Shown: piece after piece, positions 1 through 64,000 of the stretch | Layout: each line of letters opens with the position of its first letter | Position numbering within the stretch: the first letter of the stretch is position 1 | DNA from: Liolophura sinensis | Taxonomy: Eukaryota; Mollusca; Polyplacophora; Chitonida; Chitonidae | DNA length: 64,000 nucleotides | Direction of reading: 5' to 3' | Assembly: GCF_032854445.1 (NCBI RefSeq) | Contig: NC_088300.1 | Span: forward strand, 31,045,608 to 31,109,607 | Notes under the pieces: model-generated | Databases searched by the model: none | Seen by the model: only the letters and a program-made list of their open reading frames with translations | Told to the model about the DNA's origin: nothing | Position numbers and translations under genes: made by a program

Positions 1-1216
1 ACATATGCTTCTTTAGATAGACGAAAAAACATTCAGACTTTTAATGAGCACTTACATCACACAATGACACATATTCCTGCTTAGACAGAACTGCTCAATT
101 TACATTTAGCCCTAACACATCTTTCCACTCTGGAAAATTTATCAGCTGAAAGCCTTAAAAGGATACATTAGAAAATTTGTCTAAATGTGAAAATGACCTT
201 GAAAACAAAGAACATGTGCAGATTCCGACATATTTCAATTTCTTGACATTCTTAATATGTAAATAAAAATACATGTAGCAAAGAGCTGAGCAAATAAATT
301 ATGACAATTTGCTTTTGTCACAACATTTCAACATATGGAAACTATCAGAACCATAAATGGACAGATAAACAACAGTTTGTGTACTGACTATGACTTTGTG
401 ACAACAGTTTTAGATTTTACCGATTTGTAAGTAAAATACAGATCTATTCAAATACACATGAATCTAGTGCTCTTTGCAGACAACTCAAACTCACCCTATA
501 CAAGTCATTCATTAAAATACAGTGGCCTACATGCCATTTCATGTTATTATACACTTCAGCTAACAAATCATATTCAAACCAGGTATCAGTAATTTATCTG
601 CTCTTTATTAAAGAGGCTCTATCAAAGATTTTTGGCCTAAAAAAAAAATCTATATTCGCTAATGAAATCAAATATTCTGTATATTCCAAGAAAGGCTCAA
701 TTATTCTTGCCTTTAGCAAATATGAGACTCTTACCTGTACCATTTATAGTGCTAAAATAACTCTAAAGTCTGAAAAAGTTACAATGCGGCCAGCTTTATA
801 AATTTTAGGATCTTTATTAACAATTTTTCACAGAAGACGCTAATATTTGTGAGAGATAATTACTTGGGCTATTCTAAAATAAAACCACAAATTAGATTTC
901 AATTGCCCTGATCAATTTCTACCAATGGTATGATATAGCCTCTTTAAAGCAACTTTTGCATAAGGACTGGTTTTATCAGGGACGGCATTTCGCCACCAAA
1001 TTGGTATAACTTTTGACAACCAACACAGTTCCTACAATAAAATGTTCATGGCAAAGAAAATTTAAATATTAACTACAGCACTGGGACTTGTTGTTCAAAA
1101 GTGTGTTAAAATTTAGCTGAACCAGGCTTAGATCAGTCTCACACAAATTCCAATACAATGTAAATATCACTTCAGTCTGAACTAAAGTCAGATCTGGTCT
1201 GAAGTCAGATCATACA

Positions 1217-1285
<69 letters not shown>

Positions 1286-1592
1286 CAATGGGTTAAAGCC
1301 TGAGAGCAGTGGCAAGGTACAAGGTATTTCCACTACAATTTTGAGTGAGAACTGAGGCGCTGACCAGTGAGTATAACCTGTCTTTCATCTGACACACATG
1401 ATGCAAGTTTGTTCACAAGATACCCTTTCAATATGATACATTCAGCAGCTTCTAACTGACAAACAGTTTGATGTGTAATGCAATGTGTATTCAAAAAGAT
1501 TATTAGGTTTACGCTGAAGCCAGACTAGACACAACAGTACATGCTTTACCATAAACAAAGAGTGGAGGAATTTTTCAGGTTGTATGCACATA
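1..1592. other. DLST downstream flank, no gene seen
   Basis: No coding exon, RNA gene or recognisable transposon body is visible. The stretch is AT-rich with short random open frames only. The one clear structure is the TA microsatellite listed separately. Part may be the 3' untranslated region of DLST if a more distal poly(A) signal is used; another AATAAA on the minus strand lies near 603-608. Confidence 0.5.
1216..1283. repeat. TG/TA microsatellite
   Basis: A short TG run passes into about 30 uninterrupted TA dinucleotides. It is a simple repeat, likely length-variable, with no visible function. Confidence 0.95.
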
Positions 1593-1598
1593 TTTATT
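1593..1598 (-). terminator. candidate DLST poly(A) signal
   Basis: On the minus strand this reads AATAAA, about 170 bases past the DLST stop codon, and is the nearest such hexamer. There is no transcript evidence, and AATAAA is common in AT-rich DNA. Confidence 0.35.
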
Positions 1599-1764
1599 TT
1601 CCACAGTATAATACTTACTCTTACAGATACATGTACCTACTCTAGGACCACTTATCTCAAGGTTTCGTAAAACCTGTCCCAGAGTAGCAGAAAACAGTAG
1701 GGATAAGAACAGGTAACATCAGCAAAATATGACATCTACATCAGCATACTGACACTTCCTAAGG

Positions 1765-1899
1765 TTACAAATCCAAGAGTAGCACCCGGGGATCTTCTAC
1801 AGCAGATTTGATCTTCCTCAAGAAGAGAACGGCTTCCCGTCCATCCACCAGTCTGTGGTCATAGGTCAGTGCTACATACATCATTGGTCGAATCTCCAC
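1765..1899 (-). CDS. DLST: DLST coding exon 13 (active site and stop)
   Basis: It encodes 44 residues with the catalytic signature [10 protein letters not shown] and the C-terminus [10 protein letters not shown], then TAA at 1767-1765. His and Asp of DHRxxDG are both present. The acceptor is TTTTGTAG. Confidence 0.98.
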
Positions 1900-4800
1900 C
1901 TACAAAATGAGGTATTAAGTTAAAAAAACTGTCAGCGAACTGAACACAAGCTGTCCAACATGCTGTATATGTATTGTTATTTTTACGCAGGTGTTAAAGA
2001 TGTTACAATCACAACAATGGCTGTAAAAATGGCTCTCACATGAGATGTTTGAGTGTATGTATTTGCCTGGAGAGAAACACCACGCCCAATTTCCTAACAG
2101 TCACTAAATCAATCATCCATTCCCCTATCAATAGTGCAGATCAAACATTAACTAAAGATATATCCATCAACAAGACTTCAAACTTAAAAATCTGCAAAAC
2201 TTCGCAAAATTAAATGGCAAAAGGCTCCTTTTTATAACTACACTATGCATTTTTGGTGTGTATCAGATATATTCCAAAATTATTGTCATACTTTTAAAAA
2301 GAGCTTTATTGGAAATATGTCAGAGAATATGTGAGTAAATGTACATTTATACTAGTAACAGTTCTCAGGCCAGTGTCACAAATCCGTCGTAACATGCACC
2401 TGGCGTAGTGTCCATGGCAACATAATACCGAAGACATACTGCACCACGATAAATGAGCGTGATGTATACAGACGATTTTTTTTTTTTTTTTAAGAATAGC
2501 CCATGGTACATGTACCCACAAATCAGCCACAGGTCGGTCAATCAGAGGGTTTACATCCTTAAGCTTTGAGAAGATTAATGTCCAAGTCAAGTAGCTGCTA
2601 TGTATGTATAAAACATACACTGTATATATAGTACAACTGGCATGTCTCCCTCATCAGTAAACACTGTCCTGTTCAATTCTGCATACATCCTAACCTTAGA
2701 TCTTTCGTGTACATGTAACTTTAGGTTCCATCTACGCAGGGCAGCCTCCTTCCATGTCTGACTCAGTCCTCCTGCTTTGGACCCGTTTTTCTCATGGTCC
2801 TCCCATTTTCTGCATCATCCTTTTATATTATTCAGATGTTTGAGGCAACACGATTAGACAGATGAGGAACTTATTAAAGGACATCATGAGTCAATTGAGG
2901 AAATCTTTGACGGGCCATTGGGATTGGGTTTGCAAAATTGATAACCCAATTGATCTCTTCTGTTTATTATCAAATTAACAAACGTGCCCCGAGGGGAACG
3001 GATGGGAAAGATACAAGAAATCTGAATTAGCCTTTAAACATGGGAACAGGCTTAAAGGAATGGGAGCCTGGATAATGAAGCTCATGGGCCTTGGGAGTAC
3101 AGATCTGATCTAGCTCCTCAACTCTGAGGCCTTAGCCTTAAGACACAACTTGAACATCTATACAGGTTCAAGTTTATACGATGCCCCTACTGCAGCCAAT
3201 ATAGAATTACATATACTTATCTATTTTCAGAATTATTACAGAACAAACATGCTTGCCTTAGTACCACATACGCAACCGACAAAAGCTTATAGATCACTGC
3301 AGCGTGTGCATAAAAATTGCCAAAATATTCAATACTTAAAAAGATTCTCTTTGAAACTGATCAATTTAAATTTACTGTCTTAGAGGAGGAAATATGTATG
3401 TCCATATTACACTAACCGATATTAACACCTAATGCCTGCAATTATGTTTAATGTCAAATGTGACGAAATATAAATGCAACATATCACAGAATCTGCTGGT
3501 ACATATATCTTTGATATCAAGCTTGTAAAATTACAAAAGTTGTTTTAAGTATTTTTTTTATTTCAAGCATAAAAAATTAATAGAAATTAAAGAAGCAAAG
3601 GAAATGCAAGAGATTGTTTGGTCACATTTTTCTTCTTTAAACAAAGGAGACCCATGCAAGGTTACCACAAAATATAGACAACACACCTTTTATCTTTTAT
3701 GGCTGAAATGGGTGCTGTGTTGTGCTGCAGACCCATCTCTACACACACGCACAATGCTTGTATAGATGTACATGCCCGTGTGTGGTTTGATAAATTCTAT
3801 TTTATCTCCTCACAGCAGTGGACTGAGACAGAACTTATTTCCGGTATTATGCAGACAAAAAAGCTCAGAATAAGTTGGATGATTTACGCTGGGCCCGGGG
3901 GCAGTTTCTGGAGAGATACAGAGATTATGTGGAGGACAGCATAGATTCAGGATCTATAATAGAGTATGTGCAGAGTGTAAGCAGGATGGGGAGATGGTAA
4001 GATACTGTATTAACGTCATAGACACTGCTTGCACGCTATTTCTTTCAGGGCCAAATAAACTGATCAGTAAGGCACAACGATAACCATTAAAAACCCAGGA
4101 CAGTAATTGGCTTGTTTGCCGGGTTCTTCAGTCTCTGTCCGGAATTCCGCCGTCAAGTCGGGCTCCGCGCCTCAGAACCACCCGACTCCCAGGAGGCGCA
4201 CACACTGAGGCTGAACACTGCGCCTGCCTCGCCCCGGGGATTGCGCAAGACCTCACCGCCTCCTTTATTTCAATCCTAATATCTTTATCATAGTAGCGTT
4301 GAAGAATGGCCCGGGGTGGTGCCAGACTTCGTGGAACCCTGGAAATCTACAAGTCCTCTCTGCCCCAGTGCACCGCACGGTTTCCAATCAATCATAAGTT
4401 TACAACACAACATCGACAGCCAACCAGGAAGATAACAGGCTGTTGAGAAGCCTTTTTTCCTTCTGCACAAATAACATCTTGCTCTGAGTGAAAAGCCAAC
4501 CATAAAGCCACAAGCTGACGTCATTGCACAACAGGATGCCAGCTTCTAAGTAGTCATTTGATTCCACCTAACACATCCTCATACTCTAAAACAACCTTTC
4601 TATACTCCAAACAACCTTTCTATACTCTAAACAACCTTTCTATACTCCAAACAACCTGTCTATACTCTAAACAACCTTTCTATACTACAAACAACCTTTC
4701 TGTACATCAGAAGGCACAGTTGAAAAGCCATTTATCTTCCTGCAAAAATTTGTTTTCAGACATCATGTGGTATAATATTACTGGGTTACGTCTGAACTGT

Positions 4801-7800
4801 TTACCGAAAATTTTCACCACTAGAAAAGTCACTTCTGAAGCAATTTTATTATGAACTAATATTTCTACAGAAATAAAATTGCAGTATTGAACACATAAAG
4901 AAAGTATACGGGAATGGATGTCATTCTTTTCTAAGATTTACCCGAAATGTATAATACGAGAATGTGTGAACAGCTGTGGTAAATGTCAGTGAAACATGAG
5001 AACGTCTGGTAGGTCTAAATGCTAAATGCACCTTCCAGTAGGCATCAAAGTCTGGCTGAAAATCTACATTTACATCTTTCAACTGACATACAACATTCAG
5101 TGAAAGGCACAATTACTAGGCTGACTGAATGACAAATATACTTAGACTGTGTGATAGATTTCAGAGAACTGATCTGATATTAAAATATCTTCACAATACC
5201 TGAAGTATATATTTGTTCCCGATAAATTATACTGATTTTGAAATGACAGCATCTAACCGCTTGCGGTCATTTGTTTATTTCATTGGGATTTAATGCCATA
5301 CTCAAGAATATTTCATTTCAACACGTACTACAAAAGTCAGTGGTCCACGTGGGGGGAACAGGAGTGTCAGGTATAAACCACTTGTCTCCAGAAAGTAAAT
5401 GATAAACATTTCTAGGGGTGACACACAGATTTTCATCCCCAGGATAAGTACAACAACTATGCCGATTTGGTGAAAGGCAAGTGATTGCCAACAAACTGGG
5501 GGCTTAAAGTAAAATCCTGACTTACCTGGCCTTTGATTGCCACGGGCCTGTCAAACACCCCGTGCATGCCTAGTATAGCTGACTGTGGGGGGTTGATGAT
5601 AGGCGTACCAAACATGGAGCCAAACACACCCCCATTACTGATTGTGAACGTCCCTCCATCCATGTCCTCAATAGCTAGGGTACCACTACGTGCCTGGGCA
5701 AAAACAAAATATGTACATGTATGTGTAATGGTTTTAAGAAGATCAAACATGCATGCATTAAATCTTTATATTTATTTATTTATTTGATTACTGTTTTACG
5801 CCCTACTCAAGAATATTTCACTTATACGACGCAGACCAGCATTATGGTGGGTGGAAACTGGACAGAAACCCACAACCATCCACAGGTTGCTGACAGACCA
5901 TCCCACGTACGGCCGGAGAGAAAGCCAGCATGAAATCTTTATCAAACACACATACATATACACACACAAATCCAGATATGGTTGTTGTTTTTCTCTGATG
6001 TTATGATCCTTTAATGCTGAATAATGAAAGAACCTACTCATAGTCTGGAAATGATAATCCAGTAAATGTGAGATACACGTAGTTCAATTCAAACTGTCAT
6101 TTACAGCCATTTACAACTCCACTAAAATCTTGAGATTTTCTACGCACTTCACTGATCTATATTACTTTTTTTTTTTTTTTTTTTCATTTAATAAGGATTT
6201 AATGCTATAGTATACCCAAAATTATTTCCCATCATATGACAGCAGTAAGTTTCATGGGTGGAGAACATGGGTGCTGCTCAGCATAAACCACTGACCACTG
6301 GAAAGTCACTGACAAACTTCCCAGCGTATGTCCCACAGGCTTTCACCATACAGCAGAATGAGAGCGAGCTCAAAATGAACATCATACTGACAGAATACAA
6401 ATATTCTCCATGGAACTTCATGTAAGAGCACATCAGGTTATAATTTTGAATTATCAACTTGAAAGGAAATTCTAAAAGACTTTTTTCTTCAGGCCAATCA
6501 AAAGTTACAATACTAAGAATTATGTGTAATATGACTGCGGCTGACTTGTCCTTATACTGCAACAAATAGTAAATGAGAGATCGGACAAGGAATACATTTT
6601 GAAGCGTTGTCTCCATCAAATGGTGAAATACCTCTGACATCTCCATCCTAAAAAAAAAAAATAATGAACAAAAATCAACAAAAAATTTCAACCTTACCTT
6701 CTCTCCAAGTTCATTAATGGTCCTCTCTATGTCTGTGTAATTCATTGTTTCTACATTTCTAATGACTGGTACCACAAGGCCCTGAGCAAAAAGAAACCCA
6801 GTTGTTATTCCATCTGTTATTCAGGACTAGAATTTGAGAAAATTTTTTAGCCACACACAGTGCACAGACTGCAAAGGTAAAGCAAAGGTTTCGTTTTAAG
6901 GTGCACTGGAATCAAAGGCAGATGTACGTGTGCACCCATTAATTTTCTTTTAATTCAGCTAAGGCTGAAATGTAAATGCCACTTTGTAGTTGCACATGTA
7001 TGGAAATATCCAATGATGAAGATACTTAAGAGAGTATTATCGTGTAGGAAGTTACTTTTTCATACGAGAGAAGTTCCGAATATTACGCAAAGTTCACTAT
7101 TAAAAGCATTCATATTGCGTCCAACAATCTGATATGTCTTCTACAGCTTTTATTATCATGGTAAATGATCTGAAAAAAATCTCCATGAATAAGTTATGAA
7201 TTCTGTTGTTTGGTAAGTATAATGTCCTATTGGAAAACAGTGACGGTTCACCAGCATTGTATGACATTTATTTGCTCCATTTATTTATGTTTTATGACAT
7301 TTATTTGTGTCTAAAAAAGCATTTGGGTTTAGGGGACAAAGTTTAAGGTCTTTTACCGAAAGCCATTATAAGGGGGAAACAGTAAAACTACTCCCTCATT
7401 TCCACAGTATTCTTAACTCCAACAGAAGTAGTGGGGCTAGCGAAAAGAAATACACAAAGTTAAGATTTCTGTACCCCTATAAATAAATAATGTGCCCCTT
7501 CAGAATTTGATTCTGTAGGTGAAACAAGTTCAAACAACATTGAATTGAACATTTGACCAATTATAATCAATACTCAAATTCACATGCATGACATGAATGT
7601 TAAGGATGTACAACATATTGGTCATAAATATGTGGGAATGTACACCTCAGGCATTTCACTGCAAATATAAAGCTTTCATTTCTTCTAAACACACACGAAT
7701 TTAACAATTTGTTGCAGATTTTACTCTAGCCTTGCCAAGCTCTATGTCTTCTGTGTCAAAGAGTCTGGTGCGTCAGAATTAAAGGGGTCTTTTTGGCAGC

Positions 7801-10800
7801 AGAATCAAATCCAGATGGAATACAGAAAATAAACTAACTGAAAGCACACTGATAAAGATAAATAAAGATCAGCCCAACAAAATGCTTCAAAACCTTTTGA
7901 TTTGGATACGGCCAAAATCAAGAAAGTGTACAGACAGAAATAACAGAAAGAAATTTTTGTGATTTCAACACAGAAGATTCACTATTTTCTGAATATGACA
8001 CTGCAGACAAAATTTATACTGGCGCCTTCAAAAATGTTCTTTTACAAGCAAATATATTAATTTTGGTGGTGAAAATCACATTTTTCAAGGAGGATATCAT
8101 CCAACCATCCAAACCTTAAAACAGCTTTCAAAGATCAAAAGAGCTCTCAGAAGAAGGTGAAATTAGTACATTTGTCTTACTTGAAATCTTTTGTAAACTG
8201 CAGTATACATCAGCTACGTCATGCCATACGTGTTTACGTAACAACAGGTACTGAACGTTAAACTGATAAATTAAAACAGATGCTTTATAGTTTATGCTAA
8301 AAACCTTTAGGCTAGGAGATATGGTCACCTCATGGTCAGTGAGGTGAGACAGGCTTGTGTCTGTAGCTCAGCAACCACAGGCTCCTGGTCAGCAGAAAGC
8401 CTTGCCCCTTGGAGGTTTAACATGAATGACAAGATCTAAGAACGGGCACAAATTACAGAGACTTCAAACATTGCAAGTGAGCCGGCCACCGTAGGCCCAT
8501 TTACTTCTGTAAGGTGTCGCGGCTTTCTATTAGCTGATGAAAGATGCTCATTACTCATTCATGAAATCCGACGCTTCAAAAACAGTTATAAAGCCATTGA
8601 CAATAAACTGGTGAATACTTCATGATAAGCAAAAATAATAATGATGGTAGAAAAAAAAAACCCTGCATGTATATCTAATGACAATGCAGAAGGAAGCATG
8701 GCTCATTAAGCAAAGGAAGTGCAGCCTCATTATTATTTCAAATACCAGGAGAGATGTGCCATCCATTGGACACCATTTCATTTGTCTTTGTTGATAGGAA
8801 AACGTAGCCTAAGTACCTTGTATTTCATTCCAAGAACCGAAATGGATTGGATATTTCTTGCAGCAAATATAGATATGATTTTTATCTATTAAATATATCA
8901 GGTGCATTTTTAAGAATATGAATGTATTTTATATGTCGATCCTCACATCAACAAACACCATCTGTGTGACCCAATAATAACATCCCCCTGCACCGGTGGT
9001 AACGTCACACACAGGCTACATGTACATGTGTAAGCACCCTAAATCCTTTTGCATATTTCTAAAAAGATGAAAGCAATAATTGCACAAAACAGATGCAGGT
9101 AGATTATTCTACTTTATTTGATTCTTGTTTTACACCATGCTCATAATTATTTTACTTATCAGATGGCGGTGCAGTTCACATTTAGTGACACAACCTGGAC
9201 AAGGCCAGGACAAAACCACCAAACGTTTGCCAGGTACCTGACGAAAATCACGACATAAAATCAAGCCCTGATCATCATAGCCTCAACATGATCAACGACA
9301 AGATGTCTGAACTGCAATAATTTTTAAATTGCAATTATTTTTCAAACCACAATTCTATTAAAATCAAAGACTAATTTTCTGCAAAATCCAAAATAACCTT
9401 GGGCAACTGGCAATCTTCATTCCAAGCATATGATGTTCCCAAGGTAATGATCTTCTCCATGTAATTAAATGATTTTGCTTCTGTAATGATGTTGCCGTTG
9501 TAATGATGTCCCATGTGTAGTGAGGTTCAAATGTAATGATGTTCCTACTGTAATGATGTACCCTATGTGATGATGTACCCAATGTAATGGTCTAATCTAT
9601 GTGATGATGTTTCCTAATGTGATGATGTTTCCCAATGTAGTGATGTACCCACTGTGATGATGTTTCCCAATGTGGTGATGTTTCCCAATGTGACACTATT
9701 ATCTAGGTAAAGATTTTTCCCAATGTAATGGTGTTCAGGTCCCACTGGACTGCTGATTTTGATTAAAAAGAAATTCCCGAGGAAAGTAATCAAAGTTCAA
9801 GCCATTTTAAGATCTCTAACTGAGGGAAATAAAGATTTCAAGTTATAGTAAAATTTACCAAAAATTAAGAATTTTATAACTGGTCATGGAAAATGATAAT
9901 TACTCACGTATATGCCTTGTGACTTTACCTAAATTACAAGAATTCTTTTTTTTTTCACACACAAAAAACAATTACTGGCTGCATTCATTTCTGTGATATC
10001 TTTTGATAAAATTGACTAATTTTAAGTCACTCAACGCCGTCAAATCATTCATCTTACCTTAGGTGTTGCTACAGCAACACTGATATCAACGTAATCTCTA
10101 TATACTATCTCAAGGTCATCTATAACAGCGTTTACGATTGGTTGGTCTTGGAGGGCAAATGCAGAGGCCTTGACAAAAGCCGACATGAAACCCAACTTCA
10201 TGCCAAACTTCTTCAAAAATGCTTCCTTGTATTTTGATCTTAGATCTATGATGTTTCTGTAAGAAAAACAACTCAAAATTATTATCCTAACATTTTCATT
10301 CTACATCCATCAGCTATTGGAGTTAAGAAACTGGCAACTACAACAGGAAACAATATATGTACATGTAGGAGGTTTTTTTTAATAATTTTGATCCTAAAAT
10401 ACCTGTTACAGACATAAACTTACAACAGCCTACATAACATGCACATGTAAATGTAACAGCTGTTTTCAAATTACAAATGTTATACATCAATAAAATGTGA
10501 ACAGGAAATTTATGACTGTAAAAATAACATCTTAAACAGAAACTGATAAGAACATGTACACACATCATGTTTAAGGGACGAATCAGAAAAATCACATATT
10601 TCTGTGGAAAAAAATGAAAACTCTATTAAAGGAAAACATCTCTAAAAAGCAAAGTAGGCATCACTTAATAGACCCCTTAAAACAATGCATAAATATACTT
10701 CAAACTATTATTTTTAGATTTATGTGAAGAGAGGTAAAGGCGTTCAAACATTTGAACTGTAAGGTGGACTTTAGGGACCATACTATCAGAGTTTGTTAAC

Positions 10801-13800
10801 TCTGACGTCACAGAAAGTTTATCCCACTCTAATCAAGACACTGAATGTTGGAATAACTCTTTCATTAAAGAGTGATTACTGAAAATGATTACTGAAATAA
10901 TGTTCCCAAAAATTCCTTCCTTCTCGTCAACATCTGAAAAAAAGCTGATGTAACATCAGAGTTCTAGATACTGTCAGTAAGGCTCATAAGCCCACTATAG
11001 AATTTAAATATTTGAAAGTTTTTCAACAATTCAAAAAATCTAAAAAAATAAATGAAAGCATTTTTACGAATATTTTTCAGCTGTCTATATGATGACCCTT
11101 ATTTCATGTTTTAGATTTCTTTTACTTTTAGGAGTGAGAAAATTCCAAGTTTATCAACATACGTCATATCAATCTCATTAAAGGTTGTCAACATGGCACA
11201 TGTGTTCTGGGCATCCTTCAGGCGCTGGGCTATACGTTGGCGCATTCGGTTCATCTTTACCTGCAAAACACAGTAAAAACCATAACATCACAGATGGCAC
11301 AGCTTGGATGGTCGCGAAAAAAAAACACTGAAAACTCAGCAGGTAACATTTTCAAGTTCATTCAAGCATAAAAGCTGGATAAATTCTTATGTAATGGGCT
11401 ACAGTTATATAGTAGTCCCTGTTTACAGTTTGACAAATTCAAATAAGTTTGATGAAACAATACCCAAACTTCATGTGCAGCTCGAAATGTTCTTAGGCAA
11501 AGGCAAAAACAGATACTGGTAGATGAAATCATGTACTTAATATTTGTGCACTGAATGCAGTTGATTTAAATATCTCAATTGTGTTCAGTTTTATTGTGAT
11601 TTTTGTACTGTTTTTATTTCTTACTGGCCTGCTTCTTCACAAATAGACCGGGCTGAAGAACAAAGATACTGTGTGATTCCTAAAACTGCACTTCAAGGCC
11701 ATGAGAGAAAAATGACATGAAAATCTACATTGGATGTAAAATGTATTTTTTCGGGTTTCCCCCAAATGTATGCATCACTGTATGGGTATGACTGATAGTA
11801 TAACAAGTGTGAGATTCAGTGCGTGAGAAGGTGGGCGAAAGTCAGTCTGCGGAATTTCTATGATGAGCAAAAAAATTGTAACAGCACACACAAAATTTCT
11901 GGATATTACCACGGTATCTTAAACCAAACCAATGTTAGGATCTAATCATTGATGTCATTGTTAAAACTTAAGGATGCTCTAACATTGTTAAATTCATTTG
12001 ATGTACTTCAATTTTTTCCCATGTTTGCAAAGTGTTTATTCAAGCAAATTCTGTAGACATTATTCTGTGTACATTGATAAAATTACACTTCTGTGAAGCC
12101 CTGAAATTGGCCATTCCAACCTAAGTTGTCTTGTCTCCAAAACCAACTTTAAAACGTGAATAAATTACACTAAATGTTGCTCTTACATATACCAAAAAGT
12201 TGACGAATTAGTGTAAATGACCAGAGTTTTAAGCTGTATAGGAGGAAGAAACCTTGCCAAGTACATGATAAAAGCTGCACTAGGTGGATTCAAACGCATG
12301 ACTACATTGGTAAAGAGCTAGTGATGTGAACTAAAACATCTTGACATTTTCAAGTCTCAATACTGGACATATACTACATAAACTGGAGAATATCAGTAAT
12401 AAAATGTACATGCCCAATAACAGACACAACCTGTCTCTCAGATCTGCTTAACGTCATGCTGCTTAATATCATGTCAATATTGGAAACAGTCTCCAGGCTC
12501 TAACTTGACAAAGACACCTGGTTATTAAAACAGTGGGAAAAGATAACGCATTGAATCTGATTACAAACATTGTAGTCTTCCGGTGACTGCAACTATTGCT
12601 GAGCTCATTCAAAATTAGGATGTCTGACAGGAAACAAATAAATGACTGTCGCATAGGAGAATGAGACACCTATGACAAGTGCTGCGGCGGCCACATGGGT
12701 TTCAAGATATTGAGGAAAATATAATTGTTACTTCTGACAGTCTCTACCAAATAATGATCTTTTTGTGGTACAAATATGTGCACAAAGATTGAATAGTTTT
12801 ACTTACAATCACTAAAATTAAACCCACAACAAACACAGTCACCTACAGACAGGTGCAAGCAAAGACGATCCCTTCACCAAAACACCCAACATCACAATAA
12901 GAATATTCATACTCATAATCGGGATGTCCTCGCGCCCCCCCCCCTCAAAAAACCCTTGCACAACAATCCAGAATCATCCACCCATTCATAACTTGCATAT
13001 ATGCAAGGCTTGCACATGATGGAAAACTTTTACAAAACCTTGTCAATCAATTTTTAGCAACTTTTTTGTATCAAATCACAGTGTCTTAAGAATAATAACC
13101 TGGGCTCGGTTTCACAAAGCGGCGTACGACACTTTTTTGTCGTACATTTGTCGTACGACATTTTGTACATCACTATTACCGTATCATTGCCCTCTATGTG
13201 CGATTATCATACACGTACAACATCTTTGTGAAACTGGGTCCGGGACAATATTATTTCCAGTGGAAAAAAAAAAATTAAGAAGAAATTAGAATGGGAAAAG
13301 TCTTGTGAAAATTCACCAGGAAAACCAATATAAACATGTTTTGGAAAATAGCAGCATTGTTTCATTATGGCCACCAATGGCCATCTTCAATGGCTGGCAG
13401 AGTAAAACAAATATATTGCATCAAAGAAACAGAGTCACCATATATTTATAGTGAAGACAAAGTCTGCCACTATATATACATAGAAAAAATGATCAGAAAA
13501 ATATGTAAAAAATTCTACAAAGTTTTTAAAGCTGGGAATATGATGTTCAGCACTGGGGATATGGCACCGACAGACAATTTACTCCGAGTAGCCATGTTGT
13601 AAAAGCCCTTATGAACTTTGCCAATCACTAGTGCTGAAAGCGTCACGTGACAATAGGCTGACAAGTCAAAAAACCTGTTAGCTCTGGATGGTTAGTGTGG
13701 TTTATTATAGTGGATAGACAGATATTGATGCAATAAAATGGATTTTGTGGGTGTGGGTGTTCACTGAGTTCTGAGTAAGATCAACGATGACGTAATTTCT

Positions 13801-16800
13801 GAAAAAATCCGACCGTTGATGGAAAACATGCATAATATGGAGGGGTAATTAACAGGTATAAAAATACCTCCAAAATGAAATTTTTTCAACAAAAATTCTG
13901 GGGGCATAATTTTCCTTTATTTGGCATAGAAACCTAATCTTATAGTTCCTTTTCATGTATCCTTTAATTGCAGAAACTTACAAAAGCAGTAGTAAAGCTT
14001 ACCCTTTGTTCCGAGCGTGCGCCTGGAGCTGGTGTAGAGCCTTGAGCTGTAGCTGGAGTGACTTTGACAGAAGAGCTGGGCTCAGATGACTTGGGGCCTT
14101 TGGGGACTGAGGGTACAGGGGGAGGGGAAGAGGGGATAGGGCCTGAGCTACCCTTTGAGTCCTCCTTAGGCTTAGACTCATCCGCTTTGGCCTTGGAGTC
14201 AGCCTCAGTGGACTTTGATTCAGCCTCATCAGACTTCGCAGCATCCTTCTGAGCTGGGGCTTCCCCTGCAGAAAACAAAGGGAATAGTGATCAATATATG
14301 ATCAACAGTCATTGATATATGATCAATCATTACAGATTCTGTCATAAAGGTGTGGCTCTCATAAACAATGTTGACATATGTTTAATTATATGCCTTGGGT
14401 AGTATGGATATTTCAAACAATTAGTTGATGATGTAATTATCTCTTACAATGTTACCAAAATGTCTGACATGTAAAACTTAACGGTTTAGTATTAATTTAA
14501 TTGAACTTAATGTATTCATAGTAAATCCGAAATACTGTTTACATACACCTATGTGAATGTTACCTAGAAGACGCCAAGTCTGCTTCAGAAGTAGTTTACC
14601 TGTAAGCTTTAACTTGAACAGTTTCTGCTTTGCCTCAACCCGATCTCCATCTTGTACATAAAGTTCTTCTATAACACCGGATGCAGGGGAGGGCACTGGA
14701 AGAGCCGTCTGAAATAAACAATGTTAGCTTATATATTTGTCATTCTAAATAATGGACTATGAACAACTTTTTTGACATTTGTGTCAATGTGTATGTATAT
14801 ATATGTACGTGCAATTCAGTCAGCCTAGAAAACATTGCGTCAAACAGCGACAGGCCTGAAATGACATATATATTTCCTGGATATTTGCTTTCAGTATAAT
14901 TTATTCAAGAATATTCCACTTATACAATGACTGGCAGCATTATTATCGGGGGAGTGGGGGAGGAGAAGGTCAGAGCCAAGGGGAAACCATCTGCAGGTTG
15001 TTTGCAGATCTTCCCATGTAAGACCGGAGAGAAAGAGAACTCACAATGACTGCATTGGTGAGAGGCTTGAGAGTCATTGCTCCACTCTGGCACGCTAACC
15101 ACTTGGCCATGGAGGCCCCATTTCAGAACAACGATTACATGTAGCTGACATCACTGACTCATTAAAAATTCCTTTGTCACTGACTTGGTAAAAGTTCCAG
15201 TTCCTTGGTATACTTTTATATACCAGTAATCATTATACTGAAAACTAAAACTCCTCTTAATAAAAAAAGAGCTTACATTGTAAACACCAAAGTTTTTAGT
15301 TTCAGTTTTGTTTAAATTTCTTCCTGTGTAGTAGGCGTCGTGAGTTAATGCTTCAGCTAATCGTTTACCTTAAGTCGGTAGCCCCCACACTACCTGTAGC
15401 TGTGCTGGATTTGTTAGAATAATTGACCAGCTGTCCCGGCTCTTGTCTTGTCAGATATACAATATACAGCGTGTGTGTTTACCAAGACTGTGGCGCTCTC
15501 CAGCTACCTGGTCACCCTGTAGATTCTCAGTAACAGGTGGGGACACAGTTTGTTTGCTGGCCCTCTCCCAATCCACAGGTGAAAAGCCAAACAGCCAAAC
15601 ATGATCTAGTTTTCTCTGCTTTGTGCAGTTATAATTCTACAAGACAGCCTCAGGCTGTCAAGCATGTGTCATGTGGATCATTATTATTCAAATCTGCAGC
15701 AATACTTGGCTAAAAACTGACAAGAAGCTTACACACTATATATTCTTTTCTTTTACTGTTTTTTTTTTTTGACTACTTACAGAAACAATTTATCAAAAAC
15801 TAGCATGTTATTATGCACCTCCCGTTTTCCCTTCACACACATGTCTAATGAGAAAATAGGCCTACATTCACATTATCTTAAATTTGTGACATATTTAAAC
15901 TGTATTTCAAATCAGTATGTTAAAAAAGATTATAACAGCCTACTCAGATATCAGACACCTTTAGCTGAATTTGTTTACCTATTCTAATCTGAAGTTACAA
16001 GTTACACGTTGAACTTTTACCTTTTAACTGAAGGTCTCCATTCTATCATACCATTTTGTTTTAATAAGTACTTCCATACTGTCAGATCACCATTCTAACT
16101 GTAGTGGTGAACCTAGTATGTATCCACTTTGCCTCAAAACTAGTGGTCTTTAATTCTAGAAATCCATGACAAGGACACAAGATTTGATGCACCATTTAGT
16201 CACTGCACACTGATACCAGACTGACCTGTACATGCCTACATGTACAATGGAGAAAAATAAATTTCATACTCTCCTTGTTGCCGAAACTTTTTTTCTACGA
16301 TGATATCATCCACCCTTATAAACAAATCCCAATACACCATTCTAAGATCAACAGAAAAAATCGGGTAAAATGAGGCACTTAGCAATGGGAGTAAGTTACA
16401 GTACATGTTTATATTTTGAGTGACGAATCTAAAACATTTGCACCTGTAATTTTGTTAATGAAAATACCCGCTAGCATTTCTACTTTGGCTTTCTTCAGAT
16501 ATTGGCAAACATACGAGATCTTCCGATGCCTGTCCTTCCCTGTTGACGATAACAAGCTGTACGTATATATCTATCACAGATCTTTTATGTTCATCAGCAG
16601 AAACATCTGTGTTTTACCATAAGCTTTGTACACTGAATACAAGTGGATTCTGGCTAACCAGATAATGTATCCTAACACATGTTGACAGATTGTGTGTAGA
16701 GTTAGCACTGGACTGGAGGCAATTTGACAAAAGTACAGCCCTTAAGACACAGGTAAGTACACATATCTGTGTGGTGGCAGAGGGAGAGACTGGCACACCA

Positions 16801-19800
16801 AGGAGGACATCTCGCCCACTTCACATCCCATCTGTTACCAGAGCCTCCACCACAACAGCCAAGTCTTAAGTGCTTTGAGTGGTTTATGGTCGCTGCCTTG
16901 TTACTTGCCCACCACCCCCAGGGTTTGTTTTAGAACAGGCTCTCAAAACAATTAGGATGGGTTTTCCAAGCAAGCTGTGTCTTGGAGATCTTTAAACACA
17001 GTGGTACATGCTGTAAGGATAATACAAGCCATATTGTTGCACGTCAACTGTTCAGGTGACATTTTCTATATGTATACCTTACACATGTATACATTTATTC
17101 CAGGCCAATGCAATTCAGTTATTGCATATTTGTTACGGGCTAAGTTTTTAGCAACAACTGTGTATTAATGAAAAATGTCTGCACAGATACTGTATTTCAC
17201 TTAAAGTTTTGGTAGGTAAAAATGCAATTTCAGAAGCAAATAAAGGCATTAAAATTATACGTTTTCTGATAAGAAATAAATTGAACTTCACCATAAATCT
17301 GAAGTAGCCAAATAAAGTGAATGAATCAATCAGAATCTAACAGAATGTGTCACTTAAAAAGTGCTAAAATTAGGTCAAATACAATACTTAGCGAACTAAA
17401 TAACAATTCACAAGCATTTCATTAAGTAAAACACTGAAAGTGTCAAATACTCTTAGTTCATTTATTTATTTCATTAGTGTTTTATACTGCAAATGTGTAC
17501 ATGTTGCTAACAGCCCAAATAGATAATGAAGAACTGACTTGATGTTTAGCTGCCCAGGGCATTATGTACTTCGCGTGAGATTAAAACTATGCTGCCCTCA
17601 AGATGACAAAAAGAATGTCTATACCATCATCTTTTCCATCAAATAACGTTTCTTTTCATCAATTTATAATTCTGCACAAAATTTTTCAGTCTTCAGAGGT
17701 GTTTTACGCCAAATTTTAGGTCTCAAACTTAACATTTGAAAAAACCTTAAAACTGGAGATTCCAATTCTTCATATACCTGTGGGACAATGAAAGCAAACC
17801 TGATGGATCATTGGTGTCTATCTGACGAAGTTATCCATATCTTAATAATGTTGGGAGAGTATCATTTTTGGGTTTGGCAGCGAAATGAAACGTGAACTGT
17901 CCATCCAGGAAACGATGAATTTATTTCTTTTATTAGTGTTTTATGCCGTGGTCAAGAATATTTCATTTAAAAAATTTACAGCAGTCTGTATTATGATGGG
18001 AGGAAACCAGGCAGAGCTTGGGAGAAACCAATGACCATTTGCACGTTGCTAGCAGAAATTCCCACGTATGGCTGGAGAGGAAGCCAATGAGCTGGATGAC
18101 CTCACACAGACTGCATTGGTGAGAGGCTCCTAGGTCAATGCGCCACCTGGGTCATTGCGCCACGCTGGCACCTAGACCATGGAGGCTCCGATGAAATGAC
18201 GACTGTCAACAGCTTAATGTACGTACATGTAGATGAACAATCTTCATATTTTGATTAGATTTTCATGTAAACTCCAAGCAATTTTATTCAACAACTTAAT
18301 ATCTTCCTGATGGCATGTACATAAACAACAGCAATATGTCTTATCATCATTATTATCGGTTCATGAGCATGTGGCATAGTGGGGCAATGCAGTATATGCT
18401 AGATGCACTTCCTAACACTGACCTTACATAACGCAAGCCTGTCTGCAATTCAAACAAACTACACCCTTATTTTTATATTTTCCAACACATTCTTAATATC
18501 GCATCTTTATAATTAATCATGGCAGACACATAATACATATGATGACACAATCTTATCCAAGGTACCATCAACTTACACAGATTTTGCAGTGTATATATTT
18601 ATTTGATTCATTTGTGTATGAGTGAGTGAGTACTTAGGATTTAATGTTGTACTTAATTTTTCAGCCATATGACAACAAAGGAGTCCTTAGAGTGCATGTA
18701 ATTTGCCTCCTTGTTGCAGGACACATTTCCATTGCTTTTTTATCTAGTGCTGCTTCACTGAGACAACGTATCGAAGGCGAGTAAGTTTGTTCATATGAAA
18801 GAGCAATTTTCAGTTCAATTTATGCACATTTATAATTTGATTTTGGAGACAAAGCTAGATTGCCTGGATTGGCCAATTTCAGGGCTTCATAAAAAGTATA
18901 ATTTTATCAGCCTACACAGAATAATGCCTTCATAATATGCTTGAATAACCACCTTGAAAACATGCAAAAAGGTTGAGAAATTACAGTATATATTTCAACA
19001 CCTTCTCAATTAAAAGCCTATACTTGATCTTATTATGTGATATACACGTATAATGTAATGTTTTGTAAGTAACAGTGACAGGAAATGACACCTGGTAATC
19101 AAAAAGTTACCATTCTATACGTGTACACAGTGTTGACATTGACATACGCTGTACATGGTGTCTCATTATGACACAAGCTGTACATGGTGTCTAATTATGA
19201 CATAAGCTGTACATGGTGTCTCATTATGACACAAGCTGTACATGGTGTCTCATTATGACATAAGCTGTACATGGTGTCTCATTATGACACAAGCTGTACA
19301 TGGTGTCTCATTATGACATAAGCTGTGCATGGTATCTCATTAACATGACTAACCATGCATTCAATTACATGTACATATGCTGTTGCTCCAACTTACTTCT
19401 CTATACAAGGAAGTAAATAAGGAAATGATGTTTGACGGTAACATTCCACAATCTTAATCATATCAATATGATTCAGTAAAACCCTCAAACAAAATTCCCC
19501 TTGCTTTTACACTGCACTTGACTCAAATGTACAACTTATCTAACGATGAATATAAAAGAAAAAAAAAAAAAACATAAATAAATAACATGGGGCGGCAAAT
19601 CAACAAGAGGGTGCACTTCATTTCTACAACACACAATGATACATGTACTTTCTTCAGGTGAACTTAAGCCACGGTTTACTGACATTTATTGACTTATTTC
19701 ATTGCAGTTTCATGCACAATCTCACCGAGTCTATTTTAAACTCAAGTGACCAATCAGATCACACACATCTGTTGCTGTGACATATAGGTAGCTATCCATA

Positions 19801-19963
19801 GAAGTTCAAATTTTTACAACCCAAAAATCAAAATTGAGTTGTTTTTTTTTTGTTCAGGTTGAGTTTATTTATATTTTAAACACCGATTATAAGCTAGTAT
19901 TGTGTTTAATTCCACTTTATCGACCAGTAATTTTGTGAACGCAAAAGTATATATGATATAATG

Positions 19964-20017
<54 letters not shown>

Positions 20018-23000
20018 AGAGAGAGAATGTTTACTTTCATTTCAGATCATGATTTTATTGCTGGTACATACATATACTTTAACAAGTACTAGTATATTAT
20101 CCTGATCCGAGATAGTCATTGTATAATAAAAATAAAACAGTTATAAACCATGGTGATGCACGTTCAGATGTTGGTTATTTTATTAAAGGAGAGAAAGGAA
20201 CTAACAAACATTATATCAAAAGTAAACATGTGCAAAATACAGAGATAAGGCTTATCCTGCTCAGAGGTATATAATGAAACAGTTATACTCAGTTATGTTC
20301 AGTTGTTGGTTGTTATTAGAAGAACTTTGAATATATTTTTGAATGCAATTCTGTTTTTATCCAAAAATTTGTATATTTCTGCCAGGAAAACAAAGAATTA
20401 AGATTTTTTTTACCCCACTTTTCAGTTTTTTTACCGAATTTTATCACTGAATACCGGGTGTAAAATCGACGCGTATGAATCCACGATGTGATTAATCCAT
20501 TCATTTGTCACGAGAAGTTAGCGCTACGTTTCTTCACATAGAACAAAATTTTTATAGAGATACTGAATTTTTAAGTATTTCTTAAGAAATATTATAAAAC
20601 AGAGTATTTTGACAGTTTGGTAAATGTATGTACAAAATGTCAAATTTAGACTATCAATTCAGCACAGGCGTATGGTAACTAAATGTAAACAGCAGCTTTA
20701 TACACCATAGCAACTCCAGAGGGCCTGTATATATTCAGAGTTTTACACTATGGCGACGCCCACTAGCATCACCTTTCTCTTTCCCTACCATAAGTACACA
20801 AATAACACTCTCAAAGTTAGCGTTAGGGTGAGGTCCAAATTTAATTAAATGTGAAAAAAGAAACTACCATATGATAATTATTCCTGAATAAATTCTGAGC
20901 TTTATCTTGAACAACTAGATTTATACCTTTTACTTTGTTTGTTGTTGGATGGTTGGATAGAATTTAAAGCATACTAAACTATTAGGTAAGAAAGGGACAA
21001 GAAAGACACTACCAAGAACAACTTTTCAAGGTCACTCATAAAAAGAGCAATACAAAAATTAGTTTTGACAAATACAAATCATTGGATGATTTTGCTAGAA
21101 TACACATTTACTACAATATAATTTGCATGAAACATTGCCCGTACCAAGTCCCACCACTAGGGTGTCTTTTCCTCCACAAAATTAATCATTTCTGACTAAT
21201 GTGAAACCTTTCCTACACTATCTGATTTAATAGACTCATCCTTCAATATCTTAATGTACAGGAGGAAATGCAACAAACCTTTTCTATACAAGGACAATGT
21301 GGTAGTGTGAAAGCCTTCATGTAAGGCGACATAAAAAGTTTTTTTTTCTCTAAAGGCAAAGGCCTACACATTTGGTGACTGGGACAGAGACAAGCACAGA
21401 CATCATTGTAGCACCTACAATGAGCCCTCCATAGCTACAACTGTATCACTGTGGGCTCAATAAAATGAAAAAAAAGAGAGAGAGAGAGAGAAAAGACCTT
21501 AAATTCCAAGCTTGTCAACCTTTAAACTTCATGATGTAAATTTTTTGTATACTTTACTTTATGCAACATCTCCATGCATGTGGACAGTGGCAAAGATTAA
21601 ATTTTTTCCTCCCAATAACTGCTCTTAAACTCTTTCAAAACCTATAGAACATTCCAATTTAAACTGTAATGGTATATGAGGGAAAAAGTGCTGGAAAAAT
21701 CCACCAAAGGGAGAAGATAAAACACTATATATTTGACAAGGCTTCGCTCAAATCTTCAGAACTTCACACAATCTAATACTGATAGAGCAGAGCATGTGGT
21801 ACACTGTTTAATAAACTCGCCAACAATCACACACTGCTTAGTGTTATTTTAAATTGTCTTGCAGCTGTCGACAGCTTTAACAATACAAATGTAGATGCTG
21901 TGAGATATAAGAGCAGCATTCTGACCCTATATCATGAGGGAAGCAGGGTGCTTTTGAAACAAGATCTACCAGAATCACTGAATCACAACTTGTTCACTTA
22001 AAGAGAAAGCAAATATATCTACTTATTCCCTTCCATTTTTCATGCCTTACTTTTTACATTTTTTTTTATTTTATTTATTTTTCATTTATTTTTTTACTAT
22101 TATTCAATGGCTGATGACTAAAATTTTATTTCGGTAATTTATACAGTACACAGAACCCAAAATTCACAGTACATGTAAGTGTAAAATAACGGAGTTTTAT
22201 TATAAAACTCAGTTATTTCAATTATTCACAAGTCTTTAAGTTTCAAGGTTACATGTACATGTAGGAATTCTTGTTTTCAATGTTTTGCTTTCTTTCCAAA
22301 TTATTTATTCAAATAAAATTTAAAATATATTCAAAATCTCCAAATCCTGATTTCTCCTTAACACTAAAATTAGCTCGTCTACTTGTCCTTTTAGATATAC
22401 ACAGATGTCTAGAAAATCAAGTGATCAGACAGACTTTTAACTTTGTGTAAACATGTACCTTTGCCATTTACAGCATCAAAGGCTAAGAGTAAGTGTGCAG
22501 GTTTGGCTTGCCTAAGGGAGGGCCAGTGTGGCAGACAATACAGTCAGCAAAGCGTTACAATCCCTGACGCTGCGCACAGAAACCCACAAAAATCAGCTCA
22601 CCTTTCCTGATGAGATACAAATCCAGTGTATTTTACCCAAAAGCTATCTAAATACCAAGTGTTATTGATTGTGTTTTCAACGAGCTGTCGCCCTCGGTTT
22701 TCTTACCTTATCAGTTTCAATTTCAGCCACAACTTCATCTTCAGCAACAAAGTCGCCCACAGCTGTGCAGAGAGAAATAAAAAGCCATTCGTGACAAAAG
22801 GAACTGGCAAATCGACAATACACTACGGGGTGTATCAAGATGAGGCCATTTCTACGGCTTCAACAAAGACATATTACTCTGTTACCAATTAGAACTCTGT
22901 CTGTGTTTGTCCCCAGCCAAAAAAAAGTTAAAGATGTAAAATCCGATAGCGGCCCATTGTGCTGTCCCTTCGTTCAGGGAGATGAGAGCACAATAACTGA

Positions 23001-26000
23001 AATCAGAGGGATATCGGCAAATACCTCAGCAATTGTCCCCCCAGATCTGCGATAAACACTCGTGTCTTGTTCAATATCCAAGAAGGGAGATTAAAAGAGA
23101 ATTCAATATTGTCGGCGAGTGAAGGTAAAACAACAGGTGCATGAAGCCGGGGCCCTGGACTCCGCAACAGTTGGGAAAACTCAGGATCAATTTAAGTACA
23201 TTTCGTCCTTCTTTCAAGAGAGTTTGCTATCAAAGAGAGAAGCACGATTCCAGCTCTTCTATCACTTGTGCACACTCTTGAAATAAATCACCCACAGATG
23301 GGCTGTTGTCACAAATTGTGTTCACATCTTTGAAACTAATCATTCACATCAAACAAAAGAATGCATCAAAGGAAAAGAAAATTATACATCCACTTTTTTT
23401 GTTGCCATATTTTCTTCAATTTGTGTTGTTTTTTTTTGTTTTGTTTTTTTTTTTTCTTGTGACCTTATGACTTAATGCAGGTTAACTGTGTTACATTAAC
23501 TACCTATGCAGGTGTATTAAAGATGGCAAGCTGTTACATGCGACACATTTCAGACACAGACTTTCAAATCCATCTCTACTGCTTCTCTCAAACATCACCG
23601 ACTCGCAGAAATCTCCACAATTTCTATTCATAATTCGATCAGTAAGACCAACAGCATCACAACTTACAAGCTAGCTTACAAAAGAAAAAAGCAAAAGAAT
23701 TTCATATATTAAAGCTGTTTAGTTCTTCTGCATCTATATGTGTGTCTCGGAAAATTTCTCACAATTATTTTCCCTTTCAGATTAAATCCATGCAGGAAAA
23801 CTAAAACTGACCTTTCTCCCACCTGACATCCCCTTCAGATACCGATTCGGGAAAAGCTGGTGTCATCACATCCTTGAAATCATCATCTGTAAAAGTTCAC
23901 AGGAATCAGTCTAGCATATATGTTAACAGTTACACTGCTCCTTTTCACACCTCAGCCATCTGAGCAATTTTCCTGATTGGTGTTTAATGCCACACACTGA
24001 AAAATTTTTCACTTATACAACAGAGGTTGGGTTTATGGGTGAAGCTAGAACACCCAGAGTCAACCACTGGCAAAACGGGATGAAGAAGCAGGGAACCGGA
24101 GAAAAAAAATAAAATGATCTTCAGTTAATCAGATCATGACGCTGTAAGAGAGTGTGTACCAAATTACCATAAATAACCATAAACTTCCTCCGTGACAAAC
24201 TTGCTCAATTTTCCTGATTCTGAGAGTTCATCTGATTTTATAAGGGTGTTTTGAGGTTTATTTGAAACATGGGAAGATATTCCACAGGAAAATTGTCAGT
24301 TTCAGCACCAAAAATATTTTGTGACATTTATTTGCCTCAAAAAAATGCATTTTTGTGCGCCAAATTTTATGTCATTTAAGGTAGTCTTGCGTGTACTGCA
24401 TTAATTTTTGAAATATCATGCTCACAACATCAAAGAGGAACACACAGCCAAACTCACACACGGACAGATGGGTATCACCATGCCCCACTTCCAAATGCAA
24501 TGGGGTATAAAAATAATGTGGAGATATGCATAATGTATAGTGTACACGCATAAAGCTTACTCCAAACAAGGTAAAATCCTTTACAAAGCCACATGTAGGT
24601 ACATATAAAAAAATCCTTATCAATACACCCCTCTTTCATGTCCTTGAAACTCTTTGCCTATTTATTTTTTATTTTATTTTTTAAATTGATCATGAAATCT
24701 GGAGGGAAATTGTTATGGTTAAACGCACTGCGTTGAAGATTTTAATTTTCATTGATTTCATTGTTTCATTGTTTTTGATTTAGGCAAGAAATGCCTAAAT
24801 TAAAAACTTCAGTAATGCAATGTAAAACTGTCAAACAAATGCAGCAAATAACAAAAGGATCACAAACTTTATCTGTTTATTTGATTGTTGCCTAATACCA
24901 CACTGAGCTCTGTGGGTGGAGGAAACCAAAGTTCTGGGCATAAACCATTAAACTTTGGGAAGTTAATGGCAAACTTTCCCACATCTGACATACAGATGTG
25001 CACACCAGCCTAGTGGAAGACAAGTGGTCTTCAACAAGCATAAGACTGCTCAAATGGCCACACGAGCGCATCACTGACCACTTACTGTCACCAAGGTCCT
25101 ACAAGCAGAGACAGAAATTGACCTTGTATGTCCTAGCATTTAAAAGGTAAGTGGACTCTAATCACTATACCACAGCCCAATCCCAAGCACATGCTTAAAA
25201 GGCATGTGAAAACCTCACTAAAAAAGTCCAAAAAAAAAGACACACACAAAAAAAAAGACACTTCAAAATATATATAGGAAAAAGCAGTTTTCAAACCAAT
25301 AATTGAAGAATTTCAATAGCTTCGTAAAGTATGGAGCAGTGGATTTATAAGGTCTGTTGTGAGCCATGCAGAGGTTACTGGTGAAAATCACTTGTGTATG
25401 GAATTTTCTTTAATATTAGGAATATCTGCTACATCTCCACGGTGGGAGCAAAGTGACTGACATAAAACTAACAACAGTAAGACATCTCCGTGGGCCCTGT
25501 AGACATCTGGTTATACAGCCTCGCACACGGACAACATTTATACAGCCCTGTTTTGAGTCATAATTTATGCAATGGGGTAACCTTGTTCACAAGCATTCCC
25601 ACGCAAGGCAGCAGATGAGTATACGTAAAGACTCGGCTTCTTGACGACAGACTTATTGATATACTAACTGTACATAAGGGGGCTGTGAGTCAGCTCTGGT
25701 GTAAGATATACATGTAGTCTTTACACAGAATTATCAGCTGATAAAACATATGTCTACAGACTACTCAAAATTCATATAAATCTGAGTGGGTGCAAGTGCA
25801 AAAAGAATAACTTCTGTCTTATGATTTTCACTTTCAAACCCACACACGAAAGTTGAAAACAAGATATTTATTTACTTATTTATTTGATTGGTGTTTTACG
25901 ACGTACTCAAGAATATTTCATTTATATGACGACGGCCAGCATTGTGGTGGGTGGAAACCGGGCATAGCCCAGGGGAAACCCACGACCATCCGCAGGTTGC

Positions 26001-29000
26001 TGACAGACCTTCCCATGTATGGCCGGAGAGGAAGCCAGTGTGAGCTGGACTTAAACTCACAGCGAACGCATTGGCGAAAATGAGATGCAAGAAACGCCAG
26101 AAACACTACTGGTCATTTATGTAGTTTTTCGTCCTCTGTTTTTTTTCTGATGTAATGACAATCACCTGATTTTACCTGACAATCTTTGGTGTTTTTGAAG
26201 AATTTTACATAAAAATGTTATTTAAATACATACTGAATACTATGTTGGGAAAAACTATGTACTAAGCAGTTTCAACATCATTTTCAGCCCAATTTAGCAA
26301 CTTATGTACTTTGTGCAAACTACATCTACATGTATCTCTGGTACAATAAGACTACATGATTATAATGGACACAATGCAATTTATAACAAAAAAATAGATT
26401 CGTCGTCATAAGAAAAATTTTTACTTTCAAGGTAAAACCCCCAAGCATACATGTACATATTTCATAGACTGTGATTATTGGGCTTTCCCACCTTGTGCAA
26501 TTTTGTCACAGTAATTAGACACAAGAGGCAAAAATCCAAGATTTTAAGTGCAAGGTACAACGGTCAATCTTAACTCTAACCTGCAAACTATATGTCATTA
26601 TTTCTTAAATTCCAATATTATCCAAAAAGTTTCAAGATGATGGCTCATAAACTGTGTTGACTTTTACAGTGTAAAGAAATGTACATCATTATTCTCTAAT
26701 ATCCAAGATGGCAACTAAATGAATAACCATGAAATTACAGCATCGTGTACTTACAGAATACAGCCGAGACGTGAAACCAACGAGGATTTGTGGTTCTTGT
26801 GCAGGACTGTGTGACACTACAAGCACCTTGTCGTCTACAAATGAAGAATGGCATCACGGGCATGAATTCATTCAAATTTTCACGTTACAAGGTAAATGTG
26901 GAATGAAACTTATGCACCATGAAATCAGAATTATAATGATTAAAACAGCATAGGTGGGGTTGCAAAGTCAACTAACAAAATGAGTTTATTTATGTAGATG
27001 ATTGTAGTTGATTATCAAAAATTTTTGAATTCTTTTCAATTTGATGGATGGAAGAAATCTCAATGCCCGAGGCTCTGTCAGCAACCTGCAGATGGTTGTG
27101 GGTTTCCCTTGGGCTCTCCCGCCATAATGCTGACCGTCGTATAAGTGAAATATTTTAGAGTATGGCGTAAAACACCAATCAAATAAATAAATAAATAACT
27201 GCCAGAGGGAAATCCCTCATCATTTTTATGTTACTGACAAACTTTCCTGTATGTGTGACTCACACGCCGCACTGGCGGAAGAAAAGTGGTCTATGGTGGA
27301 GGACAAGTAGTTTGTGGTGGAGGACAAGTGGTCGGTGGTGGAGGACAAGTGGTCTGTGGTGGAAAACGCATGACTGTGTACCAAAGCTTTGTCAACTTAT
27401 ACTGGCAAGTCTGAAGGGAGTAAGGGACTCTAGATATTCCAGTTCAGTGTGAGATGGGACATGTAATGAGCAGATATGGGTAAGCATTACCAAGAAATAA
27501 AAACACAAAAAAATCTTACTGTAAGAGGCTTTTTATTCAAATCTGTAACTATACAGACAGATGGACACCTGTAGTTTACTTTGTATTATTAAGAAATTCA
27601 TCTGAGCTTGGCAACATCTTACACTCGAACAAAAGAGAAAAGCTATTGACACACTTACAAGTGAGGCGCTCCCAATCTCTGAATGGCTCTAAATTGACTA
27701 TAAGTGGCATAATTCTCTGCAATGAAGAAGGAAAAAGTGGGGATATTCAGTGTTAATAATAGCACACTTTATACAGATATGTACAGGTGTAAATCAAAAC
27801 TGAGGTAGCCAAAAGCAAGGCACAGGGCTAAATACAGCTTCCAAACAACATCCAAATTGTTATTATGTGGAAATTTGTACATGCATAATAGTAGAGTTAA
27901 TACACACATGTAACCCATGAAAAGCTAAGAACACTCTACCTTGAAACATCTCGTATGAAATACCATAAACAATGTCCACAACAATAGTTTGACTTACTTT
28001 TTAAGAATTTTTTTAACCTGGTAAATATGGCCTATTCTGACCATATTCGAACCACTGAAATATTCTTGAGTATGGCGTAAAACACCAGTCAAATAAATAA
28101 ATGTGTGAATCTGCTCACAATTTCAAAATCAGACTACGCAATTATATGACCATTAAATCTGACCCTAGGTTTCACCCCTTATTGCTATGGACACACACTG
28201 TTATGCTTCATCGGTCATGAATTATGCATTTTCCATACACACTTCTGTTTATAAAAAGGAGCTGATAGTAATACAAACAGAACTGGAAGAAAGATGCAGG
28301 GTTCTTTGACATGTACCTGTATCGTGAGTGCATAACCATGACTGGTTTCCATCTTTTCCATACCACGCAAACAGAACATGTCAATAGCCTAAACACCAGA
28401 TCATTTTTATTAACACGAAGTGTGTGCTTCTCATTCTGAGGTCATGATATTCAACAGGACTAAATAGCTTTTGGGGCTAAGAGATGTTGAGAAGCTCCAA
28501 GCTGCGATAACAAAAGCACAATGGTCCAACAGATGTAGTGTGGGCTAGCCTAACGTTATAGATGCTTATAATGTACAAAGCTGTCAAATGTCATTAGGTC
28601 TTCCTTGGCATAGGCTTGTTAACTCCTTTTCAATCTTTTTTTTTTTTCATGGCTGAAAAAAGATGAATATGTCAAACTATTGTTCCGAATGAATTGTCTT
28701 CCGAAGCAACAGCTTGACAAAGCAGACCGTATGAGAAAACTGCAAAATCCTGGTCAACCATGCTGTTTTCTTTCTTCATATAAAACCTGTATTTATCTTT
28801 CAAAACACAAAAACTGAAAATCTCAGAATGAACATATGGTGTGGACACAAACTAAACAATAACTGCTGCCACATTTCTATATGCAGAGAAATGCACATCT
28901 GCATGTACACTGTACATTGGGCATGTAAGTACACGTATATTCCTTTTGGGTCCCTGGCTAGCCATGAGTGAAAATGGCTTCTGATGTGATCAAATGCAAT

Positions 29001-32000
29001 CTATTTTCAATGTCAAAGGAGGGTATAAAAATAAAAACTTGTAAACCATCTAATTTGTGGAAAATTTTCCTGATGAAGACAGATTTATATGATCAGAAAG
29101 CCTGGAAAAGCAGGAAAATTGTGAAAACATGGAGATCGAACGAAATAAAAAGGTGGACTTTCAGTTTTATTTTTCATTCTATTCATTTATACAGGCCAAC
29201 TTCAAAACTTCCAATATGATTTGTTCCACATTATACAAGTGCCGTAATATGAATTGCAATATTTCACCTGAAATTTGGTACGTAAAAATGCACTTTCAGA
29301 AACACATAAAGGCCTTTAAACAACCTTTTTATGCCAACATTTAATTTTTTCTGATAAGAAATTAATCAAACTTCATGGACAGCTTTTTTCACAGTCTATT
29401 AAAATGCGCCACTTCAAAAATGCTAAAGGTGAAAATGTAGATGCAGGTTATTTATCATTGAATACGCACAGAAAAGTATGAAAGTGAAGATGCAAACAGA
29501 TATGGTGTAAAGGAATTGGTGGGGTTAGTTTTCTAGGGACTTTCAACTTAAACAATATCACCATATACATGTACTGAGATTCAGTAGACTTGGTACTCCC
29601 ATGGAAGAATATTTCACATGTATGATTGCAGTTCAATTAATGAGTGTTGGAGTAAACCCAACATATGTACTCAAAAAATCTGGGGACATTAAAACAACAT
29701 TTAAGAAAAGCCAACAAGCACTTTGAACGATTTTAACAGACAACTTGTCTTGTCAACTGCTAGTTGACATGAGCTGAAACCTGTTAAACAGTTTGACTAA
29801 CAAAGTGGCGATCAATTCAATAGAACAGCTTTTTCCATGTATAGATTTGACAAGGACAGTACAAATAGTACAATTTAAACCTCACAACATATTTCTAAAT
29901 TAAACGCATTTCTAATTTCTAACTTTTCCTCCATGCAAACTCAATGTCAAGTTTAATTACATCTTTAATAATCTCATTGAGTAATCTCATATGACGACAA
30001 ATATTATTTACAGAAAATACTCACCCTTTGACAAATGCAACTTTCTTGTTAAAATTAATTCAATCTGAAATAAAAAGAACAAAAGCAAAATTCAACATCT
30101 GACACAAATTAAAGGAAAACACACGTGAAAAAAAAAAAGAAAAAAAAAATCCTTTATAAGTACTTATATCATATTCAGGAATGCAAAGGAATGAGTTTCA
30201 AATGTATAATGTATAACAGGAAGATTTTTACTAAACATATCAAAAATAAAACAGTACAGTAAATCAAAATGCAGCTCTGTAACCTTGAGAGCACATTTTT
30301 CTACAAACATAGACCAAGCAGATGTATAATTTGCAGATAGAAGTGTCAACCATTTCAACAAATGAAATTCGGAATGACAAACAAGAGGAGGTGTGCACAT
30401 GAAGCATATTGGATTTTTTTTATTGGATCCATAGTTCCCTGCGCAAAGTTAAGCAGTCAAGTTCCAGCAATATTAAGGCTGTTTATTAATTCAATAAGAC
30501 TAGAAGCAGAAGTCAGTGTATGTATTTAGAGCAGGTGACAAGATGCGCCACGTACTGCTTCGGAGATTATCACAAAATCCTGGAATATAAATTTCAGGTT
30601 GAGGTGGGGTGGCTTCGGAGCGTATCAGAATTAAATCCATACCAACAAAAGGTCTGGGAAGTTATTAATCTTTTCAAATATTGATTTCTCCTCTTCATAA
30701 TGCAGACACAATGAACGATAAACTTTGACAAATAAAAACTGTCCACAAAATATCAGCTTTCTTCCTTTGCCAATATTAAAAATAGGTAGCCTTTTGGCTG
30801 GATATTCGATAACAACAGCTTTCTCGCAGTATCGCATGTCTAACACGGCCACGATCAACACTTCAACGTGTGCTCTAGCAAATCACACAATAAAACCACA
30901 TGTTGACCTAATGTGTCTGAAACTACTCCACTGGTCTGTTTTGAACACTAGCACCGACTTAATTACCAGCTGAATCCACAAACACAGTCAATGGCCAAAC
31001 CACTGTTTCAACAGCCAGTTCTTAATGCTGCGAACAGTTCTCGCACAATGTGATGTACTTTGGAGGTTAATTTTTTCTTCTTGTCCCCCAATAACGGATC
31101 AATGGATAATTCACACCACTTTCATAGACTTAAATAGGTCAGAACAAGTCTGCAACTTTTCATACATGTATGAAGGTGAATATTTTGAAAAGTTATCAAG
31201 TCTTAAATGCTTTTCTAAATGATGGTTGGCTTTCTTTCCACCTCTCTTATTAATACACATTTTCAAGATAAATCTTAAAACATATCTCTGATTTTGTTTA
31301 ACTTCATGTAATGTTCATAATTCAATTTAAAAGCTAATTTAACAGCTAAGTTGTCTAGGAATTTAACATACACATGGGAAGCACATGTTCATATATGTAT
31401 ACTATTGTTATGCTATATGTAATATAATTTACTCTGGCTCACTTACATGTATGTTTAGGCTAAATGACCCAAGGAGACCACCATAATCATATATGGTGTA
31501 GAACTAGTGGAAGCAAAAATTTGTAAGAAAATGAAGGTCCCTTAAGTACGATTCACAGTTAGGTAACATACTTTGTTAATCTCTTAGCAATCTCCTGACG
31601 TGGCTCAGGGAAGGAGAGATTTCATCATGGCATCCACCCAACAGGAACAAATGTCTCCACACCAAATGCCATGTATTGATTCATGCAATTAATCATTCTT
31701 TCCTGAAGAACATTTTAGTAACAGAAAAACTGGAAAAAAAAAAAGTTGCTGATACAATGTAGCATATTGTGGAATGCAGTCTGCCTGATTTTTGCATCTA
31801 AAGTCAGTTCAGAAAAGGCTGTCCAAATCTGCATGCATTCATCATGTGAAATGTTTTAATATTTTAATAATGGTACTAGAAACATAATGATCAAATGGAA
31901 TGGTGGAATAACATGATACATGTATGGGTGAGCTGTGAATAATCAGCGGTCCTCATGAGTGTTTAGGTCACTTTGCTGTCAGCTGACAAAATGTGGTTCC

Positions 32001-35000
32001 AGACATGAGAGATCTTGCACAATGCACCAGGGAAGCAGTTGTGGTCCACCTCAAACCGCAGGCATTCCACAGTGAACAACAATGCCAAGTCGTCATGTGC
32101 ACTTGACATATGGACAAGATATGGAAAGTATGCAGGTCTTCAGAAACCCCTCTACTTAGGGTTGTCCTTCAAAATGTCAAATTTATGCATTTATAATAGC
32201 AGCCAAATGTTGGGCGATTAAGCAGGGGGAAAATACGAAGTCACCAACTTGTCTTTAATGGTATTCTTACAAAATGGCAAGATCACAGTACGGCAGCAAC
32301 AATAATCCTCGGCACGTCTGGCGTTATGAATAAGAAAGTAGCCACTGACCTTTACATTCCACAAAGGTCACCAAACACCGCTCTTTTGATACAAAATATG
32401 CATAGATTAAGGCAGGCGTCGTAGCGCATGGGCTTAGGGGCCAAGATTTTCCGTTTTATTGATCATTCCGATGTCTTGCTGGCCGATCAAAACTTGACAT
32501 GTGTTATTACAGCTGGATAAATCTGTTGCCATCATGAATTGAGGAGATCAAAACGCCTTTGCTGGAGAAGTGAGGAGGAACGTAGTCAACTTAAACGGGG
32601 GTTGATTGTCTCTCTTCAGATCTATGCTAGCCTTCAGAGACAATAATTCTCCGCCCAGAGATAACACAACCTTGCTGAAATCACCATCATTAAGACAAAA
32701 GGCTATTGACTGATGTCGGCCAATTTCCTTCAGCTTACTCTAATATGATCCATATTCAGCCTGCAGTCTTCCATTTCCTTCCCTCTTCTCTCCCAGCCTA
32801 ACTCTCTGCTCATATCGCCTGCCATCAGTGAGATTTTTTTCCCTAGCACCAGGTCAGGCAGAATTTGCATAAATACAATTAGTAGATGAATCTTCAATGG
32901 AATTAGAAGATTTCCTCTCTGCAGCAACAACAATTAGTCTCACAGGAAAAACCTTCTTTCCTGATTGCTCCATTTTTTTTTTTTTTTTTTTTTAAAGTAT
33001 CATATTTTTTTTACAGTTTTAGCCATGAATTATGCATCAAAAGGACAGGGAATTCTTATTTAATGAAAATTTAAAAAGATGTTTTAAAAATACTCATACA
33101 TGCTATCAAAAGAACAGCTGTTTATAAGACAAATGGATGTGATAGCGGTATGAGAGAAACTAAAGAACTGAGAAAGTATAAACTTTCAACAATTCAAATA
33201 CAATGATAAACATCTACGTGTACACATTTTTGTATTAGCTGCTAATGTACTTAGGCTTATACAAGTATTTAACACAGCAAGAGAAAGCAAATTTAAATAG
33301 AAAGTTCCTACAACACACACACATAAACATAATCAGGGGACTGAACTAGAGAATACTAGTATGTATTGCAGTACATGTGATTGTCATCAATTTATTAGTG
33401 AAGAAATAAACATTCTTGTAATTTATACATGGACACTTATTGAACAATAGATTTTTTTTTTTTTTTTTTTTTTTTTGATTGGTGTTTTACGCCGTACTCA
33501 AGAATATTTCACTTATATGACGGCGGCCAGCATTATGGTGGGTGGAAACCGGGCAGAGCCCGGAGAAACCCACGACCATCCGCAGGTTGCTGGCAGACCT
33601 TCCCACGTAAGGCCGGAACAATAGATTAGTTTTTTCTTTTTTTTCCTGTAATCATATGGCAGTGAAACACATCAATGTTCTCCATTCTTGAGTACAGTGT
33701 TGAACTTCAGTCCATAAATCAAAGAAATGTAATCCAAAAGGCAGAAGTATCATGACTGATTGACAATGAATATACTGCGGTTTTGTCTTTGTGCTAATAA
33801 CATATTATCTTCTTTCAGTTTTCTCTTCTCCTTTAACAGTCATAATATGGTCTACTTTTTGCCACTTGCAGATCTGTATTTTGTGTATCTACACATTACA
33901 TTTTCAAAATTGCTTTACGTTCTTAACCATACATCTATATGTATATGTTATATATGCAACATATCAATAGCTTGAAATAACATATCTGAATTCCTCAACC
34001 TTTTCGTGTATGAAAGAACAACTTTCAATGCAATTTATACACATTTGATTTTGTACACAAACCTACCTTGGTTGGACTGACAAACTTCACGGCTTTGCAA
34101 AAAGCATAATTTTATCAGTCTACACAAAATAATAACTCCAGAATATGCTTGAAAAAACACCTTGCAAACATGCCATTGGGAAAAAGGTTGATATCAAATG
34201 TGTATTTAATGTGATGATATAGTCACTCGCATTAATGCGTTGGTATAAAGACAGCTGCAAACATGCACATAAAACTGGACATAAAATACCATTGAAGATT
34301 CTTAAATGTAGTCAAAAGGAAGTCTTTTTATTACGTGTAAAGTGATACACATACATTTAATAGCAGAACTAATTGCTTTCTTATTAGCCCTCAGCAAATT
34401 ACAATTCCTACAACATGCATCAGAGCATTTGTCTTAATGACATTTCCCCATAAATTCTAAAATATTTATTTATTTATTTATCTGATTGGGGTTTTACGCC
34501 ACACTCAAGAATATTTCACTTATTCAACAGCAGCCAGCAATATGGTGTGAGGAAACAGGGAAGAGCCAAGGGAAACCCACAACCATCCGCAGGTTACTTG
34601 CAGACCTTCCCACGTATGGCCAGAGAGGTAGCCAGCAAGAGCTGGACTTGAACTCACAACAACCGCATTGGTGAGAGGCTCCTGGGTCTTTGCGCCATGT
34701 TGGCGTGCTAACCCACTTGACCACAGAGGTCCAAAGGCCCCAAATTCTAAAATAATAAATGCACCTATTAATGTACGTAGAATAACCTTTGTATGCCGGA
34801 AGATTTCCTAGATACAAAGCAGATTTATGTTTTAATGTATGGAGCTTAACTTGTACAAAAGAAAGAAAAAAGAAAAAAAACACACAGGCATCATCTAATA
34901 TATTTACAAGGACATTGAAGTATATATAAATGTCAGAACTCAAAATGATTACAAACCTGATATCTTTTATATAATCCATAAACCAAACTAATTACTAATA

Positions 35001-36577
35001 CATTCCAACACTTTTTTCTTACTCCATTCTAATCATTTCCACAGAATGCTGAGATGTATCTAGAGCCTCAGGCACGATGACAGCATAGCTTAGCACAGCT
35101 TAGCTGAATGCCATACTTTCGAATTTCTCAAGTATACAAAGGCAACCCGTGTAAACCACCGAGGGTAGGGACAAACTTTCCTCCTTGTGACATATAGACA
35201 TGCTGATCGCACTGGTGGTCTTCAATGAACATCAGACAATACACTGCAACACACGAGCATCGTCAACTATGTATCGTCATGTTAGAATCTATAAATTTCC
35301 TGTCCACAGTTCAGTTTTAAACCACACCTCATCTGTCACAGCGATTGAAAGGCAAGGTAACGACTACACGGTAATACCATGACCTGCTCCGTAGCCAGAA
35401 CATAAAGTGTACTGAACATAAAATTGCCCCCAAAAATATCTACAGTGTGCTGGAAGTATCAAGGTATTCTAATGCAAATGGAAGAGAGTTACATATGAAT
35501 GATGATGCAGATAGCCAAGCAATTGACAAACCACCAGGATTGTCATTGAAGCCAAACCAACAATAGCTGGATTGGAATATGCAAAACTTCTCCAAGGGCT
35601 AGCCATCTTCCAGAAAACTGACTGGTTTTGTGATTGGCTGCAACTCATAAAAGGCACATAGTTGTAGTAAAGTTCCACAGTTCACACCAAGGAGAATCAA
35701 ATGACACCTTTCCACCACACCTTAAACAATGTACATCACAGGCCTGCTAGATAAATTGTTGCATTTTGTTTTATTTCCTAAGCACATGTCCTGTGACCAC
35801 ACCATGCAGGAAAGTACATATATTTCTACATTAGACATTCAACTTATAATACAGCTAATTACAATGTGGAATGTATATCACCAAACACTAGACTAGTATA
35901 ATGAGTCATTACAGAACACAGAGTTGGTATCTATACTTAACACATCATGACAAAGTTTACTTGACCTTGGCTGTTCACAAGGTCTACTATTTTTGTTATT
36001 TGATCACCTATGACTTCCTGTACCACAGATGACAAGTCTAGATTACATGTAATATAAGTATTTCGTGTTAAAATACCTTGGCAAATTTTCCCCGACATGA
36101 CTGTTAAACATGTTCATGAAAATCTGCAGTGCAGAATGTTTACATTTCACAAGCATTTTATGAAAAGTTTTAAATTTTCAAGAAGCATGCATAAATGACA
36201 ATGTATAACTTTGCCATGATTTCAGATCAAGACTGTCTGTCTGGAGGATAGTTCCTAGTCCACATACTAGGATGCAATGGTAGTATCACACAACATGCTG
36301 ACAAGGTCGTCAGAAAGTGAGGTAATTTCCACACAAAATTTCAACAGGATTTTAACTCAACGAAATAGCGTTGTTGTTGTATCGAGAGAGGTCAACCTTG
36401 CAACATTGAGCAAGTGAATATTAGACGATCGATCCCGTAATCTAAAGAATGACCACTTCAGAAAATACGATTACTATTATTACTTGCCTTCTGTTTCCTT
36501 ATTTGTTGCCTGTGGTGGGCAACACTTCGAAAACAACATCGAAAAGCACAAAACTGTGACCCCAGCATCGCAGCCAT
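1765..36577 (-). CDS. DLST: dihydrolipoyllysine-residue succinyltransferase, E2 of 2-oxoglutarate dehydrogenase complex (complete, 13 coding exons)
   Basis: This E2 core enzyme moves the succinyl group from E1-bound intermediate through its lipoyl arm to CoA, in the mitochondrial matrix (TCA cycle). Preferred join, minus strand: 36577-36488, 30064-30025, 27716-27659, 26834-26755, 23886-23812, 22762-22707, 14708-14600, 14265-14003, 11260-11163, 10256-10058, 6781-6698, 5693-5526, 1899-1765; total 1455 nt, 484 residues (human about 453). Order of parts: basic transit peptide (about 1-90), lipoyl domain with the lipoylated lysine in ETDKT (about residue 133), low-complexity Pro/Ala/Ser/Lys linker (about 170-257), and catalytic domain (about 258-484) with DHRLVDG (His about 455, Asp about 459). 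As usual for DLST there is no recognisable peripheral subunit-binding domain. All exon phases agree and no internal stop was found. Identity is nearly certain from exon 5 onward; the first three exons are less sure. Confidence 0.97.
3827..4000 (+). CDS. orphan exon-like open frame, family unknown
   Basis: The stretch is open from 3827 (TGA just before) to a TAA at 3998-4000. It reads [46 protein letters not shown] and QSVSRMGRW. The charged, helix-friendly composition looks coding, unlike surrounding intron translation. An AG acceptor at 3830-3831 and the donor-like ATG|GTAAGA at 3997 could make it an internal exon. A better acceptor upstream (TTTATCTCCTCACAG, near 3815) leads into a different frame, which hints at a frameshift or a dead fragment. 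I do not recognise the family. It is antisense to DLST and inside its intron. Alternatives: captured or retroposed gene fragment, nested gene exon, or chance. Confidence 0.33.
   Translation, partial: DRTYFRYYADKKAQNKLDDLRWARGQFLERYRDYVEDSIDSGSIIEYVQSVSRMGRW
4130..4530. promoter_or_regulatory. GC-rich block with CRE-like site, possible regulatory element
   Basis: This stretch is much richer in GC and CpG than the surrounding intron and has no tandem repeats. It ends with a perfect TGACGTCA (4516-4523) that runs directly into TTGCACAA, a C/EBP-type half site. A promoter or enhancer role is inference. Confidence 0.3.
4583..4704. repeat. 20-bp tandem repeat
   Basis: About six near-identical copies of a 20-bp unit (AACCTTTCTATACTCCAAAC, with C/T and C/A variants) lie head to tail in DLST intron 12. 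Confidence 0.93.
5526..5693 (-). CDS. DLST: DLST coding exon 12 (catalytic domain)
   Basis: It encodes 56 residues including [20 protein letters not shown], which holds conserved core motifs, and [10 protein letters not shown]. Both ends are phase 0. The acceptor is TTTGCCCAG and the donor CAG|GTAAGT. Confidence 0.98.
5767..5932 (-). mobile_element. tRNA-derived SINE, 5'-truncated copy
   Basis: Read on the minus strand, it has the SINE body and tail: GTATAAGTGAAATATTCTTGAG, GGCGTAAAAC and an AAATA-type tail. The tRNA-like head is missing. It lies in DLST intron 11. Confidence 0.85.
6698..6781 (-). CDS. DLST: DLST coding exon 11 (catalytic domain)
   Basis: It encodes 28 residues, [20 protein letters not shown] and onward to ELGEK. 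Both ends are phase 0. The acceptor is TTTTTGCTCAG and the donor AAG|GTAAGG. Confidence 0.97.
6782..10057 (-). other. DLST intron 10
   Basis: 3.3-kb intron. Apart from the 20-bp array and a much decayed SINE-like piece near 9112-9260 (minus orientation), nothing recognisable was seen. Confidence 0.8.
9425..9735. repeat. degenerate ~20-bp tandem repeat
   Basis: An irregular array of units like AATGTGATGATGTTTCCC lies in the intron between DLST exons 10 and 11. Copies differ at several positions and lengths, so it is old or poorly homogenised. Confidence 0.8.
10058..10256 (-). CDS. DLST: DLST coding exon 10 (catalytic domain)
   Basis: It encodes 66 residues including [19 protein letters not shown] and [13 protein letters not shown] of the acyltransferase core. 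The acceptor is TTTCTTACAG and the donor AAG|GTAAGA. Confidence 0.97.
10637..11135 (+). mobile_element. ~490-bp interspersed element, copy 1 (unclassified)
   Basis: This segment aligns along its whole length with 57972-58462 in the Prox region, in the same orientation. Shared stretches include GTAGGCATCACT near the start, GGACCATACTA, GGAATAACTCTTT, CTGAAATAATGTTC, ACATCAGAGTTC and ATAAATGAAAG. There is no coding frame. Likely a non-autonomous transposon; I could not place its ends exactly. Confidence 0.8.
11163..11260 (-). CDS. DLST: DLST coding exon 9 (catalytic domain start)
   Basis: It encodes [20 protein letters not shown] and onward to TTFNEIDM, nearly identical to vertebrate DLST. The acceptor is TTTTGCAG and the donor GAC|GTATGT; a Thr codon is split with exon 10. 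Confidence 0.97.
12007..12206 (-). mobile_element. ~190-bp inverted-repeat element, family A, copy 1
   Basis: It shares the internal GACTGACAAAATTATACTT-like region and the CTGAAATTGGCC block with the copies at 18790, 33991 and 41883. The ends are decayed versions of the TCAACCTTT inverted repeat. It is in DLST intron 8. Confidence 0.7.
13101..13244. mobile_element. fold-back repeat with TTTCACAAAG ends
   Basis: The ends GGTTTCACAAAG (near 13108) and CTTTGTGAAAC (13224-13234) are inverted repeats. The middle holds repeated GTCGTACGACA-type palindromes. Elements with this terminus are widespread in marine invertebrate genomes. Likely a MITE. Confidence 0.7.
14003..14265 (-). CDS. DLST: DLST coding exon 8 (interdomain linker)
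   Basis: It encodes an 87-residue linker rich in Lys/Glu/Asp/Ser in its first half and Pro/Ser/Ala in its second, ending GARSEQR. The skewed composition keeps an antisense frame open. The acceptor is TTTTCTGCAG and the donor AGG|GTAAGC. It has no subunit-binding domain signature. Confidence 0.94.
14600..14708 (-). CDS. DLST: DLST coding exon 7 (lipoyl domain, second half)
   Basis: It encodes [20 protein letters not shown] and onward to LFKLKLTG, completing the lipoyl fold. The acceptor is TTATTTCAG and the donor ACAG|GTAAAC; a Gly codon is split with exon 8. Confidence 0.96.
14891..15121 (-). mobile_element. tRNA-derived SINE, diverged near-full copy
   Basis: On the minus strand it begins with a decayed tRNA-like head (GGCCTCCATGGCCAAGTGG) and runs through the SINE body, with a decayed tail near 14891. 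Many substitutions suggest an old insertion. Confidence 0.8.
17184..17393. mobile_element. ~200-bp inverted-repeat element, family B, copy 1
   Basis: The left end GATACTGTATTTCACTTAAA is an inverted match of the right end around TTAGGTCAAATACAATAC. The interior TAAAAATGCAATTTCAGAAG and TTTTCTGATAAGAAAT match copies at 29256 and 42463. No coding capacity. Confidence 0.65.
17919..18190 (-). mobile_element. tRNA-derived SINE, near-full copy
   Basis: Minus-strand SINE with decayed head, body and tail. The region next to the head carries a small internal duplication (GTCAATGCGCCACCTGG / GTCATTGCGCCACGCTGG). Confidence 0.85.
18790..18981 (+). mobile_element. inverted-repeat element, family A, copy 2
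   Basis: It reads CATATGAAAGAGCAATTTTC near the left end and AAAAAGGTTGAGAAATTACAG at the right end. It is 70-80 percent similar by eye to the copy at 33991, same orientation. Confidence 0.75.
19141..19343. repeat. 29-bp satellite, seven copies with two alternating variants
   Basis: The unit reads TGTCTCATTATGACACAAGC then TGTACATGG. Successive copies alternate between GACACAAGC and GACATAAGC, so the array behaves as a 58-bp dimer repeat. The first and last copies are degenerate. Confidence 0.93.
19966..20015. repeat. TA microsatellite
   Basis: An uninterrupted TA run of about 25 dinucleotides followed by GAGAGAGA. Confidence 0.95.
21476..21491. repeat. GA microsatellite
   Basis: A short purine run of GA dinucleotides flanked by poly-A. 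Confidence 0.9.
22707..22762 (-). CDS. DLST: DLST coding exon 6 (lipoyl-lysine exon)
   Basis: It encodes [18 protein letters not shown]. The final lysine is the lipoylation site, placed exactly at the exon end in phase 0. The acceptor is TCTGCACAG and the donor AAG|GTAAGA. Confidence 0.97.
22790..23330. promoter_or_regulatory. repeat-free complex intronic block, candidate regulatory sequence
   Basis: Just upstream (on the minus strand) of the lipoyl-lysine exon lies about 540 bases of balanced composition, without microsatellites or known repeats and without a sustained coding frame. It contrasts with the AT-rich, low-complexity intron around it. Candidate conserved non-coding element only; conservation not testable here. 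Confidence 0.22.
23812..23886 (-). CDS. DLST: DLST coding exon 5 (lipoyl domain, first half)
   Basis: It encodes [20 protein letters not shown] then RWEK, the conserved start of the lipoyl domain. The acceptor is TTTTACAG and the donor AAAG|GTCAGT; the last Ala codon is split with exon 6. Confidence 0.95.
24865..25200 (-). mobile_element. second SINE-like family, degenerate long copy
   Basis: The tail-side GTTTATTTGATTGTTGCC resembles the first SINE, but the body differs: GTGGGTGGAGGAAACC, TAAACCATTAAACTTTGGG and GACAAGTGGTCTTCAACAAG. Similar body pieces occur at 5273-5420, 6185-6320, 23968-24110, 27205-27370 and 35110-35270. Family assignment is by eye. Confidence 0.55.
25866..26077 (-). 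mobile_element. tRNA-derived SINE, 5'-truncated but little diverged
   Basis: Minus-strand copy with intact tail (AAATA repeats) and body (CACGACCATCCGCAGG, TTCCCATGTATGGCCGGAG). It ends inside the B-box region, so the tRNA head is lost. It keeps antisense and sense frames open that are not genes. Confidence 0.9.
26755..26834 (-). CDS. DLST: DLST coding exon 4 (end of transit peptide)
   Basis: The acceptor is TTTGTAG and the donor TCT|GTAAGT. It ends in RWFHVSAVF, which aligns with the RFFRTTAV region just before the mature N-terminus of vertebrate DLST and fits the R-x-F-x-x-S pattern of two-step matrix cleavage. It is in phase with exon 5 through a split Tyr codon. Confidence 0.8.
27070..27198 (+). 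mobile_element. tRNA-derived SINE, 3' half
   Basis: Plus-strand copy holding GTCAGCAACCTGCAGATGG through GTAAAACACCAATC and AAATAAATAAATAAA; head missing. Confidence 0.88.
27205..27370. repeat. 21-bp minisatellite inside a SINE-family-2 body
   Basis: About four copies of a 21-bp unit (GTGGTCTGTGGTGGAGGACAA, with variants) at 27286-27362 lie within sequence that matches the second SINE-like family. The unit is an expansion of that family's own GGAAGACAAGTGGTCT segment. Confidence 0.8.
27659..27716 (-). CDS. DLST: DLST coding exon 3 (transit peptide)
   Basis: The acceptor is TTGCAG and the donor CTT|GTAAGT. It encodes [18 protein letters not shown], basic and without acidic residues, consistent with presequence. 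A tandem acceptor (GCAG|AG|AAT) could shorten it by two bases, which would let exon 1 with its GC donor splice here directly in frame. Confidence 0.65.
28056..28102 (+). mobile_element. SINE tail fragment
   Basis: Only the last 47 bases of the tRNA-derived SINE (GAAATATTCTTGAGTATGGC through AAATAAATAAAT), consistent with extreme 5' truncation at insertion. Confidence 0.8.
29256..29446. mobile_element. inverted-repeat element, family B, copy 2
   Basis: It starts TTTCACCTGAAATTTGGTAC and ends near AAAAATGCTAAAGGTGAAAA, which are inverted relatives. The shared interior TTTTCTGATAAGAAATTAAT matches copy 1. Confidence 0.65.
30025..30064 (-). CDS. DLST: DLST coding exon 2 (40 nt, tentative)
   Basis: A 40-nt segment lies between a strong acceptor (TTTTTATTTCAG) and a strong donor (GG|GTGAGT). 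Only one of its frames is open ([13 protein letters not shown]), and that frame joins exon 1 (GC donor) to exon 3 in phase. It carries no conserved residues, so it rests on splice signals and phase alone and may be an alternative exon. Confidence 0.5.
32230..32940. promoter_or_regulatory. complex repeat-free intronic block with octamer motif, candidate enhancer
   Basis: About 700 bases in DLST intron 1 with balanced composition, no simple repeats, no known transposon and no sustained coding frame. It contains a perfect octamer (ATTTGCAT, 32863-32870) next to an ATTAG homeodomain-type core. First introns often carry regulatory DNA, and a neighbouring developmental gene (Prox) could be the target. 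Inference only. Confidence 0.28.
33454..33615 (-). mobile_element. tRNA-derived SINE, 5'-truncated insertion with 12-bp target duplication
   Basis: GAACAATAGATT occurs at 33442-33453 and again at 33616-33627, exactly flanking a minus-strand SINE fragment with a run of about 23 T (a poly-A tail on its own strand). The body is close to consensus. This is the signature of target-primed reverse transcription and suggests a fairly recent event. Confidence 0.93.
33991..34192 (+). mobile_element. inverted-repeat element, family A, copy 3
   Basis: The left end TCCTCAACCTTTTCGTG and right end GGGAAAAAGGTTGATA form terminal inverted repeats around TCAACCTTTT. The interior matches the copies at 18790 and 41883. 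No coding capacity; MITE-like. Confidence 0.78.
34465..34741 (-). mobile_element. tRNA-derived SINE, full length with 13-bp target duplication
   Basis: AAATTCTAAAATA occurs at 34452-34464 and 34742-34754, flanking a full minus-strand copy: tail with AAATA repeats, body, B-box GAGTTCAAGTCC and a decayed tRNA-like head. It keeps a 151-codon antisense frame open that is not a gene. Confidence 0.92.
36488..36577 (-). CDS. DLST: DLST coding exon 1 (start, transit peptide)
   Basis: The ATG at 36577-36575 sits in a good context (G at -3, G at +4), with an in-frame TAA four codons upstream. The 30 codons start [12 protein letters not shown] and are rich in Arg, Gln and His with no acidic residue, as expected of a mitochondrial presequence. 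The best donor match is the GC type, AG|GCAAGT, ending the exon at 36488 in phase 0. A GT donor four bases further on (exon end 36484) is also open and in phase with exon 3 if exon 2 is skipped. Confidence 0.75.
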
Positions 36578-38518
36578 GACAGCGATTTACAGCCAAGGAC
36601 AAATAAAAATTCATGCTAAAAAAAAATACGAAGGGCAGATTGGAAATCATCATCAAAGGATCATTGCCTGTAACATTTTGGTTAGATCTGTTCTAAATGT
36701 AGGATATAATTACATTAAGTTTACAAATGATCAAAACAGAGGCACCATGTGAGAAATCCGTGGACAGTAAATAAAACCTCTTTCGGTCTTCGCCTAGGTT
36801 TAATATTTTTAACGCATCCTGAATCACCAATCATATACCACAGCGAACTGGAAGGCGGGATGCAGAAATGTGAATCTCAAGTTACCCACGTTACGAGAAT
36901 GCACGTCAGTTGTCTAAACTGATACCCATGTATCCTTGCACATGTTTGCAAGCATATTTGTTAAGGTAGTTAGTATGGTTATCGGGATGTGACCAACAAT
37001 GTATTCTACGTTTAATTTGACCTAAAGAGGAGGTGGCGGAGATTTTGGGCTAAATCCTTATTCACTAACAATAATTAACTACGGTACCTGGCAGAATCAA
37101 TTTAAATTTTCTGTGTTCATCAAATATAGCTCAAATGATTATCTTTCAGGTAATATCAGACGGGCTCCTGCACTCTTTGTGGAGTTAAATTGTGTCTACG
37201 GTTTGTTAAAGATAAATTAGAGCGACCAGCATGATAAATTTTTATAAGAAGAACCTTATAACCAATTTTAAACGCCAACACGTACACAGACAAGGCTTAT
37301 AGTAAGACAATGGCAGGGACTGCAACATGGAGAATTTTGTAAATTTTCCATTTACATTAACCACCTAAACTAAGACACAAAACATGCCTTTCATATTTTT
37401 CTTTCATGGCACCATACCCCCATTTCTGACAATTGCTGTGTCAAATCAATCACTGAAAGGTCCTTGTTTGTGTCATTTAAATGTATTTAGCATTTCATCG
37501 GTATAAACTATGATATTGTCATGAAACACATTTGAGGTGACCCAGATGGACACATGTGGATCTGAAGGTTTTAGCCCATGTTGTTGTCTTAGCAAATAAT
37601 TACTTCAATCATGAGTGCTGATAATCTTTTGTGTGTTGTGTTTGACTGCTTTATAAGGGTTATTATGAGTCTTTCATTGTTGTGCTATGTTGAGTATAAC
37701 AGTATAATGTTTATGACATCAGGATGACCCTTAAGAATGGTCTTAAAAGTGTCTCCATTTATTTCATTGGTGCCTAGTGCAAAGGGTAGGGTAGTAAAGC
37801 ATTATTTTCTCATGTCCATGATCCACCTTCTGTAGGTTGTAAAAAAAAAAAATCAAAATATGCAGTGTCCGAGATAGAAGAGCAGTGCTGTTCTCAGGTT
37901 TTACAAACTTGCAGACAAAACACACCGTGGAAAGCAGTGAAAACTCATTTCCACAGCCTAATGGTTGACATGCTTGTCCTGCAATTATAACTCGAGCCTT
38001 GGATATGAAATCTTTACTAATAACAAAGGAAAATGTACATTTGATATGATACATGTGTGTGTGTTGCAGAGTAAAGTTGAATACTCTGAATTATGTTTTA
38101 GTTTGAGCTAATGAGAAAACATCTGTTCTTCTGTGTGCACTACTGATATGGGTTATATCTTCACTATTTTAACCTCTGCGTGTATTCAGATGTAACTATA
38201 TATATTATCCAGTTGGTATATAGGTACATGTAGCTGTAAATTTAGCTATTTGGTATACTGCAGTGGTTACTTCCCTTTGTACCAGCCAGGGAACATGTGT
38301 TGTCATGTGACTAAAGCTATGCCCAGCCCTGAGCTGCAATGAGCTGCACATTTACCTTGAAAAATTTCTCCACTGCCTGGCTATTTACAGAGATTCTTTT
38401 TCTTGCGTCAGCCAAGTTTCTTTCTCTTGTGTTAGCCAAGGTTCGTACATACGTCCCCTGACATGTCTGATGTAAATGTATATCAGATGAACTCAAAGCT
38501 TGTGACTGGCAGTAGAGT

Positions 38519-39600
38519 GTCACATATCACTGGTATGACTGTATAAAGTACGCTATCACATGTAACTGGATGATCTGTTGTGACTGTCAGTATACTGTCA
38601 CGTGATTAAATGGCATGGTGTGACTGTCACTATACTGTCACATGTGACTGGATGGTCTGGTGTGACTGTCAGTATACTGTCACAAGACGTGACTAAATGG
38701 TCTGTTGTGACTCAGTATACTGTCACATATGACTGGATGGTCTGATGTGACTGCCAGTATACTGTCACATGTGACTGGATGGTTTGGTGTGACTGTCAGT
38801 ATACTGTCACAAGACGTGACTAAATGGTCTGTTGTGACTCAGTATACTGTCACATGTGACTGGATGGTCTTGTGTGACTGTCAGTATACTGTCACATGTG
38901 ATTGGATGCTCTTGTGTGACTGCCAGTATACTATCACATGTGACTGGAAGGTTTGGTGTGACTGGACAGTGTACTGTTACATGACGTGACTGGATGGTCT
39001 GATGTGACCCTAACTATACTGTCATGTGTGACTGTCAGTGTACTGTCACATGACGTGACTGGATGGTCTGGTGTGACTGAATGGTATACTGTCACATGCG
39101 ACTGGATGATCTTCTGCGACTGGTTGGTCTGTTGTGACTGTCACTATACTGTCACATGTGACTAGATGGCCTAGTGTGACTGTCAGTATACTGTCACATG
39201 ATGTGACTGGATGGTCTTGTTTGACTGGACGGTATACGGTCGCATGTGACTGGATGGTCTTGTGTGACTGGAAAGTATACTGTCGCATGTAATTGGATGG
39301 TCTTGTGTGACTGTCAGCATACTGTCACATGTGACTGGATGGTCTTGTGTGACTGGACGATATACTGTCACGTGTGACTGGATGATCTTGGGTGACTGGA
39401 AAGTATACTGTCACATATGACTGGATGGTCTTGGGTGACTGGAAAGTATATTGTCACATGTGAATGGATGGTCTTGTGTGACTGGACGGTATACTGTCAC
39501 ATGTGACTGGATGATCGGTTGTGACTGTCAGTATACTGTCACATGTGACTGGATGATCTGTTGTGACTGTCAGTATACTATCACATGTGGAAAACTGATG
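38519..39600. repeat. 42-bp minisatellite, about 25 copies
   Basis: The unit starts GTATACTGTCACATGTGACT and continues GGATGGTCTGGTGTGACTGTCA, with variants and some shortened copies. Each unit contains the 12-base palindrome GTCACATGTGAC and a GTATAC palindrome. It sits about 2 kb upstream of the DLST start. Open frames on both strands here are repeat artefacts. Confidence 0.95.
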
Positions 39601-40559
39601 TGACCATTGATATGATGTCCCACTCAGATTTCATTTTGTAACCGGATGGGGTGGTCAAACGAATACTCCGGTGTCGTAATGCTTGGTCTGTCAGTCTACA
39701 TTTTTTCAAAAAACTGTCTATTGAAGACCTAGATCAAAGTTGTACTGCATGGACACTTACACATGTGTAGGTGCTGAGAAGATTCCTTTATTTCTGTTCT
39801 GTGACCTTGGTTAATTTCTTTCACATTGTTGGTTACAAAAATACATTTAATTCATGTTTTGCTCAATATTGTAAGCATCATATGTCTTGAAGTTGTGAAT
39901 GAATTTTCATCAAACATGTACCACATGTGCCTCTGTTGTTTTTCATTGACCCTGGCCTCTTCAAGGTAAATGGGGTCATTGAGGTTATATTTTGTAACAG
40001 GCCTGTAAGCACAATATCACAAGCACCAGATGTGCTCTTGTACAAGCACGCTGTTGTTTTTCAATGAACTTGACCTATTGTTTCAAGATAATTGGTCCTG
40101 CAGCTCCATTTTCCTGCAAACTTTTTGTCTCTTGAACCCTTGTAGCCAAGCTTATCAGACCTATACAACATAAACATATAGGCAGTAAGAAGAATTGCTT
40201 GATTCTTCTTTGTGACCTTGGCTTATTTTTGAAGGTCATTGGGGGTGAATTCAGTTATTTATCAACTTTGACCTGGTTTTTTTATGTCATTGGCAGGTAC
40301 CTGGAAACATAATGTCTCCATGGCAACAGTGCTTATAGCTAGGGGTATTTTAGTGCATTGCTTGGTAGTTCTCTAATTCTTGATGAAATTTTTACCTTAT
40401 TGTGAACTAACATTATGTTTATAGTAGGAAAAATTTTATAAATGTTTCATAGACAGTCAAAAGTCACTAAGCAAAAATTTAATAAGTTTTTTTAACAGAA
40501 TGGTAAAGCCAAAATATGCCAAACATGTTGAATGATTAGCTAGCTATTTATTGGATGAA

Positions 40560-40816
40560 GGGGCCTCCTTGGCTCAGTTGGTTAGCGCGCTAGCGCAGCC
40601 TCTCACCAGGATCCTCTCACCAATGTGGTCTCTGTGAGTTCAAGTCCAGCTCATGCTTGCTTCCTCTCCGGCCGTACCCGGTGGGAAGGTCTGTCTGCAA
40701 CCTGCTGAAGGTCGTGGGTTTGCCCAGTTCGCTCCCACAATATTTGCTGGCCGTCGTCGTATAAGTGAAATATTCTTGAGTACGGCGTAAAACACTAATC
40801 AAATAAATAAATAAAT
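40560..40816 (+). mobile_element. tRNA-derived SINE, full-length copy
   Basis: Plus-strand copy. It has a tRNA-like head with A box TGGCTCAGTTGG (40570-40581) and B box GAGTTCAAGTCC (40636-40647), a body, and an AAATA-repeat tail. A short duplication follows the head. No clean target duplication was found. Confidence 0.92.
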
Positions 40817-41882
40817 ATATTGGTAGAATGATGTGCTAAATAAGGTTGTTGTCACTGATTTCATGGGACCCCTAATTGTTGTGGTTAAATGTGAACTGTT
40901 TGTTACACCAAGAAACATCCTTCACCATTAATCCTATACTAGCTGAAGAACTGCGTAAGTCCATGTTAATTCTCTGCAGATCTAAAGGTGATTACCTTTG
41001 TCCAGTCTGAGTCTGTAATTTGATATTGATGAACATCCATGGCATGTCGTCAAACGTCATAAATTAACAAAACTCCTGCACTCCCCAAAGATGCCGCCAT
41101 GGGGGCTGGTTACGTATTTCTGATTAAGGACCTGATTGGTATGGGGTGCGAAGAGGTGTTACATAATGTTAAGTCGAAGAGATGATGGGAGTCAAGGAGA
41201 CCGTTGAGTTTAGACAGGTAAGTTATTATCCCTGGCCATCTCTCAACTGTCGTCATTGGCTATATTGATGGCCCTTCTTGTAGGCAGGTGATAATGAGCA
41301 ATTAGTCATCTGTAATATCAGTAAGATTTGTCAGGCTTGCTTGTCAGCAGATTACTTATTTATGCTATGCTATCTATTTCCTCTTGCTCCACTCCATCTT
41401 GCTAATTTTCCCTCATAGCCTGTCTCTCCCCGTCATCCTGCTCTCTCCGTCTGTCTCTTGCCTCTCGAGTCTCACCCAAGACGGCTAATATCACCAATGC
41501 AGGATAACCTTTGATATTATATAGTCTTATAGCTGACTCACCTGTTATTGGCCCAGGTAAAAATCCTAATACTCTATATATACGTAGGTCAATAACTCTC
41601 TTAATCATTTTGTGGGTGGGTAGCGTTGCTGTGGGCATGCATGTCCAGCCTTTACATACACTGTTGAGACAGGAAGGTCAAATTTTTGAACCAGACATTG
41701 TAAATATTTGTATTATTTTTTAGTCTTGTGATTCAACCTTTAAGGAATTGTATTTTGTACGCATGGTCATGGCTGGGTGTGTAGCATTAAGCATTAATAC
41801 TATAGGCCCATGAGATTTTGTTAGTGTAGTATTACAAAGGCATTTCACCATAAATTAACTCTAAATAATTATTGACATACAG

Positions 41883-42058
41883 TAATTCTTCAACCTTTGC
41901 ATATTTGCAAGGTTTTTATTCAGTCATATTCTGAGAACATTGTTTTGTGTAGACTGACAAAATTATACTTTTTGTGAAGTCCTGAAATTTGTTAGCCCAA
42001 CCAATGTAGTTTTCTCACTGAAAATTTGCTCTTTTATATGTGAAAAGGTTGAGCAATC
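41883..42058 (-). mobile_element. inverted-repeat element, family A, copy 4
   Basis: It starts TTCTTCAACCTTTGCATA and ends TGAAAAGGTTGAGCAATC, an inverted pair. The interior GTAGACTGACAAAATTATAC is the reverse relative of copies 2 and 3. No coding capacity. Confidence 0.78.
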
Positions 42059-42462
42059 AGGGTAGTCTAACTCTAACTTCTTGCGAATTAAGTTTTCAGT
42101 AATTAAATTAGCCTCTAATCTATTTTAAAACTATGATATTCTTTTGTTGGAAATGTCCATATGTATTTTACTGGTGACAAACAAACAAAACATATGGTGA
42201 TAATTTCAGCATAATGATGTGTACATTTCTTTATATAATTATTTTTGAAAAATACTGTTATTTGTAATATAATGCTCAGAGGTTGCTTATATATTAGTGG
42301 ATTATTACCAATATGTTACTAATGGGACAGAAAATTGTATTAAGTCCTAATTATTCATTAGGGATTGAAAGCTAAATAAATCAACCAATAAACCATTCAC
42401 CCGGTCACTGTTAGCCATGTTAAGAAAGAAATATCATAATTTTTTGTTTTGTGTTTCTGAAA

Positions 42463-42735
42463 TACTGTATATAAGTATGATATGTAAAAAAAAAGCATTT
42501 TTAGAAGCACACCAAAGCTCTAAATGATGTCTCTGATGCCAACTCTTAAGTAACAGAGCTTGCCTGATTCTGATTGATTCATCCATCTTATAGACTCACT
42601 TGAGAGGTTTTTCTTATTGTGCAGTTTGATTAATTTCTTATCATAAAAAAAAACTGAAAGTGCATTTTTATATACCAAGCTTTTCGTGAACACGAACACG
42701 AAGTTACATGCCATACATTATGTGAAATACAGTAA
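42463..42735. mobile_element. inverted-repeat element, family B, copy 3
   Basis: The left end near TACTGTATATAAG and right end near GTGAAATACAGTA are inverted relatives. AATTTCTTATCATAAAAA in the interior is the reverse form of the family B core. Confidence 0.6.
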
Positions 42736-44407
42736 TCAAACTTTACAAAAAGTGCCTTGTTAAGGTGGACAGATTAATAAGGATATAGAAAAATTTGTCA
42801 TTTGAAAAATACTAAACTTTGGACAGATGAAATGCAGTGATTATGAAGCCTATACCCTCTCAGTATCGTTCATCAGTTTACGACATTTATTTTCTTCTAA
42901 AAGTGCAATTTTGGGGGCAAAACATGGTTAGGTTTTTTTTTTTAAGAGAATTTTTAAGAACAGTCTCCTAGAGTAGTTTGTCCTCCTTGTAGATGTTCTG
43001 TGAAGAGTTCAGTTGTCTAACTCTTCTGGCTCCTTCTCCTGTCTCACAGTTTGTCAGTGTCTCTAACAGAACTAGACAGGTGGTTTGGCCTAATCACATT
43101 TAAATAGGGAGTAAAACTACAGGCTGAAGGCCACTTGGATCCCCTTAGGGGGTACTGTTTTAGGAAGTCTGTCCTTTGTGATCTGGGTTATATATGAGGT
43201 GTGGAGGGAGGGCATGGGGTAGGGGGGTTGGGGTGGGGATCTGTGTAGCCTAAAGGAATCTGATCTTCAGAGGATTCAAGAAGTCAAACTGTTGTGATGA
43301 GAAGTGGTAGGTGGCATAGGTACTGATGAGACCCACCCCCCCCCCACCCAACAGATCACCCAGACAGGTGCAAGACAGTTGACATTATACGGTAATAATG
43401 AGTATATAGTATCATGTGTTTTTATCTGTGAATCTCCTGTGCTCATCAGTTAGTGTCATGCTAGAGTGGTTTAAGTTAGTCCTATAACCTGGAAGAAAGA
43501 AAGCATTTATAAATGTAATAAATGGTATTAAAATAAAAACATTTAGTATTTCAGAAATTTAATAATAATCTTGAGAGGAATCGTAGTGAAACTCATTTTA
43601 TTTTTTCCAGTGTTTAAAACCTTAGACTATATTACACTTGCCAAAATGAAGAATTGATGTTTGTTTGTTTTTTGTTAAATTTGGCTATAAGAATCATATA
43701 AATTTGCATGAATTTAACCATGAAGCTAAATTGCATTATTTAAATATTAGTTTTCTTCAAGATTTACGGAACTAAAGGTAGATATTATTCAATATTTACA
43801 CTACAAGGATGTAGAAAATTGAAGACTTCCTTCCAAGTCAAGTGTGGTTTCCTTGGTTATGGTTACTCAACAGTTACGTGTATCTACACCTGGAGTTGTA
43901 TAATAGCAACCTGAATCCGCATATATGTATTGTCTTAGCATGGCCACGTATTTGTGTGTGACCGGCAGAAACCTGATCAGTTAGAGACTATGGAGATCAA
44001 CACGGACAAAGGCTAAAGATAATAGTGCTCTTGAGCTCAGCAAGATAACAATTACTTAGATGTTTGTGTTACTTGAGCGAGAGAGGAGAGCCTGTCTTTA
44101 GACAATCAGGGGACTTTACACCTGTGCTGATTTTGAACCAGCGATCTTAGATATCTTAACACTTCAATTTCAACTTTGTTTTATAGGCTAAGTGCAGAGA
44201 GACAAAAGGATGAACACTCGATCTTACAAGATGTTTGATTACAGAAATGGTGCATTGAAAGTTTAATAGTGCAGGAAGTCAGAATGTAGGATTTCAGTTT
44301 TGCTCCACTTAAACTTTTATAACTTAATTCATTTTGTATAATATGAAAAGTGATTTTAAAATGTCATAATGTGCTTTTAGATTATAACATGGTGTAATGT
44401 AATTGAT

Positions 44408-44486
44408 ATTTTATTTATTTATTTAAGAATTTATTTATTTATTTATTTAAGAATTTATTTATTTATTTATTTATTTAAGAATTTTT
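44408..44486. repeat. TTTA-type tetranucleotide repeat
   Basis: Interrupted runs of TTTA repeats separated by AAGAATTTATTT, a low-complexity tract. Confidence 0.9.
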
Positions 44487-45175
44487 CATGTGGACTTAGC
44501 AGCTGACATAAATTTTATTGACTAACTGCCGTGCAAAGTTTATTTAGCATGTGTAGGTTTCAGAATAGAATATTTATTAAATGAATTTCCATATAATTGA
44601 CAAAATTCATGTAACAAAACATTCTTGAGCATGGCATTATACATCAATCAAGCAAACAGATATTCAGAAATAAAAATTTAAAGATTTATCAACCATTATT
44701 TGTCAGTTGTTATAGTTGGTAGTAAGAGACATGAAACACTGGAGATGCTTGTATGTTTGGAAATTCTTTAAATACTTGATGCTGTCATCCATAGAATCTC
44801 GAAACGTTTGTGTTCATCTCAGTGTTACCAGTTTAACGGCTCCTGGTTGGAATATACTGTATTGACTATTTTCACATTATTTTTAAAATTATGCCATGTA
44901 TATCATAATTACCTTGTCTGTAAGACAGACAGATTTAGTAAATTTGTTTGTTGTATGGGAACAGTAATGAATTTACTCACATACATGTAAAAGTATATTT
45001 AGAATACTGAGAGCATTGCTTTTATTGATTAGGGTAGTTAGGAGAAAAAAACAGCCTATCATAGTACTCATTAGGCTTCCATGCTTTGTCAGCTGAAGTT
45101 GTTTGGGAGAGTTTTTTATATATAAATAATTGCACAGGCAGCCTTGGTTAGGGAAGACAAAGTATTGTCTTATCT

Positions 45176-45433
45176 TTAGCATTTCTTTTCCAACAAAAGT
45201 AGATTTTCTCCAGAAAACATCTGTTTGGGTTTGACTCGTTCTTCACCTGGCCATTGTCTTCTCCAGGGACATGCATAAATAATCCAGCCAGTAGCTGGGC
45301 AAAACTTTCCTTCAGGTAAATCAGCTACCTTTATCACAAGAGTAATGAATCTTTGATCTTTTATGACAGATTTAATAGTGATCGGCTGGGCTGTTGTTCT
45401 AACCAGGCCGAATCCTGTAAGATCTATTGGCGC
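45176..45433 (-). CDS. orphan exon-like open frame, family unknown
   Basis: On the minus strand a good acceptor (TTTAATCTTTGCAG) is followed by 85 codons ending in TAA (45178-45176). The first part, APIDLTGFGLVRTTAQPITI then KSVIKDQRFITLVIK, alternates like beta strands. A donor-like AAG|GTAGCT follows, so the true exon may end there; beyond it comes VADLPEGKFCPATGWIIYAC. I do not recognise the family and found no partner exon. It could be the last exon of an unseen gene, a gene fragment, or chance. Confidence 0.3.
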   Translation of the reverse strand, partial: APIDLTGFGLVRTTAQPITIKSVIKDQRFITLVIKVADLPEGKFCPATGWIIYACPWRRQWPGEERVKPKQMFSGENLLLLEKKC

Positions 45434-45489
45434 CTGCAAAGATTAAATGTCCTGAAGACATGTGCTTGACAGGCGTGCAAAAAAATGTG

Positions 45490-46000
45490 GGGGGGGGGGG
45501 GGGTGGATATGGTTGATAAATAAAAAAATAAAAAGGGAGATCATTTAATATAAGGCTTGATCCAAAGACAATAGATCTGCCTCCCATCAAGTCATCTCAG
45601 TGACAACAGAAAAGAAAGCAAGGGAGAAAAAGACTGTCTGACAATAATGCAGGTGATGTTGTGAGCAAACTGCCCCAGGCTTTACCCCCCTACACAAATA
45701 AGTGTGCCCTTAACACATTCTTAATGGGCCACCTTGACCATCTGCTGCCCTTTGTGGCTTGACCATGTCCCTCTCAGCTGGACTCTCAATAATATATGTA
45801 TTGAAGTGACCACAGAGCTAATTACTGTGTTAATTGCTTGTCTTGGACCTAATCCCACTACCTTGTTACATGGACCCAACAAAAAGACAGCTACATGTAT
45901 CTAAGTCAATAACAGTAGTCTCCTTGGACTGTGGGATGGGGTGGGGCAGAAGGAGGGTGGGGGGTGTTGGTGTGTGTGTGGTGGGGGGGGGGGGGGGCCC
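45490..46000. repeat. G-rich low-complexity tracts
   Basis: A poly-G run near 45490-45503 and a G-rich stretch with a second poly-G run near 45940-46000. G-quadruplex formation is possible. The sequence between them is unremarkable. Confidence 0.7.
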
Positions 46001-47269
46001 AAGTCAAGGTGAAGGTGATCCTATAGACTGCACACTTAACATGTTACAACAGCTACCATTCTGTCTGACAAACACCTTTAGATGGCTTAAGCATTAACCT
46101 ATGGAATTCTTTATGCTCTTCTATTTAACCCTCAAGGTGAACTGCGAATAGAACCATTGGTCAAGAATGCAGTAAACTGTAGAGAGAAATGTATAGGCCA
46201 TTATATGTAAACAATGGCACCATCTTCTCAGTATAAACAGTATTTCCTCCTTTGTGAAGTCCCTTCTAATCTAATTAAATAAGAGAAGAAAGAAAGTATT
46301 TTGTAAATATATTATAGCTTTTCCCCTGCCTTCTCTGTTTCTTCTTTTGAAGAAGAAGAAATGTAAATGCTGAACTGTTTTCTCAAAATATTTTCTTCCT
46401 TGACGTCCTGTTATGGTTTACAGTTCATATATATAAGGTTAAATCAGACTCATTTTGCCTCGGTGTTTGTACCAGTAAATAGTGATTAAACCGCAGTACT
46501 TCAGCCTGGGAATTACGCACTAAATTTCTTGTAACAACAGCAGGGGTAATTTCTCATCAGAAAAAAGGCCTTATTTTGATTCACATCCTGGAATACATAG
46601 CAGGCTTTCTTGTAAGTGGGTGTATTGAATGTATCCTGCTTCCCACCTAAGCTAACTTAAACTGTTAGGTGTAAGTATAATCTTGACAGTTTCTACAGGA
46701 ACACGGGCGTCGGACGTCGTTTATGTAAGAGCTGTGATAAACTGCCTTATTGTATGATTGACAGTTGGCCAGAGCTGGTGTACATGGACATCAGATAATC
46801 AGTTATAGACTCAGCAGCATTCCCCATGGCTCATCAACCCTGCAGGGGGAACAAGATATGGGGGGGGGAGAGATCAATGCCACTGTTTATACTAACCCAC
46901 CTTACTCTTTCGAGATGTGTCAAAAATAAAGAGATATGTCTTGAAGAATTAACACCATCTTTGACATTTTTTATTATTTTTGTCATTGTTACTTCTGATT
47001 ATCTTCGCAAGTTATATTTTTGATTTTAAAGTATCTTATGTAAAAAGTGAAAATAATTCTAGACAATAGTTTATCAGTCTTTAGGAGTGTATGCCACTTC
47101 ATTTTTTTTTTTTTTGTCACCATTACCAATTCACAGTAACACCAGATTTATGTTTGTAATGACAATCATATATATATGTACATATATGTGTATTGTATTA
47201 TTTTCAAGCATTAATCTAAGCACAAAGCTAAAATGTCTCCAACTCAACGTCAGATTTTATGCCAGTATG

Positions 47270-47420
47270 CGGGACGGTTTGGCAGTAACCTGCGAATGGC
47301 CATGAGTTTCCCTTGAGCTTTGCCGGTCTCCTCCATCATAATGGTGGACGTCATCATAGAAGTGAAATATTCTTGAGCATAGCATAAAACACCAATGAAA
47401 TAAATAATTACATAAATAAA
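47270..47420 (+). mobile_element. tRNA-derived SINE, old 3' half
   Basis: A diverged plus-strand copy from CAGTAACCTGCGAATGG through GAAATATTCTTGAGCATAG to AAATAAATAATTA; head missing. Confidence 0.8.
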
Positions 47421-48479
47421 CAAAATTAGATGCAAATTAATGATATTTGATAAAAAAAAAAGCTAGAAAATAAAGTCACAGGGATTTATTTTGAAAGGTT
47501 CAGGCATGAATGCTTATGAAATGTTGAGTGTTTTAATCATCAGAAAGTCAGACATTTCATAGTTGTAAGACTCGGACTTGAAAGAATGTATGCTCCTTCA
47601 AATTATTAAAATATCTATTTCCTGATTAAGTGTAACAGAAATGCTGAAAGTTGCTGATAGTGGTAAATTTACAATACGCTAGTTCAACTGTTCCTTGATG
47701 CCGTTTGTGCTGACTGTGTTTGTTCCTGGTAGAGAGCCTGTGTGTGCAAACACACGTATGACTAAGGGTGTGAACCTAGTACCGCTATTTGATTATCAGA
47801 CTAACACAGGATTCACCTCCTCAGATCAGGTGTTTGGTTGGCATGGCTTGTTAGGGTATGCTGGTTGAAGTCAGGAATTTAAGGGTGTGTTGTTAGGAAA
47901 AGCAATGTTAACTAGCATATAGCTATCTTGCAGTGGGTTGTTGTCAGTGCGTGCACTCGTTCTGAATTTAATAATACACATATATATGTTCCCATAATCT
48001 TGTATTTATTTTGTCTAAAAGGGAAATTTAAATTTCGAGAATTTAACAGATTACTAATATTGTCTATCAGTGAAAATTTATGTCCCTGTCCGCACTCCAT
48101 CTTTTTATGACATTATCAGTATTAAAATATGTATTTATAACTGGACATCTGAATTATGCTGTAGCAGTGTAGTATCCCAGACACAATGAACAGGTCTATT
48201 GCCAGTCATATAAATTTGATTGACACGAATGTTTATGTTATAATAGCTGACCCTTATCCCATCTATCTGTGTTAAGTGTTCAAGCAGGGGAGAGTATGGT
48301 GTTGCCAGGGTGTCCTTTGCCTTCAGTGTTAGAGCTGCAGACCCCACCAGCCAATGGCATGTCAGCTGAGGCAGGCCTCACACTGGGCTGTTAGCCATCT
48401 CTACCTCACAACTGGAGACAGTTTTCTATGAAACATCTGTCTCTATTGTGTTTTTACTTCTGATGAATAGATACACCCT

Positions 48480-49005
48480 CCCCTTCCAGGCTAGAGAATA
48501 GACAGCACTTCCACAGCCTGTCAGCATGCCCCAGCTTGAGACCACCACATGACAATAGCTCAGCGGCTAGGCAACGCCCACTTCCTAGCTCTCGGCCAAT
48601 CAGAGCAATGTCTTGGAGAGGCTCGGCCAGTAGACTTCAGGGAATCTCTAGTACTTGTAAGAGAGGCCCAGTGAGATCTGAAGGACAGTAGAGCCAGCCT
48701 TTAGAGAAGAAGCCAATGCTGTATAGGGAGGGTGTTGTCATTTTATACCAACTGACAGTGGAAATAAGATCAGGAATCTAACCCCTATGATTACTCTATC
48801 AGCCAGCACAAAGACTGTGAACAAGGACAGTAGTGCTGCTTACAACAGTCTTGCCTGGCCTTGGTCTTGAAGCGAGGGTTGCTGTAGCTTATACTACTGT
48901 GTCCCCAGCAGCCAGCCTCTCATAGTACAGTACCTCCCCACCCTAGAGCTTCTGCTGCTCTCTGGCCACCAATCAGGAAGTTGTCTGGGTAAGGGACTAT
49001 CTACT
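48480..49005 (+). promoter_or_regulatory. Prox 5' leader or promoter-proximal region (tentative)
   Basis: This is more GC-rich and repeat-free than the sequence before it. The frame of the Prox ATG is open back to a TGA at 48868-48870 with no earlier ATG, so at least the 3' part is likely 5' untranslated exon. The transcription start and any upstream non-coding exon cannot be placed. Confidence 0.4.
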
Positions 49006-51042
49006 ATGAGAGAGGAGGGTGATAGAGTTGAAGTGTCTCATTGTCAGCCGGCACAGCGAGACATGAAATTGGGTGGAAGCTGCAGGGCAGCAGATGAGGG
49101 AAGTCCAGTACATGTACAGACGGATAATAACAACAAGTGTTCCATCGTTGCCGGACCACAGACAGATAAACTGATCAGAGAGAGGGTCACATCTCCAGGT
49201 GTACCTCCTAAACACTGTGATAAGCTCAGGGCAGGGCTTCCTTCGGAGACATCCAAACTTCTTAAGGACATACTACAGCAGAAAGACAAAAAACTTCGCG
49301 AAAACAACAACAGCTTGAAGAGTTTTATGGTGAGCCGTGACGGTCAGGATAACAGTGATTTGATAGCTCAGCTGCTGAAGAACAACCCTGGTTCTCACAG
49401 CCACTCATCCATGATGGAGGAGAGGGAAAGCCTGAGACTTGGTACCCAGGTGGAGAGCGAGAGTGACTCGGATAGGGACAGCTACACAGAAACCTGCCGA
49501 TTTAACGGTGACGAGGATTTGGGTGACACCATGGACTCTGAGATTAAGGATGGAAGCTGTGAAGACAAACATTGGAGTTCTGATAACTATGACTTGATGG
49601 GACAGTCAGGCAAGGATGGAGACAGTATGGAGGCAAAAAGGGCAAGGGTGGAAAATATCATCACCAGTATGCGTCCCTCACCCTCGGGCTTAGGGGGTGA
49701 AGTGGGATCTCAGCTGTCACCAGACATGAGGAGACCGAAACGCAAACAGTACCAACCACAGCAGCACGACTCCAAATATGTCCCACACTCTTCGAGTAAA
49801 TATCGCAAACAAGAGGAGAGGGATAAGCTCAAGGAACAGTTAGAGTTTGTACAAAAAACATTACAACAAATGCAAAAACAGTATGTGGATTTATTCGATG
49901 AGGAAGAGAAGGAAATTGCCCAGTCAGACGTGAAATCGAGCAGAGACAGTAAGTACTTTGACTTCTTATCAGATAAGTTATGTAATAGAAAAGAGGAAGC
50001 CGTGGTGTGCAAAAATTTGAATTTTAAACCTTCAGAAGTTGAGAGTAGTGCTGCGGTCAAGCAAACAGCCAGATCAAACTTTACTCAGGACTCAGGACAA
50101 AATACAAAAGACTCTGGAGATATGTTAGAAAAGGACAATTTTACTGAGTTTGCCAGTTTGCTTAAATACAAAATAGCTGATGCTGTGGCAAGTGCTATTG
50201 ATGGTGTCATGACAAAGTTCAGCCACACCCAAGTGAAGCCCAAGAAAAATGAGATTCTTAGCCCTGCTAATGCTGAAGTGGTGGAAAAGGAAAATAAGCC
50301 AGTACATGTGTCCCCCCGCCCCACGGAAGTGCTCCCCCAGCTTACAGAAGACTCTTGTCCCGTCTCAAATCTTAAAGAAAAAGAACAGAATTCCAATAAG
50401 ACACCAAAAGTTAGCGACAAATCAGAGAGATTGGAGAAATTTGACAGGTTTGACCACAAGTCCTTCTTGGATTCGCCCATAAGAAGTTTTATGGACTTGC
50501 CACGAGGGCACCATCACCCCCACTTGCCAGCCTACCCTTCCATGCCCTTTTACTTGCCCACCCAAGTCCACCACCCAAACCCGCTTGTGTTTGGGGTGGA
50601 ACCAGAGCAGACAGAAGCGTTGCCCTTAGTGGTCAACACACCCAAGAAGAAAAGAACGAAGGTGACCGACACCCGCCTGTCGCCCCGCGCTGCCCGTGTC
50701 TTGCTGCAGGAGAGTGTCCCCGTGAGTAGCCACAGCGACATGGGACTGGGACGCCACTCTCCCTCCTCTTATCCTCACATGTTCCCCATGCTACCCACAT
50801 CTGTGGCCATCCCTAACCCAGGCCTACAGCACTCAGACTTTATGAGGTTCTACGAGGAACAGGTCTTCAACAACCACCACCACGAAGGCCCCCAGTCCAC
50901 CACCCATTCGCCCCTCCATGCAGACCAGGGCTCACCAGGTGCCAGCCACATATCCGCCTCCGAGGGGGCGCACCTGTCCAATGGCAAGCGTGAGCGGGAC
51001 TCCTACAGTCCAGGAGATTCATCTTATGACTCCTTCCACATG
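49006..51042 (+). CDS. Prox: Prox coding exon 1 (679 codons)
   Basis: The ATG at 49006 has A at -3, is the first in its frame after the TGA at 48868, and is the chosen start. The exon ends DSSYDSFHM at 51042, where coding-like sequence stops abruptly and the AT-AC intron signal begins. The long regulatory N-terminal part is Ser/Asp/Glu- and His/Pro-rich. Antisense frames here are by-products of composition. Confidence 0.94.
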
Positions 51043-54000
51043 ATATCCTTTTTATGGTTTATAGTTGTTTTACATACATGTATGACTTTAATTAAGTGTA
51101 CACTTGTTAATGTACTTCATCACATGTACATTTTGCCAGTGCTATCAGAGTCTCTTGACGATAGCCCAGATATGGTCAGTATAAAGTCACTGACAGTTAT
51201 CTGTGATATCAGCATATCTTATTCACGCTGTTAGTGCAGGTTTCGTGTTAAGTTCTAGAATTGTAAGCATTATCTAAGAATGATCCAGATTTACTTATGC
51301 ATGACTGTGTAGGTATTTTAAGCTATATACTTATAAAGTCTGAATATTTTCATGTCGTTAATTTGAATATAGTGGAAAACATTCATTTCACAAGTTCAGT
51401 GTCACTCACACACAATTTGAAATTATTATGGGATAATTTCCATGTTATTTAGCTGGCCAGACTATGACTTTGCAAAATATGTTGGTTATTAATGGACTTA
51501 ATTTTTTCTTTTTCTCACAATATTTCTTCTGTAGAATTTTCCAAAGAGAATTTCGTACATGTTTATATTCAGTGTTCATCCAATTTATTTTTCAATAGTG
51601 TGTGTCTTTAAATTGAATTTTTTTCTTCACCTTATTGTTCGTTTCCTTGGCGGTCATTTTTTTCCCAATTTTTACTTTAGCTTTTTTTTCTCTCTGAAAA
51701 CATTTTTTGTGGCAGTTATTGTTTGCCACAAAGTGGTTGGCAGCACTCCGGACAAAAGCTTTCAGAAACACTCTTAATTACAATTCATATTTTGGTTTCT
51801 TGAGGGTGGGGGACTTGAGCTAAGAAAGGTTGCCATGGCTTTGAAACACAAACACTACAGTTCTTTCAGCTTGCCTGTCTCTAAGTTGCTGGGAAAGTGT
51901 TGGCCAGACTTGAAAATGTTCTTTATAATTACAGCTTTTGTGTCTAATGGATGTTTATGTCAGGGAGCCGGGTCCCGATAATTGACTAATTTACTTCACA
52001 CGTTAAAGAGAAGAGTCCAGTGTCTTTTGAGATACGTTCAAGTAGCAATTTCCTGGTGCGTTATCGGCCACACCACTGCCACCTAACTGCTTGATTTCCT
52101 TCTTAAGTCTATCAACAATCAGGCTGCTGAGAACAGAGCCTGTATAAATAGGAAGGTAACACGAGAATCACATTAACATCAGAGAGGCTCTGACACCTGG
52201 CCAATGCCGATGTGCATGTCTTGGATGATGCCATTCGGGAACTCGCGCTAAAAATCCATTTTCAGCTCAAATGAACATTTTCCATAAGTCCACAACATAA
52301 AGAAGCCTTGATTTCTTACCTTCGGAGTGCCGGCCCAGAAAGCAATGGCTCAATGTATTGGCAGAAAAATCAAAGCTGTAGTGTAACGCTAAATGGATAA
52401 AAACTTGATTAAGGTAAAATTGTGCCGGCTGAAAATACCAGGTAATAGGCTTAATGGGCATTGATCGAGATAATGGGATTTTTCCTTTCATGGAGAGAAA
52501 TAATCTTTACAGAATTACCATCCATGCATAAAAGAAATCAAATCTTGTGCGACAGTGTGCGGGTTTTAATACCCACAATGTAAACCATTATTGTCCTTAT
52601 GACTACAGCTTTGGGCTGGTCTTTGATGTAACAGAGAACTTACAGGTAAAAACTAGATATGCCCTACCTTAGGTCTGGCTACAATTTTTATTGTTTTTGT
52701 TGATTTTTTTCTTAGTCATTTTTGTGTCACATTGTGTTAACGGATTTGTCTTCATATTGGGTTAAATTTTGTTGTCAGTCATTGGCCTGTCAAACTTAAT
52801 GAATTCATAGGCTCTTTTTTTTTTTTTTGGACTTATTTTTTTTCTTTCTCTGCAACCTTAACCTTCTGCCGGTTTCTGACTTTGAAACACCGTCTTTGTC
52901 AAAGGTAAAAAAAAATTTAATTAGCAAGATAGATTGACTTTCAGGTAACTTAGGTGGGGAGCGAAGCGTTACCTTATGAGAAGCGGTGGGGAACATATGC
53001 CCCCATTGTTGAGCTGTGTCAGGAGTGTGAATAGATCTGCCAGCCTCCTTAAGAAGATTGTCAATGTGATAGAAACCTCAAGGGCTTCTTTCACAATATG
53101 CCCTCTTAAGATCAGCCCCTTTAAGATTGCAGATATCATCAAGTCTGCCCCAGGGGCATTTGATTGGATAAGGCCAGGTATTGTGGGTGCCTGACTGGCC
53201 TTAAGGCTGCCCTGCCAATAACGATCGCCCTTTATTAGCTGCAGCAGGGTGGAAGTTTGCCCTAAGAGACTAAGGGGGGCTAGTTAGTGAGGGAAGAGGG
53301 TCTGATCAAAGTTCTGGAGACTGGCAACACTGTCCTAACACAATGTCACATTTTCTAAAGGACGAACAATGAGGTGTCAAATCTCCATGGCCTGGACAGT
53401 TTAGTGTGACCTGCCTTTAACACCAGCAGGGAGTTGTTACTTTATGTAGTGTTCTTCAGGCCTCATTACCCCTGTGGACAGGTGGTCTGTCAACACCTCT
53501 CTGTGAAGAGGGCCACAGAAATAGGCTGGGGAATGAAATCAACTTTAAATCGATGCACCTTTTAAGTTAAAATCTGGTTTTCCCTTCTCTCAGAAGTAAC
53601 CAACTTCTGGGAATACATCAGTTGACACATAGTATTCAGGATCCTTTAGCATCTATACTTAAAACTTTTTATTTGTTGTATTTACTCTTAGTTTATTTTT
53701 TTATTAACAAGTCACTTTCTTTACACTTACTTTGGCTGAAAAGAGATCCAACAAAAATACTCTTTGTAGTAATGAAATTTTTCCACTGTGAAAGGTACAG
53801 AAAAAGACATTCTAAAGAGGAGAAATTTCACTAAAGCGGTGTTAATAAATAATTTAGTATGTAACATAATGAATGAGCCTCTTAGTAATAGGCCTGCCAA
53901 ATGTTTTCCCTGATGTGCCAGTTTTATAAGTTTTATAAAGCCATTTACCTGTTAATTTAGAAACAATCTCTGGTCTGTCGGGGCTAAGGAAGGAAATCAG

Positions 54001-57000
54001 AACTTCTTCTTAATATTTAACCGGGGCCTCTGTGGCTCAGCTGGTTAGCGTCCTAGCGCAGCGTAATGACTTAGGAGCCTCTCAGCAGTGCGGTTGCTGT
54101 GAGTTCAAGTCCAGCTCATGCTGACCCCCTCTTCGGCCATGCGTGGGAAGCTCATCCAGCAATCTGCAGATGGGTTTCCCCCTGGCTCTGCCCGGTTTCC
54201 TCCCACCATAATGCTGGCCGCCATCGCATAAGTGAAATATTCTTGAGTACGGCATAAAATACCAATCAAATAAATAAATAAATAAATAAACAATATTTAA
54301 CCTTGGCTATTGAGAAATAGCCATCTGAGCTGGCTGATATTGACTGATCGGCCAAGATGAGTGGCATTGTTAAAGAATCAGTAGCCAACCACTACTGCAC
54401 CCACACAATGAAGTTATAACTCATAATTTTCTATATTTGACCAACTTTAATTTTCTGGTAGACAAAAGTATCAAATATCTCTAGCTACCAATGTCTTTCT
54501 ACTTCTTATTCCTTTTAATACCAGATAAAGAAATCCTATAATAAATGTTGTTTAAATTTACTAAAATATATCTTTATTTGGAAAGGTCTGGAAGAAGATG
54601 CTCCACATATTATGCGCATGGATATCTTGACATTGTGATTTTAGATTATTTTTCTGGAGTTGAATATGGTTTTTGGATTTAAGAATAATTTTACATTCGA
54701 TCATTCTTGACATCTTGTGCACACAACTTAGCAAAATACAGTTTAGATTGTAGTGGGTATGGGTGTTGACGTAAAAAAGGAAAAAATGCACATATGTTTG
54801 ATATTGATTGTTTTCTGCTTTCGTTTCCGCTGGCTGGCTTTCTCACTGTGGACATCAGGCAAGCTGTGACAGTAAGGTAGAAGGGCTGTTGACAAAAACT
54901 CTTGTCTTCTATAGAATTTTGTTTGAGGTTAGTTGTGACCATTGTTTTTTCAACACTGCCTGTCCTGGTAGGACAGGAGCCAATGGGAGAACAATGGAGG
55001 ATAGAGAAGGAAGGGCTGTTTACTTAGCTATGGATATAGCATAATATAGACATCCATCAGAGCTTTCTGTGAACTTTTCGCCATACCTATCACCAGTGAC
55101 TAAGCTGGAGAATTGTCTGATTGTTGTTCCAAAGCAGACAGATGTTTTGAAATTGCAAGAGAGGTAGAAATAATTGAGGGAGAAAACCCAACTGACTGTT
55201 ATGAGAAATCACCTGGCTGGGTTCTGATTGTTTGTCTTTCGTTGGTAAAAACTATCTCCCAGTTATTCCTGTCTTTTGATACATGACATTTGAGAATGAC
55301 ATGGAAATGATCAGCAAACAGTTCAGAACAAAAGATAACAGACTTGTTTTGAAAATAGTTACATTGACTCATCTTCCACATAGGGGTTGATAAATACCCT
55401 CATTTACATACTGACATTTGTTGCCCGTTCCAAAAGATCTACCAGTATTTTTTCAACAGTTTGCCATTTTGGTTTACTTTCTTGACAACTTTAAATTAGT
55501 TTTTGTGTTCTTCCCTTCAGCAGTTTTATTAACCAACAAAGATCAGATACTTATATATATATCTTATATTATTTCTATCAATGTTTTATTCTTCAAAGAA
55601 AAAAAAATTTAAATTGTGCACAAATACAATTATTTAAATCATTGTATTTGCGCTGAAAATTTGCCCCAGGAAGAAGTGCATTTTTAAATGCATAAAATAT
55701 TACTTTTGGTGATATTTTTCCAGTCACAGACATGTGTCATCCTACCCTCCACAAAACACTTTTTTCAAATTTATTTTGTTGTTCCTACTTATCTGAGAAT
55801 CTTTGTGACTGTGGCCATGATGCCAACAGTTATGAAAACAAGCACATAACATGTAGCTTTCTCAGCAAGCATGCATAGGCATGTATCATTTGACATTTCT
55901 TTCTCCCTAATCCATTCATTTACTTGTGGACTGACATGTTCGCAGACTGGAAGCATATTGATGGTATATTGGATAGAAATTACTTATTCCCATGCTGTCT
56001 TAACCATGATGATAAAAGTCCCATCTCGGCAATTAATTGCTGATGGTTGTAGATAGGCAAGCTGGCTAAAGCTCTCCATAATACCAATCTGTTCATGTAA
56101 TATGTATAGAGTGGACAATCAATTAACTCTTCCCCTATTGACACTTCATGGTTTTCGAGAGCCTACACCTCAGCCTTATTTCGCTTTCCACTGAGCTCTC
56201 TGATGAAGGAAATATTTGATTGGTATCGCTGTCAACACATGCTGACTACAGGGTACTCTTTAGTTCAGTCATTTGTTTGAATCTAATACCGAAATACGTA
56301 GCCATCTCTTGGGCCCTTGTCCAATCATGCTAGAGGATAGCCCTTCTAATCGGAGTAAACAAATACGACGGCCGGGGAGTATTGTCTCTTTTCACTGTAT
56401 CTTTTTAATATCTCTCCTGGCCGGACGTATTCATTACCTCTGATGTGCACACAATTAATCGCTCATCATTCTGCGCCTATCGTTGGTCGCTCTGCCAAAA
56501 GCTGCATCCTGCAGAGGACTGGCAAGTGAGGCGAGTGTTTAACTGGTCTCTGGAGATGGCGCCCTCTCCCCTACTCTATTACAGTCGTCTCCCCTCTCTA
56601 TCTGTTTGTTTGAGGGCTAACCATCTCTCCCAGTAAGCCATTGTTACCCCAGCGGCCGTTCTAATTGAATTTTGTTTGGTTTAGCTAATGGTTCAGGCAG
56701 GAAAGAAATATTTCTGAATTTTCCATGAATAGATGAGAGTGTGTGAGAAATGAGGAAATCTCATAAAAAAAAAGAATGTGCAAAAAAAAAGAATTAAGAG
56801 AGAAAAAGTGTGTGATAAGTGATGATCTGGTCAAACGGTTGTATTCTCTTGTGGAAGGGAGTATTGAGCAAAGCATTTGCTTCTTAATTTGTGGGGTTTG
56901 GCGTAAGCTTACAAGCGCGGACAACATAATCCAGATTGTGTCCGTTTCTCTTTCTGACCTGTCATGTTCCCTGTTCGGGAATATTCATTGGGCAGTTCAC

Positions 57001-57822
57001 CATGCCTCCATGCACGGTTAGCTCAACAGCGCAGCAGGAAACAATGATGACAAAATTAAGAGAATTCACACTAGCTTTCAGGCTTGCACGCCGGCAATAT
57101 TTGCTGACTTCTTCAGATCCGTCCCAACTGTTTTAGCAACAGTGCAAAATAATTTCTGTCTTCTTTTGTCTGCTTTGGCCAGCCCGTCTTGTGTAAACAA
57201 ATATAATTATCCAAATTCAGTTACCAGCTGAAGATCGTCTTGGAACATAAAGATGGATGTCTCTTACTGGCTGTTTGTGTAGTCATAATTATGAAGACCT
57301 AATGAAGCCACATTGTGCTAGGAGCTTTTATCGCGCCTTTATTGACATTACTAGATAGCACTATGGAGAATTTTATTTTAATAGTGTAAACATTCTTCCT
57401 GGGAAATTGTGTAATCATGTGAAAGTGCCTTGTGTGATAATGTCCATCATTGCTTTCATTATCAATCTACTTATTAGGTTCTGTATTCATGTATACAGTA
57501 TACAAAATTTTAATACAATTTAATTTTATTTCCATTTTTTTCTTCCTAACAAAGAATTGTCTTATCGCTCAGATAACATTTGTGAAAAATAAGTTAAGAT
57601 ATAGTGTCGCATTTTTCTATTCTTGGTGTATGAAGTCAGATTTAGATATGACCTTAACCATTATTACACCAGTACTCTCACACCAATGCACCTACGCAAG
57701 GCCAAGCTGATGTTTTTCTTTGTCCGGTACCCAAGCTCGGCCATTTTGAAGATGTACTTCCCTGACATCAAATTCAACAAGAACAACACAGCACAGCTTG
57801 TCAAGTGGTTCAGTAACTTTAG
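49006..57822 (+). CDS. Prox: prospero/Prox homeobox transcription factor (partial, 3' exons beyond window)
   Basis: Prospero-family proteins are nuclear regulators of neural and other cell fates that bind DNA through a homeo-Prospero domain. Join seen: 49006-51042 and 57668-57822; 730 codons plus two bases, then more exons past 64000. Features in order: LLKDIL and QLLKNN (85-127), KRARVENII (211-219, nuclear-localisation-type), RRPKRK (242-247), coiled coil (about 268-305), [18 protein letters not shown] (385-402), QTEALPLVV (535-543), PKKKRTK (546-552), then the homeodomain start [16 protein letters not shown] and KWFSNFR. The order matches vertebrate PROX1/2 and Drosophila prospero. Homeodomain residues ([16 protein letters not shown]) are closer to the insect than the vertebrate form. 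The remaining Prospero domain is not in the window. Confidence 0.97.
51043..57667 (+). other. Prox intron 1, U12-type AT-AC intron (6.6 kb)
   Basis: It starts ATATCCTTTTT, a perfect U12 AT-AC donor, directly after ATG of SFHM. It ends with a branch site CCTTAAC (57652-57658) about ten bases before the terminal AC (57666-57667). Removing it joins HM to [10 protein letters not shown] in phase 0. No GT-AG pair I tried gives a better in-frame join. The intron also contains the SINE at 54023 and complex non-coding stretches (about 52200-52500, 52915-53230, 56290-56660). Confidence 0.85.
54023..54291 (+). mobile_element. tRNA-derived SINE, full length with 11-bp target duplication
   Basis: AATATTTAACC occurs at 54012-54022 and 54292-54302, exactly flanking a 269-bp plus-strand element. 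It has A box TGGCTCAGCTGG (54033-54044), B box GAGTTCAAGTCC (54101-54112), a body, GGCATAAAATACCAATC and an AAATA-repeat tail. This is the best reference copy of the family in the window. Confidence 0.95.
57668..57822 (+). CDS. Prox: Prox coding exon 2 (homeodomain)
   Basis: It encodes 51 residues from [15 protein letters not shown] to KWFSNF plus two bases of an Arg codon, covering most of the divergent homeodomain with the recognition helix near the end. The donor is TTTAG|GTAAGT. The next exon should begin with the end of Arg and EFYY-type residues, but it is not before base 64000. Confidence 0.97.
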
Positions 57823-57971
57823 GTAAGTCTGCTGATATTTTACTATAATTTCTTTCTTTTGTTTTTTGGGTTTTTTTCATATATTGATTAGCAGCTTGCC
57901 TTTTGATGTTTGTTGTTATCATTTTAGTGTGCTGCTATAACAGAAACTGTGAAAACTGTGTCATCCCATGG

Positions 57972-58462
57972 ATTTAAAGACCTCTAAAAATTGAAGTAGG
58001 CATCACTAAATAGACAACTGAAAACCATACATAACCATTTATTTTTTTAGATTTTTGTGAAATTAGTTAAAAGGCTGTAAGACATTTGCATTTTGAGGTG
58101 GGCTTTATGGACCATACTACCAAAGGTTAGGAGCTCTGATGTCACATTAAGTGTTTTCAAGTCTAATCACGATACTGAATATTGGAATAACTCTTTTTAC
58201 CCATGAGTGAAAGATTACTGAAATAATGTTCTCAAAAATTCCTCCTGGTGAACATTAGGGTAAACAGGTGATATGACATCAGAGTTCCTAGATACCATCA
58301 GTATGGCTCATTAAGCCCACCATAGTTTTCAGATATTTGAATGCCTTTCAACACTCTTTAAAAAATATGAAAAAAATAAATGAAAGTATTTTTAGGAGTA
58401 GTTTTCAGTTGTCTGTATGATAAACTTTACTTCGTATATTAGCTTTCTTTCACTTTAAGGTT
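57972..58462 (+). mobile_element. ~490-bp interspersed element, copy 2 (unclassified)
   Basis: It matches 10637-11135 along its length, in the same orientation, with scattered substitutions and small gaps (for example GTAGGCATCACT, GGACCATACTA, ATTGGAATAACTCTTT). No coding frame. It sits about 150 bases after the homeodomain exon. Confidence 0.8.
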
Positions 58463-59773
58463 TTCTTTGTCAAAATTAGATTTTTCAGAATTAGCAGGTC
58501 ACACTGTAGAAATACCCTGCAAATAAATTAATGTGGGTGTAAAAAAAAAAACTGTAACAAGGAAACAATTTACACAATAAAAGACAATGTTACACTCGTT
58601 ACCCGTGTCACCGGTGAATGTCACCGTAAATCCAGAGTCCGTGCTCTAGAAAGTTTGAAGAAATTAGTCAAGGCGGTCATTTAAAAGTTTACCCTCGTTA
58701 GAGAAAGGTAATTGTTGGAAGCACGTGGAGCTTGTGCCAGAATGTCTGGAGAGAGAGGAAGGCGTTGGTAGAAAAGCTGCTAATTTGCATTAGGAAAATG
58801 CCAGAAACTTGGGGAAAAGTAAGTCTGAAGATGTGGCGGGCTTAGAGTTTCAACTTCCCCTCCCATCTTGTGTCAGGTCGCCGCTAGAACGCTCTGTGTA
58901 CAGACAGCTAAGCACTACCTACATTTATTTCCCCCTCACAACAAGCCTCTAATGAGGGACTAATAGCATTTGACTTCCCCACGCGAACTCTGTCTCGCCA
59001 GGAGAGCCACACGAGTCGAACTGGGCGGAGTTGAGAAATCCTCGGATTAATGCGAAGAAAACAAGGTGTTGATCTGGTGCAGGGGTCATGGCTGACTTTG
59101 TACCAACACAGTCTCTGTAGACTTAGATGAGACATGTAAACAAAGCTTGTCTGTTTTTTTTTTTTCTGGTGGTTGTACCTGGTAACATTGTGGTTGTGGC
59201 TTATGCGGGCTCATGGTGTAGGCCCAGGTCTAAGTGGTATGTTGATAGGTGGTTAGACAGGTACTGCAGAGCCTTCGCTGTTGACCCAAGTGTTACCAAA
59301 CCCTCTCTGTTGACCCAAGTATTACCAAACCCCTCCACGGGCTATGGTCCACAGTCAGCTGGCTAGTTCTATGGATCACACTATTGCAGTGATATTGACC
59401 CTGGTGAAATTTATCAGACCTTTTGAAGAGTTTACAAAATGTTTTACTAAGGTCTTCATTCTTTCTCCTTGTTTTTTTTTTTCCTTTGTCAGGTTAAAAG
59501 TATCATCTGGAACATTTTCATTCTCTTTATTTTCTAATGAAAGTATTAATAAGCCTCACATTGTTTGTTTTTTAAATTTTTCTCTTTTTTTTCTTTTTTC
59601 TCACAAACATTGAAATTATTGGAGGGTAGACACTGTTTTCCAAAATGTGAATTTAAGGAATAGTAGTAAAAATGAGCTGTGCAGTCTTTAGGTACATATA
59701 TGACTAACAAAGAACGTGAAATAGTAGATCTAATTATATACACAATTTGACCACAAAACCTTAGTAGTAATAG

Positions 59774-59895
59774 TACATATTTTGGTCATACATACAGCAG
59801 GACATATTTTGGTCATACATACAACAGGACATATTTTGGTCATACATACAACATGACATATTTTGGTCATACACACAACAGGACATATTTTGGTC
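59774..59895. repeat. 27-bp tandem repeat, about 4.5 copies
   Basis: The unit reads ACATATTTTGGTCATACATA then CAACAGG; copies differ by one or two bases. Confidence 0.93.
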
Positions 59896-62479
59896 ACAAG
59901 TAGACACTTAACATGTGTCTTTCCATGTCAGATGCTGGTGAGTTGTCTTAAATATGGAGAAGAAAAAAAAATGTGTTTGGAGTTGAATCTACGCGTGTCC
60001 TCAGTAAAGTTCCTGTTGTGGAGAACTTAGTCAGAGCTCATGACATCCTCGTCATGGATACGGACTCCCATCTCGGACGCGCAGAAAGAAACTGCAAGAC
60101 GGGAGAGGAGGAAGTAACGACTTCTCAAGAGTCTCACAAGTGTTTCAGGAAAACAGACATGTTGGTGAACTCGTACAGCTGGAGAAATTCATACTGAGGC
60201 TTTTGTATGAGCAAATCCATGACAGGATCTTGTTTGTAAATGTCACTGGGTTACAGCATGATTTGTTGTTTTGAGGGCACATATATGTTAAAGTCAGAGG
60301 GATTGTTTTTTCTTTATTATATAGGGACAAATGTAAATGAAAATAGAAACACATATTGCCTAGAATCAACTTGATAATTAGATGAAATTGTATTATAAAC
60401 TCTTTGCAAAGTTAGAGTTAAAGGTTAATATCTTCAGATTGTCTCATTTAATTTTTTTTTTCATCCAGTGAGCTCCCGGCCTACACATGTAAATAAATAC
60501 AATATGTGTGCATATATAAATAACATTACATATACTTTTAGTTTTCATTTCCAGTAATTTAAATAATGAATAATGTTGTTATTGCTAAGATAATTTGAGA
60601 AGAGCGAGAGTGAAATTAGAGATCAGGAAGTACATGTAATTCCATTTCCTTGTAAGAAAGACAATTTCAGTGGAAGTTTCTGTTTTTGTGGAACACCGGC
60701 ATATGTTTATGTGAACAACCATGTTAATAGTATACACTATCTACGTTATAACAATCATTGTTCAAGCTGTAACTTTCATCCTTGTGAGATTATACTGTTA
60801 TTCAGACTAGATTTACAAATGATAATACATACGTACGTACTAAGAAATTTTTTACACCAAGTTTTAAAAATAGGTGTAAACTTTTGATATTTGGTAGTGT
60901 GCAGAGTTCAGGATTTAATGTGTCTATGTAATTATGAATTAAAATATGTGCACATATAGGAAGGCAAAAGTTGACATGAGTGCATTTATAACTGTGCTTC
61001 ACTCTAGTGTAGTTTCTGGGAGACCAAATATGCCCGATGATTTTGTTGATAGGAGGCAAAAGCTGGTAAAAATAATTACAATTTTCATATTAGAGAGCCA
61101 GAGGAGAAGTTTAGGGGGAAGGGAGGGCTGAGAGATTGTGCTGGCTTGATAATAGTAGTAATGGCAACAAGCAGCAAGATGATACAGTGCAATTTTCCCG
61201 CTATTATTTGCTCAACCCGTGGCCCCAGTCGAGGGAGATAATGGCTGTGAGCAGATCTCATCTCCAACTTCAGCAAACTTTCAAGGAAATTATCCTCTGA
61301 CGGAAATGATTTATTCCCCTGTGCTTTTATATGTCATTAAGTGGTCATTGGAGTGAATTGTCTACGATATAATTTGTCCTCTCTCTGGGGACCGCCGCTA
61401 AGCTTTTCTTACACATTATTTCGACACTTCTGACACTCGTTCCTAGTGGGGAATTAAAGGGCAGAATTTCTGTCCTCACATCCCTTGTTGCTGGCTCATG
61501 ATAGCTCTGCACTGCAGCCAGCTGATGCCCACGTACACAGCTGTAGATCTCTTCTAACTTAGCACATCACCATATATTTAATATCACTGAGTTATTTTTC
61601 TGCACAACGCAGAAGTGATGTGCATGGTATTATTTAAAAAACTGATTTCTTTTATTTTTTTTTTAGATATTGCTTGTTATACCCAATATTATATTCTTTC
61701 GACTTTCCTAACACATTTGTCTAAAATTTGATGTTTCTAACTTTGTGTGTTTTGTCATATAATAACTCATATACCATTATTTATGCTAAAACCATAATAT
61801 TTTATTTATGAAATGAAGTTAAGCAACTCAAAAAAATTTACCAAGTTAAAGAGGAAAATAAATGCATTTTTTTTTAAACTTATTTATAAAACTTCAGGCA
61901 TGATGGTACAGATTAGAAGTGTTAAACAAATGACCCCACTAAGATAATAGTTTACAACAGCAAAAATGGACTGATTCTGAACTAGGCCTAATATTGGTCT
62001 CCTTGGAGATTTCTAGCTAGTAGAAAGGCCAAGCTTATGAAATCATTGCCTACAAAATGATATTTCCTCAGGAAACAATGTTTCCAAAATGTCCCTAATG
62101 TGTTACTAGAATCTGATTAGTCTGTAACAATTTTCTTGTGTTAATTACATGGGGGGAGTTGTAGGCTGCAGCAAGGAATTATGCAGATGTGATTGTGTCT
62201 ATCCTGCAAGTCCGATGTGGTGAAATAACTTGAAAAGGTGTAGGAAAAAATGATTAGAGAATATAGAAGTGATAATTATTGTCGTTTAATTGGTGTCAAG
62301 TGATTTTCATGGATGTGAAAATATGTATAATGAGATGATTTCATTGATTCTTACCACAAAAAAAGAGAGAGAGAAAAAAAACTTATCCATTTTAGCTTCC
62401 TCCCATCCTCTATTTTTCACTGTTCTATGTTAACATCTTCATCCGTACACTCATTTCCACTCCTTAGTTCAACCCTTAT

Positions 62480-62720
62480 TGTAACCTTGACCAATTAGAT
62501 CAAAGCCCAGCTACCCAGCCCAGGCCCTGTATTGCAAGGAGATAATTGATGCAATGAATCTAGCTATCAGACCGTAATATCATTACCCCAGCAAGAATTC
62601 TCCACAAGTGTTTACCACAATTATTCCCCAATTTCAGCTGACCCGTTCTGTAATTACAAAGGCGTAAATCTGACTGACTCTGGGAACCAGAGGATTTCAT
62701 AGCAGTGAGCTCCCAGCCTA
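62480..62720. promoter_or_regulatory. complex intronic block with adjoining homeodomain and TCF/LEF sites
   Basis: About 240 bases without repeats or coding frame in Prox intron 2. CAATTAG runs directly into ATCAAAG (62492-62505), a homeodomain core joined to a TCF/LEF core. Candidate Prox enhancer by motif and position only. Confidence 0.25.
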
Positions 62721-62738
62721 CACTTCACTCCTATCTCC

Positions 62739-62774
<36 letters not shown>
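62739..62774. repeat. CT microsatellite
   Basis: A TC dinucleotide run of about 16 units. Confidence 0.95.
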
Positions 62775-62779
<5 letters not shown>

Positions 62780-64000
62780 ATATGTTAACATTAAATGTTT
62801 TTAACCTTCAAAACCAGATCAACAGTTGTATTATGGCCAGGGTTGAGAATGTGAAAGGATCATCGGGTGTAACCTAGATGCAAAGAGTCCTTAATGTTTA
62901 ACAGGAGGACTTGAAGTGTTTTAACCTGAACTAGCTCACACCAGAGTGGCAGGCCTATTTTTGCATCTGATGAAAAATTATATCTAACCCGAATTGAGCA
63001 TGTTGACATCTTCACAAGCTAAAATTTCATCCAGTGTAACTAAATATAAGTTGTATGCCATACATATTTTGTGATAACCTTAGCTGGTGCAGCACATGTG
63101 GCTAATACAGCTAACAAATGATCTCAATTTGACTTGACCCTAAGGCAGTTTGAAGGTTAAATGGGCTGTCTCAAATTTATGTGCTGTGGTACCAAAGTCA
63201 GCATCCTTGGACTTGGTCCCACAAAAAGGGTCGGTAAAGGTGATGAAACTTTACAGTCTGTTGTAAATTTGATCAGATTTGGCATTAAATTTATCAATGA
63301 CAGTAATAAAGCAATTTATTTTGATGTCTTCCTCAGGCTTGGGTGGACATTTTGCCCAGCAGTGTCATAAAACAGACAAGGGCTATCATATTGGTTCAGG
63401 CTTTTAACATGCATGACTTTAACGCGGATTTGTCTCCGTAGAACAATCTTGCAATTTTATTGACACTGTTGTAAATTGTTACAGTTAATAATCCTGCCTT
63501 GGTTGACAATGAACAATGCTTAAGCACCACATATGAGTGAAAAGGCTAACCAAAGTAATCTGCTGGTGCCAAAAAAAAAAAAAATTTCAATTTATTTTCT
63601 TTCCTGTCTTGGATTATCTGTTTTAGCAATGTGAATGAAGTTTTATAATGGCCCGAAGGCGAATTTTATTTTCCAGGAGGCTTGTGCAGTTAGCTTTAAT
63701 GATAAAACAATTTTTATCCTAAATATGGTGCTGTGATGTACTTTCATCATCTTAGGTGACTCATACACTTTGATGTATGTTGTGTTCTTTTATGTTAAAT
63801 ATTAGAGTTTTCGCTGTAATATTCCTTCTGGCCATATTCATATTTTGTTCGCCGTTTGTAGCATTTTGGGAGCAAGGTGTGCAGTAGTTTAAAGGATGCT
63901 GTAATTCATGTTTAATGGTCGTCTTGGCTGTCCCCACCATTCTTTGCTGTATCAGTACTAGTTTCTTGGTTTTCTGTGCGCTCAAATTTTTGGTGTGTGT

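Follow-up and report, generated by a model that had tools for sequence, protein, structure and literature searches.

The window, i.e., the whole stretch of 64,000 nucleotides analyzed here (C6:31045608-31109607, where C6 is its chromosome, representing 13.5% of the assembly by length), carries DLST on the minus strand and Prox on the plus strand in a divergent, head to head arrangement, with start codons located 12,429 bp apart (Table 1). An earlier note on this DNA had described a complete DLST facing Prox across 12.4 kb with nothing firm in between. Joining of the exons confirmed this arrangement, with the qualification that Prox itself is incomplete in the window, which holds only its coding exons 1 and 2; the outer limits given in that note also agree with ours, as position 1765 is the end of the DLST stop codon and position 57822 is the end of Prox exon 2. 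In line with the same note, six-frame Pfam scans of the stretch between the start codons found no protein family at E 0.01. Neither a tRNA (ARAGORN) nor an Rfam match at gathering score was found in the whole window.

Table 1. Positions of the DLST and Prox features (window numbering) and of the best loci of the probed families on C6
Feature	Position	Strand	Basis
DLST coding span (exon 1 predicted)	36577-36484, 26826-26755, 23886-23812, 22762-22707, 14708-14600, 14265-14003, 11260-11163, 10256-10058, 6781-6698, 5693-5526, 1899-1765	-	exon joining
Stretch between start codons, 12,428 bp, without recognized protein family	36578..49005	.	six-frame Pfam
Prox coding exon 1	49006..51042	+	open frame, exon joining
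Prox coding intron 1, AT-AC, U12-type signals, phase 0	51043..57667	+	read from DNA only
Prox coding exon 2, start of Homeo-prospero domain	57668..57822	+	Homeo-prospero domain match, exon joining
Prox exons 3 and 4, past the window end by about 5-11 kb	68599-68743, 74686-74871	+	exon joining
Vasohibin	C6 67.6 Mb		best family locus
Presenilin	C6 17.05 Mb		best family locus
IRF2BP	C6 38.9 Mb		best family locus
LIN52	C6 0.93 Mb		best family locus
Fcf1	C6 17.3 Mb		best family locus; second family locus on C7, not distinguished from FCF1
ALDH6A1-like	C6 0.91-0.92 Mb		exon matches, each under the whole-protein cut-off; weaker family matches on C1, C3, C7, C8 and C11
MIT-plus-kinase gene, RPS6KC1/L1 type	C6 14.07 Mb		MIT match and same-strand downstream kinase domain

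Structure and identity of the two genes

The DLST gene is complete in the window, and its 11 joined exons encode 450 amino acids, from an ATG at 36577 to a stop codon ending at 1765. GT and AG borders were present at the expected sites for all 11 exons; exon 1 (36484-36577) and the splice joining it to exon 2, whose acceptor is weak, are predicted from the reading frame and from a start that resembles a mitochondrial leader. The protein contains Biotin_lipoyl (one lipoyl domain) and a succinyltransferase-type 2-oxoacid_dh domain (Pfam), its closest relatives in the PDB are DLST chains (best E 3.7e-173), and it was identified as DLST (2-oxoglutarate dehydrogenase E2) as it is nearer to the succinyltransferases than to the other E2 types. 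Genome-wide, TIGR01347 gave 16 rows, and the five in the window, including the four best, are exon matches of this one DLST gene. A DLST leader sequence matched the plus strand at 41273-41335 in tblastn (E 0.58), but this match contains an internal stop and was dismissed as chance.

The DLST introns are long, i.e., the gene spans 34.8 kb for 1.35 kb of coding sequence, with introns 1 and 4 measuring 9.7 kb and 8.0 kb, respectively. A dispersed repeat with frames of an LRMVVGFP type is located within intron 1 (34524-34991, minus strand), and the same type of repeat recurs at several places in the flanks of the pair.

Prox, which has roles in nerve, lens and lymph development, starts with an ATG at 49006 and is encoded on the plus strand by four coding exons, separated by three coding introns, which give 840 amino acids in all. 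The joined protein contains the full Homeo-prospero domain (HPD; Pfam, E 2.8e-81), and its three PDB matches are prospero and PROX1 chains, the best being 1xpx, protein prospero. When the HPD model was compared against the genome (609 Mb in 632 contigs), three matching places were found, all of them exons of this Prox gene, with gaps that could hide others.

The first coding intron lies where the homeobox starts and, as read from the DNA, has AT-AC ends with strong U12-type signals at the 5' end and at the branch site. Its 5' end (ATATCCTTT) directly follows the methionine codon preceding TSTLTPMHL, a branch-like CCTTAAC is located at 57652-57658, i.e., 9 bases before the next exon, and its 3' end is AC. 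Together with the full HPD, this intron marks the gene as a member of the Prox/prospero family. AT-AC, U12-type introns are reported in passages on fly prospero and human PROX1 (PMC2831892, PMC3564746), and one at the homeobox start is stated for all vertebrate Prox genes and for Drosophila prospero in a section of PMC2956630. The AT-AC intron is an expected retention, which strengthens the identity of the Prox gene and not the adjacency to DLST.

Flanking genes and wider linkage on C6

On the 3' side of DLST, the nearest recognized gene is a plus-strand glutamate carboxypeptidase II-like gene with PA and TFR_dimer domains, which in window numbering lies between approx. -56.5 and -37 kb. The flanks were covered by candidate frames chosen with a filter trained on DLST and Prox, which may have missed genes: on the DLST side, a Pfam scan of 37 of the 41 frames closer than -39 kb gave TFR_dimer, i.e., that of the carboxypeptidase, as the only family, and in the approx. 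49 kb beyond Prox the 31 frames scanned (out of 44) gave no Pfam match and no gene was recognized. The wider vertebrate block around DLST and Prox is not kept here.

The genome was probed with seven families that have members in the human regions of PROX2 or PROX1, and the best locus of each was recorded; VASH1, PSEN1 and IRF2BPL are genes whose human positions we take to fall within these regions, and the other families were chosen from the human and turkey gene lists (PMC8319724, PMC8470100). The best locus was on C6 for all seven (Vasohibin, presenilin, IRF2BP, LIN52, Fcf1, ALDH6A1 and the MIT-kinase), and the probed genes are scattered over the chromosome from 0.9 to 67.6 Mb. The C6 count of the MIT-kinase is our own assignment, as the MIT search gave ten matches with the best on C8, two of which were read for a kinase, and the C6 gene was picked because a kinase follows its MIT domain; scanned alone, this MIT domain scored 26.6 against a cut-off of 30 bits. 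A three-gene ancestral block with an RPS6KL1/RPS6KC1 homologue next to DLST was considered and, with two of the ten MIT matches read, was not supported, as the C6 kinase gene is 17 Mb away. Within this RPS6KC1/L1-like gene, at C6:14083934-14085500, a stretch resembling a kinase exon (CDWWSLGALLYELLVGRVSIDGITGYSEV) occurs in many head-to-tail copies, which looks as though part of an exon had turned into a minisatellite.

As controls we used the MCM and Cpn60_TCP1 families, whose human genes presumably lie elsewhere than the PROX2 and PROX1 regions, with the exception of CCT3 at 1q22. With exon rows grouped into loci by us, 3 of 8 MCM and 3 of 11 Cpn60_TCP1 loci were on C6 (together 6 of 19). 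Set against the seven of seven probes, this gives P = 0.0026 (one-sided exact test), with LIN52 and ALDH6A1, which are neighbours, not independent in this count. With 13.5% of the assembly length, C6 holds 6 of the 19 control loci, i.e., the controls are themselves enriched on it, and a shared chromosome is therefore weak evidence.

LIN52 and the ALDH6A1-like gene appear to form a second ancient pair, which is also divergent and belongs to the human segment that contains PROX2 and DLST. ALDH6A1-like exons were located on the minus strand of C6 from 924,961 down to 912,210, with the first exon lying beyond those located, and the frame of EKLDRASPDLWPE, which we take to be a LIN52-like motif, starts at C6 933,575 on the plus strand, just ahead of the match to the LIN52 model. 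The recognized coding parts of the two genes are thus head to head and less than 10 kb apart, and ALDH6A1 and LIN52 are also consecutive in a turkey gene list (PMC8470100). Two pairs of one human segment hence seem to survive on C6, while the other probed genes scatter over 67 Mb.

A separate observation on this assembly concerns the contig C99 (108,685 bases), on which cox1 was matched seven times (one match being partial) at a spacing of about 15.5 kb; these repeats probably reflect misassembly of a circular mitochondrial genome. Judged by eye from the open frames, cox3-nad3-nad2-cox1-cox2-atp6 are on one strand and nad5, nad4, nad4L, cob, nad6 and nad1 are on the other, an order that we take as ancestral for molluscs (chitons, vetigastropods and octopus) and by which the animal looks like a mollusc.

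Origin and retention of the pair

The earlier note had named human DLST and PROX2 as neighbours at 14q24.3, and the two indeed follow one another in a published table of risk genes from this human region, which reads LTBP2-ISCA2-AREL1-FCF1-YLPM1-PROX2-DLST-RPS6KL1 and, being a list of risk genes, might skip others (PMC8319724). A turkey table contains the run LTBP2, AREL1, FCF1, YLPM1, PROX2, DLST and RPS6KL1 (PMC8470100), a mutant mapping interval on zebrafish chromosome 17 is described as containing two open reading frames, i.e., prox2 and dlst (PMC4335124), and PROX2 and DLST are listed together for pig SSC7 (PMC7998181, PMC12730100) and are both included in an unordered list for salmon (PMC6786245). 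The PROX1 locus is given as 1q41 in a passage of PMC2211742. The vertebrate adjacency is thus already visible in published tables, and we do not claim that an invertebrate instance of the pair is absent from print. Within the open-licence literature, no paper was found that places a DLST-Prox pair in an invertebrate, the papers found on PROX2 and DLST were by title all human or other vertebrate work, and none was found that combines at least three of RPS6KC1, RPS6KL1, PROX1 and PROX2. Human PROX2 is presumably on the minus strand and DLST on the plus strand, i.e., the two genes would be divergent as they are here.

Gene structures, adjacency and a chromosome shared with other genes of the human region were observed directly in the present genome, and the vertebrate adjacency is taken from the papers cited above. 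Orthologues of DLST and Prox adjoin in lineages that are far apart, and no gene is recognized between them (the vertebrate side coming from published lists), as expected of an ancestral microsyntenic pair. As the pair occurs in what looks like a mollusc and in vertebrates, protostomes and deuterostomes both include animals with these neighbours, which agrees with the proposal of the earlier note that the pair predates the protostome-deuterostome split, with one invertebrate genome compared. We infer common descent of the adjacency, and it is very probable that the divergent pair goes back to the last ancestor shared by protostomes and deuterostomes and has stayed intact here and in vertebrates, a reading whose invertebrate side is a single genome.

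After the vertebrate whole-genome duplications, Prox would have been kept twice (as PROX1 and PROX2) and DLST only beside PROX2. The further proposal, in which the original neighbourhood was kept by PROX2 and not by PROX1, holds in part, i.e., DLST remained beside PROX2, but RPS6KC1, the paralogue of RPS6KL1 (the next gene after DLST at 14q24.3), still seems to accompany PROX1. Both vertebrate Prox copies therefore appear to be what is left of a single duplicated block.

As for why an inherited pair should have stayed together, a small genomic regulatory block is about evenly balanced in our judgement and slightly the likeliest mechanism. Putative distant Prox control elements would be spread over the intergenic stretch and the long DLST introns, such that breaks between the two genes would be selected against and DLST would be a bystander. 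Pairs of a developmental target and a housekeeping bystander are described in passages of PMC5722932 and PMC8851819 (the main text of the latter does not mention DLST), and DLST and Prox would fit this profile. It is possible, though less likely than not, that the block is bilaterian in the stronger sense, i.e., that DLST introns with putative Prox enhancers have held the pair together since before the split and that the region beside PROX1 represents this block after the DLST exons were lost.

The adjacency may also have been neutral and have survived simply as breaks are rare, a sub-case of common descent that we regard as a real possibility, somewhat short of even. The Prox control elements are putative, and ALDH6A1 and LIN52, neither of which is a developmental regulator comparable to Prox, likewise seem to have been retained as a divergent pair of the same human segment; this argues against the need for a regulatory block and makes a neutral survival of DLST-Prox possible as well. 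On the other hand, the dispersal of the probed genes over C6 indicates that gene order has been much mixed, yet DLST and Prox survived as neighbours.

It is highly improbable that DLST and Prox instead became neighbours twice, once in this lineage and once in vertebrates. A shuffled meeting becomes likelier as C6 is rich in genes of this linkage group, and the comparison includes one invertebrate genome, but with about 3,000 genes assumed on C6 two particular genes placed at random would adjoin with a probability of only about 2/3,000, or lower if one orientation is required, which makes a convergent meeting improbable. A shared bidirectional promoter, which the head to head placement would allow, is unlikely and the least probable of these explanations, as the start codons are too widely spaced to suggest one promoter, unless the gap is narrowed by untranslated first exons.

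If the pair is ancestral, as the inherited arrangement favored here implies, it can serve as a landmark when Prox orthologues are assigned in other animals than vertebrates, it points to a single ancient neighbourhood from which both PROX1 and PROX2 are derived, and it narrows the search for very old Prox control elements to a short stretch.

Comparison with known Prox loci and ancestral gene pairs

The AT-AC intron at the homeobox start is common to this Prox gene and to vertebrate Prox genes, and the three coding introns match the number given for zebrafish prox1b in a section of PMC2956630. Human PROX2 differs in that its intron is listed with AT-AA ends (PMC2211742), as compared to AT-AC here. 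Drosophila prospero shares the AT-AC homeobox intron, and the fly intron has nested U2 sites, which are said in a passage of PMC3564746 to date from early insect evolution. The Homeo-prospero domain is 81% identical to a sequence of Drosophila prospero over 157 amino acids. In Drosophila, pros and CG5214 are presumably both located on 3R.

Compared to the vertebrate PROX2-DLST loci (human 14q24.3, pig SSC7 and zebrafish chromosome 17), the same two genes adjoin. The vertebrate lists have YLPM1 before PROX2 and RPS6KL1 after DLST, whereas here the glutamate carboxypeptidase II-like gene is the nearest one recognized past DLST and the RPS6KC1/L1-like gene is at a distance of 17 Mb. Conserved ancestral microsyntenic pairs and genomic regulatory blocks have reportedly been described by Irimia in 2012 and Kikuta in 2007. 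DLST and Prox resemble these in gene position, in that a developmental transcription factor is located beside an unrelated housekeeping gene and both are kept together across distant animals.
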